Below, one piece after another: positions 1-64,000 of a DNA stretch of 64,000 bases; position 1 is the stretch's first letter, and the number at the start of each line of letters is the position of its first letter. Made by a program: the position numbers and the translations under genes. The stretch covers positions 1 through 64,000 of the forward strand of contig CAJBBX010000071.1 in the NCBI GenBank assembly GCA_903951425.1, written 5' to 3'. The notes beneath the pieces were generated by a model. That model saw only the letters and a program-made list of their open reading frames with translations. It searched no databases and was not told the origin of the DNA. This stretch comes from an uncultured Chthonomonas sp. (GTDB lineage: Bacteria; Armatimonadota; Chthonomonadetes; Chthonomonadales; CAJBBX01).

Positions 1-363
<363 letters not shown>

Positions 364-479
364 AATCAAGAGCTTGCGTCAGCTCCATGACGCCCTCAAA
401 TCAAGCATATCCCAACAACAACACACACATCACCCACGACCCTATGCGATTGGCAACGTCCCACGAAGCCAACATGATT

Positions 480-596
480 CCTGGTGGCCATAGCGACGGG
501 GTACCACCCGTTCCCATTCCGAACACGGTAGTTAAGACCGCCAGCGCCGACAATACTTGGGGCACAAGCCCCTGGGAAGATAGGACGCCGCCAGGA
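480..596 (+). rRNA. rrf: 5S ribosomal RNA
   Basis: About 117 nt with the hallmark loop A/B sequence CCCATTCCGAACACGG near 511-526. The terminal helix is CCTGGTGGC (480-488) paired with GCCGCCAGG (587-595), with one G-U. It lies about 116 nt after the 23S end, the normal 23S-5S order of one transcription unit. Confidence 0.95.
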
Positions 597-605
597 TTAC
601 CCGCC

Positions 606-645
606 AAACGGCCCCGCCAACATAACGGCGGGGCCGTTTGACTTT
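606..645 (+). terminator. Rho-independent terminator of the rRNA operon
   Basis: A perfect 13-bp inverted repeat, AAACGGCCCCGCC (606-618) and GGCGGGGCCGTTT (627-639), with an 8-nt loop and a short T-rich tail. It starts ten bases after 5S rRNA and ends the rRNA transcript before the next gene. Confidence 0.9.
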
Positions 646-744
646 GTGAGCCGCGGAGACAGAGGTAAGCTTGAGCCGCCGAGCCCTGAGCCGGCGAGAT
701 CGACACTGCCCCGGCCAAGGGCCGAGGGGATCGGATCGAATGCC

Positions 745-1278
745 ATGACCCAGTCTGCCGGGCGGACGGCGTGCTCGAAGTGCGGTTCCAGCAACTTCAC
801 CACGGTCAGCGTCTGCTGGAAGTGCGGCACCCCGCTGGTGGGCGGGTCGCCAACGGCCCCGGGCACGGCTCAACCACCGCCTACCGTGCCCTACGACGTG
901 GTGATCGGTATGGCGCAGGCTCAGCAGCAGCAGCGGCCGGCGGCGCCCCCCACGCAGGTCGGCGCTGCGCCCGGCGTCGCGCTCCCTCTCCCCTACCCAT
1001 CGGCAGTAGTGGATCCAGTTCCGATGCGCGCCGCCGTCTCCCTTGGCCTGCTGGTGCCGATCGTGGGTCTGCCCGTGGCCCTGATCTTCATGATGCTGCC
1101 CGATCGCCGCCTGCAAGACGTCGGCCGCATCTGCCTGATCTGGTCGATCGTCGGTAGCGTGATGCACGGTGTTGCCTTCGGGGTCAGCGCCATCGGCATG
1201 AGGGAGGCTATGATGGGCCTCGTGGGCGGGGCCAGGGGTGCGCTCGGACGATCGCCGCTCGGTGACCCGGGGCTGTAA
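745..1278 (+). CDS. Zinc-ribbon protein with C-terminal membrane hairpin
   Basis: A 177-aa protein of unknown role. A short N-terminal zinc ribbon (CSKC about residues 9-12, CWKC about 24-27) is followed by a Pro/Gln/Ala-rich linker and two hydrophobic segments near the C-terminus. This is the layout of zinc-ribbon membrane-anchored proteins; the partner is unknown. The frame is open from 646, but ATG 745 directly precedes the ribbon and has a GAGGGG-like site upstream, so I prefer it. It converges on the next gene with only four bases between stop codons. Confidence 0.6.
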   Translation: MTQSAGRTACSKCGSSNFTTVSVCWKCGTPLVGGSPTAPGTAQPPPTVPYDVVIGMAQAQQQQRPAAPPTQVGAAPGVALPLPYPSAVVDPVPMRAAVSLGLLVPIVGLPVALIFMMLPDRRLQDVGRICLIWSIVGSVMHGVAFGVSAIGMREAMMGLVGGARGALGRSPLGDPGL

Positions 1279-1282
1279 GCCG

Positions 1283-1510
1283 CTACAGGTAGTCGCCGCC
1301 AGGCTCGTAGAGCCGCCCGCAGTTGGGGCAGGCATCAAGCTTGGCGTCGGCGATGAACTTGCAGCGAGGGCAGAGGTGGAGCTTCACCGGGAACCGGCGG
1401 CACTGAGGGCACCTGCGGGTGTCGGAGAAGACCAACGCCCCACAGTGCCCACACGCACGTTGCCCCGACCCGCCTAGCGGTTCAGGGCGCGGAGAAGCAG
1501 TCCGCTCCAT
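1283..1510 (-). CDS. Small double zinc-ribbon protein
   Basis: A 75-aa protein built almost entirely of two CxxC...CxxC knuckles: CGHC and CPQC, then CPRC and CPNC. It probably binds one or two zinc ions. Its ATG lies inside the end of the DUF1015 gene (37-base overlap), so translation is probably coupled to that gene. Such rubredoxin-like ribbons serve in protein or nucleic-acid binding; nothing here fixes the role. Confidence 0.6.
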   Translation of the reverse strand: MERTASPRPEPLGGSGQRACGHCGALVFSDTRRCPQCRRFPVKLHLCPRCKFIADAKLDACPNCGRLYEPGGDYL

Positions 1511-2739
1511 AGCTTGGGGTAGAAGTAGGTGCTCTTGGGCGGCATCTTGCCGCCGACCGCGGCAACGTCCCGTAGCTGCCCCGGCCGAACGCCGCGCAGC
1601 AGGAGAGCAAGGTCCCAGCCGCCGCTGTCTACGGCTGCGCCGGCCTCCTCCACGTCGCGGACGTACCCTATGCGATCGGTGGTGGCAAGGTCGGCAAGAG
1701 TGACCCCGAGGTGCGCCTCGATGACGGCCTTGTGCAGCAAGCTCACATCAAGCTGGTTCCATTCGGGGCTCTGGCCGGCGTCGTAGATGCGACCAACGTC
1801 ACCGGCACGCTGCCTTATCCAGTAGGAGCCCGGCCGCCCGATTAGCCCAAAACCAACCTGATCGTCGGCCGCGGACGCCGCCAGCCGCTCCGAGAGCGCT
1901 GAGCGGTCCATGGGTTGCACATCGAACGCACTCCCAAGGGCTTGCGCCAGCGCTTCCGCCGATGCCCCGCGCACCAGGCGGTGCGTAGGGAGGACCACCA
2001 GGCCCGCATCCTCGAAGGCCGACAACACGACCATCATCCGCCCCGCCGCAGACAGGCCGCTCTCGGCGGCATAGGCCAGCGCGGTCTCGTAGCGGTGGTG
2101 ACCGTCGGCGATCCAGATGCGTCCTTGGATGGCCGCGGAGATGGCGTCCACACCCTCAGGGTCGTCCACGCGCCACACCTCGTGGCTGTCTCCATCAACC
2201 GTGGCTCTGAGCATGGGCTCACGCTCCGAGACCGCCGCCAGCAGACCTGCAGCCCGCCCCTCGGGATCCTCATAGAGGCAGTAGATGGGCTCTGTGTTCA
2301 CCTGCGTGGCGCGCATCAGTTCCAGGCGATCCTGCTTGGCCTTCGCGCGTGTCTCCTCGTGCGGGAGCACCTTGCCCTCGCCGTACGGCGACAGGGCCAG
2401 TGCGCAGAAGAGGCCCGTTCGGCTGATGTAGCGATCGGCCCCGGGCACCGCAAAGGTCTGACGGTAGACGTAGTAGGCGGGCTCCGCGTCCTCGATGAGG
2501 GCGCCCGAAGCCAGAAGCCGCTGTAGCTCGCCGGCGGATCGGGCGTAATCGCCAGGCGCTCCCACGTCGCCGTGGTCCACCGGTAGGATGACATGCACAA
2601 TGCTATCGGCATGCCGGGCCAGCCGGGCCAGCCGATCATCGTGCGTGACGACGTCATACGGAGGACTGATCAGGTCAGGCAACGCGGCCGCAAGCTGCGC
2701 ACCGTAGTGGATGCCCCGAAACGGGCTGATGTTCGCCAC
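1474..2739 (-). CDS. DUF1015 family protein
   Basis: A 421-aa cytoplasmic protein recognised as DUF1015 (COG4198) by the N-terminal FRGIHYG and SPPYDVV segments, the HEETRAKAKQDRLELM stretch and the IADGHHRYETAL motif near the middle. The family has no settled biochemical role. Length matches the family. The start is GTG at 2739, preceded by a very strong GGAGGTGA site (2743-2750). It overlaps the downstream zinc-ribbon gene, so the two are probably one transcript. Confidence 0.85.
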   Translation of the reverse strand: MANISPFRGIHYGAQLAAALPDLISPPYDVVTHDDRLARLARHADSIVHVILPVDHGDVGAPGDYARSAGELQRLLASGALIEDAEPAYYVYRQTFAVPGADRYISRTGLFCALALSPYGEGKVLPHEETRAKAKQDRLELMRATQVNTEPIYCLYEDPEGRAAGLLAAVSEREPMLRATVDGDSHEVWRVDDPEGVDAISAAIQGRIWIADGHHRYETALAYAAESGLSAAGRMMVVLSAFEDAGLVVLPTHRLVRGASAEALAQALGSAFDVQPMDRSALSERLAASAADDQVGFGLIGRPGSYWIRQRAGDVGRIYDAGQSPEWNQLDVSLLHKAVIEAHLGVTLADLATTDRIGYVRDVEEAGAAVDSGGWDLALLLRGVRPGQLRDVAAVGGKMPPKSTYFYPKLWSGLLLRALNR

Positions 2740-2797
2740 CTGTCACCTCCCCAAGCGCCCGGCGTCGGCGGACGAGTGCGTGGTCCGGACGGTGGTC

Positions 2798-2803
2798 TAT
2801 AAT
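2798..2803 (+). promoter_or_regulatory. Candidate -10 box upstream of the glycosidase-like gene
   Basis: A perfect TATAAT in otherwise GC-rich DNA, 37 bases before the ATG at 2840. No good -35 hexamer is visible 16-18 bases upstream, so this is a tentative call. It would drive the 2840-5804 gene pair. Confidence 0.35.
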
Positions 2804-2839
2804 ACCGCAGCATCACCGGCTTGGCTGAGAGGTGGCGGC

Positions 2840-4102
2840 ATGGATCTCCCCGGGCATGTGCCTGAGAACCCAGACTACACGATCCGTGACAGCGCCCGCG
2901 ACTCTGTCCGGTTCGCCCATCGGTGCCTGGAGCCGACGGCGGCGGGCCGCTGGCGTGCACGGTCGAGCTTCGTCAATCCGCAGGGCGAAATCATGCACTG
3001 GCACGATTTCGGCGACCTGGAAGGCCCCGGTTGGGCGGCCAACGCCATGGGTGGTGCTCTGCTCCTCTACCTCTGGGCGCGCTTTGACCACTGCCACCTG
3101 CTGGAGCATGTCTCGCTGGGCCTCGCAGACCATGTTCTGGACGATGGCTTCGTCCAAACTGACGGCCTCATTGCGGGCTATCGCTGCACTGACACGGACC
3201 GTCTCTGCCTGAACTACAAGCACAACGACGAGTGGTTCTGCCCAGGCGGCATGGCCCTGACCGCACTGCAAATGCTACGCCTGTCCGATCTGCTGGGTCC
3301 ATGCGACCGCGCGGCGAGACTGGTCCATGCTGCCGACCGGGCCACCGAGTGGCTACTGACACACGTGGAGGTCGGCGCGGACGGCTGGTACCCAAGGCGG
3401 GTCCGGCGCGACGGTACGCCCTTTCTGGGCAGCCCCGAAGGGCCTGTCGATCCATACGCCTACGGTAGCGCCGACGGGCTCTACCTGGTGTGGCTTCTGC
3501 TTGAGCAGGGACGGCGCGGCCACGCGGACCTGGTGGCGCGGGCGTCAGGTGGCCTCACACGGTTCACGCGCGACGGCGGCATCTATGGCAGCATCAACCA
3601 CGACACCTACGACGCCGACGAGTGCGTTGCTAGGGCTGTGGCCTGCCGCGTGACGCTGCGTGCGGCTGAGTGGCTGCATGAGCCCGCCTGGCTTGAGTTC
3701 GCGGCCCAAAGCGCGATGCCGGGCTTGCAGCGGTTCCTCATGACCGAGGATCGCAACGGCGTGGCCACCACAGGCCTCCTGCGCATGGAGGATAGCTGGG
3801 ACACGGCGTACCTGTGGGAGAACGCGGAGGTGGCTCTGGCCTATCTGGAAATGGCAGAAGCCACCGGCGATCATCGCCTGTCCGCCCGTGCCGTGCACAT
3901 CCTTCGAGCCATCGCGAAGCATCACCACGGCGACCACGGCTTCCTGACCGAGGGCGTCGACTGGAACAACCATGTCGGTCGCGAGCACCACATCGACGGC
4001 GCCGAGTTCGGCGCGATCCGCTACACGGAGCCGCTACTGAACAACCTCAACCACATCGAACCCGCGATGCGATGCCTGAGCAGGACGACGGGCGGTGATT
4101 GA
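2840..4102 (+). CDS. Six-hairpin (alpha/alpha toroid) glycosidase-like protein
   Basis: A 420-aa protein without a signal peptide. It is mostly helical, with recurrent aromatic/acidic segments (NYKHNDEWFCPGGMAL, YAYGSADGLYLVWLL, DSWDTAYLWENAEVALAYLE) typical of six-hairpin glycosidases and epimerases such as GH88/GH105 or N-acyl-glucosamine epimerases. The exact family was not identified. ATG 2840 is chosen for its GAGAGGTGG site; the frame is open further upstream but without a site. The stop overlaps the FAD oxidoreductase start by eight bases, so the two enzymes are translationally coupled and may act on one sugar substrate. Confidence 0.55.
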   Translation: MDLPGHVPENPDYTIRDSARDSVRFAHRCLEPTAAGRWRARSSFVNPQGEIMHWHDFGDLEGPGWAANAMGGALLLYLWARFDHCHLLEHVSLGLADHVLDDGFVQTDGLIAGYRCTDTDRLCLNYKHNDEWFCPGGMALTALQMLRLSDLLGPCDRAARLVHAADRATEWLLTHVEVGADGWYPRRVRRDGTPFLGSPEGPVDPYAYGSADGLYLVWLLLEQGRRGHADLVARASGGLTRFTRDGGIYGSINHDTYDADECVARAVACRVTLRAAEWLHEPAWLEFAAQSAMPGLQRFLMTEDRNGVATTGLLRMEDSWDTAYLWENAEVALAYLEMAEATGDHRLSARAVHILRAIAKHHHGDHGFLTEGVDWNNHVGREHHIDGAEFGAIRYTEPLLNNLNHIEPAMRCLSRTTGGD

Positions 4103-5804
4103 TCGCCGGTGCGACGTCGTGGTCCTGGGCGGCGGCCTCGGTGGCGTCGCTGCGGCACTGGCCGCCGCCGAGGCCGGAGCCGACGTCATCCTGGCAGCCC
4201 ATGGCCCATGGGTTGGAGGCCAACTGACGGCCCAGGGCGTCTGCACACCGGACGAGAACGCGTGGGTCGAGGCCGGGGGGTGCACGCGAAGCTACCAGCG
4301 GCTCCGGTCCGCTTGTCGGGCCCACTACTCGCAGCGTTACCGGCTATCCGCCGCCGCCGGCGAGCAACGGCACCTGAACATCGGCGGTTGCTGGGTGAGC
4401 CGCATGGCGGTCGAGCCTCGCGTGGCTGAGGCTATCCTCACCGAGCAGCTACTGCAAGCAGGCGTCCGGGTGCTGCGCGGGGCGCCTGTGGCATCGATCT
4501 CACGGGCGGCCGAGGCCGTCAGCCATGCCACACTGGCCGATGGCTCGACGGTCATCGCCGGCATGTATCTTGACGCCACCGAGACCGGCGATGCGCTGCA
4601 CCTGGCAGGGGTTCCCTACCGCCTGGGCGCCGAGGAGCGCACGGAGACCGGCGAGCCCGGTGCACCCGATAGGGCGCGACCTGGTTGGATTCAGCCCTTC
4701 ACGTTCCCCTTCGCACTGGAATTGCGGCCCGCCGGCGAGGTCCACACGATCCCGAAGCCTCCGGACTACGAACGACATCGGGACACGCAGCGATACCATG
4801 TGCTGGACGGCGCCATGGCGAGCATGTTCGGCGACTACGGCTGGTGGCGCTACAGGCGGACCATCAGCGCCGGTTGCTTCAACGATCCGGCCTTTCCGTG
4901 TGATGTGGCCATGATCAACACCGGCTCCAACGACTTTTTGGGCGGCATCTATCCCACCGCAGACCCTCGAGCCGACCAGCGGACGCTACAGAACGGTCGC
5001 TTGGCCTCGTTGGGGTACGTCTACTGGCTCCAAACCGAGTGTCCGCGGGAGGACCACCCAGGCGCCTTCGGCTACCCGGAACTCCGGCTGAGGGGGGATT
5101 GGTTCGGCACGCCCGATGGATTGGCCATGGAGCCGTACATCCGTGAGTCGCGGCGCCTGTGCTCCCTGAAGACCGTGACCGAGCGCGACATTGTGGCGAC
5201 ATGCACGCCCGGCCCGCGTGCGGTCCATCAGGCCGACTCGTGCGGCATCGGACACTACTGGCTCGACGTCCACGCGGGCGCAAGCGCTGAGCCCGGCAGG
5301 TTCATGGAGACGCACCCCTACCAGATCCCGGCCGGCGCGTTGGTGGGCCGGCACTGCCCGAACCTGATTGCGGGGGCAAAGAACCTGGGTGTCACGCACC
5401 TCACCAACGGCGCCTTCCGGTTGCACCCCGTTGAGTGGGCCATCGGTGAAGCGGCGGGCACGCTGGCCGCCCTGAGCCTCCAAATGGGCGCAGAGCCTGC
5501 GACTGTGGTGGCGGAGGGGAGCACGTCGCTCCTGCGCCTTCAGGCGGCGCTTGTGGCCCGCGGAGCGCCCATCTACTGGTGGGGCGACATCCCGACCGAG
5601 AGCGCGCTCTTCGAGCCCGCGCAAAGGCTGGGGATGCAGGGCGACTGGCCCGGAGGCGGCGCCATCGAACTCCAGCCAGACGCCCCGTGGGTGCGCAAGG
5701 AGGCAGCCGAACTGAGCCCGCGCGCCCAACGGGCCCTTCAGGCCATCCCATCGGGCCTCACCAGGGGCGAGGCCATGCTTGCCGTTGCCGACGCGCCAGC
5801 CTAG
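4095..5804 (+). CDS. FAD-dependent oxidoreductase (FAD_oxidored family)
   Basis: A 569-aa flavoprotein. The N-terminal dinucleotide-binding motif VVVLGGGLGGVAAA (about residues 8-21) is followed by a WVGGQLTAQGV segment. The C-terminal part has YQIPAGALVG, LIAGAKNLGVTHL and the FAD-contacting RLHPVEWAIGEAAGTLAA, as in Pfam FAD_oxidored proteins. Members often sit beside carbohydrate-active genes; substrate unknown. The start is GTG at 4095 inside the end of the glycosidase-like gene. The TAG stop shares bases with the convergent OpgC-like gene stop. Confidence 0.8.
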   Translation: MIDRRCDVVVLGGGLGGVAAALAAAEAGADVILAAHGPWVGGQLTAQGVCTPDENAWVEAGGCTRSYQRLRSACRAHYSQRYRLSAAAGEQRHLNIGGCWVSRMAVEPRVAEAILTEQLLQAGVRVLRGAPVASISRAAEAVSHATLADGSTVIAGMYLDATETGDALHLAGVPYRLGAEERTETGEPGAPDRARPGWIQPFTFPFALELRPAGEVHTIPKPPDYERHRDTQRYHVLDGAMASMFGDYGWWRYRRTISAGCFNDPAFPCDVAMINTGSNDFLGGIYPTADPRADQRTLQNGRLASLGYVYWLQTECPREDHPGAFGYPELRLRGDWFGTPDGLAMEPYIRESRRLCSLKTVTERDIVATCTPGPRAVHQADSCGIGHYWLDVHAGASAEPGRFMETHPYQIPAGALVGRHCPNLIAGAKNLGVTHLTNGAFRLHPVEWAIGEAAGTLAALSLQMGAEPATVVAEGSTSLLRLQAALVARGAPIYWWGDIPTESALFEPAQRLGMQGDWPGGGAIELQPDAPWVRKEAAELSPRAQRALQAIPSGLTRGEAMLAVADAPA

Positions 5805-6931
5805 TTTGGGATCCAGGGACGACCCACCTGCCGCTTGGCCAACTGGTACACCACGGCCACGGCGATCGGCGGCGCCACCTCGTACAGCCTCGGCGCAACG
5901 CCGAGCAAGGCAACCAGCGGAAAGGCCAAGACAATGTGCGTGAGGAAGCAGTAGAGGCTGTTGCGGCCCATGAGGGCCATGGCTCGAAGCGGCCGGACGA
6001 GGAGGGAGTACCGAGTGGCGGCCTGCGCGGCCAGGTAGATGGCGCCGATTGAGATCAGGAAGTACCCCACACGCCCGGCACGGAGAGGATGCCGCTCCCA
6101 TAGCGTTGCATCCCAACGGACATGGTCGTAGAACTCAAAGCCTGGAACCTGCACGTTGACCGCGATGATCAGCGCTACGCAAGCAAGCCCCATGCCCCAC
6201 CGCCATGTGGTTCGGTGAGGCGCTACGAACCGGTTGCGCATCCACCGCACATGGTAGCCTCCGCACATGCCAAGGACGAAGAGGAACTGCCACGCCACGA
6301 CTGGGAACGCATCCCCGCCGCTGGATTCGTGCACCAGGCTAAGTGCGCCGGGCTGGTACTGCGTCCAGACGAACAGGGCTGACGATGCCGCCAGCAGCAC
6401 GAGCGACATACGCCGGCGCATCAGCTCGAACGCCAACGGAGCCGCGCCCAGCAGGATCACATAGAGAGGAAGGATGTTCATCATGTGGCCCGGCTGCAAC
6501 TGCAGCGACAGGGTCAGCCAGACGAACATAGCCCAGCCCATGTCGACCGGCTTGGGCAGGTCTGCATACCGCCAAACAAGCCCATTGGGGCCGACGATGG
6601 CAAGGACCATCAGGCAGTGCGTGACGTAGAGCAACCGGGCCCTGCGCAACAGCGCCACATAGGCCTTGGCCCGGCTCCCGGTCTCGATCTTGCGCCGGTA
6701 GACCATGCCTACGACAAAGCCCGCGAGGAACACGAAGCCCTCGGCGCCGCTGACAAAACGCAGGAAGTGCAGTACCTGGTTGACCCAACTCTCGGCTGCC
6801 ACATGGCTGCTGACCATCAGGATGATGCAGTAGCCACGCACGACGTCGATAGCCATGTTGCGCCGGTTCCGTCCTGCGTCGCCGGGCGCGTGCATGGGCG
6901 CATGTCCGGCAGTTGGCGTACCGGGAGGCAT
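5801..6931 (-). CDS. OpgC-like acyltransferase family membrane protein
   Basis: A polytopic protein of up to 376 aa with about ten hydrophobic segments. Near its N-terminus MAIDVVRGYCIILMVSSHVA resembles the first helix of the acyltransferase 3/OpgC superfamily, and SGAEGFVFLAGFVVGMVYRRK matches the OpgC signature region. OpgC proteins modify periplasmic glucans with succinyl groups; the substrate here is unknown. The frame is open to 7279, but that would cover the divergent methyltransferase gene. Starts at 6931, 6895 and 6856 are all possible, none with a clear ribosome-binding site; 6931 is the longest that avoids the overlap. Confidence 0.65.
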   Translation of the reverse strand: MPPGTPTAGHAPMHAPGDAGRNRRNMAIDVVRGYCIILMVSSHVAAESWVNQVLHFLRFVSGAEGFVFLAGFVVGMVYRRKIETGSRAKAYVALLRRARLLYVTHCLMVLAIVGPNGLVWRYADLPKPVDMGWAMFVWLTLSLQLQPGHMMNILPLYVILLGAAPLAFELMRRRMSLVLLAASSALFVWTQYQPGALSLVHESSGGDAFPVVAWQFLFVLGMCGGYHVRWMRNRFVAPHRTTWRWGMGLACVALIIAVNVQVPGFEFYDHVRWDATLWERHPLRAGRVGYFLISIGAIYLAAQAATRYSLLVRPLRAMALMGRNSLYCFLTHIVLAFPLVALLGVAPRLYEVAPPIAVAVVYQLAKRQVGRPWIPN

Positions 6932-7070
6932 GGCGTGGACGGTTGATGCGTCAGGATGTAGGGGGCGCAATCGATGACCTGCCGTGGGTGGCGTAGGTGG
7001 CGGAATCGCTGCTATGATACCTTGGCCGGTACACGGCGCACAGGCGGATTCATCCAAGCGAGGGGCATAT

Positions 7071-8054
7071 ATGGCGTACATGGACCGCGACAGCCTTCTG
7101 CAGCGAGCCCGAGGCTTTATGGAGAGCAGGATCCTGCTCAGCCTGGCTGACCTGAGCATTGTAGACGCCCTTGCCGACGGCCCCGCCATCGCGGCCGATC
7201 TAGCCGAATCGCTTGGCTTCAGCGAGCGCGGGATCACAGTCCTCCTCGATGCGGCTACCGCACTCGGTGTCTTGGCCAAGACCGGTGGCCGCTACTCGGC
7301 GCCGCCCGAAACGCAGGCCGTCCTGAGCTCCGGCTCGAGCGAGTCCATGCTGCCGATGTTGCTGCACATGGGCAACATGTGGTGCAGGTGGGATCGTCTC
7401 TCCGACGTAGTGCGCACCGGAAAACCCGCGGGCGACGGCGGGGGCGTCCCCATGGACATGGAGGCGTTCATCGGCGCCATGCATGTGATCGCCGGCCGCG
7501 CCGCCGATGAGTTCGCGGCTATCGTCTCACCGATTACTGAGAAGCGGCTACTGGATGTCGGCGGCGCCTCCGGTACCTATGCTGCGGCGATGCTATGCAC
7601 CTGCCCTGAGCTTTCGGCCACGATCTTTGACCAGCCCGTCGTCGTCCCAATGGCACAGCGCCGCATGGCTGAGATGGACCTCGCTGACAGGGTGGCTGTC
7701 GTGGGCGGGGACTTCCTTGTCGATCCCCTGCCGGAGGGCCATGACCTCGCGCTGGTGTCAGACATCATCCACTCGCTCTCATACGACGAGAACGTCGGCC
7801 TGTTCACCAACCTGCGACGCGCAATGGTCACCGGGGGCCGCGTACTGGTGCGCGATCACGTGATGGAGCCCGGCAGGACGGCTCCGAAGCCAGGCGCCAT
7901 CTTCGCCGTCAACATGCTCGTCGGCACACGGGGCGGGACCTGCTACACGCTGGCTGAGATTACGGACATACTGCAGCGAACGGGATTTGGCCAGGCCAAG
8001 CTCATCTATGACGACCAGCAGATGACCGGTGTGGTTCAGGCGGTCGCCGAGTAG
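7071..8054 (+). CDS. SAM-dependent O-methyltransferase (Methyltransf_2 type)
   Basis: A 327-aa enzyme. Residues about 10-90 form a winged-helix dimerisation domain (LADLSIVDALADGP, LAESLGFSERGITVLLDAATALGVL). The SAM-binding Rossmann domain starts at LLDVGGASGTYAAAM (about 160-174, Asp162 and the glycine loop). HDLALVSDIIHS and VRDHVMEPGR follow, as in small-molecule O-methyltransferases of secondary metabolism. ATG 7071 has a GAGGGG site; the in-frame upstream ATG at 6984 lies over the divergent promoter region and has none. The substrate is unknown. Confidence 0.8.
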   Translation: MAYMDRDSLLQRARGFMESRILLSLADLSIVDALADGPAIAADLAESLGFSERGITVLLDAATALGVLAKTGGRYSAPPETQAVLSSGSSESMLPMLLHMGNMWCRWDRLSDVVRTGKPAGDGGGVPMDMEAFIGAMHVIAGRAADEFAAIVSPITEKRLLDVGGASGTYAAAMLCTCPELSATIFDQPVVVPMAQRRMAEMDLADRVAVVGGDFLVDPLPEGHDLALVSDIIHSLSYDENVGLFTNLRRAMVTGGRVLVRDHVMEPGRTAPKPGAIFAVNMLVGTRGGTCYTLAEITDILQRTGFGQAKLIYDDQQMTGVVQAVAE

Positions 8055-8090
8055 CAGCGCGCCGGCACGGACGGCGCAAGGGAGAGCGCA

Positions 8091-9668
8091 ATGAAGTGGT
8101 GCCCCTTCTGCAAGCTGATTCTCACGAGCGTCGAGGGCGCTCAAGGCATCTCCACATGCTGCGGCTGTGGAGGCGCCTGGTTCGCCGCACCGGCCACGGC
8201 GAGCGGCGCTTCAGTAGCGCTCGCCGCTGTCAGCCCGCGGCAGTCCTCAGCCCCGCATGCAGCATCCTACGCCGGCCTGATGCAGGCCTGCCCGGTGTGT
8301 CCTGGCGCGACGCTGGTCGCCGACCCAGGGGTCGATCCACACTGCGCGAAGTGTGGCGGCACATGGCTCGACTACACCCGGCTCCTGGCGCTTGCTCCCG
8401 AACCCGTGACCGAGTCCGTGCCCGCCGAAGACCGTCCGCCCGCTGATCCGGGCGCGGCTTCTGGGCCTGCGCCGCCAGCCCCAGAAGCCCAGTTGCCTGA
8501 CGCCCGACCGCAACCCGCCGCCACCGGGACGCCGCCGATGCTATCTACCCCGGGTTCGATAGCGCCGAGGCCGGTGTTCCGGTACCCCGACCCTCCGGTC
8601 GACCCGTCCCTGCGCTCTGATCCTGACCGGGCCCTGGCCTGGCTCATGGAAGGAAACACACGGTACGCTGCAGACGCAGCATTGGGCCCGCGCCGGACTC
8701 CGCAGACGCGATCCCACACGGCCACAGGTCAGAAGCCGGTCGCAGTGGTCGTCACCTGCTCCGACTCGCGTGTGCCGGCGGAACTGATCTTCGACGTAGG
8801 GATCGGCGATATCTTCGTCATCCGGTCGGCAGGCCATGTCCTAGACCGAGTCGGCCTCGAGAGCATCAGCTATGCCCTGGAGCACCTGGAGGTCCGGTTG
8901 GTTCTGGTCCTGGGGCACTCGGCCTGCGGCGCCGTCCGGGCTGCGCTGTCGCCTGGAGGACCTCCGGCCGGCCTGGACAACCTGATGCGTGTGCTACGCC
9001 GAGCCACTGAATGGGCGACATCAGAAGGCGCCCCTGATGAGCAACGGACCATACGCCTCCACACGCTGGTGACTGCTGCCATCATCTGCAAGCATGTGCC
9101 GTCCCTCGCCCAGTCAGCCTCGCAGTCGCCCTGTGTGGTCGCCACCGCAGTGTACAACCTTGACACCGGGCTCGTCGAGATCGTACCGCATGAGGAGCCG
9201 CCGGCGCCCGCGCCCTCCGCGCCGGCCCCAAACCCTTCAGCACGACAGGCCCCGCGGTCGCGCCAGGGTCACAGTAACAAGCCCCCTGGGCAAAACGAAT
9301 CTGGCGACCGAAGCGCCTCCAACGCCGGGCAAGACCTGCAGTTCGCCGTGAGCTCTGGCTCCGAGCGATGGTGTACGCACTGCATGACTGCAGCGGGCGG
9401 GGACCAGGAGTTCTGCACCAGCTGTGGGCGCGGCTTGGTGGAGCCCTGGTTCAGGATCGTCTGCCCGAAGTGCCGTAAGGAGAACCTCATAGGCACGCCC
9501 CGGTGCTGGCAGTGCAACGCCGACCTGCACGCGGCGCCCACCACGCCCGCGCCGCCGGAGCTGCACGTTGGTCGCACTGCAAAGCGGACCGAGCCTTCAT
9601 GCACCGGCGTGATCGCCGCGTTCGCCGCAATGGCTGCGGCAATCAGAGTCATCCTCAGCAGTCAGTAG
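8091..9668 (+). CDS. Beta-carbonic anhydrase embedded between zinc-ribbon domains
   Basis: A 525-aa fusion. Residues 1-100 hold two zinc ribbons (C4/C7, C24/C26; C67/C70, C85/C88 with GGTWLDY). A Pro/Ala-rich linker runs to about 165. A beta-class carbonic anhydrase occupies about 175-370 with ligands C223, D225 (VVTCSDSRVP), H276 and C279 (LGHSACGAVRAAL). A second linker leads to four further CxxC knuckles (C428-C431, C442-C445, C458-C461, C472-C475) and a hydrophobic end (about 506-522) that could be a tail anchor. Free beta-carbonic anhydrases are about 200 aa. ATG 8091 follows GGGAGAG. It probably hydrates CO2, possibly in a complex or at a membrane. Confidence 0.8.
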   Translation: MKWCPFCKLILTSVEGAQGISTCCGCGGAWFAAPATASGASVALAAVSPRQSSAPHAASYAGLMQACPVCPGATLVADPGVDPHCAKCGGTWLDYTRLLALAPEPVTESVPAEDRPPADPGAASGPAPPAPEAQLPDARPQPAATGTPPMLSTPGSIAPRPVFRYPDPPVDPSLRSDPDRALAWLMEGNTRYAADAALGPRRTPQTRSHTATGQKPVAVVVTCSDSRVPAELIFDVGIGDIFVIRSAGHVLDRVGLESISYALEHLEVRLVLVLGHSACGAVRAALSPGGPPAGLDNLMRVLRRATEWATSEGAPDEQRTIRLHTLVTAAIICKHVPSLAQSASQSPCVVATAVYNLDTGLVEIVPHEEPPAPAPSAPAPNPSARQAPRSRQGHSNKPPGQNESGDRSASNAGQDLQFAVSSGSERWCTHCMTAAGGDQEFCTSCGRGLVEPWFRIVCPKCRKENLIGTPRCWQCNADLHAAPTTPAPPELHVGRTAKRTEPSCTGVIAAFAAMAAAIRVILSSQ

Positions 9669-11638
9669 CGGGTGGTGACCAGGTCCAGCATCACTCGGTG
9701 CTCGAACGTGGAGTACGACAGCATCACGTCCCGGCCACCCAGGCTCCGTGAGATGCCGACTTCCAGATCGCTGTAGTTCGCCGCAGCGAAGCGCTGGACC
9801 GTCGCATTGGTGTAGAGCCGCCACCGGCGCACAAACTGGTAGTCGGCTGACGCCACAAGCCCCGACTCAGCTGCGTCCAACGTGTAGTTGCCCAGAAGCG
9901 AGAGGCTGCTTCGTGACGAGTACGAACTGAGGCTCGCACTGGTCCGGTGGCTACCTCCGTACGAGGTACCGGCTCCCTGCTGCGAGTAGTCATAGGTCAA
10001 CTGCAGCGAGGCCCCGCTGCCCAGTACACGGGTCCCGATCAACGAGCCTACTGCTGACGCACCCGAGCGACCCTCGGAGGACCACTGGTGCCCCAGGGCC
10101 AACGAGTTGCTGACGCTCGTGACCCGATCAACTTGCCAAGGGCGGCTCATGAAGCGAGCCTGAAGCCCTCGCGTCGTGCTTGATGACCGGATCAGGTCAG
10201 ACGCCGTCGTCGTGGTGGAGAGGTTCGCACCCACAGCCATCATATATCCAGTCCGGCTCACCTTGACCGGCAACGTCTCCAAGTAGGCATCGCCCTGGCT
10301 TCCCGAAGTGGAGAGCCCGGTCAGGCTCCGGTTGGCGGATCCGCCAAGCCCCAATTGAAGCCCGCCGATGCGCTGCTGGAGCGTCCCTCCTCCATAGAGG
10401 CCCCGATGCTGGGGTAGGTCCATGTAGAGGCTCGTCCGCGTATCCGTTGAGAACTCCTGGCTATGGTTCCACCGCATACCCCAGTCGCCTCGGTTCGCCC
10501 CAAGGAGCGTGAACTCGCCCGTGTACCGACGACCGGCGCTGCTGTTCGTGTAGCTCCGCACCATATCCAGCGACCAGCCTCCGCGGCGAGCGTAGGACGT
10601 CTGCGTGGTCCGCTCGCCGTAGCGAACGCGGAACTGGCCCATGTCTGACGGCGTGAGGGAGTAGTAAAGCGGAACATCGATCCCAAACCCCTGCGAGCCC
10701 ACAGACAGGAACTGGTCGGTGAAGAGCATCCGCGAGGAGTACGACAGGGAGTAGAACGGAAGGCTGAACACCTGCTGACCGTCTTGGAAGAACCGTGGTC
10801 GAACGAACTGCAGTTTCTCGCCTGCGAAGTAGCGCACCTGTTTCGCCACGACGACCAGGCTAGCCTCGGAGAGGTCGACGAACTCGAAGCGTGCACCGGC
10901 GATACCGTTGGGTTCCGGCTCCGTTTTCAGGTCTGGGCCCGAGACCTTGACCGGGCTCCACCGAGCGCCCTGTTCTGCGATAGCGTAGCCCGTGCCGGTC
11001 GGAAGTACATACCAGAGGCTGCCACACTTGAGCTGCTTCCCGCCGCGCTTAACGACGACAGCGCCCTGGGCGCGCACCGTCATCGCCGCGCAGTCGAGTT
11101 GGGCCCGCATCGCCTCGATCGTGACAGCCCTGTACGTGATGGTGACGCCAGGCTTGCTCTCACGGCCTGCCTGACCGGACGTGGCCTCAATGGTCCTCTC
11201 TCCAACACTGTAGACCACAGACCCGCGTGCCTGTACGCGCACATAGGCATTGCCCTGGTAGGTCTCGGCAGGATCATCGGTGAAGGTGATGTCCGTCCGC
11301 TGGAAGCCGCCCCCAGGGACCGAAGCGGTCACGGTGGCGACGCCCTTCTGTTGGCTCGACACACGGACCCGTGCCGAGCCCGAACGGACCAGCGCTGACG
11401 CAGAGACGCCGGACTGAACAAAGACGCCGAGCGACGTGGTGAACGTCACGCGTGTGCCGTCAGGCAGGTAGCTCCCGTTGCTGTCGCGCACCTCCGCAAC
11501 GACCTCAATGTAGTCCCTACCGTCCGCCAGGGCCGCGGGCCGCATCGCTCTGAGGTCAATAGTCGGCGGACCGGCAACCGCCACTTGCGACAAGATCGCG
11601 GGTAGCAGTACCAGTGCAACGCGTCCAGATAACCGCAA
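9662..11638 (-). CDS. LptD/OstA-like outer-membrane barrel with N-terminal invasin-type Ig domain
   Basis: A 658-aa exported protein. After a signal peptide (about 1-22, ending AVA) comes an Ig-like domain of the intimin/invasin kind (about 30-110: VVAEVRDSNGSYLPDGTRVT, FTTSLG, GVATVTASVPGGG). An OstA-like stretch follows (about 115-320), with repeated AQGSVVYSV, IEATSGQAG and VRAQGAVVVKRGGKQLKCG. The rest is a long run of alternating amphipathic strands ending in the aromatic TTRY, as in outer-membrane barrels. The layout recalls LptD-type proteins, but homology is by eye. TTG 11638 is chosen: GGAG lies about eight bases upstream and the signal peptide starts there. The frame is open upstream but across a terminator. 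The stop overlaps the convergent carbonic anhydrase gene by seven bases. Confidence 0.6.
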   Translation of the reverse strand: MRLSGRVALVLLPAILSQVAVAGPPTIDLRAMRPAALADGRDYIEVVAEVRDSNGSYLPDGTRVTFTTSLGVFVQSGVSASALVRSGSARVRVSSQQKGVATVTASVPGGGFQRTDITFTDDPAETYQGNAYVRVQARGSVVYSVGERTIEATSGQAGRESKPGVTITYRAVTIEAMRAQLDCAAMTVRAQGAVVVKRGGKQLKCGSLWYVLPTGTGYAIAEQGARWSPVKVSGPDLKTEPEPNGIAGARFEFVDLSEASLVVVAKQVRYFAGEKLQFVRPRFFQDGQQVFSLPFYSLSYSSRMLFTDQFLSVGSQGFGIDVPLYYSLTPSDMGQFRVRYGERTTQTSYARRGGWSLDMVRSYTNSSAGRRYTGEFTLLGANRGDWGMRWNHSQEFSTDTRTSLYMDLPQHRGLYGGGTLQQRIGGLQLGLGGSANRSLTGLSTSGSQGDAYLETLPVKVSRTGYMMAVGANLSTTTTASDLIRSSSTTRGLQARFMSRPWQVDRVTSVSNSLALGHQWSSEGRSGASAVGSLIGTRVLGSGASLQLTYDYSQQGAGTSYGGSHRTSASLSSYSSRSSLSLLGNYTLDAAESGLVASADYQFVRRWRLYTNATVQRFAAANYSDLEVGISRSLGGRDVMLSYSTFEHRVMLDLVTTRY

Positions 11639-11660
11639 TGGGGAACTCCAGTACCTGTGC

Positions 11661-11688
11661 AAAAGGGGCGGGAGATGCTCCCGCCCCC
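11661..11688 (-). terminator. Rho-independent terminator or attenuator ahead of the LptD-like gene
   Basis: A 10-bp perfect stem (GGGGCGGGAG with CTCCCGCCCC; arms 11665-11674 and 11678-11687), a 3-nt loop, and TTTT on the minus strand (11661-11664). It lies between the small CsgG-like gene and the LptD-like gene. It ends about 22 bases before the TTG start, so it either ends the upstream transcript or attenuates the barrel gene. Confidence 0.75.
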
Positions 11689-11714
11689 AAACTATGATCT
11701 CAGGCCAGTGCCTT

Positions 11715-12494
11715 CTACGGCGGCGGTGGCGGATTGTCGATCCCGCCGCCCCCCCCGCCGCCGCCGGACAGGCCGAGGCCAACGCCCAGACCAACCGCCA
11801 GCAGGCCCCAAATCCAATCATTGCTACGACGCTTCTTGCGGTCCACCGTCTTCGGGGTGTTGTCCACCGGGACCGAGACAACGGCCACCGACGGAACCAA
11901 CTTGGCAAAGGCCTGTTCGCCCGTCGTCCGGGCAGCGTCCAGCGCCCGGTCCTCTTCCTTGGCGTTGCCGCCCTTGCCGCTCGACGCGGCCAGCGACACG
12001 GTCTTGGTGACCTTGCCAGTCTCGACTTCGATGAGCCGAGCGCTTAGCGTCACAGTGGCCACCCTATCTGCATCGGCGTATGAATAATCATCGACGGACG
12101 AGACACAGACTACGTCGTAGCCCGCGAGCCTACCCACCTTGAGGGCCTTCCGGTTGTCCTCTGAGAAGGGCGCCGTGACATCGGCATCGCCTAGCTGCCC
12201 GTCGTTCTTCAGGCGAACGACGGTGGGGGCGGCCTTGTGGAAGACGGTGACCGAGTAGGCCTTCGAGATGGCCAGTTTCGACGCCGCAATATCCGTTAGG
12301 AGGCCCGACACCTGCTCGCCGCCTGCCGACAGTGCGCTCGGTACATCCACCGGGAACACCATGACGGTCTTCTTGACGGCCAAGCCAATGGCCTTGCTGC
12401 CCGAAGCCTGGGCAACAGCGGAGCCGGCAAACGAGCCCAGCAACCCCGCCACTACCACAGGAACAAGCACGAGCCGACTTCTACCCAAGATCAT
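11715..12494 (-). CDS. Exported CsgG/LpoB-like protein with Gly-rich and polyproline tail
   Basis: A 259-aa protein. A signal peptide (about 1-28, AGSAVAQA) leads to an alpha/beta domain (about 40-190: VMVFPVDVP, LLTDIAASKLA, AGYDVVCVSSVDDYSY, VTLSARLIEVETGKVTKTVS) resembling the CsgG/LpoB fold used by periplasmic or outer-membrane lipoproteins. Near the end is a hydrophobic segment (IWGLLAVGLGVGLGL), then eight glycines and a final IDNPPPPP. No lipobox cysteine is seen. The upstream AGGAGGCGAGG site supports ATG 12494. It sits between the 2636-aa protein and the barrel gene. A second protein of this locus (26529-28457) ends in the same PPPPP. Confidence 0.55.
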   Translation of the reverse strand: MILGRSRLVLVPVVVAGLLGSFAGSAVAQASGSKAIGLAVKKTVMVFPVDVPSALSAGGEQVSGLLTDIAASKLAISKAYSVTVFHKAAPTVVRLKNDGQLGDADVTAPFSEDNRKALKVGRLAGYDVVCVSSVDDYSYADADRVATVTLSARLIEVETGKVTKTVSLAASSGKGGNAKEEDRALDAARTTGEQAFAKLVPSVAVVSVPVDNTPKTVDRKKRRSNDWIWGLLAVGLGVGLGLSGGGGGGGGIDNPPPPP

Positions 12495-12566
12495 CTTCTA
12501 CCTCGCCTCCTGGGGCCAGGAGGGGACCATCACGGCCCCCTCCCCTATCCAGACGCCGACCCGCAC

Positions 12567-15500
12567 CTAGCGGACCAGCACCACAGGCAGCACCGCAGTG
12601 GCGCTCCTGCCTCCATCGTCAGTGCCTGTCAGCTTCAGCAGGTAGCTACCCGCCGGGACCGCGATGCCGCGATTGTCGCGGGTATCCCACAGCAGGCTGT
12701 TCGCGCCCTGGGCTGCCGCCCGACCGCTGGACAAGGTCCGTACCACGGCACCTGTGGCGCTGACAATCTGCGCACGGACCGTAGCTTGGGCCGACATGCT
12801 GTAGGAGAAGGACATGCTTCCAGCCGCACGTCCCGTGTTGTGTACAGCCGAGATCAGCAGCGAGCTGTTCGCCGCCGCCTTCGACAGAACCAGGACGAAC
12901 TGCCTCGGAGCAGCCGTGGCCCCGGTGTTGTAGGTGTACGAGCCCGATTGAGCCAGCGACTTCCGGGCTCCGGTCGCCAGGTCTACCAGTGTAGCCTGAT
13001 ACCGGCGTCCGAGCGACGCCATACTCGGGAACTCAACCACCACATTGGCGTCGGCCACCGCTGTGGTCACGTCGAAGGCGTGGATCACGCCGGTTCCAGC
13101 CTGTAGGTCCGCAGGCATCTGGACGCTCTCGGTCGGAACGATGCTGACCACCGCATGCTCCGCCAAGTACGGCGGCTTCTCGACGTAGGCAGGCTTGGCG
13201 CCGGCGTCGAGCGGCAGGAAGTTGTCAGTGTCCATCGTCGCACCCAACCGAGCTATGACCTGAAGCGCATTGGCGGCTGCATTCACTACGGCCTGTGCAG
13301 ATGCTGCCTTCGTCGTCGGAGCCGGAAGCACCAGATCGCAGGACTTGACCGCCTTCACCCAGTAGCCGCGTCCCGACTTCAGCGCGCCGCCGGCCTGAAC
13401 CAGCACATAGCTTCCTGTCGCCGAGTTGAAGCCCCAAGCGTAGTTCCGAACGATCTCGCCCGCCTGGGCAATCGGCAGCGTCTGGCCTTGGTACTTGACC
13501 TGAACCGCCGACCATGCAATGTCCTGAAGGTAGACGGAGCCCACCATGTTCCAGCCAGCCGTCAGCGGAATGCTATACGCCTGCGACTGGCTCCAGAGCT
13601 TGCCGCGCGGGTTCAGCACAACGCCCTGGTTGGGCTTCGCCCAGTATGCCTGTCCGCCAGATGCGCGAACGTTGTCAGCGTACTGGTAGCCGCCAGTCGG
13701 CGCGATCACTGGGTTCCACACGGCCAAGTTCAGCGCCGTGATGGACAGCGGGGAGCCCGATGTGTCGGTTGCGCCGAACGTCAAGCTTGGATCCGGGGAG
13801 ACCGGAACCAGCGGCAGCGAGATGAGATCAAGCACATTGGCAGTCACGTTGACCGTCACGCCAATGACCTTGAACGGATACTCGGCTGTCGCCTTATCAT
13901 AGACGCCGGCCACGCCCGGCCACTCAACCTGGACCTTCCAGTCGCCTGTCTGGCCCAACGTTCCGGAAGTGTAGCTGAAGGCTCCGTCCGCCGCCGCAGT
14001 GGCGGACCCGGTGGTACCCGAACCATCAGACTCAACTAGCCGGACAGTCACCGGTGTCGGACCGACCACCGTGTTCGTGTCAAGCTTGGCAGTGAACGTG
14101 ACCGTACCACCCAGCGTAGCCGGAAGCGGTGCGAAGACCGGATTGACGTAGAACGCAGTGTTCAGCGTCGGGCCTCCAAGCGTGCTGTCCGCCGGCAGGG
14201 CGGACTCACCGGCGACGAGTGCATCCTGAGCCTTGAACTGGTAGGTATGGGACCGGGCGGTCTCATTGGCTGCGAACCGGTACTTGTACTGGTAGAGAAC
14301 ACCAGCCGAGTAGTCGGTTGCGGCGCCAACCCGCGTCATATCCTTCGCCACACCGTCAATCGCCACGCGAACGTACTGCGGGGCATTGCCGTCGGCATTG
14401 GCATACATAACCGAGAACGTAAAGTCGGTCGACGGAGGACCAGCAAGCGGAAGCAGCGTACCGGCTTCCGGAGACGATAGCCCCGCCTTTGCGTTGGCGA
14501 CCATGGGACCGCTATACGTGGTAGTAGCAGACGGTAGCGCTGTGGATGTGACACCGTCAGTGGTCTCGAAGCGATACGTATGGCCGCCGGCCTTGAGCGC
14601 AAAGGCAGCCGTCGTCACCGCGTACGTAATGCCTGCAGCGTAGTTGTACGGTGCAGAGCCAGCCGGCGCCAGCGCAAGCTTCTTCTCAGCGGCTGTACCG
14701 GGATCGATCAGCAACTGGATCGTCGACGGCGCAGTGTTGTCGAGATGCTTGTAGGCCACCGTGTATGTGTACCTGGTCGAGCGGGTGCCCTCAAGCGGGC
14801 TCAGCGTGCCGTTGTTATCGGCAGGATTGCCCGGCGTCGGCTCACTCAGGGTCGGGATGTTCGTGATCTTCAGCCCGCCGATAGTCCCCGACGTCGGGAT
14901 GCGGACCGTATCACCAGCTGTGGCATTTCCGTCATATGCCTCGAAGCTAAAGGTCAACTCGCCGGTCGGAGCGGGCTTGGCTATCACGTACTCATAGACC
15001 ACGCCAGATCCATAGTTCAGCGCGTCACCGGCCGTCGGCTGCATCGCAAGCGGTGCAGCCTGACCGGAAACCAACAACCGGACGTATCCATCTGCGGCAG
15101 GCGCCACAGCATCCTTGTCCCCGTACGTCACCCGGAAGGTGAAGTTGTGGTCCAGGTTCGCCACGATCGGAGGCGTCAGGAGACCGTTGGCGCCAACCGT
15201 ATGCGCGGTGGCGTCACCCTCTACGAACACCTGCACCGCTGCGAGGCTCGGAGCCCAGTTAACCTTCGGCCCTTGCAGAACCGTAGTCTCAGACGGCAGG
15301 TACGCGTCCGTCGTGGAGTCCGTGGTCTCGAAGCGGTAAGTGTGCTGGCCCTCGGGATTGTCCCCAGCAGCCGTCTTGTAGGAGTACAGGACACCCGCCA
15401 CATAGTCCACCGGACCTGCGGCCTCCGGTTGCATGGCGATGGTCCGCTCGGTAGCGGTACCAGGATCGATCTTGAGGCGCAGGTAGGTCGGCACAGCGCC

Positions 15501-18500
15501 GTCGGCATGCGCGTACTTCACCCGATAGGTGTACTGGGCGCTACGCACCGACCAGACCGGGCTAAGCGTACCGTCGTTGTCGCCAACACTGCCAGGCGTC
15601 GGGGCGGACAGGACCGGGATGTTCCTGATCTGCAGGCCGCCAATCTCACCGGCAACCGGGTACCTGGCGTAGTCACCGAAGCCCCCGTTGCCGTCGAACG
15701 CCTCGAAGTGAAGCGTCTTGACACCGGCAGGTGCCGGCTTCGGAAGGACGTACTCATAGACCACACCTGCAACGTAGTTGAGTGCATCACCAGGCGCAGG
15801 CGCCATGACCAGAGGAGTCGCCTCACCTGACATGTGCAGCCGCACGTATCCGTCCGCCGCCGGCGGCACGCCGTCGGTATCAGTGTACGTAACGCGGAAC
15901 CGGTACTCCTTCAGCACGTTCTGCACGATTGGAGGCTCAAAGCCGCCGCTCGCACCCACCGTATGAACCGTCGGGTCACCCTCGACCAGAACCTGAACGG
16001 TACTCAGCTTCGGAGCCCAGTTAACCTGCGGCCCAGTGCCATCCACCGTCACGGTCTGGAAGCGGTCGTCCGCTTCGAACTGGAAGGTGTGCGTGCCGGA
16101 TGCCACAACCACCGGGACCGTCTCATACACAACGCCTGAAACATAGTCCAGCGCGTCGCCGGCCTTCGGCGTCAGGGTATGCGACACAGGGTTAGCTGTG
16201 CCGGGGTCAACAGTGACCTTGATATTGTACGGCGCGATACCGTTGCCGTGCGAGTACTTGACGCTGTAGACGAACGTCGCCAGCGAGTTCCCTCGGGCAG
16301 GCGTCACGCTTGCCTCTGTGAGCGCCAAGACAGCCGGCGCCACTACCGTGAACGTACCAGCCGGATTCGGCTGGGCGTCGGCATTCTCTGTGTCATCGGC
16401 CGCCTGGAACTGGAAGTGGCGGGCCGTGGCACTGGCCGCAAAGACCTTGCCCGGAAGGACCCAGGTGTAGACCACTCCGGCCTTGTAGTCGCCGGTCACC
16501 GGTGATGCCGGCACCGTCGTCGGAGCCGGAATGCTGAGCGCGGGATCGTCGGCGAGGACTAGGTTCACGAACTTCGGAGTATCACCGAGGATGCTATCCG
16601 TGTACTTCACCGAGAAGATGACGTCTTGAGCCTGCGTGCCGGTGGTTGCATCCGGCGGCACGTTCTTGTCAAAGCGAACAAGCATGTCGCTAAGTACAGG
16701 TCGGTCGTTAACTGTCAGATCCTGGAACGGTACCCAGTTCTTGGCGTGGTCGGCCTGGAACCCGACACTGATTGCGTGGATGCCAGGGTTGAGCGGAGCA
16801 GCGGGCGCGGTCAACTGGAGCCGGAAGCGAACTCCCGTGCGGTAGCTGCCCGGGTTGATCGCGTCGATGGCGCTCATCTTCGAGTACGTGTAGGTATCGT
16901 CGGTTGACGACTTCACCCACAGCTCTACATCGCTTGCGGGCGCCTTATCGTCCGTATTCTGGTAGGTACAGGTGAACTCGTACAGCTGGTCGCTGCGCCC
17001 CTTCGGCAACGGCACAATTGTCAGGTTGGTCAGTGAACCGGTGCTCACTACGCTGACAGGCAACTCCGCCGGGATCGCATCACCATTGCCATCCACGTCT
17101 GCGGCGAGAAGGGGCCGGCGCGACGATCCAGCGCCGTCAGACGCCTCGAAGTGATAGGCATGGTTGCCAATCGGAAGCGTCGAGGAGCCGAAGTAGCGCA
17201 CCTTGGTCCTGTAGTCCACCGGCAACGGGGTGGACGGATCGCGGCTAAGCGCGATCTTCGTGGACTGATCAACAACCACATAGAGGCCTTCGGTAACGCC
17301 GTCATCCAACAGAGGCCGCTGGTTGTCGAGGTCGCTGTAATCGACGGTGAACTTGAAGGAGGTCGTAGGCGAGCCTACTGTCTGAGAGATCGTCAGGTAG
17401 TTGCTAGCCTTGTCCTTGTCATCGATCAGGCCAAGCACCGGCATGTTGTTCGCGCCTACGATGGGACCGACGGTCTCATCGTAGCGGTAGGATGCCCAGA
17501 CCGTACTGCCTGAAGCGAGCCCAGGAATGGTAATCTGGCCCTTCGCACTGTCTAGAGCGAAGCCCCCGGCGCCGAGCAGTGTAGTGGTCCCCGTCGAACC
17601 AACCACCCAGATGAACAGCGTGCTGTCACTGGCCCAAGCCCGCGTTCCTGACGGATCGTCGAAGACGTCGCCGCCTATTGAGCGCAGTTGACGCCACGAC
17701 TTGTAGGTCATGGAACTGGAACCGGTACCAACCGTTACCAAACCGTTGGGGTCGATGCCATCACTGGTCTCGAACCTGTAGCGGTACTCCTGCCCGGCCG
17801 GCGCTGAGGCCAGACGGATCATCGCCGGCAGGTGGTACTGGACCCCGCTGGCGTAGTTCGTGCCGCTCTCTGCCGGAACCAGCGACTTGCCTGGGTCGGT
17901 CGCGATCCGACCTCCCGTTGCCTGATCGTATAGTTCCACGAACAGCTTGAGGCTCGTCGGACCGTTGCTGTCGGCGTCACGGTAGCGAACGAAGAAGTCG
18001 TACTGGGTGGCCGTGTTGTAGGCCGTGTCGATCGCGCTGATACTGACTTCGCGAAGCTCCGGCGAGTTGTTCGTGGTGATCGTCGGACCATCGTTGACCG
18101 TCGTCGGGTTACCGTTGTCGTCGCCCTGCGGATAGGTGACCCACTCGCCGAACTCACGCCGAATGGGCCGGTTGGTGTAGGCCCAGTTGTCGCGGAACTG
18201 GAAGTAGAAGTTGTACTTTCCAAGAGCGGCGCCCGGCAACTGGTTAAGGATCAACCGGTAGCGGCGTCCCTCAGTGTACGACTTCGTCGCATCCTCCGGG
18301 GACTCGGTCATACGGTAGCGATGGTTAACAGGATCGTTATTGACGATGACCCAGGCGTCCATCGGGGGATCGTTGTCAGCGTCGCGGTACGTTACTTCAT
18401 AGGTATAGCTCTGGCCTACGACGCCCGACGACGGGGTAACCTTGCCATCCGTTAGGGTCGGACGGCTGTTCACCCACGGTTCCAGGACATAGTTGTCGCC

Positions 18501-20477
18501 AACCACATTGACGGAGCCGAAGAACGCAGCGTCCGTCCGGTTCGGAAGGCCGGCGGCCTGGTTGTCGTCGGTAGGCCGCCGCGGCCAGATTGCGCGGTTC
18601 ACGCCGTCATCGGCCTCGAAGTACATCGCCTTCCGACCCTCTTGGCCCGAGCCGAAGACGGTGTCGAAGTAATAGATCACGCCCTTGTTGTAGTCGAGCG
18701 CGCCCTGGTTCGGCGCCACCTGCATCATGTGCGGTTGCAGGGAGCCGTCAAGGGCAGTCCCGATCCAGACACGGACGGTGAGCGCACCAGATACGCCGGC
18801 CTTCGGCACATGGGTCACGCGGCACTGGAACCGAACCTTGGTCTTGATCGTAACGCGAGACCTGCGCGCGTTTGCCGCTACGCTGGTCGAAGGATCGTCG
18901 TAGGGAGGGGTCGCCTCACCCGTGTAGTTCGAGGAGCCGCCGGGCGGTAGCTGAAGCGACTTGTTCTCCAGAAGATCGTCCGTCCAGTGCCCGTCAGTCA
19001 TGATCGGCGTAACGTAGGGGTGGATGTACGGCATCGCCGAGGCCAACGGCCGGGCATCGTCGGACTTCTGGAGGATGTGGTACTCGGTGCCCTGCTTCTT
19101 CGCAAGGCCGTCCGTGGTGACATCGGCGCCGAAGTTGTCGCGGTACGATGTAATTGCAGCGTTGTTAAGGCCACCTGCTAGCACAAAGTTGCGCTTCGCA
19201 GCCGTATCGCGCGGGTCAGTGACCGATCGGAAGTCAACCGAGGATACGTAGAAGTACTTCCACTGCCCTGCCCGTCCAACGGTGCTGGCGTACACAGGAA
19301 GTGTCGGCGGAGGCAGGATGCCCTGCAGCGTGGGATCCAGATCGCCGAATGCAGCATACATGTTGGCGTACGGCCGCCCAACATTGAGCTCCGTGGCAAG
19401 CGCGGTCGAGCCGCCACCAAGGAACTGCGACGGAAGACCGTCCGGGATCGTAAACTGCGGCACCATGCTTTGCAGGTCGCCACCCAGCGGGATCGGCAGG
19501 AACTGGGTCGGCTCCATCACATACTGGTAGACCACCCCGGCAGAGTAGTTCGCACTGCCCTGAGGTGTCTGGATAGAGTTATTGCTGATGTACGGGTAGA
19601 TCTGGGACCCGGTCGACCCGTTCGTCGGCATCATCGGACAGATACGGTACTTGCCTGCCGGGTCGATCAACACAAGGTACACGCCCGTGAGCGAGTTTTG
19701 CCACCGTGTTGCGAACCGATCGGTGGAGTAGTTCATCGTCTCGTAGGCTTCAGGGGCCAGCAACGTTGCCGGGCACATCCCGCTCGGCGTCGAAACCCTA
19801 ACGCGCCACGTGAAGCGGTGCGAGCCACCACCGTCGTTTGGCCGAGTAGTGTCCTCGGGGTCGACGCGCAGGCCGTTACCGTTCTGACCAACACCTGGGG
19901 CCGTGTCGTCGTTCCCTGCGGCATCCACAGGGGTGATCAAAACGGACGGCTCGATGAGCATCCCAAACATGTTGCCGCGAGCTACAGATGGCCACACCTC
20001 TACATAGCCGCCGGACGTGGCTGTGCCCGAGATGGTACCGTCTGTGCTCTCAAGTGCGTGGATGGCCCATTGCCGGCGGTCGCGGCTGATGCCGCCCGAG
20101 TACTGGCCGGTAACGGAGCTGAACTCCTTGCCCTGCAGGACCGCAACGAAGTTGTTGCCTCCCCGCGTGGCATCCCGAACCAAGTTCACCGCGAAAGCAA
20201 CGCCCATCGGGTTCAAGGAGTCCGACAGGTCAAGGGCCTGGTCGTTCCCGCTGAAGATGAGCCTCCGCGACATGACCATGGCCGTATCGGAGCCTGGGTC
20301 GATCGTGGCGCGGAAGATGTACCATGTGTTCTCCGTGCCTGCGCTCGTGGAGTTGGGCAACTGCACTGCCAAGCACTCGACACCTGATATCGCGGGCGCT
20401 GCGCTCAACCGGGATGACAGCAGGACCCCGGCAAGGCCGAAGAGCAACAGCCTCAGCACGCTGCGAAACGATCTCAT
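12567..20477 (-). CDS. Giant exported Ig-like repeat protein with FlgD-like C-terminus
   Basis: A 2636-aa protein. A signal peptide (about 1-27, SRLSAAPA) precedes some 2100 residues of repeated beta-rich modules, each about 90-130 aa. They are marked by YTYxVxYxDxDxxPP, a DYxxGVxYxY strand and an end strand such as HTYRFETTDG. Two neighbouring 254-aa units are near-copies. The last 450 or so residues are the module shared with three other proteins here: LTAGWNMVGS, GRGYWVKA, DTDNFLP, VEKPP and a FlgD-like Ig domain ending AVLPVVLVR. No catalytic motif is seen. It is probably a surface or extracellular structural protein or adhesin. ATG 20477 has a GGGGGAG site. Confidence 0.75.
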   Translation of the reverse strand: MRSFRSVLRLLLFGLAGVLLSSRLSAAPAISGVECLAVQLPNSTSAGTENTWYIFRATIDPGSDTAMVMSRRLIFSGNDQALDLSDSLNPMGVAFAVNLVRDATRGGNNFVAVLQGKEFSSVTGQYSGGISRDRRQWAIHALESTDGTISGTATSGGYVEVWPSVARGNMFGMLIEPSVLITPVDAAGNDDTAPGVGQNGNGLRVDPEDTTRPNDGGGSHRFTWRVRVSTPSGMCPATLLAPEAYETMNYSTDRFATRWQNSLTGVYLVLIDPAGKYRICPMMPTNGSTGSQIYPYISNNSIQTPQGSANYSAGVVYQYVMEPTQFLPIPLGGDLQSMVPQFTIPDGLPSQFLGGGSTALATELNVGRPYANMYAAFGDLDPTLQGILPPPTLPVYASTVGRAGQWKYFYVSSVDFRSVTDPRDTAAKRNFVLAGGLNNAAITSYRDNFGADVTTDGLAKKQGTEYHILQKSDDARPLASAMPYIHPYVTPIMTDGHWTDDLLENKSLQLPPGGSSNYTGEATPPYDDPSTSVAANARRSRVTIKTKVRFQCRVTHVPKAGVSGALTVRVWIGTALDGSLQPHMMQVAPNQGALDYNKGVIYYFDTVFGSGQEGRKAMYFEADDGVNRAIWPRRPTDDNQAAGLPNRTDAAFFGSVNVVGDNYVLEPWVNSRPTLTDGKVTPSSGVVGQSYTYEVTYRDADNDPPMDAWVIVNNDPVNHRYRMTESPEDATKSYTEGRRYRLILNQLPGAALGKYNFYFQFRDNWAYTNRPIRREFGEWVTYPQGDDNGNPTTVNDGPTITTNNSPELREVSISAIDTAYNTATQYDFFVRYRDADSNGPTSLKLFVELYDQATGGRIATDPGKSLVPAESGTNYASGVQYHLPAMIRLASAPAGQEYRYRFETSDGIDPNGLVTVGTGSSSMTYKSWRQLRSIGGDVFDDPSGTRAWASDSTLFIWVVGSTGTTTLLGAGGFALDSAKGQITIPGLASGSTVWASYRYDETVGPIVGANNMPVLGLIDDKDKASNYLTISQTVGSPTTSFKFTVDYSDLDNQRPLLDDGVTEGLYVVVDQSTKIALSRDPSTPLPVDYRTKVRYFGSSTLPIGNHAYHFEASDGAGSSRRPLLAADVDGNGDAIPAELPVSVVSTGSLTNLTIVPLPKGRSDQLYEFTCTYQNTDDKAPASDVELWVKSSTDDTYTYSKMSAIDAINPGSYRTGVRFRLQLTAPAAPLNPGIHAISVGFQADHAKNWVPFQDLTVNDRPVLSDMLVRFDKNVPPDATTGTQAQDVIFSVKYTDSILGDTPKFVNLVLADDPALSIPAPTTVPASPVTGDYKAGVVYTWVLPGKVFAASATARHFQFQAADDTENADAQPNPAGTFTVVAPAVLALTEASVTPARGNSLATFVYSVKYSHGNGIAPYNIKVTVDPGTANPVSHTLTPKAGDALDYVSGVVYETVPVVVASGTHTFQFEADDRFQTVTVDGTGPQVNWAPKLSTVQVLVEGDPTVHTVGASGGFEPPIVQNVLKEYRFRVTYTDTDGVPPAADGYVRLHMSGEATPLVMAPAPGDALNYVAGVVYEYVLPKPAPAGVKTLHFEAFDGNGGFGDYARYPVAGEIGGLQIRNIPVLSAPTPGSVGDNDGTLSPVWSVRSAQYTYRVKYAHADGAVPTYLRLKIDPGTATERTIAMQPEAAGPVDYVAGVLYSYKTAAGDNPEGQHTYRFETTDSTTDAYLPSETTVLQGPKVNWAPSLAAVQVFVEGDATAHTVGANGLLTPPIVANLDHNFTFRVTYGDKDAVAPAADGYVRLLVSGQAAPLAMQPTAGDALNYGSGVVYEYVIAKPAPTGELTFSFEAYDGNATAGDTVRIPTSGTIGGLKITNIPTLSEPTPGNPADNNGTLSPLEGTRSTRYTYTVAYKHLDNTAPSTIQLLIDPGTAAEKKLALAPAGSAPYNYAAGITYAVTTAAFALKAGGHTYRFETTDGVTSTALPSATTTYSGPMVANAKAGLSSPEAGTLLPLAGPPSTDFTFSVMYANADGNAPQYVRVAIDGVAKDMTRVGAATDYSAGVLYQYKYRFAANETARSHTYQFKAQDALVAGESALPADSTLGGPTLNTAFYVNPVFAPLPATLGGTVTFTAKLDTNTVVGPTPVTVRLVESDGSGTTGSATAAADGAFSYTSGTLGQTGDWKVQVEWPGVAGVYDKATAEYPFKVIGVTVNVTANVLDLISLPLVPVSPDPSLTFGATDTSGSPLSITALNLAVWNPVIAPTGGYQYADNVRASGGQAYWAKPNQGVVLNPRGKLWSQSQAYSIPLTAGWNMVGSVYLQDIAWSAVQVKYQGQTLPIAQAGEIVRNYAWGFNSATGSYVLVQAGGALKSGRGYWVKAVKSCDLVLPAPTTKAASAQAVVNAAANALQVIARLGATMDTDNFLPLDAGAKPAYVEKPPYLAEHAVVSIVPTESVQMPADLQAGTGVIHAFDVTTAVADANVVVEFPSMASLGRRYQATLVDLATGARKSLAQSGSYTYNTGATAAPRQFVLVLSKAAANSSLLISAVHNTGRAAGSMSFSYSMSAQATVRAQIVSATGAVVRTLSSGRAAAQGANSLLWDTRDNRGIAVPAGSYLLKLTGTDDGGRSATAVLPVVLVR
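14492..16015 (-). repeat. Tandem 762-bp duplication inside the giant repeat protein
   Basis: The codons for NWAP recur at about 16015 and 15253, exactly 762 bp (254 codons) apart; the next equivalent boundary falls at 14491. The two units share segments such as VEGD.T.HTVGA, PAADGYVRL and DALNY.SGVVYEYV in the same order. Each unit holds two Ig-like modules, so the protein grew by copying a pair of modules. Confidence 0.75.
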
Positions 20478-20562
20478 ATGTAGCTCCCCCTCAACTCCTC
20501 GAGCTCAGTACCACGGCCCGCGCTGTGCGCCGCGCGTCCGGCGAGATGGCCTGCAACAGATA

Positions 20563-23238
20563 TCATCTCACCACCACGAACGGAACCAGGACACGGGCGG
20601 ACTGCCCGTCGGCCGAGGTCGCGCGGACCTCTGCGGCATACGAGCCAGCAGGAACCGCGATACCCTTCTGATCCCTGAGATCCCACGTAACGCGGGTCTC
20701 AGAGCCCGCCTCCGATGCGCGACCATGCAGCGTGCGCACCAGGGCTCCCGTAGCACCGAGCACGCGAACGGTGGTCGCTGCCGCCTGGGTAGACTGGTAC
20801 ACCACAGTCGCCGACCGGCTGGCGCGTCCTACCTGGACCGTGCCGCCGATGATCCGCAGGGCGCCCGCCGCAGTGCGCGGCGTCGCGACCAACTCAAGCC
20901 GGCGAACGCACGTCTGGCCGGTATTCATAGTGAACGCAGACTGCTGGCTGAGCAGCACCGACCGGCCAGACTCCAGGTCGCGCAACGTCAGGTCGAAGCC
21001 CCGAGGCAGCGCCGCTGCACCATCCCAACTCAGCGTAACATCAGTGCCCGGCGCAGTGGAAGCTACGCTGAGCGACCACACCTTGCGGCCAGCCTGCGAC
21101 CGGACATCCTGCGCGAATGGCGTTCCCTGGGCGTCCACGATCGAGAGGCTCACCCCATCACCAATGGCAGGTGGCTTCTCCACATCGTACCGATCATCGG
21201 CATCAGTGGCGCCGGCGAGCATACCCACGTAGTTGAAGAAGTCGCTGGACCCAGAGCCGGTTACACCCAGCCTGAGCCGCCATCCACCGCTCCACGACTG
21301 AGCAGTCGAAGCAAGGGCGCTAAGGGCTGCACGGCCGCCCGGCTTGGGCACGATCAGGGAGAGCCCTGTCTTGTAGGCCCTGACCCAGTAGCCGGCGAAG
21401 GGCACGATCTCCGTGCTGTAGTCCAGATCCCAAGCGTACGACTTCTGGGCGGTGTCGTACCTGAAGATCACAGGTGAGACCCAGCGCCGCTGGGGCGCGG
21501 CAGCCTGGTCAACCGTCAGTTGCCGAAGGTAGTCGGGATCGTTGACATCGGTGTTGATGACGCGTACATCGCTCCAGCGAAGGCGGAGCAGGTAGGGGCT
21601 CGCGATCTGGTTCCACCCGTTCCGAAGGGGGATCTCAAACTGCGTGGAGGCCCCGCCCACCGGCGCTGCATTAGCCAGCGTAACGCTTGCCTGGGCGCCG
21701 AGGCGCAACCAGTAGCCCTCGCCCGCGTTGAGGTACTGGACTGACTGGTACTGGCTCGTCTTCGCGTCCCAGCGGACGAGGTCAAACAGATACGGATCAA
21801 GCCCTAGCGCGACGGACGGCCTCGCATCAGCGAACGCATACGGGAATGAGACCATCTGGATGCCGGCGGGGAATGTCTGCGTCGGAAGGGCCGGGACCTC
21901 CACATCACGGGTCACTGAGGAACCCTGGGTGCCCGGACTGGCGCTGACGGACATGGTGTAGGTTAGCCGCCCGGATGCTGCAGCCGTGGGCACAACAGAC
22001 CAGGAGAACGCCGTCTCACCTCCAGCGGCTACGCTGGTGGCGCTCTTCTGTGCGGTCTCGCCCGCGGCCAGTTCCAGACCCACAGGCAAGGATAGAACTG
22101 CTCGCACGTCCGTAATGGCAGAGTCGTTGAGATTGTGTACGAAACCCTCAACCTTCATCGGGTTCGGGGTCAGCTGCTTGCCGGCCACCGCCGTCGGATC
22201 GTAGACCAGCGCCGCCGGGCCCGAGAGCCCTGCAACCAAGCGGCGTCCGAAGTCATAGGACCCACGCATGGCGCCGAAGAGCGCCGTGACAGTACCGGAC
22301 TGCCCGGGGCTGAACTCCGCCGGGCTGTAGTACAGGGCTGCAATACCATCAGTCGTCGCATCGGTGAAGGATGCTGTGGGGTCCGTTACCACATCCCAAA
22401 CGTTGACCCCAACGGTGCGGCTCTGCGCAAACATAACGGCGTTCGGCGCAGTTGGCGCTACCGCCGTACTCTCGGGGAGCAGTACGCCGCCAACGCTACC
22501 AGCCACGGCATCGGCCGTCGCCGGAGCGGGTCCTGCGGCTCGCCAGGCGCTTGGAACGCCTGTAGCATCCAGGATCGTTTCCAGCGTCAGTGTGCCGGCC
22601 TTCCCGGCCATTACGGGACCGTCCGGCCCTGCCGGCGGCACTGCAAAGTCCTGAAGGAACCGTAGCCCAACCGAGTGAGCCTGGCTGTCCTTGTTCGTGA
22701 TCTTGAACGAGTAGTAGACGAGGTCATGGACCAACGTCATCTCCAGGTCTACGGCGATGTCCGGCACAGCCTCGCTAGTATCCGTAGCGTCGGCAGGTAC
22801 CACATGCCACTTGGCAGTGATCTTGTTGCCGTAGGCGGCCGGCTCCTGGACCCACTCGCCGGTCGCATCCGTTCCATCCGTCTCCACATCGCCCCAGATG
22901 ATGTCCCATCCACGCAACTTGCCCGTTGCGTCACCTGTCACGACGGGAGTTCCGCCATCGATGCGCACGGTCACGTAGCTGCCCAGGAGCGTGGTGGTGT
23001 TGCGGGGTTGCTGCATCAGGACCGATGCGGTGGCGCCCGGCTCGGTGACGCCAAAGCGCCCTGCCAGGTTCACGCTGTTCAGCTGGCCGCTGTTCCCCAC
23101 CGTGGCTTCGAGATACTGGTTCGAGATGGTGGTCGATACCTGAGCCTGTGCACGCCGCACGCAGGCTGTCCCCGCAACGGCGACAGCCACGCACAGTGCA
23201 GTGCGGAGCATGGCTCTGCCGATCAGCCTAAACCCCAT
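20563..23238 (-). CDS. Exported protein with shared GWN/FlgD-like C-terminal module
   Basis: An 891-aa protein of unknown function. After a signal peptide (about 1-33, ending AQAQ) comes a beta-rich N-terminal half with no recognised catalytic motif. At about 430 a CARDB-like segment leads into the shared module: FPAGIQMVSFPYAF, GEGYWLRL, LRNGWNQIASPYLLRLRWSDV, FAGYWVRAYKT, YDVEKPP. It ends with a FlgD-like Ig domain (VRVLGATGALVRTL, WDLRDQKGIAVPAGSYAAEV, final VPFVVVR). ATG 23238 is chosen because GGAGG lies eight bases upstream; the ATG at 23256 has no site. Confidence 0.7.
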   Translation of the reverse strand: MGFRLIGRAMLRTALCVAVAVAGTACVRRAQAQVSTTISNQYLEATVGNSGQLNSVNLAGRFGVTEPGATASVLMQQPRNTTTLLGSYVTVRIDGGTPVVTGDATGKLRGWDIIWGDVETDGTDATGEWVQEPAAYGNKITAKWHVVPADATDTSEAVPDIAVDLEMTLVHDLVYYSFKITNKDSQAHSVGLRFLQDFAVPPAGPDGPVMAGKAGTLTLETILDATGVPSAWRAAGPAPATADAVAGSVGGVLLPESTAVAPTAPNAVMFAQSRTVGVNVWDVVTDPTASFTDATTDGIAALYYSPAEFSPGQSGTVTALFGAMRGSYDFGRRLVAGLSGPAALVYDPTAVAGKQLTPNPMKVEGFVHNLNDSAITDVRAVLSLPVGLELAAGETAQKSATSVAAGGETAFSWSVVPTAAASGRLTYTMSVSASPGTQGSSVTRDVEVPALPTQTFPAGIQMVSFPYAFADARPSVALGLDPYLFDLVRWDAKTSQYQSVQYLNAGEGYWLRLGAQASVTLANAAPVGGASTQFEIPLRNGWNQIASPYLLRLRWSDVRVINTDVNDPDYLRQLTVDQAAAPQRRWVSPVIFRYDTAQKSYAWDLDYSTEIVPFAGYWVRAYKTGLSLIVPKPGGRAALSALASTAQSWSGGWRLRLGVTGSGSSDFFNYVGMLAGATDADDRYDVEKPPAIGDGVSLSIVDAQGTPFAQDVRSQAGRKVWSLSVASTAPGTDVTLSWDGAAALPRGFDLTLRDLESGRSVLLSQQSAFTMNTGQTCVRRLELVATPRTAAGALRIIGGTVQVGRASRSATVVYQSTQAAATTVRVLGATGALVRTLHGRASEAGSETRVTWDLRDQKGIAVPAGSYAAEVRATSADGQSARVLVPFVVVR

Positions 23239-23261
23239 CAGATCGTCCTCCCTCAAGACCT

Positions 23262-23294
23262 GCGGCTCGGCCCAGATTGCCTAAACCGAGCCGC
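23262..23294 (-). repeat. Perfect inverted repeat in the leader of the 891-aa protein gene
   Basis: GCGGCTCGG (23262-23270) and CCGAGCCGC (23286-23294) form a 9-bp stem with a 15-nt loop, ending about ten bases before the ribosome-binding site. There is no T-run, so it is unlikely to be a simple terminator. It may stabilise the mRNA or modulate translation. Confidence 0.45.
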
Positions 23295-23388
23295 GGTCAC
23301 ACAGAACAGCCTCTTTGGACCTACCACCATCCCGGCCGACCTAGCAGACGTGGATCGCACCAATGGAGCGAGATCCCCGCCTGCGGAT

Positions 23389-26300
23389 CTACCGCACCAA
23401 CATGAACGGCTGCACCACGCGGACAGACCCGCCGTCGGCAGTGGCCGCCCGAACCTGAACCAAGTACGCGCCCGCAGGCACGCTACGACCTGCAGCGTCC
23501 TTGCCGGACCAGACCATGCGCTGGTCGCCGGCTGCGGCCGCCCGGGTTGCCACATTCGCCACCGGACGCCCGTCGGAACCCAGAATCTTGACCTCATACG
23601 TGGCGTCGCCCGCCATATTGAAGCCGATTGTGATAGCGCCGCTCGCTCGCCCTGCAGCCTGTCGAACCGTGAGGTTGGTTACCCGCGCCACGTTGGCGGT
23701 GGCAGGCGCCGCAGTAATGGTGTAGACACGCGGCGCACCGTCCGCCATGCTGCTGAACGAGAGGCTGGTGCGCGTTCGCATATCGGTCGTCGTCCCCGTC
23801 GCCTCGTCGCGAAGTGAGATGCGTCTGTTTCTCGGGAACGTGCCTTGCGGCGACCACGAGAGCGACACATTGCCGTCGCCCAGGTCCGACGCAATGGACA
23901 CCATCCAAGACTGCGTACCAGCAAGGCTGCGAATATCCCGAGCCAACGGCACCAACCCGTCAGCCCCGGAGACTGAGGCGGAGACGGTGCGGTCCGGCAT
24001 TGGCGGCTTGGGCGCATCGAGAGCATCGGCAGCGTCCCTCGCGACCGCCGACTGGCCGATGACGTTCGCTCCGTCTCTTGTGCCCTTTTGGCTCACAACC
24101 AGCTGCATCGCCCATCCGTCGCGGCCAAGTTGCATCGAGGCGGTCCTACCGGGCGCCAGAGCGTCAATGCGGACCGGCGGGACAACTAGAGCCACGTCCT
24201 GCTTGCTCCGGACACCAATCCAATGCCCCTGCCACGCCACGAGCGCACCGTCCGGAAGGGTCCGGAAGGAGTAGCCCTCAGTGCCGTCATACGTGTACAG
24301 GTTCGCCAGGATGTAGCCCTTCGTGACGGCGGAGCCTACCGGCATGCGGCCCTCAGGGGTATCCAAGAGCACGGCGTTCCACGGCACGCTGTAGGGGAAC
24401 GGGCAACCAACCATGTTCCAACTGATCGCCGAGGACGATGAACCAGTGCCCTTAAGCGGAATGACGAAGGACTTGCTCGTCAAGGCGACGCCATGGGTCA
24501 GCACGGGCTTGATCGATTCAACATCGGCCCAATACGCAAGGCCTACTGGGAACATGCCGACAGCAGAGCCATCCATATGCGGCACGGTGTCGGTCGGGTT
24601 GAATGAGGCGCCTGCCTCCTTCGTGCCATAGGCCGTGTAGACCGCATACTTCGACTCACCCGGCAACCAGCGCGCCAAGCGGAAGTCAGAGCCAAAGTAG
24701 GACTCCGGCGTGACTGCGTCCTGGTAGTAGGGGATCGAGATGAGGGTCCTGCCCTGGGTGATCTGATGCGGCCTGACCACAAAGTTGCGGAAGTCGGTGA
24801 CAACAAGGTCCGGCGGTCCGACCTTGGTGCCCTGGACATCCACGCGATTGTCACCGGGCGCCAGGTCCATGGTGGAGATCACCGCTTCGTAGCGGACTGG
24901 AACGGTGGCGCCGTTGGCATCCTTGACGCTATCCTGGATGTTCTCGACGGTCCAGTCGGTCACCGCCGTGCCGTTGATCTTAATGACCAGATTGGCCGGC
25001 CAAATCTGATTAACCGCCACACGAATGACGGGCCTCAGCGTCTCGATGGGATCAGGCTGCTGCCCAGTACTACCAGTAGCCGCCTTGCCCCCGGTGCCTT
25101 CGGGCTCGGTCACGGTAACGCCCACGCCGGCCTTAAGCAGGGCCGCATAGACGTCAATGATGCCATAGCCAACCTGTGGGCTCGGTACCGGATAGCCGGC
25201 TACGCGGGTGGCGGTGGACGTCAGGTACTCCTTGATCTCAGAGCCCTTAACACCCGGCAACGAAAGCAACAGCGCGACCGCACCGGTCACCTGCGGAGCA
25301 GCCATGGACGTTCCCTGCATCTCACCGTAGGTGCTGCCGGTAAGCGTGCTCAGGATCTCCTTGCCTGCGTGATCATCGCCGCCTGGAGCGGCTATCGTCG
25401 TGTACGGTCGGTACTCCGAGTAGTATGCCCATTTACCAAGATGGTTAGAGGCTCCGACACAGATGATGTTGGGGCTGAGTTGGGCGTTCACGGCAGGCCA
25501 CTTCGGCGGGTTGGCGCCGTCGCCGTCATTACCCGCCGAGACGCAGTAGACGGCGCCTGCCGCTGCATTCTTAAGCATAGTAAGTGTGAACGGTTCAGTG
25601 GCGTCCGGGGTGTCGCTCGGAGCATCCGAGCCCAAGCTCATGTTGATCACGTACTTCTTGTCTGGGTTCGCGGCCATGTGCTTGGCGACATACGCGCTAG
25701 ACTCAATGAGGGCGGCCGATGTCGAGCCCGCTGCGTCGCCCGCACAGATCGGCAGAAGCCAGACGTTATCCCACGCAATACCGCAGATGCCAACCGCGTT
25801 GTTGCCCTGAGCCGCAGCAATGCCGGCCACATGGGTTCCATGACTCGCAGCGGCGGCGACCGGGTTGCCATCGTCCACTAGCGTGGCGCTGTTGTATCCC
25901 TTGTACGTCCGCGAGGCAGGAAACTCGGGGTGGCTTGTCTGCACGCCTGAGTCCACGATGACGGCAACGACGCTCGCCTTGCCCTTCTCCATCGACCAGG
26001 CCTGCGGCATCTTAACTTGAACTTTGTCCCACTGCTCGCTATACCGGGGATCGTTGGGTGTTGCCGTACCGCCCGCTTGATCGTAGTAGACGATCCTGTT
26101 TGTGCCTGCGTACCGGACGATCGCTTTGGCCTTGAGGGCGTCGACCGCCGCCAGCGTCGCGGCGTCCGTTACGTTCTGGCCAGATATGCGCAGGTAGTGC
26201 GCGTCGATCGAACCTGCGATATCGATGGACGCCCAGCTGCGCACCACGGCAGCTCCAACGCCGTCGGCAAGCGCGGACACCTGGGCCTCAGACGTGCCGT

Positions 26301-26436
26301 GAGGAACGGTGATTAGCAACTCACCGCCCACGAACGCTCGGCCGCGGTCTACCGCACCGCTCGGCGCGGCGCCCGCTGCGACGAACACGGCGGCGATTGC
26401 CAGGCCGAGCCGCCAGCTAGTCAGTCGGATGCGCAT
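23389..26436 (-). CDS. Secreted subtilisin-like serine protease (S8) with shared C-terminal module
   Basis: A 1015-aa protein. Signal peptide about 1-28; a fervidolysin-like propeptide (about 35-110, GELLITVPHG); S8 catalytic domain about 130-430. The triad is visible: Asp162 (VIVDSGVQ), His199 (SHGTHVAG) and Ser377 (GTSMAAPQ), with oxyanion Asn303 (SAGND). After a TEPEG.GG linker come a beta-rich region and the shared C-terminal module (ISWNMVGCPF, GHWIGVRS, WDAPKPP-like DAPKPP). The final FlgD-like Ig domain has PAGAYLVQVRAATADGGSV and ends FMLVR. It probably cleaves exported proteins of this locus or environmental protein. A CAGGAG site precedes ATG 26436. Confidence 0.9.
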   Translation of the reverse strand: MRIRLTSWRLGLAIAAVFVAAGAAPSGAVDRGRAFVGGELLITVPHGTSEAQVSALADGVGAAVVRSWASIDIAGSIDAHYLRISGQNVTDAATLAAVDALKAKAIVRYAGTNRIVYYDQAGGTATPNDPRYSEQWDKVQVKMPQAWSMEKGKASVVAVIVDSGVQTSHPEFPASRTYKGYNSATLVDDGNPVAAAASHGTHVAGIAAAQGNNAVGICGIAWDNVWLLPICAGDAAGSTSAALIESSAYVAKHMAANPDKKYVINMSLGSDAPSDTPDATEPFTLTMLKNAAAGAVYCVSAGNDGDGANPPKWPAVNAQLSPNIICVGASNHLGKWAYYSEYRPYTTIAAPGGDDHAGKEILSTLTGSTYGEMQGTSMAAPQVTGAVALLLSLPGVKGSEIKEYLTSTATRVAGYPVPSPQVGYGIIDVYAALLKAGVGVTVTEPEGTGGKAATGSTGQQPDPIETLRPVIRVAVNQIWPANLVIKINGTAVTDWTVENIQDSVKDANGATVPVRYEAVISTMDLAPGDNRVDVQGTKVGPPDLVVTDFRNFVVRPHQITQGRTLISIPYYQDAVTPESYFGSDFRLARWLPGESKYAVYTAYGTKEAGASFNPTDTVPHMDGSAVGMFPVGLAYWADVESIKPVLTHGVALTSKSFVIPLKGTGSSSSAISWNMVGCPFPYSVPWNAVLLDTPEGRMPVGSAVTKGYILANLYTYDGTEGYSFRTLPDGALVAWQGHWIGVRSKQDVALVVPPVRIDALAPGRTASMQLGRDGWAMQLVVSQKGTRDGANVIGQSAVARDAADALDAPKPPMPDRTVSASVSGADGLVPLARDIRSLAGTQSWMVSIASDLGDGNVSLSWSPQGTFPRNRRISLRDEATGTTTDMRTRTSLSFSSMADGAPRVYTITAAPATANVARVTNLTVRQAAGRASGAITIGFNMAGDATYEVKILGSDGRPVANVATRAAAAGDQRMVWSGKDAAGRSVPAGAYLVQVRAATADGGSVRVVQPFMLVR

Positions 26437-26528
26437 ATGCTATGGCTCCTGTAACTCGTTGCACTATGAGGGCGTCCAGCGTGTCCACCGGCCGCCCTCC
26501 TAGACGTCACCCACGCGTCGCCGTTTGC

Positions 26529-28457
26529 CTACGGAGGCGGCGGCGGCATATCAGCAGGAGTGAAGCTCCTGATGCCAGTGTATACCCATCGGTAGGTCCG
26601 ATCGCCGTTTCCGGCACTGGAGGTGATCCAGTCCACGGGCCCTGGGCGATCGGCGTCATTGCGTGCGCCGATGCGCCAGTAGAGTGTCGGCTTGGCCGAT
26701 CCAGTCACACGGTTGACGTAGTTGGCAAACGTCGCATCCCTCTTGAGGGCATCGAGGGCTGTCAGGTCGACCGACGCCGGCAGGTTCTGTGTAACGCCTT
26801 GGGTCATCACAGCCGTGGAGTAGACTACCGGCAACTGAACGAGTACCGTCTTGTTCTTGAAGGACCTGTCGGTTGAGACCTCGACGACAAAGACATCCGC
26901 GCCACGAGTGCTGTTCCAGGCCGGGTTGAACTTCGCCAGGTCAACGTTCACAGCCATGTCCTGGGGCGAGCTTAGGATCGACGGGATGACCGGGGTCACC
27001 TGACCGCTGCGAACCGGTTCGGTGCTGACGTCCTCGGTCTCGGTGGTGCCGCCGGTCCCGTTGTTGTTATTGTTGTTAGATGTACTCGTGCTGACCGGGC
27101 GACGGATGATCGCGTTCACACCGTAGTTGTAGCTGTTGCCCGGCGTGAAGCCAGGGACCGCACCCGCATCCGGTGTCACTACCTCAGACTCACCGGCGCC
27201 GCCATTGTTGTTGGTGCCGCTGCCTCCGGTGGCAGCCTGACGGAACCCCTTCGTACCATCCCAGTATGACCAGGGGCTGGCGAGGTCCGTGTAGATGAAG
27301 CCGGTTAGAGCCGCAACCGGGGTGCCCTGGAAGTTGTAGCCATAGTCGGGCTCACGCCAAATCTGATGTTCAAGCGTTGTCGAACCCCACATGTTGTCGC
27401 GATAGGTAACCCTCACTGCCGCGGCGCCGTTGAGCGTGGTGGCCTCAGCGACGACTGCAGTGGTTGTAGAGTTCTTTCCGCCCGCTACCGCCGCAACCAC
27501 TACGCCACCAACCAGCAGCACAACCAAGAGCTTACCAAGAGCCGCGACCGACGAACCGCCATTGCTGGGGGTCTTGCGGGTGACAGCCTTGAAACCTGCG
27601 ACGTTGGGGAAGTCCGGCATCGGGAAGATGGCCCGCACCTTATCCTCGGGACGAATGCCGAGGGTGTTCTCCAGAACCTTCGCCTCAGAATCGGTCGCAT
27701 ACACGGCCGTGACGGCGATTTTGCCTACGCGCTGGCGGTCGCGGAGGACCAGCATCTGCATGCCCTCACCGACGCCGTCGCGGCTACCCTTGTTCACAAG
27801 GATGCCGAGATCGGTACCGACGCGACCATTGCCAACCGAGCTGATGATCGTCCCCTCGGGCAGGACGGTCTGGAGGATCTGCTTTACCGCCAGGTTCGCT
27901 GCGTTGTTTGCTGCTTCCTGTGCGAGTTCATCCGTGTCGGTGACGCCGGCCCTGGCATACGCTACGCCGATTTGGGCAGCGCCGCTTGTCAACTGGCCCG
28001 ACGACGCTTCAAGTATGCTGACCTTCAGCCAGACACTGACGCACTTCGGTCCGGTCTTCGGACCGGGCTTAACCGCTACAATCTCGCCGGTGACGATCCC
28101 GGTGGCGCTGAGCGCGCTCGCCAGCTTCGACATGGCCACCATGTCGTAGGGCTTCTTCAGGTTGAGGTCCCGAGCCTGGCGGTCGACCTCATCCCGTCGC
28201 AGGGGATCGAAGCGGGCGGAGTTGCCCAGCTCAACCGCAACGGCGTCGGTAGCGGTGCGGGCGAGTAGCTCACCGGGCACGCCCGACTTGTTGGCGAAGT
28301 CAACCACGACCACTGTCTGCATTCCGCCCGTAGCCGACGCGGACTGCGCGAACGCAGCCTGCGGGCGCAAGGACTGGCAGACAAGCGGCGTGATCATGGC
28401 GACCGTTAGCAGCCAGCCTATGATGCGGGCAGCCCTGCTCTTCCTGATCCGTTTCAC
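26529..28457 (-). CDS. Exported CsgG/FlgT-like protein with polyproline end
   Basis: A 642-aa protein. A signal peptide (about 1-38, AAFAQSAS) precedes a CsgG-like domain (VVVVDFANKSGVPGELLARTA, about 45-200). A FlgT-C-like beta domain follows (about 205-290: LGILVNKGSRDGVGEGMQM, GKIAVTAVYATDSEAKVL). A hydrophobic segment (LLVVLLVGGVVVAAVAGG, about 315-335) could span a membrane. The C-terminal part has fibronectin-like strands and an Asn/Gly-rich linker, and ends ADMPPPPP, echoing the tail of the 259-aa protein. The start is GTG 28457 behind GGGAGGA. The role may be an outer-membrane or periplasmic assembly factor; this is an inference. Confidence 0.6.
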   Translation of the reverse strand: MKRIRKSRAARIIGWLLTVAMITPLVCQSLRPQAAFAQSASATGGMQTVVVVDFANKSGVPGELLARTATDAVAVELGNSARFDPLRRDEVDRQARDLNLKKPYDMVAMSKLASALSATGIVTGEIVAVKPGPKTGPKCVSVWLKVSILEASSGQLTSGAAQIGVAYARAGVTDTDELAQEAANNAANLAVKQILQTVLPEGTIISSVGNGRVGTDLGILVNKGSRDGVGEGMQMLVLRDRQRVGKIAVTAVYATDSEAKVLENTLGIRPEDKVRAIFPMPDFPNVAGFKAVTRKTPSNGGSSVAALGKLLVVLLVGGVVVAAVAGGKNSTTTAVVAEATTLNGAAAVRVTYRDNMWGSTTLEHQIWREPDYGYNFQGTPVAALTGFIYTDLASPWSYWDGTKGFRQAATGGSGTNNNGGAGESEVVTPDAGAVPGFTPGNSYNYGVNAIIRRPVSTSTSNNNNNNGTGGTTETEDVSTEPVRSGQVTPVIPSILSSPQDMAVNVDLAKFNPAWNSTRGADVFVVEVSTDRSFKNKTVLVQLPVVYSTAVMTQGVTQNLPASVDLTALDALKRDATFANYVNRVTGSAKPTLYWRIGARNDADRPGPVDWITSSAGNGDRTYRWVYTGIRSFTPADMPPPPP

Positions 28458-28540
28458 TCTGAGAGTTCCTCCCTCGGTGGCGATGCGCGCCGCTCAGGCT
28501 GTCGGTCCGCCCAACGTCGGCGCCTGGCCTCCGCGCTACC

Positions 28541-28555
28541 CTGTCACTCTGACAG
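28541..28555. promoter_or_regulatory. Perfect short palindrome, possible operator
   Basis: CTGTCA-CTC-TGACAG is a 6-bp inverted repeat with a 3-base spacer in the 190-bp gap before the CsgG/FlgT-like gene. It could be a dimeric regulator site. A short palindrome can occur by chance. Confidence 0.25.
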
Positions 28556-28647
28556 CACCAACACCGCTGTACGCTGCGGTTGCGTCCTATTACCGGAAAC
28601 CCTGAAGGGGCCACGCTACGCTACGCATCGCGTAGCCCCTACCGGTT

Positions 28648-31600
28648 TTACCTTGTAACGACCAACGATGCGACACCTCGGACCGATTGGCCGTCCGACG
28701 ATTTTGCCCTAACCTCAATCAGGTAGGAGCCCGCAGGAGCGGCAATGCCCTTGGCATCCCGCAGATCCCACGTCGCCTGGTTCACGCCCGCAGCCCTGGT
28801 GGCGGCGCCACCGAGGTTCCGCAGCAATGCACCCGACGATGACAGCACGCGCACCTCGACAGCCGCAGTACCCGAGAGCGAGTACTGGATCGCGGCGGCG
28901 GTGCTTCGGCCGGCCTGCCGGGCCGCAAGACCCGTCAGCCTCAGTGTGGCGGCAGTGGCCGGGCTGACACGGACCTCGAACTGCCTAATGGCAGCCTCGT
29001 CAGCACCCGTCCAGGAGTAGCCACTGCTGCTGCGCATGTCGCGCACCGTACTCGTAGCGACGTCTACCAGGGTGAACTGGAGGTCCTTGCGGACCGATGC
29101 CAGACCTGGCCAAGCCAGGTTCACCTGACCTGCGCAACCTGCGGTCCGAACCGAGAACGCCCACGTCCGGGGGCCGCCGGAGGCGTTACGAACATCCACG
29201 CCGTAGGAGCCTGACTTGTCGCCCCAGTCCGAATGATCGAATGCTGCGTAGGCGTAGCTGGAACCGAAGACCGGCGGCTTCTCGACCTTGAAGGCGTCGT
29301 AGCCGGCCTTGGCGCTCGTGGCCTCGCCCAAGAAGTTATCCGTATCGTTAGCGCCCGTAGCGGTGACCGCCAGGTTCAGCACCCATCCGGCGCTACCGTT
29401 AAGGATCCTGCCGGCAGGAGCGGTACCGGCAGCCGGCTTGGCAGACACCGGCGGCGGAACGAGCAACGTGATGCTGCGGTAGGCCCGCACCCAGTAGCCC
29501 CGCCACGGAGACAGCCGGTACTCGAGGACATAGCTGCCGCTCATGTAGCCGTAGAGGGCAGCGCCCAGGGCTCCTGTGGCGATCGCCTCGGCGTAGGTCT
29601 TGGTGGCGCCGGCGTCGATGATCGACGTGCGGGTCCAGTCGACCTCAGCCGTGAACGGTGCGCCGACGAGGTTCCAGCCCGGGTTCAGGTTGATGCTGAA
29701 CGGGCGTGTGGTATCCGCCTTGGCGCCCTCAGTGGCAAGCGGGATGTTGGACTTGTAGCTCATGAAGTAACCGCGGCCCAGGGTGATGGATGCCGCATCC
29801 GCATTCGGATACAGGGCGTACTTCCCAAGCGACCAGGTGGCCAACAGGAACTGACCGTTCGTGCGATCGGACGCCGGGATACTCAGCAACTCGCCGGGAT
29901 CGACAGCCTGGTAGTTGTACGGCATCGACATCAGCGAGAGGGCCGCCGGGAATGTGTAGAGCGGCTGCATCGCGAAGTTGATGCTCTTCGTCTCGGTCTG
30001 CGTCGTCACTGCCGCGTTCCGGAACGCAGGCACGGTAGTGAAGCCGGTCAGGGTCGCAGTAACCTTGTAGGTCACCCCGGCCGGAACGTCCGTGATCCGG
30101 TAGTTGTACCGGTAGCCGGTTGCGTCCGTAGAGGTGGCACCGGTGACCGCAGTCGCGAGTTTGTTACCCGCGGTGTCCGTGAGATCGATCGTGACGCCGG
30201 CCAGCGGCGCCGCATCCGACGTGCGGGTGACAAGGCCGGAGACCATGCCAGGCGCTACCGTCTTGAGGAGGATGTCCTCGACGGTGGTCGCGGCGTTAGA
30301 TGAAACAGCGGCAGTCACGGCCGTATTGGCCTGGAAGCCGGGCGCCGTGGCGACGACCGACCATGAACCTGCGTCCAGACCGTTCGGCGTTGCATTAGCC
30401 TTGTCGAACGAGTAGGCGCCTTGCGCGTCGGTAACGGCCGTTACGGCCTGGGCGCCCAGGGTCGCCGTGACCGTCGCTCCGGCGATCGGCGTCTTATCCG
30501 AATCCTTGAGTACTCGGCCCGTCGCTGAGCCCTGTTCGGCCTTGAGCTTGAAGTCGAAGCCCGTGTACGTCTTCGCCGGCTGGACCGTGGTGTCGGCGTC
30601 ATCAGACTTCGGGACGCTGTAGCTCACTGGAACGCTGGCTCCGTAGCCGGTTGCAACGCAGGTCAGCGTGTACTTGGTCTGCGACGGTACATTGGTGATC
30701 GTGTAGGCGCCATTGACATCGGACGTCGCAGTGAGCGTTGCGCCGCCCGGCAGGACATCGACCGCAGTCACCACCGCGCCGACCACGGGCGTCGTGCCAT
30801 CCGTACGGAGCACCGTGCCGCTGATGACTGCCGGCTGGGCTGCCGTCATTCGGAAGCTCACCATGTTGCGTGTGCTGCCGTGGACCACCGTCGACGAGGG
30901 CTTCTGGATCGTGTAGCCCGCCTTCACCGCCGTGATGTCATACCCGCCGGTCTCCACACCGTTGAACTGGAAGCCACCGTCGGGCCCGGTAAGCGCCGTG
31001 TACTCGGTCACAGGCCTGCCGGCCGAGTTCGTGCGGCAGGTGAGGCGCACCAGAACGTTCTCGATGGGCCGACCAGCGCCCTCGAGGTCGAGTACGTTAC
31101 CGGTCACGATGCCTGTCCGGAACCAGCATAGAGTGTTGTGGAACAGCTCCGAGCGCCGGTTCTTGAGCAACACGACCGTCGGGTTCGTGTTCGGTACCGA
31201 GAAGTAGTCCGGGTAGAGGGCTTCAATGCCCATCGGGCAGTAGACCAGCCGAGAGCCCGTCGTCGTGTCCTTGTGGTAGAGCACGGCCGCGTTGCCATTG
31301 GCGTAGGTGAGTACGTTGATGGCTCCGCCGGCAGGGCGGACCTCGTCGGGATACAGGTTGCTCGGTGCGCCGAACAGCTTCGGGTTATTGGTGTCGTTGC
31401 CACCCGCGACGAGGTTTACGTCTCGGGAGATGTAGTCCGCGTTGCCGGGCGGGATCGGCGGTCCAGGATACTGGTGGCCACGAACCGACAGATAGGTCCC
31501 CGGCCGGTTCTCCCACGGGTCGTGGCTGATCGGGTTGTAGGTGCCTGCGCCGGTCAGGGCGTAGTTGCCGGAGATGCGGAACAGGCCGAAGACGAAGCCC

Positions 31601-34275
31601 AAGCGCAGACCGCCACCACTGGCAGCGCTGGGGAAGTCGCGGACGTAGGTGGCATGCAGTGTGTTGGTGAGGAAGTCGCTGCTGACAGCGCCGTCTAGCG
31701 TCATCGCCCAGCCCAGGTCCTGGCCATTGACCAGCATGCGGCCGCCGGCCTTCATGAAGGACGATATCTGGGTCTGCACCGACAAGTCAAGAATGGAGCC
31801 GGGGCCCACAAAAATGTTGCCGGTGAAGGGTGCGTGCCAGAAGACCGCGCGCTCGGCGACCGTCACCGTCCGGGGCGTCGTCTCGCCGGCGATCGTATCC
31901 GCCGGCTGCTGCTCGACGCGAGGCAGATACTGCTGCAGGACGCTGTCAGTCACTGCGCCACGGCAGAGGATGCGCCAGAGGTCGTACTGCTGGGTGACAG
32001 GCACATCGACGCCGTCGGCCATGGAGCCGTCCTGAACCGAGCCGTCCGAGTTCCACGCAGAGTAGTTGTCGGTGGGATCGTAGGCGCCGTAGGACTTAAC
32101 ACCCAGGGCATTGAGGATATTGCCCAGCGGGCCGGCACCGCTGTCGGTGGACCAGGTGGTGGGCCGGAGGAGCCGAACGTCAATGTCGGTCATCCAGCTC
32201 TCGGTGCCCCAGAAGGTGTGATAGACGTTGTCGAGCACCTGGGTCCCATAGCGCGAGCTGAAGAACTTCTGGCCGGCCGCATGGTCACTGACAAAGAGCA
32301 GGCCGTGCGACGGCTGGAATGCCGCTGTGGAGAAACCCCAGATGTTGTCGTAAATCTTCCAGTTGATCGCATCGTTGGTGAACGGGTCCACCGCGTTGTC
32401 GTACGCGACGACGTCGATCATGTAGTCCGACGGGTTCAAGGCGTCAGATGTCCATGTTGCGGAATAGGTGCAGACACCGGTGACGGCATCACGTGACTCA
32501 AGCTTCAGCGGCAACCAGCCCTCATCGGCCGGGCTCATCGCGCCACTGAAGGCGTAGAAGTCGTCAACGCTCGTCAGGTAGGTTGGGTTGGCGTAGGTGT
32601 TGACGCGGGCGTCTGCTGGATCGGATCCGACAAATACCCGCTGAGACTCATACTCATACGGTAGCCCGTTCCAGCGCGTCGTGCCATCCGAGGAGGGGTT
32701 CCCGCGATAGTAGACTTTGTGCTCCACGCCATCGGCGGACTGGTACTTGCTGTTCGGGTTCTTAATCTGGATGTAAGCATCGCGAATGCCGGTCTCAAGG
32801 TCGACCAGCTTCACGCTGAACTTCACGGTCGAGCCGGGGCCGGATAGCCGCGGGTTGATGTTCACGATCTCGCCGGAGGACTCGTCGAACCGCACCAGGG
32901 TAGGCGCGTTGAAGTCGAGAAGCGTCGATGAGAAGATGTCTGTGGGCGTCAACGCACTTGGCGCCGGCGGCTGTGACGTCTCAGATACGGAGTCGAAGCC
33001 GGTGCGGTTGGTCTGGTAGGCGACGCGATAGGTGGCGATGAACTGAGGCCAGGTCACATGGCGGTCGTCGTAGATATGGCCGGGATCGCCGGTCGGCAGC
33101 TTGTAGGCCGGGTTGAGCGTCGTCTCCGGCGTGAGGACCGTGTATGCAGGGCTGGTGGGGTCGGTGGGATCGATCCCCAGATCGACCTTAAGCCAGTAGA
33201 CGTCGCTCGTGCCGTTCCCTGATATGGCATCCGGAAGGCCGTCGTTCTTCGTGTCTACGCGATTGCTGGAAAATGCGAGGAGCTGCTGGCCACCCACGTA
33301 ACCGCCGTAGTTTGCGTCGGGCTTGTTGGTGCTCCAAGCCGGCTCAATGTTGCTCGAGGCAACAGAACCCGCAGAGAAGTTGGTAACCCGACGGGCGGCG
33401 ATGTTCGGAGTGGTCGGAATGACCCAGATATCCCGGTTGGACTTAACTGTGCCTCCATCCGCCGTGGCCCGATTCGAGTCGAAGGCGATGATGGAGTTGG
33501 CCTGAGTCGTCCCGGTAGAAGGGCTGAGGGACGGGTTGCGGTCGTCTGATATGCCCTGGGTGATCTGCGTCACAACGCCGGACTGGGTATCTACGACGTA
33601 GAGCTTGTACGGAGCAGTGGCGCTGGCCTTGCCGGCGAAGATCACAGCCGAGTTGAGGCCGGGCCACGCGCCGTATTCAGGTCCGTTCAGCGCGACAAAG
33701 CTGAAGCCGCTGGGGTTGTTGCTCAGGATAGCCTTGCTGGCCCGCGTCTCCAGGTTGAGTTCCACCAAGTCTTGCGTACCGGCGGCGGTGGTCTCAATGT
33801 ACATGACCGTGGAGGCGCCAAGGCTCACCGCGACCTCGGATTGCGAAGTCGTCAGACCTACCTTGACCGCAGACGTAGCGAGCGGGCCTGTGATGGCCGT
33901 GATGCCCGTGCCGTCCGGGTTCATTCGATAGATGTGCGAGAGCGTCCCAGCCGTATCGCCCGACAGGGTGGCCCGGTTGGAGTGGAAGAGGATGTACCTC
34001 TCATCTCGCGTCCAGTAGGGCGCCCCGTCAACGACGGTGGCTGTCTGGGGCGTCAGGTCCACGGTTCGGGGTGTTGCGCCAGAGGCGCGCGTCTTCCGCA
34101 GCGGCTTCCGCGCTACCGAGGCGGGCATCGGCGCCCTGGAATCCGTGAAGGGCGTGCCCTGACGCGCCACACTGGTTCCCGCGAGTTGCGCCCTAGCAGT
34201 GAGCGTGGAGGCGGATAGAAGCAGAGGAGACGCCAGTGCGACCAAGCATAGATGGGTCAGCCTCACTCGTTTCAA
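28648..34275 (-). CDS. Exported TolB-propeller / carboxypeptidase-regulatory multi-domain protein
   Basis: An 1875-aa protein. Signal peptide about 1-31 (LTARAQ). A TolB-like propeller (about 70-400) carries four SNR-type repeats: ILFHSNRATL, IAFDSNRATA, LAFSSNRVDT, AYQTNRTG. A long middle region includes FVSDHAAGQKFFSSRYG and MLVNGQDLGWAM, which resembles a glutamine-amidotransferase-like fold. Four carboxypeptidase regulatory-like domains (about 1055-1430) follow: VTGNVLDLEG, ISGTVLRTDG, ATGRVLKDSD, VSGLVTRTSD. The end is the shared module: NPGWNLVGAPF, WRGYWVRAYRS, DTDNFLGEA, VEKPP and a FlgD-like Ig domain ending SLVVTR. TTG 34275 follows AAGGAGGT by ten bases; the frame extends to 34560 but lacks a site there. 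Confidence 0.75.
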   Translation of the reverse strand: MKRVRLTHLCLVALASPLLLSASTLTARAQLAGTSVARQGTPFTDSRAPMPASVARKPLRKTRASGATPRTVDLTPQTATVVDGAPYWTRDERYILFHSNRATLSGDTAGTLSHIYRMNPDGTGITAITGPLATSAVKVGLTTSQSEVAVSLGASTVMYIETTAAGTQDLVELNLETRASKAILSNNPSGFSFVALNGPEYGAWPGLNSAVIFAGKASATAPYKLYVVDTQSGVVTQITQGISDDRNPSLSPSTGTTQANSIIAFDSNRATADGGTVKSNRDIWVIPTTPNIAARRVTNFSAGSVASSNIEPAWSTNKPDANYGGYVGGQQLLAFSSNRVDTKNDGLPDAISGNGTSDVYWLKVDLGIDPTDPTSPAYTVLTPETTLNPAYKLPTGDPGHIYDDRHVTWPQFIATYRVAYQTNRTGFDSVSETSQPPAPSALTPTDIFSSTLLDFNAPTLVRFDESSGEIVNINPRLSGPGSTVKFSVKLVDLETGIRDAYIQIKNPNSKYQSADGVEHKVYYRGNPSSDGTTRWNGLPYEYESQRVFVGSDPADARVNTYANPTYLTSVDDFYAFSGAMSPADEGWLPLKLESRDAVTGVCTYSATWTSDALNPSDYMIDVVAYDNAVDPFTNDAINWKIYDNIWGFSTAAFQPSHGLLFVSDHAAGQKFFSSRYGTQVLDNVYHTFWGTESWMTDIDVRLLRPTTWSTDSGAGPLGNILNALGVKSYGAYDPTDNYSAWNSDGSVQDGSMADGVDVPVTQQYDLWRILCRGAVTDSVLQQYLPRVEQQPADTIAGETTPRTVTVAERAVFWHAPFTGNIFVGPGSILDLSVQTQISSFMKAGGRMLVNGQDLGWAMTLDGAVSSDFLTNTLHATYVRDFPSAASGGGLRLGFVFGLFRISGNYALTGAGTYNPISHDPWENRPGTYLSVRGHQYPGPPIPPGNADYISRDVNLVAGGNDTNNPKLFGAPSNLYPDEVRPAGGAINVLTYANGNAAVLYHKDTTTGSRLVYCPMGIEALYPDYFSVPNTNPTVVLLKNRRSELFHNTLCWFRTGIVTGNVLDLEGAGRPIENVLVRLTCRTNSAGRPVTEYTALTGPDGGFQFNGVETGGYDITAVKAGYTIQKPSSTVVHGSTRNMVSFRMTAAQPAVISGTVLRTDGTTPVVGAVVTAVDVLPGGATLTATSDVNGAYTITNVPSQTKYTLTCVATGYGASVPVSYSVPKSDDADTTVQPAKTYTGFDFKLKAEQGSATGRVLKDSDKTPIAGATVTATLGAQAVTAVTDAQGAYSFDKANATPNGLDAGSWSVVATAPGFQANTAVTAAVSSNAATTVEDILLKTVAPGMVSGLVTRTSDAAPLAGVTIDLTDTAGNKLATAVTGATSTDATGYRYNYRITDVPAGVTYKVTATLTGFTTVPAFRNAAVTTQTETKSINFAMQPLYTFPAALSLMSMPYNYQAVDPGELLSIPASDRTNGQFLLATWSLGKYALYPNADAASITLGRGYFMSYKSNIPLATEGAKADTTRPFSINLNPGWNLVGAPFTAEVDWTRTSIIDAGATKTYAEAIATGALGAALYGYMSGSYVLEYRLSPWRGYWVRAYRSITLLVPPPVSAKPAAGTAPAGRILNGSAGWVLNLAVTATGANDTDNFLGEATSAKAGYDAFKVEKPPVFGSSYAYAAFDHSDWGDKSGSYGVDVRNASGGPRTWAFSVRTAGCAGQVNLAWPGLASVRKDLQFTLVDVATSTVRDMRSSSGYSWTGADEAAIRQFEVRVSPATAATLRLTGLAARQAGRSTAAAIQYSLSGTAAVEVRVLSSSGALLRNLGGAATRAAGVNQATWDLRDAKGIAAPAGSYLIEVRAKSSDGQSVRGVASLVVTR

Positions 34276-34383
34276 GACGGATCGTACCTCCTTGCCAGAG
34301 TGCACGCAGAGAAACCAGGGGTGGTCTGCATACGGTGGGGCGAACGGACGCCACAATAGGGGCAATCCACCCAGCCGTTGGCG

Positions 34384-34412
34384 ATTATAGCATACGGCCC
34401 AAGGGGGCGCAA
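34384..34412 (-). promoter_or_regulatory. Sigma-70-type promoter of the envelope locus
   Basis: On the minus strand TTGCGC (34407-34412), a 17-base spacer and a perfect TATAAT (34384-34389). The start of transcription would fall near 34377, leaving a leader of about 100 nt before TTG 34275. It is the only strong promoter-like element found ahead of the seven-gene minus-strand locus. Confidence 0.65.
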
Positions 34413-34465
34413 GAGCGATTTTCGGACGGACATGCCGCCATGGTCCCGGTCTGGGCTTTCGTGGG

Positions 34466-35107
34466 TCATCTCGGACGTGTTTCTCCCGGGTCGAGGCGGG
34501 CCTGCAGTCCCGGCCGTAGCCGCACCAGGGCGGCATGCACGGCGTTGCAGAGGTCCTCAAGTGAGCCTTCGTTGGGGATCACAGCTGTGGATCGAGCCAT
34601 CTTCTCCTCCACCGGCAACTGGGCGGCCATGCGCCGCGTTGCGTCGCTCGGAGGCAGCCCATCGCGGTCGCCCAGCCGCCTAACCCGCAACTGCGGCGGA
34701 GCGGTTACACAGAGCACGACGTCGAACCAGTCGCCCATCCCGGCCTCGAAGAGCAGCGGCGCCTCCACGGCCACCAGTGGGGCGGTCGGGCGGTCCGCTA
34801 CGGCTGAGTGCATTTGGCGCCGCAACAAGGCCAGAAGACGAGGATGCGTGATGGCATCCAACTCCCGACGCATCGCAGGCTCGGCAAAGACACGACTGCC
34901 GACGTAGGCACGATCCATAGAGCCGTCGGACCGAACCGACTGCGGCCCGAAGAGACGGGCAACAGCCAACAGGCCGGGGGACCCCGGCCCGGTCACGGCC
35001 CGGGCGGCTTCGTCGGCACTGAACACAATACCGCCCATGCGCCGAAGGCACCGCATCACGGCAGATTTGCCGGATGCGATGCCCCCGGTGACTCCAACAG
35101 AGAGCAC
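34466..35107 (-). CDS. coaE: Dephospho-CoA kinase
   Basis: A 213-aa cytoplasmic enzyme that phosphorylates dephospho-CoA, the last step of coenzyme A synthesis. The P-loop GVTGGIASGKS lies at residues 5-15, followed by FSADEAARAV, ITHPRLLALL and VEAPLLFEAGMGDWFDVVL, all typical of CoaE. Length is normal. The start is GTG 35107, 47 bases after the rpsA stop, so it may be cotranscribed with rpsA. The ribosome-binding site is weak. Confidence 0.92.
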   Translation of the reverse strand: MLSVGVTGGIASGKSAVMRCLRRMGGIVFSADEAARAVTGPGSPGLLAVARLFGPQSVRSDGSMDRAYVGSRVFAEPAMRRELDAITHPRLLALLRRQMHSAVADRPTAPLVAVEAPLLFEAGMGDWFDVVLCVTAPPQLRVRRLGDRDGLPPSDATRRMAAQLPVEEKMARSTAVIPNEGSLEDLCNAVHAALVRLRPGLQARLDPGETRPR

Positions 35108-35154
35108 GTCAGCGCCCGATGAGGTCCGGACGGCCGCCGCGCGTCACGTGCAGC

Positions 35155-36492
35155 CTAATACGACTCGAAGTCGGGATCATCCCCGTCATGCTTGGCGCGG
35201 AACGCATCGCCAATCGTGAAGCGAGGCTCGTCACGGTCGGTCGGCATCTGGAACTCCTCAGCGACCTTGCGCTCGCGGCGGACATCCTCCTCCACGCGGG
35301 CCTGCCGCAGGGAGAGGGTCATCTTGCGCTCCTCAGGCCGAACGTCGAGCACCTTGACCTCGACTTCGGAGCCCTGATGGAGCATATCTGACGCGCGGGC
35401 GCCGCGGCGGGAGCCGGACTCGGCGTTGGGGATGATGCCTTCGATACCGCCCTCAACCTGCACGAACGCGCCGAAGGGAACCACGCGGGTCACGACGCCG
35501 GTGATGAGGTCGCCGGGGCGATACCGCTTGCTGATCTCGGTCCACGGGTCCGGAAGAATCTGGCGCATGCCGAGGCTGACGCGGCCCTGGTCGAGGTCCA
35601 TCTTCAGGACGACGACATCCACCTCGTCGCCCTCCTTGAGGACTTCCTGCGGGTGGTTGATGCGGGTCCACGACATCTCGGAGATGTGCAGGAGGCCATC
35701 AATGCCGCCGAGGTCGACGAAGGCGCCGTAGTTGGTCAGGCGGCGCACCACTCCGCTTCGGGTCTGGCCGACCTGCAGGCTGCCTACGGTCTCGGCGCGA
35801 CGGCTCTGCCGCTCCTCCTCGTTTGCCAGCTTGTTGGAGAGGACGACCTTGCGCTTGTCCTTATCAACCTCGATCACCTTCAGGTGGATCGTCTGGCCGA
35901 TGTATTTGTCAAGGTTGGTCTTCAGCGAGCCGCTGCCGACGTGGGAGGCAGGCACGAAACCGCGGATGCCGAGGTCGACCACAAGGCCGCCCTTGACGCG
36001 GTCGGTGACCATGGCGGTGATGACCTTACCGCTATCGCGGGCCTCGACGACCTGCACCCAAGCCTGCTCGAACTCTGCGCGCTTGCGGCTGAGGACGACG
36101 CGGCCGTCGTGCCGGGCTTCCATGACGTAGACCGGGATCACGTCGCCGACCTTGAGGACATCCTCGGCGGTAACGTTGGGATCGCGGGAAATCTCGCCCG
36201 GGCGGATGATGCCTTCGGACTTGGCGCCGACATCGACCATGACACCCTCGCGGTCGATATGGACCACGGTGCCCTTGACGACGTCGCCTTCGCTCAGCCT
36301 GGGGAAGCTCATGGAGTACTGGTCCGAGCCAACCCCGGCCATGGCCGCTTCCATTGACATTTCCTCGGCGGCTTCGGGCTCGGGCGCGGCAACTACCTCC
36401 GCGGCTTCCGTCTCTACGGCGGGCGCTGCGGCAACTGCTCCGCCAAGCTCCACCTCAACTGCTACTCCCGGCTGGACGATATCATCCGTCAT
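35155..36492 (-). CDS. rpsA: 30S ribosomal protein S1
   Basis: A 445-aa protein with an acidic/Ala-rich N-terminal extension (about 1-60) and four S1 RNA-binding domains: EGDVVKGTVVHIDREGVMVD, SGKVITAMVTDRVKGGLVVD, VGQTRSGVVRRLTNYGAFVD and PGDLITGVVTRVVPFGAFVQ. The four-domain form occurs in many phyla other than Proteobacteria, where six is usual. It brings mRNA to the 30S subunit. ATG 36492 follows a GAGAGGAG site. Confidence 0.93.
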   Translation of the reverse strand: MTDDIVQPGVAVEVELGGAVAAAPAVETEAAEVVAAPEPEAAEEMSMEAAMAGVGSDQYSMSFPRLSEGDVVKGTVVHIDREGVMVDVGAKSEGIIRPGEISRDPNVTAEDVLKVGDVIPVYVMEARHDGRVVLSRKRAEFEQAWVQVVEARDSGKVITAMVTDRVKGGLVVDLGIRGFVPASHVGSGSLKTNLDKYIGQTIHLKVIEVDKDKRKVVLSNKLANEEERQSRRAETVGSLQVGQTRSGVVRRLTNYGAFVDLGGIDGLLHISEMSWTRINHPQEVLKEGDEVDVVVLKMDLDQGRVSLGMRQILPDPWTEISKRYRPGDLITGVVTRVVPFGAFVQVEGGIEGIIPNAESGSRRGARASDMLHQGSEVEVKVLDVRPEERKMTLSLRQARVEEDVRRERKVAEEFQMPTDRDEPRFTIGDAFRAKHDGDDPDFESY

Positions 36493-36672
36493 GGCCTTAC
36501 GGCTCCTCTCGTGATGCGGGGGCTCCAGTGAAATGATCCCGCATCGATTTTCGATGTCTGCGCCCTCAGTCCGGCAACGAAGCGTGGACCGCCCCGATGC
36601 CGCCTAACACATGGCGCAAAGGCCCCGCCACAGGCGTACCTAGCCGCCGCGCGTGGGCACGTGGTCCTAATG

Positions 36673-39465
36673 TTATACTTCGTCCCGCGCCATTCCTGCG
36701 TTGACAGGACGCTCCGGAGCGGCAAATGGCGACCGATCTACAGATACCGGCGTCATGTCGGCCCAGTTGGGCCCGCTCTTGGCGTCGACGCGTAGCTTGA
36801 CGGAGAGGTTGGCGGCCCGCTCCATGGAGGGCACCACGACGGCTGCCATGGCATCCACGGCGCCGGCGGCGACCTCGAAGAGCAGTTCGTCATGGACCTG
36901 GAGCAGCATCTTGCATCGATCGTGGTACGGCCGGATGGCCTCCGCAACCGAGATCATCGCCAGCTTCATGATGTCGGCAGCTGTGCCCTGGATGGGCGTG
37001 TTCACCGCAGCGCGCTCGGCGCCCTGCCGCACATTGAAGTTTCCGCTCCGCACCTCGGGCAGGTAGCGTCGGCGACCGTAGAGCGTCTCAACGTAGCCGC
37101 GCTCGCGCACCGTGGCGCGGATATGGGCAGCGTACTCGCGAACGCCGGGGAACTGCTCGAAGTACTCGGCGATGAACCGCTTCGCTTCCGCGTGGCTGAT
37201 CCCGAGGGTGTTGGCCAGGCCGAACTCGCCCTGGCCGTAGATCACGGCGAAGTTTACGGTCTTCGCGCGGCGGCGCATATCCGAAGTGACCTCGCCGGGC
37301 GCCGCGCCGAAGAGCTTCACGGCTGTGGCGCTGTGGATGTCCTCATCGGCCTCGAAGGCGCGGACCATCTCCGGGTCCTGGGTGAAGTGGGCGAAGACGC
37401 GTAACTCCACCTGGGAGTAGTCGCACGAGAGTAGCTGCCAGCCCGCCGGCGCCACAAAGCCGCGGCGAATCCGGCGACCGGCCTCGCTGCGGACCGGGAT
37501 ATTCTGCAGGTTGGGCTCGGTGGATGAGAGGCGGCCTGTGGCGGCCACGGTCTGGTTGAGCGTGGTATGGATGCGATGGTCGAGCGGCGACACCATCCGG
37601 GGGAGCGCATCGACGTAGGTGCTCTTCAGCTTGGTGACCTCGCGGTACTCCAGCAGTCGCCGGGCGATCTCATGCTCGCCGGCCAGGCCCTCCAGTAGGT
37701 CGGCCCCCGTGGAGTAGCCTGTCTTCGTCTTCTTGCCGCTGGGGAGTTGCAGCTTCTCGAAGAGGATGCGCTGCAACTGCTGCGTCGAACCGATGGCGAA
37801 CTCCTCGCCGGCCAGCTCGAAGATGCGAGCGCTGAGGCGAGCCATATCGTCGGCCATCTCTGCGGCCAGGGCGGTGAACCAGGCGCCGTCGATGCCGATG
37901 CCCTGCTGCTCCACCTGGGCCAGCACCGGGATCAGCGGCATCTCCATCGTGGTCAGCACACCAGTCAGCCCGTTCTCGGCCAGTCGGGTGGCCAGGGGAC
38001 CCGCGGCACGCGCCTGAGCCAGGCAAAGCGCGGCGGCCATATGCAGGGCATCGGCAGGCGAGGACGAGAGAGTTGCGCCGACATCCCTGGCGACCGTCTC
38101 CTGGCTGTAGTCGCTGCGGCCAGGGTTGAGCAGGTAGGCCGCCACCATCGTATCGAGTTGCCAACCGGTAGCGTCCAGCCCCAGGCGGCGCAGGGCAGGC
38201 AACATCGCCTTGATGTCGTGGCCTACAAGCGCGCCCTCGCAAGCAGAGAGCGCCTCCTGAACCGCGGCAGGCGAAACGCAGGGGCGATCGCTCTCCGCTA
38301 CGCCGAAGAGGCCGCCGAGGTCGTCGGCGCCTTCGCCACATCGCAGCGCCCATACCGTGCCTAAAGGGGCCGCCAGCAGCAGGTCGACGCCGCAGGCCCC
38401 GGGACCATGCTGTGGAAGCGTCTGAACCGCAAGCAAGCCCTCCGCACGGGCGGCTGCGACAACGGCCGCAAGGCCTGCGGCATCGGTCACGCATACGACG
38501 GCCATGGTGGCGCCGAGGGCGGGTGCGGCATCGACGGTTGCCGGCTTCTCGACGGGCGGCGGCGCGGGCACCGAAGCAAGCAGGTTGCGGAACTCCAGCG
38601 AGGCGTAGAGGTCGCGAAGGCGCTGCCTGTCCTCCGGTGAAGGCGCGAAGGGACGGATGCATCCGTCAACCGGTACATCGCGACGGATGGTGGTGAGCTG
38701 GAGGCCGAGCCGGGCGGACTCGCGGGACGCGATGAGCGCATCGCGCACCTTGCGGTCGGTGACCGTGCGCTGGGGCAACTCGTCGGCGGAGTCCAGCAGG
38801 GCCTCAAGCGTGCCGTACTGGCGAAGCAGCTTTGCGGCGGTCACCTTCCCTACCCCGGGCACGCCAGGGATGTTGTCCGACGGGTCGCCGGTCAGCGCCT
38901 TGAACTCGGCGACCTGATCCGGCCGGATGCCGTAGCGCTCCTCGACCTTGGCAGGATCGTAGAGCGTGCCGTCCGATGATCCGCGGGCCATCATGCGGAC
39001 GCTCACGTTGGGGGTGACCAACTGGAACTGGTCCGAGTCCCCTGTGACGATCACCACGTTGTAGCCCTTGGCAGCGCCCTGAACTGAGAGCGTGCCGATG
39101 AGGTCGTCCGCCTCGAAGCCCAGTGATTCGACGGATGCCATGCCCAGCGCATCGACCAGTTGGCGCGCTACGGGGAACTGGGCAATGAGGTCGTCGGCAA
39201 CCGGAGGGCGATGGGCCTTGTACTGGTCGTAGAGCTCGGACCGAAACGTGCGCTCCGGACCGTCCCATGCCACGCAGATGGCCTGCGGCTTCTCCTGCCG
39301 GACCACAGCGGAGAGCATGTTGGCCATGCCGTAGACGGCGCCGGTGGGGCGTCCATCGGAGGTGGAGAGGTCGGCCCCGGGGGCCATGTAGGCCCGGAAG
39401 AGAAGGCTATAGCCGTCAACGAGCACCAGCTTGGGCGGCGCCGGCGTCTGTCCAGAATCGCTCAT
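36673..39465 (-). CDS. polA: DNA polymerase I
   Basis: A 930-aa enzyme for repair and primer removal. The N-terminal 5'-nuclease is intact (LVDGYSLLFRAY, GFEADDLIGTL, VTGDSDQFQLV, SDNIPGVPGVGKVTA). The middle 3'-5' exonuclease-like domain lacks the DxE of motif Exo I (LLAVQTLPQHG instead) and looks inactive. The polymerase domain has SCDYSQVELRVF, KTVNFAVIYGQGEFG and LQVHDELLFEV. ATG 39465 has AGGAGG five bases upstream and is preferred over GTG 39471. The start lies 61 bases from the divergent tRNA-Leu. Confidence 0.95.
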   Translation of the reverse strand: MSDSGQTPAPPKLVLVDGYSLLFRAYMAPGADLSTSDGRPTGAVYGMANMLSAVVRQEKPQAICVAWDGPERTFRSELYDQYKAHRPPVADDLIAQFPVARQLVDALGMASVESLGFEADDLIGTLSVQGAAKGYNVVIVTGDSDQFQLVTPNVSVRMMARGSSDGTLYDPAKVEERYGIRPDQVAEFKALTGDPSDNIPGVPGVGKVTAAKLLRQYGTLEALLDSADELPQRTVTDRKVRDALIASRESARLGLQLTTIRRDVPVDGCIRPFAPSPEDRQRLRDLYASLEFRNLLASVPAPPPVEKPATVDAAPALGATMAVVCVTDAAGLAAVVAAARAEGLLAVQTLPQHGPGACGVDLLLAAPLGTVWALRCGEGADDLGGLFGVAESDRPCVSPAAVQEALSACEGALVGHDIKAMLPALRRLGLDATGWQLDTMVAAYLLNPGRSDYSQETVARDVGATLSSSPADALHMAAALCLAQARAAGPLATRLAENGLTGVLTTMEMPLIPVLAQVEQQGIGIDGAWFTALAAEMADDMARLSARIFELAGEEFAIGSTQQLQRILFEKLQLPSGKKTKTGYSTGADLLEGLAGEHEIARRLLEYREVTKLKSTYVDALPRMVSPLDHRIHTTLNQTVAATGRLSSTEPNLQNIPVRSEAGRRIRRGFVAPAGWQLLSCDYSQVELRVFAHFTQDPEMVRAFEADEDIHSATAVKLFGAAPGEVTSDMRRRAKTVNFAVIYGQGEFGLANTLGISHAEAKRFIAEYFEQFPGVREYAAHIRATVRERGYVETLYGRRRYLPEVRSGNFNVRQGAERAAVNTPIQGTAADIMKLAMISVAEAIRPYHDRCKMLLQVHDELLFEVAAGAVDAMAAVVVPSMERAANLSVKLRVDAKSGPNWADMTPVSVDRSPFAAPERPVNAGMARDEV

Positions 39466-39508
39466 CTGCACCTCCTCGGCGCGCCGGGAGCGTGGTGCGC
39501 GCCTAGGG

Positions 39509-39514
39509 TATACT
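39509..39514 (+). promoter_or_regulatory. Candidate -10 box for tRNA-Leu
   Basis: TATACT 13 bases before the tRNA 5' end, in the gap between divergent polA and tRNA-Leu. No convincing -35 is seen upstream. Confidence 0.35.
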
Positions 39515-39526
39515 GCGCAAGCTCTG

Positions 39527-39609
39527 GCCGGAGTGGTGGAATGGCAGACACGGGTGACTCAAAATCACTTGCGGGCAACCGCGTGGGGGTTCGAATCCCT
39601 TCTCCGGCA
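39527..39609 (+). tRNA. tRNA-Leu (anticodon CAA)
   Basis: Acceptor GCCGGAG (39527-39533) pairs with CTCCGGC (39602-39608), discriminator A. The anticodon loop CTCAAAA gives anticodon CAA, reading UUG. A long class II variable arm (TGCGGGCAACCGCG) and GGTTCGAATCC confirm tRNA-Leu. CCA is not encoded. Confidence 0.95.
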
Positions 39610-39649
39610 TACGACAACCCCGAATCCCACGACTGAAACCCCATAACGA

Positions 39650-39683
39650 CATGAGGGGCCAGGCGCGGGCCCGTCCCCTCATG
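39650..39683. terminator. Bidirectional terminator between tRNA-Leu and rpsU
   Basis: Inverted repeat CATGAGGGG (39650-39658) and CCCCTCATG (39675-39683) around a GC-rich loop that can pair further. It serves the convergent tRNA-Leu and rpsU transcripts. No long T-tract. Confidence 0.55.
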
Positions 39684-39722
39684 CTATCAAGACCGATGGT
39701 CGTCGATGCCCAACCGTGAGCG

Positions 39723-39932
39723 CTAGTCGCGCTCCTTCTCGGCGGCCTTCGCGCGAGCGCGCTGGATCTTGCGGATGCTCGCCTTGAGTTCCCGGCGACG
39801 CCGGTCGCTGGGCTTCTCGTAGCGCTCATGCATGCGGGCTTCCTTGGTGATGCCGCTGTTCATGACCGCCTTCTTGAAGCGCTTCAGGGCGATGTCGATA
39901 CTCTCGCCCTGCTTGACGATGACCTGGACCAA
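39723..39932 (-). CDS. rpsU: 30S ribosomal protein S21
   Basis: A 69-aa basic protein of normal S21 length: VIVKQGESIDIALKRFKKAV, then ERYEKPSDRRRRELKAS and a Lys/Arg/Ala-rich tail. It joins the 30S platform near the anti-Shine-Dalgarno sequence. The start is TTG 39932, preceded by GGGGTGAG. The leader holds a small hairpin (GTCCC-TGA-GGGAC, 39964-39976). Confidence 0.92.
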   Translation of the reverse strand: MVQVIVKQGESIDIALKRFKKAVMNSGITKEARMHERYEKPSDRRRRELKASIRKIQRARAKAAEKERD

Positions 39933-39985
39933 TTCGGTGTCTCACCCCGTTTCAAAGCTGATTGTCCCTGAGGGACCGCCTGTCG

Positions 39986-39991
39986 AGTATA
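39986..39991 (-). promoter_or_regulatory. Candidate -10 box for rpsU
   Basis: TATACT on the minus strand about 54 bases before the TTG start of rpsU, with no clear -35. Weak call. Confidence 0.3.
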
Positions 39992-40106
39992 CCACTCCGC
40001 CGAGCAAAGCCCATCGGGCGGCTGTTGCGAGCGCCGCGCGGATGTGGCATACTCCGGAGACCACTTGCCCGGCACCGCCGTGGCCCACCGGAGCGTACAT
40101 ACCCGC

Positions 40107-40838
40107 ATGAGCACCCCTACCGAATCCGAGCCGAGGACCGCCTACGGCACCATCTTTCGTGAGCGCGGCACCCGGCGCCTCGTCATCGCCGCCGCCCTGC
40201 TGGCGGCGGCCTGGTTTGCCTTCTCGGCCATCCGGACCCAGCAAATGCGCCAGGTGAAGTGGCCGGCGCTGCAGGCGCTCCCCGACGGCCTCACCGTGCT
40301 GGGCCTGCAGGACAAGGACCGGCCCGGCCATCCGAGGCGCTACATGGCCATCGAGGCCAACCGGTCCTGGCAGTTCCGCGTACCGGATGATGCGGTAGAC
40401 GTGGGCGAAGATGAGTCCGCCACGCCTGAGCGGACAGAGGGCGGCGATGACCGCGGCCAGGTAGCGTCCATCAACAACCGCTCTGCCGGCGGGCGCCTGG
40501 TTCCGCTGGAGGAAGTCATGCGCAACAGCCCCGTGGTCCTCACGGGGGCACACTTCACCTCCGCCCAGGTCGAAGAGCGCAAAGACCCGTTCCTCGAGCG
40601 CACATACTTCGTCGTTCACGTGGGCCTGACCGATGAGGGCCGTTCGCGCTACTGGCAGTTCTCCCGCGAGCACGAGCAGGAGCGCCTGGTCTTCGTGCTC
40701 AGCAACGAGGTCATCACCTGCCCCAAGATGGTCCACATGGATGTGAGCAGCCTGACGATCGACCCGATCTGGGTAAAGGTGGACGCGGAGAAGTTGGCTG
40801 AGGCCATCAACAAGCGCGGAGCCGCCAAGGGCTCGTAA
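40107..40838 (+). CDS. Single-pass protein with SecD P1-head-like domain
   Basis: A 243-aa protein. A cytoplasmic N-terminus of about 25 residues precedes one membrane helix ([18 protein letters not shown]), then an external domain. Residues about 130-243 resemble the head of the SecD/SecDF P1 domain: [54 protein letters not shown] and an end helix [12 protein letters not shown]. The other SecD parts (P1 base, five more helices) are absent, so it is not a translocase subunit by itself. ATG 40107 is chosen before the helix. A long antisense frame over the same bases was rejected. Confidence 0.6.
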
Positions 40839-40946
40839 CGTCCTCGGGCGCCGCCGGTGGCTGCGGCCGGACCCGCATGGCCTGGGCCGAGCCCGGACGC
40901 TGTCAGGTAGCATGACTCCCAACGCCGAAGCAGACGGGGCCGACTC

Positions 40947-43829
40947 ATGAGCATGGGCAGCATCATCATCCGGGGCGCTCGCCAAAACAACCTCAAAAAC
41001 ATCGATATCGAGATTCCGCGCGACAAGCTCGTGGTGATCACCGGGCTGTCGGGTTCGGGCAAGTCCTCGCTGGCCTTCGACACGCTCTACGCCGAAGGGC
41101 AGCGCCGCTACGTGGAGAGCCTATCCTCGTACGCCCGGCAGTTCCTGGGCCAGATGGACAAGCCCGACCTCGACTCGATTGAGGGCCTCTCCCCCGCCGT
41201 CGCCATCGACCAGAAGTCGACCAGCCGGAACCCGCGTTCCACCGTGGGCACCGTCACCGAGGTGTACGACTACCTCCGCCTCCTCTTTGCCCGCATCGGT
41301 CACCCGCACTGCACCAAGTGCGGCCAGACTATCGCCCAGCAGACCGTGGAGCAGATGGTCGACCAGATACTGGCCCTGGGCGACGGCGAGCGCATCCTGC
41401 TGCTGGCCCCTGTGGTCCGGGGACGCAAGGGCGAGTACCGCAAGGAGATCGAAGAGATTCGCAAGGAGGGCTTCGCCCGCGTTCGGATCGATGGGCGGCT
41501 CCTCGACCTGACAAGCGACGAGACGCCCGATCTGGACCGCTACAAACAGCACTGGATCGATGTGGTGGTCGACCGTCTGGTGATCCGGCCCGACCTCGGC
41601 CGTCGGCTCGCCGACTCGTTGGAGACGGCCCTGAAAAAGGGCGAGGGCACCGTTGCCGTGGTGGTCATGCCCTCAGGCGAGGACTCCAAGCCGGGCGAGG
41701 ACATCCTCTTCTCCGAGCATTTCGCCTGTACCGAGTGTGGCATCAGCATGGAGGAGGTGGCGCCTCGCAGCTTCTCCTTCAACAGCCCCTACGGCGCCTG
41801 CCCCGAGTGCCACGGGCTGGGGTGCAAGACCGAGTTCGACCCGGACAGGATCGTTGCCGACCCAGCGCAGAGCATCCGTGGCGGGGCACTGGCCGCTGTG
41901 ATGCCCAAGACGCCGGGCGCAAGCTATGGCGACTATCTGCTGGCCACATTCCAGGGCGTCGCCGACCGCTACGGGTTTGACCTCGACACGCCCATCGGCA
42001 AGCTGAAGCCCGACCAGAAGCAGGCGCTCATGTACGGAGTGCCCGGCAACATCTCCGTCAAGTTCCGGAACCGGTTCGGCCGGACGCGCACATTCGATAC
42101 CGACTACGGCGGCGTCGTCAAGATGCTCCAGCGCCGGTACGACGATACCACCAGCGACTGGATCAAGGATGACCTGGAGCGCTACCGCACCGCCCGCACC
42201 TGCCCGGACTGCGGTGGCGCGCGCCTCAAGCCCGAGATTCTGGCGGTGACCATCGAGGATCGGAGCATCTCGCAGGTCACGGCCATGTCCATCGCCGATG
42301 CGCTACGTTGGCTGGGCGGCCTTGAGCTACGCGGGCGCGAGCAGACCATCGCGCACCAGATACTGAAGGAGATCCGCACCCGGCTGGGCTTCCTCATGGA
42401 TGTGGGGCTCGACTACCTGACGCTGGACCGCGGAGCGGCCACGCTGGCAGGCGGCGAGGCGCAACGCATCCGGCTGGCCACCCAGATCGGCTCGGGCCTC
42501 ATGGGGGTCCTATACATATTAGATGAGCCCAGCATCGGCCTGCACCAGCGAGACAACGCGCGCCTCATCACCACGCTGGAGAGCCTGAGGGACCTGGGCA
42601 ACACCATCATCGTGGTGGAGCACGACGAGGAAACCATGATGGCCGCCGACCATATCATCGACATCGGCCCCGGCGCAGGCGAGCATGGCGGCTACGTGGT
42701 CGCGCAGGGCAGGATCGATGACATCCGAGCGGCCGAGGGTTCGATCACGGGCCAGTTCCTCTCGGGCGCCAGGTCCATCGAACCGCCGCTGGTTCGTCGC
42801 CCACCGCAGATGGCCGACGAGGGCGGCCGGTGGATCGAGATACGCGGCGCCACGGCGCACAACCTCAGAAACCTGACTGTGCGCATCCCGCTGGGCCTCT
42901 TCGTCTGCGTCACCGGCGTCTCAGGCTCCGGTAAGTCGACCCTCATCCAGGAGACGCTCTTCCCGCGCCTTATGTCGCGCTTCTACGGCAGCCGTGCGAC
43001 CTGGGCCGCCCATGAGGAGATCGTGGGGATCGACCAGATCGACCGTGTGATCGACATCGACCAGTCGCCCATCGGCCGAACGCCCCGAAGCAACCCGGCA
43101 ACCTACACCGGCGCGTTTGACCGCATCCGCACCCTCTTCGCGGCCACACAGGACGCGCGCGTCCGGGGCTACGAGCCGGGGCGCTTCTCGTTCAACGTGA
43201 AGGGCGGTCGTTGCGAGGCGTGCAAGGGCGACGGCATCATCAAGATCGAGATGCACTTCCTGCCCGATGTCTACGTGCCGTGCGAGGTCTGCAAGGGCAA
43301 ACGGTACAACCGCGAGACGCTGGAGGCCCACTACAAGGGCAAGAGCATCGCCGACGTGCTGAACATGACCGTCACCGAGGCCTGCGCGTTCTTCGAGGCG
43401 GTGCCCGCCATCAGCCGCAAGCTGACCACTCTCCGCGACGTGGGCCTGGGGTACGTCCGGCTGGGCCAGCCCGCCACCACGCTCTCCGGAGGCGAGGCCC
43501 AGCGCATCAAGCTCGCGGCCGAACTGGCCAAGCGGAGCACCTCCCGGACGCTCTACATTCTGGACGAACCCACCACGGGCCTCCACTTCGCGGATGTGGA
43601 GCACCTGCTCCGCGTGTTGGGGAGGCTGGTGGACGCGGGTAGCACGGTGCTTGTGATCGAGCACAACCTCGATGTGATCAAGACCGCCGACTACGTGATC
43701 GACCTGGGTCCCGAGGGAGGCGCCCGCGGCGGCTCCATCGTGGCGCAGGGCACGCCGGAGGATGTGGCTGCCGTGGCGGAGAGCCACACAGGAGCCTACC
43801 TGCGCAAGGCGCTGGCCCCGCGATGCTGA
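40947..43829 (+). CDS. uvrA: Excinuclease ABC subunit A
   Basis: A 960-aa damage-recognition ATPase of nucleotide excision repair. Walker A motifs GLSGSGKSS (near residue 32) and GVSGSGKST; signature loops [12 protein letters not shown] (an Ala where Ser is usual) and [12 protein letters not shown]; Walker [15 protein letters not shown] and [11 protein letters not shown]. Zinc modules CTECG...CPECHGLG and CEACKGDG...CEVCKGKR are present. Length and order are normal. Its end overlaps the next gene by seven bases. Confidence 0.96.
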
Positions 43830-45136
43830 GCCCCGCCGTAATCGCTGTAGCGGCGCTCCTCCTCGCCGCGCCGCCGGTCGCACGCCCACAGGCCCAATTC
43901 TCCGATGCCGAAAAGGCCACGCTGGTGGCCTACTGGGCCGAACCGGGCCGCTACACCGCCGAGCCGGCCTACCTGACGCCGAAGCGCGAGGTGTGGCAGG
44001 TGCGCCTCACCACCCAGGCGTCGCGGTGGCTCTGGGACTATCAGAAGGCTGTGGCTCCACCACTCATTCCGCCCACGACCGACGCCGCGGCAGCACCGGA
44101 CAGGGCCTCGTGGGAAGCATGGGTGGCGGCCAAGGTAGCCTATGACCGAAGCGTGGCGCAGGCATCCGCCGATGCGGCCAACGGCGTTCAACCGGCACGC
44201 ACGGCCACGCCCGTGCCACACCCCGGACCGGCGCCGACCGCTATGGTGGCAGCCCTGGGCAATCCTCCGGCCTTCGCCTCAGCCGTGACACCGATACGGC
44301 ACACGGTCACCTTCGGCGAGGGCGACCGGATCCAGATGGTGGACAACGTCGCCGTCCGACCCCGCTACGCCTACTACCGCTTCTCGACGGGCGTCATGGA
44401 CCCCGGCATACCGGTGCGCGCCATGCAGGAGGCCGAGCTCGCCGAACTCTTCGACGCCGCGGGTCTCACGGAGACCGAGGCCCGCGTCATGCGGGCGGTC
44501 TCGGCGCTGGAGGGCGGCTTCGACGCCATCAACACCTACGACACGGGCTACATCTCGATCGGGTTCATCCAGTTCATCACCGGCGAGAAGGGCGACCGAT
44601 CGCTGCTGGAGGTGCTGGGCGACGAGCGGTCCGGCAGCCCGGAGGCCTTCCAGCAGGACTTCCGCGCCTACGGTATCGACGTCTCCCCCGCCGGCATCCT
44701 GACCGTGATCGATCCGGCCACCGGCGCGGAGCTCTCCGGCGCGGATGCGGTACAGAAGGTGATCGACGACAAGCGCCTGACCGCGGTTTTCGGGCGTTCG
44801 GGCAGGAAGAGCCTGGCGTTCCGGCGCTCCCAGCTTCGCGTGGCGAAGGCTCACTACTGGCCCGGCGAGGACGTATTGACCATCGGCCTCCCGGAGGGCG
44901 CCGTGGTCGGCAAGGTGAGCGACGTCGTGCGGTCGGAGGCGGGCATGGCGACGCTGTACGACCGCAAAGTGAACCGGGGCACGCTGGATCCGCTCCCCGT
45001 GGTCGTCGGCAAGCTGATGCGCGAGAAGGGCCTCGCCACGCCGGCCGAGGCGGCGCGCTACGAGCGCGAGATCATCACGGCCATGAAGTACCGGAAGGAC
45101 TTCCTGGCCGACCGAACGCTGACTCAGCCTAAGTAG
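43823..45136 (+). CDS. Secreted lysozyme-fold-like protein coupled to uvrA
   Basis: A 437-aa protein. A signal peptide (about 1-24, ARPQAQ) leads to a Pro/Ala-rich linker and a C-terminal domain with [20 protein letters not shown], then IGFIQFITG (about 227-253). The Glu230 context and the following GFIQF resemble lysozyme-fold transglycosylases and chitosanases, in which an early Glu is catalytic. That assignment is tentative. ATG 43823 lies inside the uvrA end, so translation is coupled; an envelope protein in such a place is odd. Confidence 0.5.
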
Positions 45137-45149
45137 GCCTCCGACCCGA

Positions 45150-45177
45150 GCCCCGGCAACCCATGCGGCGCCGGGGC
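45150..45177. terminator. Bidirectional terminator hairpin
   Basis: GCCCCGGC (45150-45157) and GCCGGGGC (45170-45177) with a 12-nt loop lie in the 53-bp gap between the convergent lysozyme-fold-like and DUF362 genes. No T-tract. Confidence 0.5.
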
Positions 45178-45189
45178 CCGTGGATCGGG

Positions 45190-46287
45190 CTACTCCATCT
45201 CGTCGATCTCATACTCCGGCACGCCAAGCCCGGCGGCCGTACATTGGCGCACCTGCTCGTAGGGATCCTTGCCGTGCAGGCGCTCGAAGAGGTGCCCCGT
45301 CTCGCCCAGCGGGCGGAACTGGTCAGGCACCGTGCATGCGATCAGATCCTCCGCTCGCACCATGTCCAGCGAGGCCTGCTCGATGGCCACGATGTTGTCG
45401 GCCTGCAGGATGCCGATGTCCGGCACAAGCGGCCGGGTGGAGAAGCCCCAGCAGTCACAGAGCGGCGTGACATTCATCAGCAGCGTCATGTAGGTGACGT
45501 CGCCGGGCCCAAACGAGCCGAGGACGGAGCGGCAGACGGCGGCCATACCGGCCTGGAACTTCTGGAACTTGCCCTCCGGGTGGTCCATGGTCAAGGCGCC
45601 CGTCGGGCACGACCGTGTGCAGTGAAGGCAGTAACGGCAGTGGTGGGCGTTGATGCCCAACTGCCCCTCGCTGTTGAAGGCCACCGCGCCGGTGGGACAC
45701 CCGGCGACGCACTGCTCACAGTGAGTGCAGAGGTCGGCCTGCCAGTCGAAGTGGCTGCCCATGAGCGCATGGATCTTCCCGCGCGTCCCGTAACTCACGC
45801 AGCCCATGGCGATGTTCTTGATGGCCCCGCCGTAGCCCGTGCAGCCGTGGCCCTTGCCGTGGCTCAGCACGATGAGCGCATCGGCGTCCACGATGTTGCC
45901 CGACACCTCGATGGTCTCGAGGCCCGGAACCGACGTCTCGCGCACGTACTTGTACTTGTCGTGTTCGCCGCCGGCGCCCACCACGCGAGCTCCCACCACC
46001 TCCGGCGTGTAGCCCCGCGCCACGGCGGCGTCCGTCGAGAAGGAGCCGTCGGCCAAGAACGGATGCCCTCCGGCCTTGCGCACGGCATCCACCACCATGC
46101 GGACGAAGAGCGGATGGATGGTGTAGAAGCCGATGTCGCCTCCCACGTGCATCTTGATGCAGACGCGCTTGCCGGCGAAGCGGTCCTCGAGCTTGCAGGC
46201 GGCCAGCATACGGCCGAACTTCGCGGGCAACGAGGCGTTGCGGTCGATGCGATCCACATGCGCAGAGACAAAACGTACGGTGTTCAC
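45190..46287 (-). CDS. DUF362 protein with two [4Fe-4S] ferredoxin motifs
   Basis: A 365-aa protein. The DUF362 domain fills most of the chain (VCIKMHVGGDIGFYTIHP, GHPFLADGSF, DADALIVLSHGKGHGCTGYG, GAIKNIAMGCVS). Two ferredoxin clusters are inserted: C187-C190-C193-C197P and C217-C220-C223-C227P. These proteins are thought to take part in electron transfer, but no reaction is established. GTG 46287 follows GGGGGAG; the frame is open to 46674 but has no site there. Confidence 0.85.
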   Translation of the reverse strand: MNTVRFVSAHVDRIDRNASLPAKFGRMLAACKLEDRFAGKRVCIKMHVGGDIGFYTIHPLFVRMVVDAVRKAGGHPFLADGSFSTDAAVARGYTPEVVGARVVGAGGEHDKYKYVRETSVPGLETIEVSGNIVDADALIVLSHGKGHGCTGYGGAIKNIAMGCVSYGTRGKIHALMGSHFDWQADLCTHCEQCVAGCPTGAVAFNSEGQLGINAHHCRYCLHCTRSCPTGALTMDHPEGKFQKFQAGMAAVCRSVLGSFGPGDVTYMTLLMNVTPLCDCWGFSTRPLVPDIGILQADNIVAIEQASLDMVRAEDLIACTVPDQFRPLGETGHLFERLHGKDPYEQVRQCTAAGLGVPEYEIDEME

Positions 46288-46658
46288 CCTGTACTCCCCC
46301 TTTGAGGCTGGCCTTCTCCGGGGTATCGTCCCACAGATCGGCGCTTCCTGCCCGGTATTGGACAGATTGGCGGTAGATTCCTTTAGCGGTGGCCGCGCCC
46401 GGCGCGATAGGGCCACTGATCGGGCGTCGCTCGACGCATACCGCGCCCGAGTAGAGGGAGGACCTAGCGATGATTGACCGATTCCTCGACACCAGCCGCC
46501 AGCCCCGCCTGGCCTGACGCCGCCGCCCGAACAGGGCTCCCCTACGCACCCATTCCGGTCGCCGGCATGTCCGGCGCCGAACGGGCTCACCCCACTGGGC
46601 GGCAGCGTCTCCTCGCAGGAGCACGCCGTTTTGGCCAACCCAGCAAAGGGAGAGACCG
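46288..46658. other. Divergent intergenic region, DUF362 to sigma factor
   Basis: 371 bp between the two divergent starts. It holds a 15-codon reading frame (46470-46517) with a strong ribosome-binding site. No consensus promoter could be placed with confidence. Confidence 0.4.
46470..46517 (+). CDS. Possible 15-aa leader peptide ahead of the sigma factor gene
   Basis: ATG at 46470 preceded by GAGGGAGGA (about eight bases spacing) opens MIDRFLDTSRQPRLA and stops at TGA 46515-46517. It lies 141 bp before the sigma factor TTG. The good site is the only evidence; it may be a leader peptide or chance. Confidence 0.3.
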   Translation: MIDRFLDTSRQPRLA

Positions 46659-47183
46659 TTGCCCCACGAACCATACCAGCGCGCCCGCCAGGGCGACCCG
46701 CGCGCCATCATCCAGGTAACCGAAATGGTCCGCCCCCGCCTCCGGGGCATGGCGCGCCACTACGCCCGAGTGACCGGCGAGGAAGCCGACGACCTGCAGC
46801 AGGAGGCCTGGGCCGGCCTGCTGGAGGCATTGCCCGACCTGGACGTTACTATCGGCAGCCCCGAGCAGTTCCTGATTCGCCACGCCAGGTGGCGGCTCCT
46901 GGACGCCGTCCGACGCCGCCGCGTACGCCGCATGGAGCCGCTGCCCGAATCTGACGACACACCCAGTCCGCACGGCAACCCCGAGGCCGTGATCGAGCGC
47001 GTCGCCGCCCGCGAGTTCCTCCAGAGCCTCCAGGGAGCCCAGCGCGCCGTGCTGGCGCAACTCATGGCCGGGCGCACCTGGCGCGAAGCGGGCGACGCGC
47101 TGGGCTGCAGCTCGGCTAACGTGGCGTACCACATGCGCCGCATTCGCCGCCGCTACGCCGAATGGGAGGCGCCGCCGGTGTAG
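46659..47183 (+). CDS. ECF-like RNA polymerase sigma factor
   Basis: A 174-aa sigma-70-family protein. Region 2 (about 20-90) includes ADDLQQEAWAGLLEAL and FLIRHARWRLLDAVRRRRVRR. Region 4 (about 110-165) has LQGAQRAVLAQLMAGRTW and the helix-turn-helix WREAGDALGCSSANVAYHMR. Regions 1 and 3 are absent, as in ECF factors. TTG 46659 follows GGGAGAG. No anti-sigma factor gene is adjacent. Convergent with the first SBBP gene 87 bp away. A 3' copy lies at 51100-51347. Confidence 0.85.
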   Translation: MPHEPYQRARQGDPRAIIQVTEMVRPRLRGMARHYARVTGEEADDLQQEAWAGLLEALPDLDVTIGSPEQFLIRHARWRLLDAVRRRRVRRMEPLPESDDTPSPHGNPEAVIERVAAREFLQSLQGAQRAVLAQLMAGRTWREAGDALGCSSANVAYHMRRIRRRYAEWEAPPV

Positions 47184-47209
47184 CCGCCGTGGGGCGGGAC
47201 GACGCCAGG

Positions 47210-47241
47210 GCGCCCCCGTTGCCGGAAGCCTCCGGGGGCGC
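47210..47241. terminator. Bidirectional terminator between sigma factor and first SBBP gene
   Basis: GCGCCCCCG (47210-47218) and CGGGGGCGC (47233-47241), a perfect 9-bp stem followed by TTT on the plus strand. The same hairpin recurs at 51371-51402 in the duplicated segment. Confidence 0.7.
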
Positions 47242-47269
47242 TTTGGCATCCTGTTCGAGTGCGATGCCG

Positions 47270-50233
47270 CTACGGCGATACGGTCAGCGTGCCCGTGCTG
47301 CCCGCGGCTGCAAAGGCCGCGTCACCGGCGAAGGACATGGCCTCTGCCAGGGCGCCGGCTGATGCCGGAGTGAAGCTCCGGTAGGCCTTGCCGCCGCTGT
47401 CGGTCGTCGCCGAACCCACGGCCGTGCCTGCCACGTTGAAGGTGATCGACTTGCCGGGGATGGGGATCAGGTCGCCGTTGCGCCGGTAGTCGTACAGGTA
47501 ACAGGTGAGCCTGGTGGCTTGGTTGCGGGTCGCGCCGTGGCTGTGGACCCAGATGCAGTTGCGGGCGAGGGTATTGACCGTCAGAGCGCCGGCGCCCTGC
47601 GACGCCGGGTAACCGCCGCCGCCCGCCCAGTCCACCGTCGTCGTGTGCGCGCCGGCGGCCATAGCGCCGGGGACGGCGTAGGCGTACGTGGCCTTGCCGT
47701 AGGCCCCGGCGGTGAGCGGGAAGCTGCCGACAGCGCCTCCATCGACCTTCAGTGTCAACTGCCTACCCGTGAGCCCGCTCATCGACTTGCCGTCCCACAG
47801 GTACGCCACGACGACCGTCGACTGGCCGGCAATGGCGGTGGCCGGCAGGACGGTGACCTTGGACGCGACCGTTACCGTCAGCGCTCCGGAGCCCGAGGAG
47901 GCCGAATGCGTGGCGTCACCGGCGAATGCGGCGCCGATGGTGGTGTTCGCCTGGCCCACGGGGATGTCCCAGTAGTAGTCAGCGACGCCCGAACCGTCGG
48001 TCAGCCTGCCGATGGTAGTTGCGTCCGGCATTGTGAAGGTGACCGTCTTCCCCGGCACGCCGCTGCCGCCCGCAGTAAGAGTGGCAGTGATGTACATCCG
48101 CTCGCCCACCTGGCCTGTTACGCCATCCACCGCCAGGGCCGTCGGGGCGATGGTATGAAACGTGAGGCTGACGACGAAGGCGTCGTTGCTGCCGTTCTGC
48201 GAGACATCGTGCGCACCGGCGCTGGTGGGGAACCCGGCTGATGCCGTGTAACCGGTCACGTAGAGGGCGCCCAGAGCATCGATGGCGATGCCCTGTGCGA
48301 GATCCTCAACATCACCTCCCAGGTATGTGCTGCCGTCCAGGCCTGTCCCGTCGGCGCTCAACCTTATGACGAAAGCGTCATTGCCGCCATTGTGCGTCGT
48401 GTCGAATGCGCTTGCGGTAGTGGGAAAGTCGATTGACGTAGAGCGGCCCGTCACGCCGGCAATGCCGGCGCTGTCAACGACGATGCCGGTGGCGACGTCC
48501 TTGCCGCTGCCACCCACGTAGGTGCTGTAGACAAGGCTCGCGCCGTCGGAGCTCAACCTGGTCACGACGGCGTCCTCGAGACCGGCGTTCGTTCTGTCGT
48601 AGGCGCCGGCGGTCGTGGGAAAGTCGGTCGACGCCGAGAGGCCCGCCACAGTGACCGTACCTGTGGCATCGGCTTCGATGTCGGACCCGTAGTCCGTGCC
48701 GCTACCGCCCAGATAGGTGCTGTAGACCAGGCTCGCACCGTCGGAGCTGACTTTTGCGATGAACGTGTCGTCCAGTCCATTGAACGTAGTGTCGAATGAG
48801 CCGGCGGTGGTCGGGAAGCCGCTGGATGTCGTGTTTCCGGTGATGTACGCCGCACCGGCGCTATCCAGGGCGATGGCGTTGGCGATGTCAATCCCGCTGC
48901 CGCCCAGATACGTGCTGAAGACCAGGGCCTTGCCGTCAGCCCTAAGCTTGGCGACAAAGACATCCGCGTTGCCATTGGCACTCGTGTCAAACGCCCCGAC
49001 GGTCGTGGGGAAGCCGGTCGGCCGCGCACAGCCCGTGACAGTGGCTGCGCCTGTGCTGTCCAGGGCGACACCGTAACCGAGGTCGGACCCAGTCCCGCCC
49101 AGAAAGGTGCTATAGACAAGAGAGGATCCGTCAGCGTTGATTTTTGTGACAATGACATCATTATTACGATTATGACTTGTGTCAATCGCACCAACTGTGG
49201 TTGGGAAGGCGGTCGACTGCGTCGAGCCCGTCACGGTGGCAGCGCCGGCGCTGTCCACGGCGATGCCATAGCCGACATCGCTACTGCTGCCGCCCAGATA
49301 GGTGCTGTAGACGAGGCTCGCGCCGTCCGCCGCGAGTTTCGTGATGAAGACATCCTCAAGGCCGCCCGATGACGTATCGTACGCGCCACCCGTGGCGGGG
49401 AAGTCAGTCGACACTGCGGACCCGGTGACGTAGGCGGCGCCGACGCTGTCGAGGGCGATGCTGCGGGCCTGATCGTCGCCTACCCCACCGATGAATGTGC
49501 CGAACTCCACGACCGGGTCCACCACCAGCGGCCGCGTTGCGTCATACCGCGCCACCTGGAGCGCGACCGTGCTCCGCTCAAGCACAAAGGAGCAGGCGAC
49601 CTGCTTGCGCACGCCGTTGAGGGTCTGGTAGGCGAAAGGCCGGTTCAGGGCAACATCGCCGCAGTCAGTTGAGGCGATGATCCGTCCACCTACGGTGCGG
49701 AGCGATCTCGCACCGGAGACGGCCATGCGGATGCGCGACGGGTCGGCGCCGGGCTTCAGCACGAAGTCATACTCCAGGGTGCGGGACCTGCCCGCGCCAT
49801 AGGTGACGAGGTCGATGCCCGGATAGACGCCGGCGATCCTCACCCGTGAGTAGGTGGGGATGCTCGTGCGCCACTGCTTCGGATCGTTGCCGATGAAGTA
49901 GTTGACGATGCCGGGCTGCCTGCCAAGGCCGTACGCGATGGCTCCAGCGTTCGAGCCCTGGAGCCTGAGGCGCAGCGCTGTAGCCCGGTCGCCCTTCGTC
50001 AGGGAGAGGACGACCTCGCGGTTCGTCAGGAAGAGCGTGCCGTCGCCGGATCGGGCCACAAACTTCACCTGCGAGGGGAAATGCCCTGTGTTCTGCTCGA
50101 ACGTCAGGGGAGTATCCAGCATCCGCGGTGCGCGAGGGGCCGCGGTCGGGGCCGCGCCGGCCGATACGGCAAGCGCGAGTAGGGCGGCCGGGCACGCAAA
50201 CGCGCGCCGACGTTGGGGAGATGAGAGTGCCAT
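47270..50233 (-). CDS. Exported SBBP seven-repeat protein 1
   Basis: A 987-aa protein. A signal peptide (about 1-28) is followed by the conserved N-terminal domain of such proteins (about 40-245: FEQNTGHFPSQVKFVAR, GIVNYFIGND, YSRVRIAGVYPGIDLV, LEYDFVLKPGADPSRIRM). Then come seven SBBP repeats of about 52 aa (GxDxGxGIAxDSxGxxYVTG, FPTTxGAxD, STYLGG), enough for one seven-bladed propeller. Three Ig-like domains complete the C-terminus (GVPGKTVTFTMPD, MSGLTGRQLTLKVDGG, IPGKSITFNVAG). Probably a surface or extracellular binding protein. A GAGAAAGG site precedes ATG 50233. Confidence 0.85.
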   Translation of the reverse strand: MALSSPQRRRAFACPAALLALAVSAGAAPTAAPRAPRMLDTPLTFEQNTGHFPSQVKFVARSGDGTLFLTNREVVLSLTKGDRATALRLRLQGSNAGAIAYGLGRQPGIVNYFIGNDPKQWRTSIPTYSRVRIAGVYPGIDLVTYGAGRSRTLEYDFVLKPGADPSRIRMAVSGARSLRTVGGRIIASTDCGDVALNRPFAYQTLNGVRKQVACSFVLERSTVALQVARYDATRPLVVDPVVEFGTFIGGVGDDQARSIALDSVGAAYVTGSAVSTDFPATGGAYDTSSGGLEDVFITKLAADGASLVYSTYLGGSSSDVGYGIAVDSAGAATVTGSTQSTAFPTTVGAIDTSHNRNNDVIVTKINADGSSLVYSTFLGGTGSDLGYGVALDSTGAATVTGCARPTGFPTTVGAFDTSANGNADVFVAKLRADGKALVFSTYLGGSGIDIANAIALDSAGAAYITGNTTSSGFPTTAGSFDTTFNGLDDTFIAKVSSDGASLVYSTYLGGSGTDYGSDIEADATGTVTVAGLSASTDFPTTAGAYDRTNAGLEDAVVTRLSSDGASLVYSTYVGGSGKDVATGIVVDSAGIAGVTGRSTSIDFPTTASAFDTTHNGGNDAFVIRLSADGTGLDGSTYLGGDVEDLAQGIAIDALGALYVTGYTASAGFPTSAGAHDVSQNGSNDAFVVSLTFHTIAPTALAVDGVTGQVGERMYITATLTAGGSGVPGKTVTFTMPDATTIGRLTDGSGVADYYWDIPVGQANTTIGAAFAGDATHSASSGSGALTVTVASKVTVLPATAIAGQSTVVVAYLWDGKSMSGLTGRQLTLKVDGGAVGSFPLTAGAYGKATYAYAVPGAMAAGAHTTTVDWAGGGGYPASQGAGALTVNTLARNCIWVHSHGATRNQATRLTCYLYDYRRNGDLIPIPGKSITFNVAGTAVGSATTDSGGKAYRSFTPASAGALAEAMSFAGDAAFAAAGSTGTLTVSP

Positions 50234-50583
50234 GGGCGCCTTTCTCTTACAGAGTATAGGTCGGCTGATGGGAGGTGGCTCTCTGCGCTGAGATCACCCA
50301 CTGGGGGCCCGAAGGACGGGCTCGCGCGCATGTTCGGCACGGGGCCACCGATCTAGCGGCGCGCCCACGGCGGATATCATACCGCAGCCTACACGATAAG
50401 GTCGCACATTCGATTGGATTTCACTGGTGTGCAAAGTGCACAAAAAGTGCAGCTTTGCGGCCGACGCGCCGAGGCCGATGGGCTCGGCGTGAGTGGCGGC
50501 GTGCCCGGTCGGCGGCAACGGTGCCGACGCGTCGTATGGGCCGTGTGCGTCCGGCTCTGCTTGCCCGCCGCCTCGCCGATGCC
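50234..50583. other. Intergenic region upstream of SBBP protein 1
   Basis: 350 bp with no gene. It contains short repeats around GTGCAAAGTGCAC (about 50430) and a hairpin CGCCGAG (50467-50473) / CTCGGCG (50483-50489) that could end the broken DUF11/CARDB gene. Minus-strand TATACT and TATGAT boxes occur, but no full promoter is clear. Confidence 0.35.
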
Positions 50584-51099
50584 CTATGATAGGCGGGCGC
50601 CTACCACGTTGTTGTCCTTGGTTCGCTCCGGGACCACACCGCCGGGATCGATTACGGCAACAACGTAGAGGCCGGTAGCGTCGTCGCCGCGCTCGAGCGG
50701 CGCCGCCAGGCCGGCGAGGAACGAGCGACCCTTGGACAGCGCAGGCACGGCCACTTCCTGGAGCAGTTGCGACATGGCGACCACCAGGCGGGGGCCTGAG
50801 GAGAGGCAGAACCGCACCAGGCACGGCGCCGACGGCCGCTCGCCTGTGTTGGCGACCTCGAGGACGCCTTCGATGCCGGCCCGCAGGTTTGCGCCGGCGC
50901 CTGACGAGTGCTGCTCTATCCCGCGCCAGGTTCCCGCAAGGTCCGCCAGCGCGACCGCCAACTGCGGCGGGCTGTAGGCGCTGATGTTATTGGCCGTTGA
51001 GGGATCGGGTTCATAACCACGCACGACGGCCGCAAACGCGAAGTCGTCAATCCGGTTCAGCTGCAGCGAGACCTCCACGGTCGCCTTGGCGCCGCCCGA
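50584..51099 (-). pseudogene. 5'-truncated DUF11/CARDB-type exported protein fragment
   Basis: The open frame starts without a start codon at the junction with the sigma fragment near 51100. It encodes a typical end of a DUF11-like domain (GAKATVEVSLQL, then GYEPDPSTANNIS) and one CARDB-like domain ending VVAVIDPGGVVPERTKDNNV. The first in-frame start (GTG 51078) lies inside a beta-domain and no signal peptide remains. I read it as the 3' remnant of a larger surface-protein gene cut by the duplication. Confidence 0.55.
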
Positions 51100-51347
51100 A
51101 GCCGCTGCCCGAGACCGACGACACTCCCAGCCCCCACGGTAACCCCGAAGCCGTGATTGAGCGCGTGGCCGCTCGGGAGTTCCTCCAGAGCCTAAAGGGA
51201 GCCCAGCGCGCCGTGCTGGCGCAGCTCATGGCCGGGCGCACCTGGCGCGAAGCCGGCGACGCGCTGGGGTGCAGCTCCGCCAATGTGGCGTACCACATGC
51301 GCCGAATCCGCCGCCGCTACGCCGAATGGGAGGCGCCGCCGGTGTAG
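51100..51347 (+). pseudogene. Duplicated 3' fragment of the ECF-like sigma factor gene
   Basis: These 248 bases match 46936-47183 with 22 substitutions and no gap. They encode residues 94-174, the region 4 half, with only two amino-acid changes (Ser to Thr, Gln to Lys). The region 2 half is missing; the break is at 51100. The frame continues upstream to an ATG at 50997 through antisense of the truncated DUF11/CARDB gene, so a fused product of 116 aa is conceivable but unlikely. Confidence 0.85.
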
Positions 51348-51370
51348 GCTACGGGGCCCGACAAAACCAA

Positions 51371-51402
51371 GCGCCCCCGTTGGCCGAAGCCTCCGGGGGC
51401 GC
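51371..51402. terminator. Bidirectional terminator, copy in the duplicated segment
   Basis: GCGCCCCCG (51371-51379) and CGGGGGCGC (51394-51402), identical arms to the hairpin at 47210-47241, between the sigma fragment and SBBP protein 2. Confidence 0.65.
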
Positions 51403-51434
51403 TCTTGAGTATGCGGCCGTGCCCGCTGGTGGGC

Positions 51435-54413
51435 CTACGGCGCGACGGTGAGTGTGCCGCCGCCGCTGCCGGCGTTGTACTCGGCGTCCGCCGCGAAGGT
51501 CACGTCAAACGGGAAGGCACCGGCCGAAGCCGGAGTGACCGAAACCGTGGCCTTGCCCGATGCGTCACTGGTGACCGTGCTGTCCAGCACCGCGCCGGCG
51601 CACTGGAACCGGAGCGACTTGCCGCTGACAGGCGTCAGCGTCCCGTTCTTCTGGTACCAGTAGAAGTAGGCGATGACGGTGCCGGCCGCGCCCACCTTGC
51701 CGGTCCGGTTGATCGTGTAGATGTAGACGTTCCGCTTGGCTGCAACGGTGAGGTTGGCCGTACCGCTGGATGCGGCGTACGAGGCATCGCCGGCGAACCG
51801 GGCGTTGATCGCGTAAGTCCCAGAGGTGGCCGGAGCCGTGACGGCGAGGGTGCCCTTGCCTGCGGCGTCGGTGAGGGCCGATGCCGGTGTCCATGCGCCG
51901 CCGTGGAACTGGAACTCGAGCGACTTGCCCGCGATGCCCGACCGGTCCTGCAGTTGCAGGTAGGCCGACAGGTTCAACCCGTCGCCGGGACCGGCCGTGC
52001 AGTCCTGCGCGAGGACCGTGGTCGCAGTAAGATAAGTGGTCGACAGCGTGCCTGAGCCGCTCGCGGCCGGATAGCCCGCCGCCGCCTCGAAGCGGCAGGC
52101 CACCGTGTGAGACCCGGCCGACGGAGCCACGATGGTGAGCGTGGCGTAGCCCGCTACGCTGGTGAGTACCTCCGAGTTCGTCCAGCTGCCGGCGTCGATG
52201 CTGAACTGAAGCCGTTGCCCGCCGATGGCCGCGCCGCCCGCCTCGGTCAGCCGGCCGCGCAGCGAGATGCGGCTTCCGGCCGTGGCATTGAGGCTGTCCA
52301 CAGCCAGCGCGGGAGGCGGTGGGCCGAGGACGAACTTGGATACGAACCCATCGTCGCCGCCCACAGCGGTCGTCCGGAATGCACCGGCGGTCGCGGGAAA
52401 TGCGATGCCGGCGTTGCCGCAGACATACACCGCGCCTCCGGCGCCGAGAGCCAGACTGCACGCGGCATCCGTCTGTGTTCCGCCAAGGTAGGTGCTGTAG
52501 ATCAGGGCCGTACCGGTGGCGTTCAGCCTCGTCAAGTAGGCATCGCTGACGCCTTTGCGCACGGACTGGAAGGCATCGGGGGTCGTCGCGTAATCGGCGC
52601 TCTGGGTCTCGCCGCATAGGGTGACCGCACCGGTGGCATCCACGGCGGAGCCCAGGAGCTCCTCGAACCCTGTGCCGCCGACGAGAGTGCTATAGACCAG
52701 TCCGGAGCCGGCGGGGTTCAGCTTCGATACGAAAACATCGCCCGCTCCAATGATATCGGTCTGGTACGCACCGGGTGTCGTCGGATACCCCGGTTGCGAG
52801 GCGTTGCCGCTGACAGCCGCCTGGCCCGCGGCATCCACCGCAAGGCCGACCCCGTAGTCGAGGCCGGAGCCTCCCAGGTAGGTGCTGTACACGAGAGCCG
52901 TGCCCTGATCGTTCAGTTTGGTCACAAAAGCATCGCTGCCGCCCCCGAACACGGTCTGGTAGGCGCCCGGCGTCGTCGGGAACGCGCTACTGATGGTGAA
53001 CCCGCCGACGTAGGCAGCACCAGATGCGTCAACGGCGATTCCGGTGGCCTCGTCGTCGTCCGAGCCGCCTAGGTAGGTGCTGTAGAGCAGGGCGGCGCCG
53101 CCGGAGTTGAGCTTCGTTACGACAACGTCGGCCCTGCCGCCGGCGAAGTCGCGCTGAAACGCGCCGACCGTCGTGGGATAGCCCACGTTGTTCGCGTAGC
53201 CGCAGACGTACACCGATCCGGCAGCGTCCACGGCGACCGCTTCGGAGTAGTCGCGGTTGACGCCGCCCAGATAGGTGCTGAAGACAAGGGTCGACCCTGT
53301 GGGGTTCAGCTTCACAACGAAGCCGTCCCTGCGCCCCCCAAAGGCGCGTTGGTAGGCGCCGGGCGTCGTTGGGAAATCCGAGCTTGTCGTCTCGCCGCAG
53401 ACGTAGGCGGCGCCTACGGCATCGACTGCGATTCCTTTGGCATAGTCGCCGTCAAGCCCTCCGATGTAGGTGCTGTAGACCAGCCCGGCGCCTGCGGCGT
53501 TCAGCTTCGTGACGAACGCATCACCGAAGCCGCCGTCAGCCGCATGGGCGGTCTGATACGCGCCCGGCGTCGCCGGGAAGTCGTCTCCACTGGTCGCGCC
53601 GCAGACATACGCTGCGCCGGCCGCATCCACGGCGATGCCGTAGGCGTAGTCGTTGCTTGTGCTCCCGAGGTAGCTGCAGTACTCCAGCGTCGGGTCAACC
53701 ACCAGCGGGCGCGTCGTGTCGTAGCGAGCTACCTGGAAGGAAACCGTGGTCCGCTCCAGTCTGAAGGAGCAGGCCACTCGCTGTCGCGCGCCGTTGATGG
53801 TCTGGTAGGCGTACGGCCTGTTCAGGACGACATCGCCGCACTCGGTGGATGCGATGAGCCTGCCGCCGACGGCGCGCAGCGACTTCGCACCCGAGGCCGC
53901 CACGCGAATCCTTCCGGGATCGGCTCCCGGCTTCACTACAAAGTCATACTCCAGTGCGCGCCCATTGCCCGCACCATAATAGACCAGGTCGATGCCGGGG
54001 TAGACGCCTGCCAACTTTACGCGGGAGTAGGTAGGCACATTGGTGCGCCACTGCCTCGGATCGCTGCCGTCGAAGTGGTTCACGATGCCTGACTGCTTAC
54101 CGAGACCAAAGGCCTGGGCCGTCCCCTTTGCGCCATGCAGCTTCAGGCGCAACGTAGCCTCCTTGCCGCACCTCCTCAGTGCAAGGACCGCTTCGCGCCG
54201 GGTCAGGAAGAGCGTGCCGCCGCTGGTGCGCGCGACGAACTGCACTTCGCCGGGGTAGTGGCCGGTGTTCTTCTCGAAGCTCATGGGCAGGCTAGTCAGG
54301 CGCGGCGTCCGGATCGCCGCCGTTTGGGCTGCGCCAGCCGAAACGGTCAGCGCGAGAGCAAGCGCGGCAGGACACGCGCGCAGGATCCGGGGCAGGCTGG
54401 ACTGGTGCGGCAT
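51435..54413 (-). CDS. Exported SBBP seven-repeat protein 2
   Basis: A 992-aa paralogue of SBBP protein 1. Signal peptide about 1-29; the conserved N-terminal domain is clearly similar (FEKNTGHYPGEVQFVAR, GIVNHFDGSD, RVKLAGVYPGIDLV). Seven SBBP repeats follow (DYAYGIAVDAAGAAYVCG type, here often YVCG, with FPTTPGAYQ). The C-terminus has three Ig-like domains (GQRLQFSIDAGSW, GIAGKSLEFQFHGGAW, VSGKSLRFQCAG). ATG 54413 is chosen for GGAGGGAG upstream and the signal peptide; the frame extends to 54554 without support. Confidence 0.85.
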   Translation of the reverse strand: MPHQSSLPRILRACPAALALALTVSAGAAQTAAIRTPRLTSLPMSFEKNTGHYPGEVQFVARTSGGTLFLTRREAVLALRRCGKEATLRLKLHGAKGTAQAFGLGKQSGIVNHFDGSDPRQWRTNVPTYSRVKLAGVYPGIDLVYYGAGNGRALEYDFVVKPGADPGRIRVAASGAKSLRAVGGRLIASTECGDVVLNRPYAYQTINGARQRVACSFRLERTTVSFQVARYDTTRPLVVDPTLEYCSYLGSTSNDYAYGIAVDAAGAAYVCGATSGDDFPATPGAYQTAHAADGGFGDAFVTKLNAAGAGLVYSTYIGGLDGDYAKGIAVDAVGAAYVCGETTSSDFPTTPGAYQRAFGGRRDGFVVKLNPTGSTLVFSTYLGGVNRDYSEAVAVDAAGSVYVCGYANNVGYPTTVGAFQRDFAGGRADVVVTKLNSGGAALLYSTYLGGSDDDEATGIAVDASGAAYVGGFTISSAFPTTPGAYQTVFGGGSDAFVTKLNDQGTALVYSTYLGGSGLDYGVGLAVDAAGQAAVSGNASQPGYPTTPGAYQTDIIGAGDVFVSKLNPAGSGLVYSTLVGGTGFEELLGSAVDATGAVTLCGETQSADYATTPDAFQSVRKGVSDAYLTRLNATGTALIYSTYLGGTQTDAACSLALGAGGAVYVCGNAGIAFPATAGAFRTTAVGGDDGFVSKFVLGPPPPALAVDSLNATAGSRISLRGRLTEAGGAAIGGQRLQFSIDAGSWTNSEVLTSVAGYATLTIVAPSAGSHTVACRFEAAAGYPAASGSGTLSTTYLTATTVLAQDCTAGPGDGLNLSAYLQLQDRSGIAGKSLEFQFHGGAWTPASALTDAAGKGTLAVTAPATSGTYAINARFAGDASYAASSGTANLTVAAKRNVYIYTINRTGKVGAAGTVIAYFYWYQKNGTLTPVSGKSLRFQCAGAVLDSTVTSDASGKATVSVTPASAGAFPFDVTFAADAEYNAGSGGGTLTVAP

Positions 54414-54720
54414 ATGCTCCCTCCTGGTTGTCAAGATCCGACACGCCCGCCGATTGGGGCCGTGCCCGGGTGCATCCCGTCTCGTCAATCCGCGCAACGT
54501 TCCACCCGACCGCAGGCGCCGATGCGAACCCATCCAGCTCATGATAACACTCACGGAGCAGAGCGCAAGCCCCTTTCTTGCTCCATGATCAGCGCGCCGG
54601 AGCCTTCAGCACGTCGGAGGGCGCCAACGCCAGGCAGGAACCAGCGCCTCCGGGGGTGAAATGGCTGGCGACAGCGTGACGCCGCGGCGCTACCAGGCGC
54701 GGGCAGATGGGAGCGCGGGC
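54414..54720. other. Divergent intergenic region, SBBP protein 2 to DUF4838 protein
   Basis: 307 bp. It carries the minus-strand promoter at 54541-54568 and the ribosome-binding sites of both genes. No reading frame or repeat worth calling was seen. Confidence 0.4.
54541..54568 (-). promoter_or_regulatory. Candidate promoter of SBBP protein 2
   Basis: Minus-strand TTGCGC (54563-54568), 16-base spacer, TATCAT (54541-54546). The -35 is the same as that of the envelope-locus promoter at 34384-34412. The leader would be about 120 nt. Confidence 0.45.
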
Positions 54721-57036
54721 ATGAGAGGCTTGGCGGTGGCGGCGTTGGCCGCACTGGTTCTGGCGGGATCAGCGGAGGGTCAGATGGTCCTATCATCACG
54801 AGGCAAGGCGCGGTGCGTGATCGTGACGCAACCGGGCGCGACACCTGCGGAGCAGACGGCTGCACAGGAGCTGGCAACCTGGCTGCACGCATCAACAGGG
54901 GGCGACTTCAAGGTCGTCGCCACGTCGGAGCCGCCGGAGCGGGCGATCATTGTCGGACCGGGACCCGCAGCGGCGGCCGCGTTCCCACAGCATGACCTGG
55001 ACGCCCTGGGCGGTGAGGAGACCCTGCAGGCCGTCTCCGGCAACCGGATGCTGCTGGCCGGCGGGCGGCCCAGGGGCACGATGTACGCCGTCACCCGCTT
55101 CCTGCAGACCCGTTGCGGCGTGCGGTGGTGGGCGCCGTGGGCGACCAGCGTGAAGCAGCGCGCCACACTCGCCGTTCCCGAAGGGGTGACGCAGGGCAAG
55201 CCCGCGTTCGAGTCGCGAGATCCGTTCTGGTTCCCGGCCTTCGACGAGATGTGGGCAGCCCGCAACGGCTCCAACAGCCAGCACGCACGCCTGACGGAGA
55301 AGACCGGCGGCAAGGTGCTCTATAAGGGCTTCGTGCACACCTTCTTCCCGCTGGTGCCCCCCTCGGAGCACTTCGAGAAGCATCCCGAGTGGTACAGCCT
55401 GATCGGCGGCAAGCGGGTTGCCAACGGCGCCCAGCTCTGCACTACGAACCCCGAGCTACGTGCGTATCTGACCGAGCAGGTACGGCGGTGGCTACGCGAG
55501 ACGCCCGAGGCGCGCATCATCTCCATCTCGCAGAATGACTGGTACGGTGCGTGCCAGTGCCCCAACTGCAAGGCCATCGACGACGCCGAGGGGAGCCACT
55601 CCGGCACGATGGTGGCGTTGCTCAACTATGTGGCGCAGAAGCTGGGCCCCGAGTTCCCCGAGGTGGCGTTCGACACGCTGGCCTACCAGTACACGCGCAA
55701 GGCGCCCAAGGCTATCAAACCGCTACCCAACGTCATCATCAGGCTCTGCAGCATCGAGTGCAACTTCGCCGAGCCGCTGGGCCACAAGAGCAACGCAGCC
55801 TTCGCGCGCGACATCGTGGAGTGGAACAAGGTCTGCGGCCGCCTCTACGTGTGGGACTATGTCACCAACTTCGGGCACTACGTCATGCCTCACCCGAACT
55901 ACTACTCGCTTGGCCCCAACGTGCGATTCTTCCACCGCAATGGCGTCCGGGGCCTCTTCGAGCAGGGCGCGTACCAGTCATATGGGTCCGAAATGGCCGA
56001 GATGCGCGCCTGGGTGCTGGCCCAGCTGCTCTGGAACCCGTACCAGGACGACAGGAAGCTGATCAGGGAGTTCCTCGCCGGCTACTACGGCAAGGCCGCG
56101 CCGCATGTGCAGCGCTACCTGGACCTGATGACCACCTCAAGCAAGGGCTTCTACATGGGGTGCTTCGTGGGGACCGGCGCTCCGTACCTGAAGTACAAGG
56201 TGCTGCTGAATGCCGAGATGCTCTGGGAGAAGGCGGAGCAGGCCGTGGCAGACGATCCGGCGCTGGTCTGGCGTGTGCGGCAGGCCCGCCTGCCCGTCTG
56301 GTACGCATGGCTGGTGAACTGGAGGAGCCTGCGGCTCTACTGCGTGAAGAGCGGAGGAGCCTGGCCGGTGCCATTGTCGCGCAAGGCGCTGGCGGATCGC
56401 TGGCTGGCGGAGGCCACGGGTCCGGGGCCCAGGGAGTGGGCGCCGATGACGCACCTGAACGAAGGCGGCCTGACGCCGCAGCTCTTCGTGGAGCGCTTCA
56501 AGGTGGATCCCGAGGAGATCAGGCCGCAAGACCTGCCTGCCCGCGCATCACGTCCGGCCCCGCCGACCGACCTGACGGTGACGGCAAGCAAGTGCATCGA
56601 CCTGCAGGACAGCAAGGCGCGCCTCTGGAACGAACCTGAGGGCGCCGAGACGCGGGGCGACGCCGCGGCTTCCGATGGGCTGGCGGTCTGGATGCCCGGA
56701 ACGCATCACGAGTGGGCCTTCCAGATGCTCCTCAGCAAGTTGCCGGCATCGGCGCTGGCAGCAAAGTGGAACCTCTACGCAGTGGTGCGCGCCGAACCGC
56801 GCCCAGGCGGCCAGCCCGCCACGGAGGCCTTCGCCGCGGGCGTCTACGATACGGCCACGGCAGCCGCCCCGGCGCAGACCAGCGTCCCGCTATCGGCCTG
56901 CGGGCAGGGCTACAAGTCGCACCTGATCGGGACCATCACCCCCGCGCAGAGCATGTACGTCTGGGTGGCTCCCAGTGACCGGGGCGCGGTCGCGGCGGTA
57001 TGGGTCGACCGCCTCTACCTGACCCCGGCAGAGTAG
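54721..57036 (+). CDS. Secreted DUF4838 glycosidase-like protein
   Basis: A 771-aa protein. Signal peptide about 1-20 (LVLAGSAEGQ). Residues about 25-160 resemble the GH20b-type N-terminal domain (TPAEQTAAQELATWLHASTG, AIIVGPGP). The DUF4838 domain follows (about 195-480): YKGFVHTFFPLVPPSEHFEK, HPEWYSL, ISISQNDWYGACQCPNCKAI, VWDYVTNFGHYVMPHPNYYS. DUF4838 proteins are predicted to act on glycans; activity is not established. ATG 54721 has GGGAG seven bases upstream; ATG 54661, after GGGGGTGAA, is an alternative adding 20 residues. Confidence 0.8.
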   Translation: MRGLAVAALAALVLAGSAEGQMVLSSRGKARCVIVTQPGATPAEQTAAQELATWLHASTGGDFKVVATSEPPERAIIVGPGPAAAAAFPQHDLDALGGEETLQAVSGNRMLLAGGRPRGTMYAVTRFLQTRCGVRWWAPWATSVKQRATLAVPEGVTQGKPAFESRDPFWFPAFDEMWAARNGSNSQHARLTEKTGGKVLYKGFVHTFFPLVPPSEHFEKHPEWYSLIGGKRVANGAQLCTTNPELRAYLTEQVRRWLRETPEARIISISQNDWYGACQCPNCKAIDDAEGSHSGTMVALLNYVAQKLGPEFPEVAFDTLAYQYTRKAPKAIKPLPNVIIRLCSIECNFAEPLGHKSNAAFARDIVEWNKVCGRLYVWDYVTNFGHYVMPHPNYYSLGPNVRFFHRNGVRGLFEQGAYQSYGSEMAEMRAWVLAQLLWNPYQDDRKLIREFLAGYYGKAAPHVQRYLDLMTTSSKGFYMGCFVGTGAPYLKYKVLLNAEMLWEKAEQAVADDPALVWRVRQARLPVWYAWLVNWRSLRLYCVKSGGAWPVPLSRKALADRWLAEATGPGPREWAPMTHLNEGGLTPQLFVERFKVDPEEIRPQDLPARASRPAPPTDLTVTASKCIDLQDSKARLWNEPEGAETRGDAAASDGLAVWMPGTHHEWAFQMLLSKLPASALAAKWNLYAVVRAEPRPGGQPATEAFAAGVYDTATAAAPAQTSVPLSACGQGYKSHLIGTITPAQSMYVWVAPSDRGAVAAVWVDRLYLTPAE

Positions 57037-57049
57037 GAACAGCAAGGCA

Positions 57050-57091
57050 AAGCGCCTGCCGTCGCGTGTCGGTCTGCGACGGCAGGCGCTT
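57050..57091. terminator. Strong bidirectional terminator
   Basis: A perfect 16-bp inverted repeat (57050-57065 and 57076-57091, arm AAGCGCCTGCCGTCGC) with a 10-nt loop, between the convergent DUF4838 and SBBP protein 3 genes. Confidence 0.8.
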
Positions 57092-57123
57092 CTCCATGGC
57101 AACACCGGGCCTGTGCGCCGGCG

Positions 57124-60060
57124 CTACCGCACGGTCAGCGTTCCTGTGCCCGTGGACGACAGATAGGCCCCATTCCCGCCGAACGCGCACGCGATGGGAT
57201 GGTCGCCCGAAGCCATGCCCGCCGGCACCTTGTAGAGCTCGTAGGCCATTCCAACGGCGTCGGTCGGAGCCGAGCCGACCGGCGTTCCATCCAGGGCGAA
57301 GCTGATCGTCAGGCCCGCTAGCCAGGTCCAGTCGGTCGCTCTACGTACGTAGGCGCGAAGGTACTGCGACTCGCCGATGGACATAGTGCGCGACAGTACC
57401 CATATGTTCGACTGGGCCTTGAGGCCGCTGATCTGAGCGGTGTATTCGGCCGCGGCGGTCACTTCGTCGCCGAAGTACTGCACCTTCAGCGGCACACTCC
57501 GGAGCGCCAGGCTGTCGGGCATGGTGTAGTTCAGCGTGGCTTGGCCGCCGGCATTTGTGTACGCATCACCGGCGTGGACGCCGTCAATCCGGTAGCGGAT
57601 ACGCCGCCCCTCAAGGCCCTGGGCGCTGTTGGTGAACCAGAGGTACCCACGCAGATAGGTGAGACCTCCGATGGGCGCGCTCCGGTCCGGAGCCCAGACC
57701 CGCGACTCGATCTGGCCAACGGTCAGAGTGCCGGTGGCCGTGGCGCCCTGGTAGGTTAAGTCGCCGCCGTAGATGGCCGTGATCGTGTTGATACGCTTGG
57801 TGAGCGCCGCCGCGATGGTCAGCGTGGCATTGGCGACGCCACCGGCATCAGTGACGCCGCGCACGGCCTGCGAGCCTATGGTGAAGAGTACGCGACGGTC
57901 GGGCAGCGGTGCGCCTCCGGAAGTGAGCATGGCGGACAGCTGTACGGCGGCGCCCAGGCTACCCGAGCTGTCAGTCACCGACAGCTCCGTGGCCGTGGTC
58001 GGCGACGCAAAGATCGCCAGGAATCCCGTCGCGTCGACCCCGTTACCGATCGGCAGGTCCGTAACAGGTAGGAGGTACGATCCGTCACCGCCTACTGCAA
58101 TGCCGCCAGGCACCAGCGCAACCCCGTTGACGTATTCGTTCCCGCCATACGGGGAAGTGCTGACCAGGTAGGTGGACCATGCGAGCGCATCGCCCGCGGG
58201 GGTGAACTGGCTGATGAACCCTGCCCAGCCACTACCCGGCCAGGTGGACTGATAGGCTCCCAGGACCGGAAAGTCGTGCGAGCTGGTGACTCCAGTCACG
58301 ATCGCGCTACCGGACCCGTCGACCGCGATCGCCTTGCCTTCCTGCGACATCGCGCCGCCAAGGAGCGTTGAGTAGGCCAAGGCGGACCCGTCGGGGGACA
58401 GCTTGCTGACGAACGCGCAGGGGCTACTGCTCTCTGCTGATGTGAAGCCCTGTATCGGCGTAACGGCTGGGAAGTCCGGTGACCAGGTGTAGCCGGTGAT
58501 GTATGCTGCACCGGGCCCATCGACAGCGATGGCCGCGCCTGAATCGGTTGCGTCGCCGCCCAGGAACGTGGAATAGACCAGGGATCGCCCATCAGCGGCG
58601 TACTTGCTCACGAACGCATCGACGTCCGAGCCTGGAGTGGTGCGGAATGCGCCGACAGTCGTAGTGAGCCCCGTCTGACACACGCCCGTGACGTAGGCTG
58701 AGCCTGACGAGTCCACCGCTACAGCCCATGCCTCCGCTCCGGTCGAGCCGCCCACGAAGGTGGAGTAGTCCAAGCCGCCGCCGGAGTTCAGGCGGCACAG
58801 GAAGCCCTGGCCCCAGACGTCAGGCATGGTGCGCTGCTCCGCATTGGCCGTCGGGAAGTCACGCGCTGTGGTGAATCCAACTACGCAGGCCCGCCCATCG
58901 GTGTCTGCCGCGATGCACCTGGCATACGTGGTCTTGTTCCAGTTGTCGGAGCCGCAGAGGTAGGTAGACCAGACAAGCCCGGATCCATCCGGCGTGAGCT
59001 TGGCGGCGAAGCCGCCGTAGTGGTTGCCCAACGTGGCGACCACCGGGTTGACGGTGGGGAAGTCGGTGGAGTCCGTCATGCCGCAGACGTAGACGTTGCC
59101 CGATGGATCGAGGTCAACACTCTGGATTTCCTCCAGCTTGGTTCCGCCAAAGTACGTGCACCAGAGCGTCTCGTTCCCGGAAGCGTTGACCTTCATGACG
59201 AAGCCATCGAAGTAGCCGACCCGCGTTGTGCGATAGGCGCCGGACGTGCCCATGCCGACGTCCCACGTGGTTCCAGCCACGTATATCTCGCCGGCCGCGT
59301 TGGCCTTGACGCTGCTGATCATGTACGCTCCGCCCACCTTGACGCAAGAGATCAACGTAGGGTCAATCACCAGCGGCCGGGCGGTGTCGTACCTGGCGAC
59401 GCGGAAGCCCACCCGAGGCCGGAGGCCGGGCTTGACGGCGAACCGGGCGGCGACCGCCGTGCGTCGCCCGTTCACCACCTGGTACGCGACCGGTCGCGCC
59501 CAGGTCAGTGATCCGTGCGCGGTTCCGATCTCGAGGTTCCCGTTGGTAGCCACCCTGACGGAGCGGATGCCGCGGAGAGACATGTCGATCCGGGCCGGGT
59601 CCGCACCGGGTCGGACGGTGAAGTCATAGCGGAGATAGCCGGCATCGCCATAGTGGAGCAGGTCGACGCCGGGGTAGACGTTGCGAGCCCGCACCTGCTG
59701 GTACATGGGCACGCCCAGACGCCACGCACGCGGGTCTCGGCCGACGAGGTAGTTCACCTTGGCGGACAACGCGCGCTCTCCGCGCATTGCGCCACCCGAG
59801 GCGCCCGTCAGGCTGACCCGAACGACGTCGGGAGCCTGGCCGGGCTGTGTGCTGTTGGGCACCGTGATCGTGAGCAGCCGTGGCGACAGCGCGGCAAAGC
59901 CGCCTTGGACACGGGCTACGAACTGGACACTCTTGCCGACCTGGCCCACATTCGCCTCAAAGGCGAGCGGGAGCCGGGCCATCGGGCGCAGAGGCGCGGA
60001 GGAGCCTGCGACGGCGCAGAAAGACAGGGCCGCCGCGAGTAGGCACGCTGTTGTCCGCAT
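57124..60060 (-). CDS. Exported SBBP seven-repeat protein 3
   Basis: A 978-aa more distant relative of the two SBBP proteins. Signal peptide about 1-22; N-terminal domain with FEANVGQVGKSVQFVAR, VNYLVGRDPRAW and RNVYPGVDLLHYG. About seven divergent propeller repeats follow (SGNVYVCGMTDSTDFPTVNP, GSAYVTG, GAAYITGYTWSPDFPAV). Three Ig-like domains follow (PLPDRRVLFTIGSQ, GLEGRRIRYRIDGV, WLAGLTISFALDGTPVG). ATG 60060 has AAGGAG upstream; the frame is open to 60186 without a site. It has no adjacent sigma factor copy. Confidence 0.85.
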   Translation of the reverse strand: MRTTACLLAAALSFCAVAGSSAPLRPMARLPLAFEANVGQVGKSVQFVARVQGGFAALSPRLLTITVPNSTQPGQAPDVVRVSLTGASGGAMRGERALSAKVNYLVGRDPRAWRLGVPMYQQVRARNVYPGVDLLHYGDAGYLRYDFTVRPGADPARIDMSLRGIRSVRVATNGNLEIGTAHGSLTWARPVAYQVVNGRRTAVAARFAVKPGLRPRVGFRVARYDTARPLVIDPTLISCVKVGGAYMISSVKANAAGEIYVAGTTWDVGMGTSGAYRTTRVGYFDGFVMKVNASGNETLWCTYFGGTKLEEIQSVDLDPSGNVYVCGMTDSTDFPTVNPVVATLGNHYGGFAAKLTPDGSGLVWSTYLCGSDNWNKTTYARCIAADTDGRACVVGFTTARDFPTANAEQRTMPDVWGQGFLCRLNSGGGLDYSTFVGGSTGAEAWAVAVDSSGSAYVTGVCQTGLTTTVGAFRTTPGSDVDAFVSKYAADGRSLVYSTFLGGDATDSGAAIAVDGPGAAYITGYTWSPDFPAVTPIQGFTSAESSSPCAFVSKLSPDGSALAYSTLLGGAMSQEGKAIAVDGSGSAIVTGVTSSHDFPVLGAYQSTWPGSGWAGFISQFTPAGDALAWSTYLVSTSPYGGNEYVNGVALVPGGIAVGGDGSYLLPVTDLPIGNGVDATGFLAIFASPTTATELSVTDSSGSLGAAVQLSAMLTSGGAPLPDRRVLFTIGSQAVRGVTDAGGVANATLTIAAALTKRINTITAIYGGDLTYQGATATGTLTVGQIESRVWAPDRSAPIGGLTYLRGYLWFTNSAQGLEGRRIRYRIDGVHAGDAYTNAGGQATLNYTMPDSLALRSVPLKVQYFGDEVTAAAEYTAQISGLKAQSNIWVLSRTMSIGESQYLRAYVRRATDWTWLAGLTISFALDGTPVGSAPTDAVGMAYELYKVPAGMASGDHPIACAFGGNGAYLSSTGTGTLTVR

Positions 60061-60223
60061 GGTTACTCCTTGATGCCTGGGAGCGGGCGCCGCCAAACCA
60101 CGAGAGCCCAACTCAGGCTTTCGGTAGCCCGTTGCGGAAGTCCTGCATGCGGACCATCGATCGCCCCTAGAAACATCAGCCGGCACGGGCTGAGCCTGGG
60201 AAACTAGTGCGATGGGTCCCGGG

Positions 60224-62260
60224 TTACCTGGCGGGCGGACCTACCAGCAGCACGGTCTGGCGCGGCGCGAGGGTCAGGGCGATCGAGGTCGCTGTCACAG
60301 CGGCGGCGCTCACATGGCCTGTGGCCGGATCCATCTGGGTCCACCGCCCCTGGCGGCCCACCTCCAGCGCGCCGGAGTAGGCTGAGCGGCCCACGTTGAC
60401 CGCCAGCAGCACCCGCCGTCCGCCGCGGATGAAGCGCCCCAGCACCACCTGCGACGAGGCCTCGGCAAGGCGGACCTCCGGCTTCAGGGCGGACCGCAGA
60501 CGCTCACCGGCCAGGCGGTCGGCTGCCGCATCGCGAAGCACCAGGCCGCCCTTCGCCTCGAAACGCGCCACGACGCGAGCCGCCGACGGCGGAAGCGCCA
60601 CACCGTCGGGCAAGGCGATGGCACGGAATGCGCGCCCCTTGAGCATCAGACGCCCGTCCGACCGCACCGATGCCCCGGCCAGGAAGTCGTGGTCGATGAG
60701 GCAGAAGGGCGCCTGGTTGCGCGTGAGCGCCCCGCCCAGGGAGTTGAACGAGCTGACGATGCGCCGTGCCCGCTCGGTCTGGCGGCCCATGTCCAGCGGC
60801 TCGGCCACAGGGCGGTACTCGGCCCAGAGGTCGCGTACCGGGTAGTAGAGCAGCACGTCCGGGTCGGGCTTGGCGTCCTTCAGGATCGCGTTGAGCCGGC
60901 CCACATGGTCGCAGTAGGCGCGGTACTGCTCGACGGTGCGGCCCTGGATGCCGTAGTAGAGCGTGAAGTCCGTCACGCCGAAGGCCGCCTGCCAGGAGGC
61001 GGCACACTGCATCTCGGGTACGCCCGCGTTGCCCGCGCCGGCCATCTGCTCCGAGAAGTCGCTCACCTCGGTGAAGACGCGGCGGCCGCCGTTCAGCAGG
61101 GCGGCGGAGGCGGGTAGGGCGGCCGTCATCCAGTGGCCGTTGATGACCGCGTCGGGGTTGGAGGAGAGCTCGTCCAGCCCTGGGATGTCCATGCGGCTGA
61201 GCGCTTTGAGCCCGTTGCCGTAGAGCGTGGGATGGTGCATGATCGCCTCTTCCCACAGGTTGTGGCCCGAGGAGGCGACGCGGTTGGCGCGGCACCAGAC
61301 GCGAATCTGGCCGTAGAAGCGGTCGGCCACCAGGTCCGCGATGAGCGACCAGAAGCGGGTCCGCACGGCGCCGTCGGCCTCGGTATCGCCCACGAAGAGG
61401 CTGCGGCGCTCGGCCATCAGGTCACGGTGGTAGCGCTCGCGATAGCGCTCAGGCAGGTCATACACCCAGGGCACGGCGGGCAAGGCCTTGACGGTGGGGT
61501 CCAGAGGGTCCTCGATGGGCACGTTCTTCCGGGCGGATTCGGGGATCTGGCCCAGGTTGACCGTGATGAGCGAAGGCTCGTCGGTGAAGAAGGCACGCAC
61601 GGTGGAGCCGATCTCGGCGCCCAGGCGGTTGCGGTAGGCCTGGTGCGTGACCTCGATGAAGCGGCGCACGGCCCGGTCGTCGAGCAGGTTGATGTACCGG
61701 CGGGCGGCGGCGTAGTTGTTGCTGGCGTGAGTGAACTCATAGGCAGGGCGCACGCGGAACGGATCGGCCTGCGTGGGATCGTAGACCAGCGCCTGGGCCT
61801 CGTACTCCGGGTGGCCTTCCAGGGTCAGGCCGCCGGCCGACCCCGACGGGTAGCCCGCCTCGTCATAGATCCACGCCACCATGCCCAGCTTGCGACAGGC
61901 GTTGATGCCGGCCACAAGCGCCTTCCAGGCCGGTTCGGAGCGCATGTAGTCCTTAAACATCACGTTGCAGACCACGCCGCCCAAGCCGCGATCGGCGTAG
62001 GTTCGCATGCCTGCTTCCGCAGCCTCGTCCGCAGTGGGGGTCTTCACCATCTGGGCCATGCCCGAGGGGCCGTGGCCTGAGGGGTCGATACCGTGGATGA
62101 TCTGCAGCGGGCGGTCGACGGCCTTGGGCCTGCTCCACCGTGCGAGCCAGGCTCCCGGCAGTGCGGCGGCGTCCGGCGCGCCGGAGGCGGCCAGAGAGGC
62201 GGCAAGGGCAACGGTCATGGCGATGCTCCTGACGAAGGCGGACGAAAGGCGAGTACTCAC
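60224..62260 (-). CDS. Secreted glycoside hydrolase-like protein (GH106-like)
   Basis: A 678-aa protein. Signal peptide about 1-33 (from VSTRLSS to PDAAA). The start of the barrel reads [20 protein letters not shown], followed by FFTDEPSLI with an acidic pair and [24 protein letters not shown]. These segments recall the TIM-barrel proteins related to GH106 rhamnosidases and similar unassigned glycosidases; substrate unknown. The C-terminus is beta-rich ([16 protein letters not shown]). GTG 62260 follows AGGAGG by nine bases; the open frame to 62395 is not supported. It is 73 bp after gltD and may share its transcript. Confidence 0.65.
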
Positions 62261-62333
62261 AGTGGAGGGCCTCCTGGCGGTCGCAAGGGCGCCCGCGGAT
62301 ACCCGTGAGGTTACCTTACGCCCGCGCCGCCGA

Positions 62334-63791
62334 TCATCGCCGCGCACCCGCCAGCGGCAGTTCCGTGGCGCCGCCGAGGAAGAGGTCCATGCCACGGGCG
62401 GCCTCGCGCCCCTCGCTGATGGCCCAGACGATGAGCGACTGCCCGCGCCGCATGTCCCCCGCCGCGAAGACGCCGCGCACGTTGGTCATGTAGTTGGCGT
62501 CGGCCTTGACGCTTCCATTCGGGGCATACTCAACGCCCAGATCGTCGAGCAGGCCGCTGTGGGGCGGACCCACGAAGCCCATGGCCAGCAGCACCAGGTC
62601 GGCCTCGATGATGAACTCGGAGCCGGGGACCTCGCTCATGGGCCGGCGGCCATCGGGGCCGGGCTCGCCGAACTCCACGCGGACGCACTGCAGGCGCTCC
62701 ACCTGCCCATCGGCGCCCTCGAAGCGCTTGGTGCTGACGGACCACTCGCGGATGCCGCCCTCTTCGTGCGCCGAGGAGGTGCGCAGGATCATGGGGTAGG
62801 TCGGCCACGGCATGGAGGGCGTGCGGCCCTCGGGCGGCTTGGGCAACAGCTCGATCTGGGTGACGCGGGCCGCGCCCTGCCGCAGAGCGGTGCCGAGGCA
62901 GTCGGCGCCCGTATCGCCGCCGCCAATGACGACGACGCTCTTCCCCTCGGCGTTGATCAGGCCCTCGGCGGACGGGTCGTCGCCGACGCTCAGGCGGTTC
63001 TGGCGGCCCAGGTACTCCATGGCGAAGTGGACGCCGCGAAGATCCCGGCCGGGCACGGGAAGGTCGCGCGGGACGGTCGAGCCGCCCGCCAGGCAGACGG
63101 CGTCATAGCCGGCCAGCAACTCGGCTGCCGTCAGGTCGACGCCCACGTTCACGCCCGTCCGGAAGGTTAGGCCCTCCTCGCGCATGAGGTCCAGGCGGCG
63201 GTCCAGCACGCCCTTCTCGAGCTTGAAGTCCGGGATGCCGTAGCGGAGCAGGCCGCCAATGCGGTCGGCCCGCTCCAGCACCGTCACGGTGTGGCCGGCG
63301 CGGTTCAGCTGCTGCGCGCAGGCGAGGCCGGCGGGACCGGAACCGACCACTGCGGCGGTCTTGCCCGTTCGGCGGCCCGGCGGCTCGGGCACCACCCAAC
63401 CGTTGGCGAAGCCCGTGTCGATGATGGTCTGCTCGATCTGCTTGATCGTTACCGCCGGGCGGCTGATGCCCAGCACGCAGGCGGTCTCGCAGGGGGCGGG
63501 GCAGAGCCTACCCGTGAACTCCGGGAAGTTATTGGTGGCGTGGAGCCGCCGCAGGGCATCCTCCCAGCGTCCCCTGTAGATGAGGTCGTTGAAGTCCGGG
63601 ATGATGTTGCCCAACGGACAGCCATTGTGGCAGAACGGGATGCCGCAGTCCATGCAGCGTGAGCCCTGCTCCTGCAGCTCCTGCCGGCTCAGGGGCAGGT
63701 AGACCTCGCGCCAGTCCTGCACGCGCTCATCGACCGGCCTGCGCGGCGCGGTCTTGCGGTCATGCTTCATGAAGCCCTGTGGGTCGCCCAT
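62334..63791 (-). CDS. gltD: Glutamate synthase small subunit
   Basis: A 485-aa NADPH-dependent subunit of GOGAT. The N-terminal cysteine region [17 protein letters not shown] and [12 protein letters not shown] binds Fe-S clusters. The FAD motif is [15 protein letters not shown] and the NADPH motif [33 protein letters not shown] closes the FAD site. Length is typical. It is 26 bp after the gltB stop on the same strand, so the two form an operon for glutamate synthesis from glutamine and 2-oxoglutarate. Confidence 0.96.
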
Positions 63792-63817
63792 TCTTCTGTC
63801 CCTCGCTCGCCTGCGCC

Positions 63818-64000
63818 CTAAGCCGCGCTCTCGCCCGCCTGGGCCGCTTCCTGCGCCAACTGCTCTAGCATGGCCCGGTACTCGCGCGGCCAGATCTTGC
63901 GGAAGCTCCCCACCTCCTCGGTCCAGCCCTGCAGGATGGCCTGGGCCCGCTCACTGCCCGTGCGCGAGTAGTGATCCTCCACCAGGCGGTGGAGCATGGA
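63818..64000 (-). CDS. gltB: Glutamate synthase large subunit, C-terminal end (partial)
   Basis: The last 60 codons on the minus strand: LHRLVEDHYSRTGSERAQAI, then WPREYRAMLEQLAQEA, stop TAG at 63818-63820. The pattern of a final helix with PR(E/D)YRxxL is the normal GltB end, and gltD follows at once. The rest lies beyond the window. Confidence 0.85.
   Translation of the reverse strand, partial: SMLHRLVEDHYSRTGSERAQAILQGWTEEVGSFRKIWPREYRAMLEQLAQEAAQAGESAA

Follow-up and report, generated by a model that had tools for sequence, protein, structure and literature searches.

A conserved outer-membrane gene cluster of Armatimonadota probably joins a diverged LptD-type LPS translocon to exported surface proteins

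Introduction

The last step of LPS transport in diderm Terrabacteria is described differently in print. A 2026 review treats LptD as universal in diderms (PMC13067283), a 2016 study describes diderm Firmicutes without clear LptD or LptE (PMC5007114), and a 2022 study states that lptD and lptE were never found in 'atypical diderms', by which it means Cyanobacteria, Deinococcus-Thermus and diderm Firmicutes (PMC8871954). The 2022 study asked how LPS crosses in these organisms, and Armatimonadetes are not named where it raises that question (PMC8871954). Armatimonadetes carry LPS genes (PMC5007114, PMC4072686, PMC5629042), and the 2016 study, in the part concerned with them, names LPS genes and not LptD (PMC5007114). 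Diderm Terrabacteria are also said to lack outer-membrane lipoproteins (PMC11784454). Our literature search on LptD in Armatimonadota or Armatimonadetes, which covered subscription papers poorly, found no account of the gene or of an operon. Because LptD is reviewed as universal in diderms, the existence of an LptD in Armatimonadota is expected; what appears to be new here, no account of it having been found, is its identity, form and setting.

Two further systems are close to parts of the locus described below. FlgT, a part of the flagellar H-ring of Vibrio, has a TolB-N/CsgG-type domain and, after it, a small beta-barrel domain, and in PelB and PelC an outer-membrane barrel is paired with a small partner of the CsgG fold. 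The window, that is, the whole 64-kb stretch of DNA that we analyzed, contains a row of genes for exported proteins in which an LptD-type barrel stands beside proteins of these fold groups. The original prediction made for this row was an undescribed surface assembly or secretion system.

Results

Seven exported proteins are encoded in one row

Seven consecutive genes with export-type N-termini occupy positions 9662-34275 on the minus strand, with all the open reading frames at the predicted places. In the order of transcription they are P0007, P0006, P0005, P0004, P0003, P0002 and P0001, the last of which ends at 9662. The promoter and genes are as follows.

34384-34412, minus strand: candidate promoter with an extended -10 element (TTGCGC, 17 nt, TATAAT)
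28648-34275, minus strand: P0007, 1875 aa, carboxypeptidase-regulatory-like domains (PF13620, four stretches; FlgD_ig) and the shared C-terminal module
26529-28457, minus strand: P0006, FlgT-like exported protein with a TolB-N/LpoB-type domain, a small beta-barrel, an Ig/FnIII-like part and a PPPPP end
23389-26436, minus strand: P0005, subtilase (PF00082, E 1.1e-40) with the shared C-terminal module
20563-23256, minus strand: P0004, 897 aa, with the shared C-terminal module
12567-20477, minus strand: P0003, 2636 aa, with the shared C-terminal module; missing in some families
11715-12494, minus strand: P0002, exported, non-lipidated, related to the LpoB/CsgG/LptE-type fold
9662-11662, minus strand: P0001, LptD homologue by profile comparison, with a signal peptide, Big_1, OstA jellyroll and outer-membrane beta-barrel ending in Tyr

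The first five gaps measure 190, 92, 132, 85 and 72 bp, as predicted (72-190 bp), but the P0002-P0001 gap would fall below this range, at ~52 bp, with the TTG at 11662 as the start of P0001; this start is assumed, since the reading frame is open to 11908 and the true start is uncertain. The start of P0007 was taken as the TTG at 34275, which is preceded by GGAGG. The signal peptides predicted for all seven proteins agree with a hydrophobic N-terminal stretch in 7/7, as judged by a simple hydropathy and motif test rather than a signal-peptide predictor, and the motif test found a lipobox in 0/7. As to the 'one good promoter' claimed for the row, TGCTATAAT at 34392-34384 (minus strand) is the sole TGnTATAAT on both strands of the window, but its -35 element, TTGCGC with a 17-nt spacer, is weak (three of six consensus bases), and the site is absent from the list of a consensus promoter scan. 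That scan picked up promoter- and terminator-like sites no more often here than in shuffles, and a repeat search gave nothing of use. A tRNA-Pro called by ARAGORN at 22514-22592 was rejected, as it lies inside P0004 and is without Rfam support. Upstream of the cluster are polA, an S1-domain (rpsA-like) gene and coaE; the source genome measures 6.08 Mb, split over 188 contigs.

P0001 is a strongly diverged LptD homologue

The last protein had been described as an outer-membrane barrel with an OstA/LptD-like part. Three of its segments could be delimited.

11279-11560, minus strand: Big_1 Ig-like domain of P0001 (PF02369, residues 35-128; invasin 1cwv Z 15.0 over 92 residues)
10985-11152, minus strand: OstA/LptA-like part of P0001 (hhalign against ten LptDs, E 5.4e-7)
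10427-10867, minus strand: connector and first barrel strands of P0001, aligned to E. coli LptD 177-329 (hhalign, E 8.9e-8)

At the Pfam cut-off, only the N-terminal Big_1 domain of the window protein is recognized, and LptD_N appears as a weak match in six of 26 P0001 relatives. The comparison of profiles was more telling: with the Ig domain trimmed, a P0001 profile of 26 sequences aligned with a profile of ten LptDs at a probability of 97.8, a score of 111.4 and an E-value of 6.6e-13 (the hhalign E-values are those of single comparisons). The LptD profile comprised E. coli LptD and nine sequences from plasmid records that are 18-33% identical to it; the Azospirillum record L219 was left out as it has no usable LptD ORF. 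Two segments match LptD independently, namely the OstA part and the stretch of connector and first strands, whereas by hhalign neither the Ig domain nor the C-terminal end of the barrel has a sequence match to LptD (C-terminal barrel, E 0.019). The controls stayed far below this score. Against the P0001 profile, 100 column-permuted LptD alignments reached at most 22.5 and 16 single E. coli proteins at most 23.6; against LptD, the reversed P0001 profile scored 21.3, 50 permuted P0001 profiles at most 22.4, and the profiles of five other cluster families and the shared module at most 20.0; a profile of eight TonB receptors scored 21.6. Six alpha-proteobacterial LptDs alone still gave an E-value of 4.2e-9. 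The single E. coli LptD sequence, however, scored only 24.4 against the trimmed P0001 profile (31.7 with the Ig domain), barely above the controls at up to 23.6, so the homology is visible only with an LptD profile and like-for-like profile controls matter. In a search of the PDB with the 26-sequence P0001 profile, the match was to E. coli YhbN (LptA, 2r19; E 9.2e-5), with LptD only at 0.21.

Structure prediction pointed in the same direction. In the P0001 model (pLDDT 77), about 21-22 strands are predicted from residue 325 onward. Its 15 best Foldseek matches in the PDB are LptD, with values of 7e-15 to 5e-11, and FimD ushers come next at 2e-7; the TM-scores with LptD are low, at 0.25-0.34. 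In rigid VIA alignment LptD reached a Z of about 13, tied with TonB receptors, so that the fold alone would not decide and the sequence profiles do. A generic TonB-type or usher barrel was rejected on the Foldseek ranking together with the hhalign controls. The final residue is F, Y or W in all 26 P0001 proteins, and two Cys columns are partly kept, in 19/26 and 7/26; E. coli LptD has four conserved disulphide cysteines, and LptDs vary in Cys. These comparisons identify P0001 as a strongly diverged LptD homologue that carries an additional Ig domain of the invasin type at its N-terminus; the predicted LptD-like part and barrel are both upheld.

P0001 thus resembles LptD in having an OstA jellyroll followed by a barrel, an alignable connector and first strands, a C-terminal aromatic residue and a single full copy in the genome, with LptF/G and an OstA gene located elsewhere. 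It differs in its N-terminal Big_1 domain, in falling below the PF04453 cut-off and in its number of predicted strands, for which 26 are given in E. coli (PMC13067283). The Ig domain itself is like the Big_1 domains of invasin and intimin, but in P0001 it is fused ahead of an LptD-type protein. The setting also departs from LptD/LptE, as the neighbor P0002 is a non-lipoprotein and the cluster contains large exported proteins.

LPS genes accompany P0001

The source genome has LptF/G twice and LpxC, and on contig C4 an OstA-domain gene stands in a row reading LptC-like, LptA-like, LptB, LptF/G, in which LptC and LptB were labeled by sequence and position. No Pfam-recognized LptD was found in it. 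Across the phylum, PF04453, the Pfam LptD family, was above the curated cut-off in 0/251 genomes; there were three weak matches, and the two examined (L149 and L150) differ from P0001. P0001 itself was present in 244 of the 251 genomes at E 0.001, 239 of them at 1e-20 or better; the weaker matches (G010, G014, G088, G096 and G117) may be of the Ig domain only.

LptF/G was found in 30/30 tested genomes and LpxC in 28/30. All 23 tested genomes with P0001 have both LpxC and LptF/G. Of the seven tested genomes without detected P0001, LpxC is missing from two, G184 and G187, which belong to the same genus and are 97% complete and small (1.5 Mb); since they share one genus, the joint absence of LpxC and P0001 counts as one event. 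The other five have LpxC: G028 is 74% complete, G218 is 59% complete, G081 and G144 are very fragmented, with 1060 and 750 contigs, and G048, at 93% complete, is left as an exception. Within the family of G048, P0001 matches are only moderate in two other members, G034 and G072 (E about 1e-41 to 1e-43). The 73% of G184 that was examined contains a P0006-like protein after coaE and, at another place, a subtilase-like protein, whereas P0001, P0002, P0004, P0007 and the C-terminal module are all absent from this part. The P0006-like gene kept in this genome indicates that the FlgT-like gene can outlive the barrel.

The cluster recurs across the phylum

To follow the order of genes, 47 distinct P0001-centered loci were collected, 27 from a contig scan with P0001-specific patterns and 20 others. 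The 44 with at least 700 bp upstream of P0001 were scored, and L077, L096 and L098 were left out for having too little upstream DNA. P0002 lies directly upstream of P0001 on the same strand in 38 of the 44 loci, and some cluster partner lies upstream on the same strand in 42; the other two, L142 and L143, have P0001 without cluster partners. P0006 was found in 35/41 genomes, the source genome counted. Among 23 relatives examined around P0006, the order P0007-P0006-P0005-P0004-(P0003)-P0002-P0001 is seen in families f1, f2, f3 and f6 as far as the contigs reach, with P0003 absent in f2, f3 and G008. Reduced and split forms also occur. In f14 (L129, L148) the cluster is cut down to P0006, one protein with the C-terminal module and P0001; among the more distant, less regular families, G032, G034, G037 and G039 retain no more than some of the cluster members near P0006, and in G031 (f4) and G036 (f9) the next 15-17 kb or so after the row P0007-P0006-P0005-P0004 contain no P0001, the barrel gene being on a different contig. 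The barrel can therefore stand without the cluster (L142, L143) or apart from it (G031, G036), and the probable coat proteins are not needed for P0001.

One alternative is that an LptD-type gene and unrelated surface-protein genes are together merely through regional stability. The cluster does follow housekeeping genes in the window (polA, the rpsA-like gene and coaE), P0003 and P0005 are present in some families and absent from others, and the separate contigs of G031 and G036 are in keeping with such a loose association. However, the genes downstream of P0001 vary between families while the cluster persists, and partners on the same strand are nearly constant upstream of P0001, so we regard this explanation as unlikely while still giving it some weight. 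The cluster is a real unit, found throughout the phylum in full or reduced form and with its order largely kept, in line with the synteny check proposed with the prediction.

P0002 is a candidate partner of the barrel

P0002 and P0006 had been predicted to be two CsgG-like proteins. P0002 scores 12.5 of the 20.8 bits required by the CsgG Pfam family, and it is related to the N-terminal domain of P0006, each profile finding members of the other. Among 20 P0002 proteins, none of which has a lipobox, the Pfam family found most often, below its cut-off, was LptE (PF04390; 7/20, best 0.0012), followed by DUF3280, LpoB and CsgG with five each and FlgT_M with four. Sixteen more distant P0002 proteins lean to LpoB (3/16), with PF04390 in 1/16. 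A direct comparison of P0002 with E. coli LptE gave no match, and a PDB sequence search gave nothing significant, with PelC among the weak matches. Because of its place and its fold group, P0002 is tentatively the likeliest partner of P0001, where it may stand in place of LptE.

P0006 resembles FlgT more closely than CsgG

A PDB sequence search with P0006 gave nothing useful, no match to the CsgG Pfam family was listed, and the FlgT Pfam models match it weakly. Its predicted structure (pLDDT 62 overall, with many parts after residue 280 below 50) has FlgT (3w1e) as the best Foldseek match, at E 2.4e-12, and then CsgG, PelC, LpoB and TolB among others. In VIA alignment with CsgG the core alone aligns, at about residues 45-200 and covering about 140 of 206 CsgG residues. 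The N-terminal domain has PelC as one of its closest folds (Z 12.9 over 131 residues), and 3bf2, an LptE homologue, reaches Z 9.4; we found no paper that treats this entry together with LptE. P0006 agrees in fold with the middle and C-terminal domains of FlgT and shares with it the TolB-N/CsgG-type domain and the small beta-barrel domain, and differs in adding Ig/FnIII-like parts and the PPPPP end; no flagellar machinery genes were identified among the seven. The model suggests that P0006 is probably an FlgT-type envelope scaffold.

The likeness to CsgG is thus one of the core fold (alpha/beta), which applies to P0006 and, through its kinship with P0006, to P0002, and the structure prediction did return a CsgG-type core, but the best match is FlgT and the CsgG Pfam cut-off is not reached by either protein. 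A CsgG pore is not supported for either protein, and we set that reading aside: they are below the Pfam cut-off, the alignment covers the core only, where the CsgG pore is formed by membrane-spanning hairpins, they lack a lipobox, and they fall in the wider LpoB/PelC/TolB-N/FlgT fold group. No curli Pfam family was above its cut-off among the seven proteins.

The nearness of PelC raises another reading, in which P0001 exports a different glycolipid or a polysaccharide and P0002 forms a PelC-like ring, as in PelB/PelC. Besides the fold of the P0006 N-terminal domain and the non-significant P0002 match, the two genomes that keep LptF/G without LpxC would fit it. The P0001 barrel, however, is LptD-like, LpxC accompanies P0001 in every tested genome that has the latter, and the PelB barrel is not among the 50 Foldseek matches listed, an absence from the list that excludes nothing. 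We judge this reading very improbable.

Four proteins share a C-terminal module

P0003, P0004, P0005 and P0007 have in common a C-terminal module of ~430 residues, ending in FlgD_ig and a final Arg, at these positions.

28651-29982, minus strand: shared C-terminal module in P0007
23392-24786, minus strand: shared C-terminal module in P0005
20566-21903, minus strand: shared C-terminal module in P0004
12570-13880, minus strand: shared C-terminal module in P0003

The module occurs in six proteins of the source genome, four of them within the cluster, and no relative of P0001, P0002 or P0006 lies in the 20 kb surrounding the other two. From the N-termini and domain types, these four are probably surface-coat proteins. 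P0005 was predicted to be a complete subtilase, which the alignment confirms: all three residues of the triad (Asp162/His199/Ser377) are in place in 19 of the 20 sequences aligned, the window copy included, so that P0005 carries the residues expected of an active protease. Type 9 substrates come to mind here, as several of the exported proteins end in a common Ig-bearing module; the T9SS models, however, stay far below cut-off (13.9 of 420 bits), and we found no literature joining FlgD with type IX secretion.

It is at this point that a secretion system is best considered, in which the LptD-like barrel would have turned to exporting or displaying the module-bearing proteins, with P0005 as the processing protease. 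The synteny of the cluster, the rarity of the module and its concentration here, and the fact that the intact protease itself carries the module all speak for it. On the other hand, the nearest relatives of P0001 carry LPS, P0001 is found in L142 and L143 without the cluster proteins, the module matches are partial in f19 (L139; P0004 and P0005), f8 (L140; P0004 and P0005) and f35 (L137; P0004) while P0001 stays, and the only LpxC-less genomes found are also without P0001. On balance, we hold export of the module proteins through the barrel to be quite improbable.

Discussion

We propose, with a probability of roughly 0.7, that the locus is a conserved Armatimonadota outer-membrane operon in which a diverged LPS translocon is joined to surface proteins. 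As the barrel is a diverged LptD, LPS export is its simplest function, here joined to envelope and probably surface proteins. P0001 would receive LPS from the Lpt machinery encoded elsewhere and insert it into the outer leaflet, with P0002 as its partner in place of LptE. P0006 would act as the FlgT-type envelope scaffold, and P0007, P0005, P0004 and P0003 would be the coat proteins, ending in their common C-terminal module. Co-expression might then let the cell build the LPS leaflet and the protein coat together.

Of the original prediction of an undescribed surface assembly or secretion system, the real, conserved unit stands, but a new secretion system is not needed, given the kinship of the barrel with LptD, the presence of LptF/G and an OstA gene, the lack of a Pfam-recognized LptD and the absence of the barrel from the LpxC-less genomes. 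A bolder form of our proposal is that LPS export and coat assembly are one machine, in which P0002, as a non-lipidated LptE analogue, would plug the Big_1-bearing P0001 and the module would fasten the co-expressed giant proteins to the emerging LPS or itself pass through the translocon. We consider this distinctly unlikely; if true, the protein coat would be anchored at the very gate through which its LPS emerges.

Where the last LPS step has been described in conflicting ways, our analysis names a specific diverged LptD for a whole phylum in which Pfam recognizes none. The Ig fusion, and in the source genome the position away from the lpt genes and among genes for large exported proteins, suggest that P0001 is easy to miss. 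P0002 may offer a testable partner in a group said to lack outer-membrane lipoproteins (PMC11784454).

Features within the window

Both CsgG-fold-type proteins of the window, P0002 and the FlgT-like P0006, end at their C-termini in PPPPP:

11718-11732, PPPPP C-terminus of P0002
26532-26546, PPPPP C-terminus of P0006

Similar proline-rich C-termini were found again in many, not all, of the relatives. The stop of P0001, the LptD homologue, is overlapped by 7 bp by a convergent gene:

8091-9668, + strand, convergent neighbour of P0001, carbonic anhydrase domain with zinc-ribbon motifs

ARAGORN also called a tRNA-Pro (22514-22592, + strand) antisense within the gene of the exported protein P0004; Rfam gave no such call, and the tRNA is therefore probably false.

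Relatives outside the window

In family f8, two tandem P0002 copies lie upstream of the LptD homologue (L140:15235-16819 and L147:5651-7271). The small, 31% GC lineage of genome G184 (L174-L193 with L160) lacks LpxC and the LptD homologue, and LptF/G are kept. On its contig C6 (172864-176662), coaE is followed by a FlgT-like gene, and a gene shortly downstream of the latter appears, from our reading of its sequence, to be flagellin-like.

The C-terminal module shared by four cluster proteins also occurs outside the cluster in the window's own genome:

C97:11989-13302 (L112), module-bearing protein, 1868-aa ORF
C163:42701-44068 (L113), module-bearing protein, 1101-aa ORF

The 20 kb around these two proteins contained no relative of P0001, P0002 or P0006. 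Short stand-alone relatives of the N-terminal part of P0006 were seen outside the cluster in G004 (L116:8707-9501) and G005 (L117:5635-6441), and a second, expanded locus in G031 (C20, L118) encodes a 1140-aa protein with a P0006-like N-terminus, adjoined by two proteins that carry the shared C-terminal module.

Follow-up and report, generated by a model that had tools for sequence, protein, structure and literature searches.

Four neighbouring genes of an Armatimonadota genome (Chthonomonadales, a placement given by related loci), on the minus strand at 12567–34275 of the window (the whole stretch of DNA analysed, 64,000 nucleotides), code for exported proteins that share one C-terminal module; the last ~100 residues of this module, a FlgD-type Ig domain closed by an arginine (CTD), are on balance taken to be a sorting and/or surface-retention domain of Sec-exported Armatimonadota proteins, a role suggested by the sequences. 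The four proteins are:

P0001, 12567–20477 (minus strand): exported protein, 2636 aa; module 12570–13841; CTD 12570–12875 (minus strand), end VVLVR; basis: translation, Pfam, start.

P0002, 20563–23238 (minus strand): exported protein, 891 aa; module 20566–21867; CTD 20566–20871 (minus strand), end FVVVR; basis: translation, Pfam, start.

P0003, 23389–26436 (minus strand): subtilase (Peptidase_S8), 1015 aa; module 23392–24759; CTD 23392–23697 (minus strand), end FMLVR; basis: translation, Pfam, start.

P0004, 28648–34275 (minus strand): exported protein with four CarboxypepD_reg repeats, 1875 aa; module ~28651–29958; CTD 28651–28956 (minus strand), end LVVTR; basis: translation, Pfam, start with ribosome-binding site AAGGAGG.

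A signal-peptide-like start and a convincing ribosome-binding site were found for each of P0001–P0004; once the starts had been set, the lengths and terminal pentapeptides agreed with those given in a sequence-only reading of the same DNA, as did DAPKPP in place of EKPP in the protease. The C-termini were aligned in all six pairs (BLAST) over the last 394–558 residues with 25–31% identity (E 1e-20 to 4e-53), and the common module measures ~420–460 aa. The same reading had called the proteins otherwise unrelated; this holds for the N-terminal parts, between which BLAST found nothing at E 0.01; only P0002 and P0004 differ, their alignment reaching ~100 aa further upstream than the module.

The module is tripartite, with a duplicated SxPY/GWN...GYW unit, a beta domain with DNFxG...EKPP, and the FlgD-type Ig domain (PF13860). 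In the predicted structure (pLDDT 90) two similar units (SxPY...GYW and GWN...GYW) make up an alpha/beta part, after which come the beta domain holding DNFxG and EKPP and the terminal Ig-type domain. PF13860 (FlgD_ig) was matched in P0001–P0004 at 30.4–41.9 bits (gathering score 27 bits); the GWN/GYW and EKPP parts gave no Pfam family above cut-off in a scan of the four proteins. A fold search with the whole module returned multi-Ig proteins as best matches (TM ≤0.2 by query length) and left the GWN/GYW and EKPP parts without identity; PorU and PorZ were among the matches at this same level and carry no weight in the conclusions. The sorting portion is likely the last ~100 aa rather than the whole 450–500 aa module, because that portion occurs alone in the related genome G243; the upstream GWN/GYW and EKPP domains would be structural parts common to a paralogous family.

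The whole genome was searched with the module profile; six full modules were found, all at the extreme C-terminus, two of them outside the window (contig C97, 1909 aa, end VMTR; contig C163, 1105 aa, end VVVR). PF13860, proposed earlier for comparison, was over cut-off in all six proteins. A sorting signal had been expected to stand at the C-terminus of many exported proteins: the position was as expected in six of six, but the number is only six. Other large exported proteins of the window have different ends and lack the module. Since there are six carriers only, and neighbouring exported proteins do without the module, it does not mark exported proteins at large in this genome; the interpretation as a general tag was dropped, the weaker PF13860 matches being internal or in unrelated proteins. 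At 47270–50233, 51435–54554 and 57124–60186 (minus strand) neighbouring paralogous exported proteins are coded (DUF7948, SBBP beta-propeller, Big_3_5); the CTD is absent from all three.

From all fetched loci 195 distinct closed ORFs with a CTD were collected. The loci were chosen by profile match in a six-frame search, which would have returned internal copies; in 195 of 195 the CTD lies ≤16 aa from the stop codon, and frequent internal occurrence, named in the sequence-only reading as the observation that would speak against a sorting signal, was thus not seen. The terminal residue is Arg in 175 and Lys in 6 ORFs; after clustering, terminal Arg was retained in 74/85 representatives at 50% identity and in 26/33 at 40% identity (background: 20% of other long ORFs in CTD loci). 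Conservation of the final Arg equals that of the core W, G and Y of the CTD. An end of the form VxR or VTR, as first described, is correct for the four proteins; across the phylum, however, it is the final basic residue that is kept. A signal-peptide-like N-terminus was scored in 92/107 carriers vs 5/107 for a mid-protein control (simple, crude score).

When the CTD was compared by hhalign with the C-terminal sequences (PNPF...KMLLLK type) of proteins from the FCB group and similar ones, the probability was 99.4% (E 1.4e-21); against solved structures the CTD profile matched FlgD (E 2e-13) and the CTD of PorU (E 1.3e-5), the similarity to PorU being confined to its CTD. The comparison with TIGR04183 that had been suggested turned out negative for the genome under study: none of its modules exceeded the 23-bit cut-off, and the five weak matches fell in proteins other than the module carriers; in relatives the matches were weak, with one protein over cut-off (24.0 vs 23 bits). 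On the hhalign, FlgD/PorU and TIGR04183 matches, the Armatimonadota CTD is, as judged by profile homology, a branch of the FlgD-Ig/type-9-CTD superfamily. The end of the type 9 CTD is a functionally important motif (PMC11285876), and a near-invariant Lys close to its C-terminus contacts PorV (PMC10994853).

Module profile matches were obtained in 242/255 Armatimonadota genomes (only about six candidates per genome scored). When all candidates were scored in nine genomes, the matches numbered 1, 2, 9, 14, 19, 19, 30, 46 and 60; throughout, match counts are not protein counts, a few proteins giving two partial matches. The CTD-rich relatives are G215 (60 matches), G243 (46) and G006 (30); many genomes of family f15 have 1–2 carriers, and the module is absent from family f22. 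Most matches in G243 cover the last ~100 residues only; in 20/20 proteins read (at least 20 varied exported proteins) the CTD stands at the end, 0–2 aa from the stop, and N-terminal types among ten proteins scanned include subtilase, sulfatase, M23 peptidase, beta-helix, NHL, PD40 and HYR. In G215 the full module occurs on subtilases, NHL, beta-helix and other proteins. Among the papers searched, none links Armatimonadota with such domains.

It is rather unlikely, if the most serious alternative to sorting, that the module is an ordinary structural end of one paralogous surface-protein family, spread by duplication and shuffling, with an Ig domain free of any sorting role and a terminal Arg that completes the last strand. 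Six copies in the genome, four of them in tandem, would suit this; so would the possession of all three domains in common, whereby the similarity is explained by descent, and FlgD, of the same fold, has no such role. Yet in G243 many enzymes with no relation to one another are capped by the ~100 aa domain on its own; among the 195 ORFs none has it internally, and the terminal residue is conserved to the same degree as the fold core. FlgD-type Ig domains need no terminal basic residue in order to fold, that of FlgD itself being internal.

The module genes belong to a larger gene set, to which the following are added:

P0005, 26529–28457 (minus strand): 642 aa, CsgG/LpoB-like N-terminal domain (weak profile match), end PPPPP, no CTD; conserved cluster member.

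11715–12494 (minus strand): 259 aa exported protein, LpoB/CsgG-like by inspection, no Pfam match; Gly-rich tail, end PPPPP; conserved in the cluster.

9662–11668 (minus strand): LptD-like outer-membrane barrel with N-terminal Big_1 (invasin-type Ig; E 2.6e-12); adjoins module genes phylum-wide.

The genes of P0001–P0004, P0005, the 259 aa protein and the barrel are co-directional with gaps of 46–190 bases, and the same set recurs in varying completeness across Armatimonadota, including bins labelled Zipacnadia; module and barrel genes are ≤12 kb apart in 66 of the 78 genomes where both are listed and on different contigs in the other 12. In P0005 and the 259 aa protein, which differ from each other, a hydrophobic or Gly-rich stretch precedes a terminal PPPPP; the Pro-rich end of the latter is conserved among most of its homologues of Chthonomonadales type (SPPPPPR, TPPPPPQ). 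At loci L064 and L074, where long ORFs precede the 259-aa-like and LptD-like genes, these ORFs stop soon after GWN/GYW and the FlgD-type CTD was not recovered; natural loss of the CTD is possible there. At 8091–9668 (plus strand) N- and C-terminal zinc-ribbon-like CxxC pairs surround a putative beta-type carbonic anhydrase, as read from the sequence.

A fold search with the predicted barrel (pLDDT 76) gave LptD for all top 13 PDB matches (E 8.6e-15 to 2e-11; TM ~0.3), and PF04453 (LptD) had no match anywhere in the genome, barrel 9662–11668 included. Most homologues end in an aromatic residue. The LptD-like barrel was found in 250/255 genomes, the module-free family f22 included, and because of this distribution it is most likely the LptD of the phylum and not a CTD translocon. 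A dedicated CTD translocon had been considered for it and was dropped on the LptD-matching fold and the occurrence in f22. The form with N-terminal Big_1, invisible to PF04453, is apparently standard phylum-wide. Judging by the constant neighbourhood, CTD proteins and surface glycolipid may come together at one site.

Synteny with the LptD-like and LpoB/CsgG-like genes throughout the phylum would also suit a docking domain, by which the CTD joins the cluster proteins to the LptD-like barrel or to the LpoB/CsgG-like proteins in a surface complex and is not an export signal; this is improbable, as it would leave unexplained the dozens of carriers that G215, G243 and G006 have outside the cluster.

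According to PMC11285876, type 9 secretion does not occur beyond the FCB phyla. SprA (TIGR04189) was over cut-off in 0/255 Armatimonadota genomes, with a short weak match at most in the CTD-rich G215, G243 and G006; four FCB-type genomes scored 494–1600 bits with the same model. The SprA-like matches of the phylum were rejected as SprA, covering only positions ~590–690 in barrels of ~900 aa (66 genomes). This ~95 aa stretch is also present in separate genes (~1100 aa) beside real SprA in FCB-type genomes and is assigned to another family because separate proteins of SprA-bearing control genomes contain it. Barrels of ~900–1000 aa (loci L098/L229, on the genome's own contig C127 at ~33047–33304; L203–L208) have only these ~95 aa in common with SprA 590–690; the pattern, GPYYL...GSERV.VDG...RG.DY.IDY, is widespread in Armatimonadota. 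GldM was matched in 0/255 genomes by a model that gave no match in any control genome either. No PorV/PorQ-like gene was found in the genome at E 1e-3; matches to the PorV/PorQ family (NF033709) in Armatimonadota were mostly below cut-off, with 1/255 genomes over. In relatives a PorV/PorQ-like barrel is coded directly downstream of the LptD-like gene (G175–G179, five genomes; G185; G187), and in G215 one (below cut-off) adjoins the module cluster; for seven of these barrels the best NCBIfam match is PorV_fam, 34–69 bits vs a cut-off of 90.

That the carriers are substrates of a true type 9 system with components too divergent for the models used is very improbable: profile homology to type-9-type CTDs, the below-cut-off PorV/PorQ-like barrels near the cluster in relatives and the SprA-like stretch that 66 genomes have in their ~900 aa barrels could be cited for it, but SprA is found in 0/255 genomes by a model with strong FCB-type controls (494–1600 bits), the ~95 aa stretch belongs to another family that also occurs in separate ~1100 aa control-genome proteins, and GldM, for which there was no positive control, is likewise at 0/255.

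The reading as a sorting and/or surface-retention domain is favoured by C-terminal exclusivity (195 ORFs), the terminal Arg, signal peptides (92/107), unrelated carriers in relatives and homology to type 9 CTDs, together with a conserved cluster that includes an LptD-like gene and PorV/PorQ-like barrels in eight relatives; in type 9, moreover, the CTD end is functional and the near-terminal Lys contacts PorV (PMC11285876, PMC10994853). Against it stand the low numbers of carriers (six in the genome, 1–2 in many f15 genomes), the commonness of FlgD-type Ig domains, of which FlgD's own has no sorting role, and the ending of the cluster protein at L064 and L074 after GWN/GYW with no FlgD domain recovered. 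On the same side are the lack of TIGR04183 matches over cut-off in the genome, of SprA in the phylum and of a PorV-like gene in the genome at E 1e-3; no translocon was found, and the LptD-like barrel, occurring also in module-free f22, is hence not dedicated. The sorting signal first suspected from the four ends is accordingly upheld in its position, carriers and homology and weakened in its numbers and machinery.

The best reading is probably that of a T9SS-CTD-like domain using a non-SprA outer-membrane route that is undescribed; because SprA is absent, the route would be different or much reduced. Carriers would be exported by Sec through their signal peptides, and the CTD would fold in the periplasm; an outer-membrane partner would then recognise its end with the terminal Arg, and the carrier would pass to, or be retained at, the cell surface. 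The best candidate partner in several relatives is the PorV/PorQ-like barrel coded after the LptD-like gene, none having been found in the genome under study, where the CTD would serve six proteins, four of them in the phylum-wide co-directional cluster. More tentatively, Armatimonadota could possess an undescribed, SprA-free sorting system with a T9SS-CTD-related signal ending in Arg, in which the core locus couples CTD proteins to the LptD-like barrel and, in some lineages, to a PorV-like shuttle.

If this is true, CTD recognition of such a kind predates, or stands outside, the FCB type 9 system. Since dozens of exported proteins bear a homologous tail in a phylum that lies outside the FCB group and lacks SprA, CTD sorting would seem to be more ancient or more modular than has been assumed, and a new route of outer-membrane export or anchoring is indicated. 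For a phylum known largely from metagenomes, the FlgD-type CTD with terminal Arg offers a simple tag by which the surface proteome may be listed.

Among known systems, the type 9 type-A CTD (TIGR04183/Por_Secre_tail) is similar in being a C-terminal Ig-like beta-sandwich of ~70–100 aa on diverse Sec-exported proteins, with a basic residue conserved at the end or close to it and with profile homology. It differs in that a terminal Arg is found here and not the near-terminal Lys or KxxxxK form; the PNPF motif is missing at the domain start, the scores in the genome are below the TIGR04183 cut-off, and the phylum is without SprA. Because SprA was searched for and not found, the domain is not filed as a type 9 member, though it would work like a type 9 CTD. 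PorV/PorQ (NF033709) is the best NCBIfam match of seven barrels coded just after the LptD-like gene in relatives, but at 34–69 bits vs a cut-off of 90, and the genome has none at E 1e-3. The barrel resembles LptD in its fold-search matches (top 13, E down to 8.6e-15; predicted model) and differs from it in being missed by PF04453 and in bearing an N-terminal Big_1, the model being moderate (pLDDT 76, TM ~0.3). With FlgD_ig (PF13860) the domain is the same by sequence, above the gathering score in all four proteins; in FlgD, however, the Ig domain is internal and belongs to the flagellar hook cap, whereas in the carriers described here, large Sec-exported proteins, it always forms the end.
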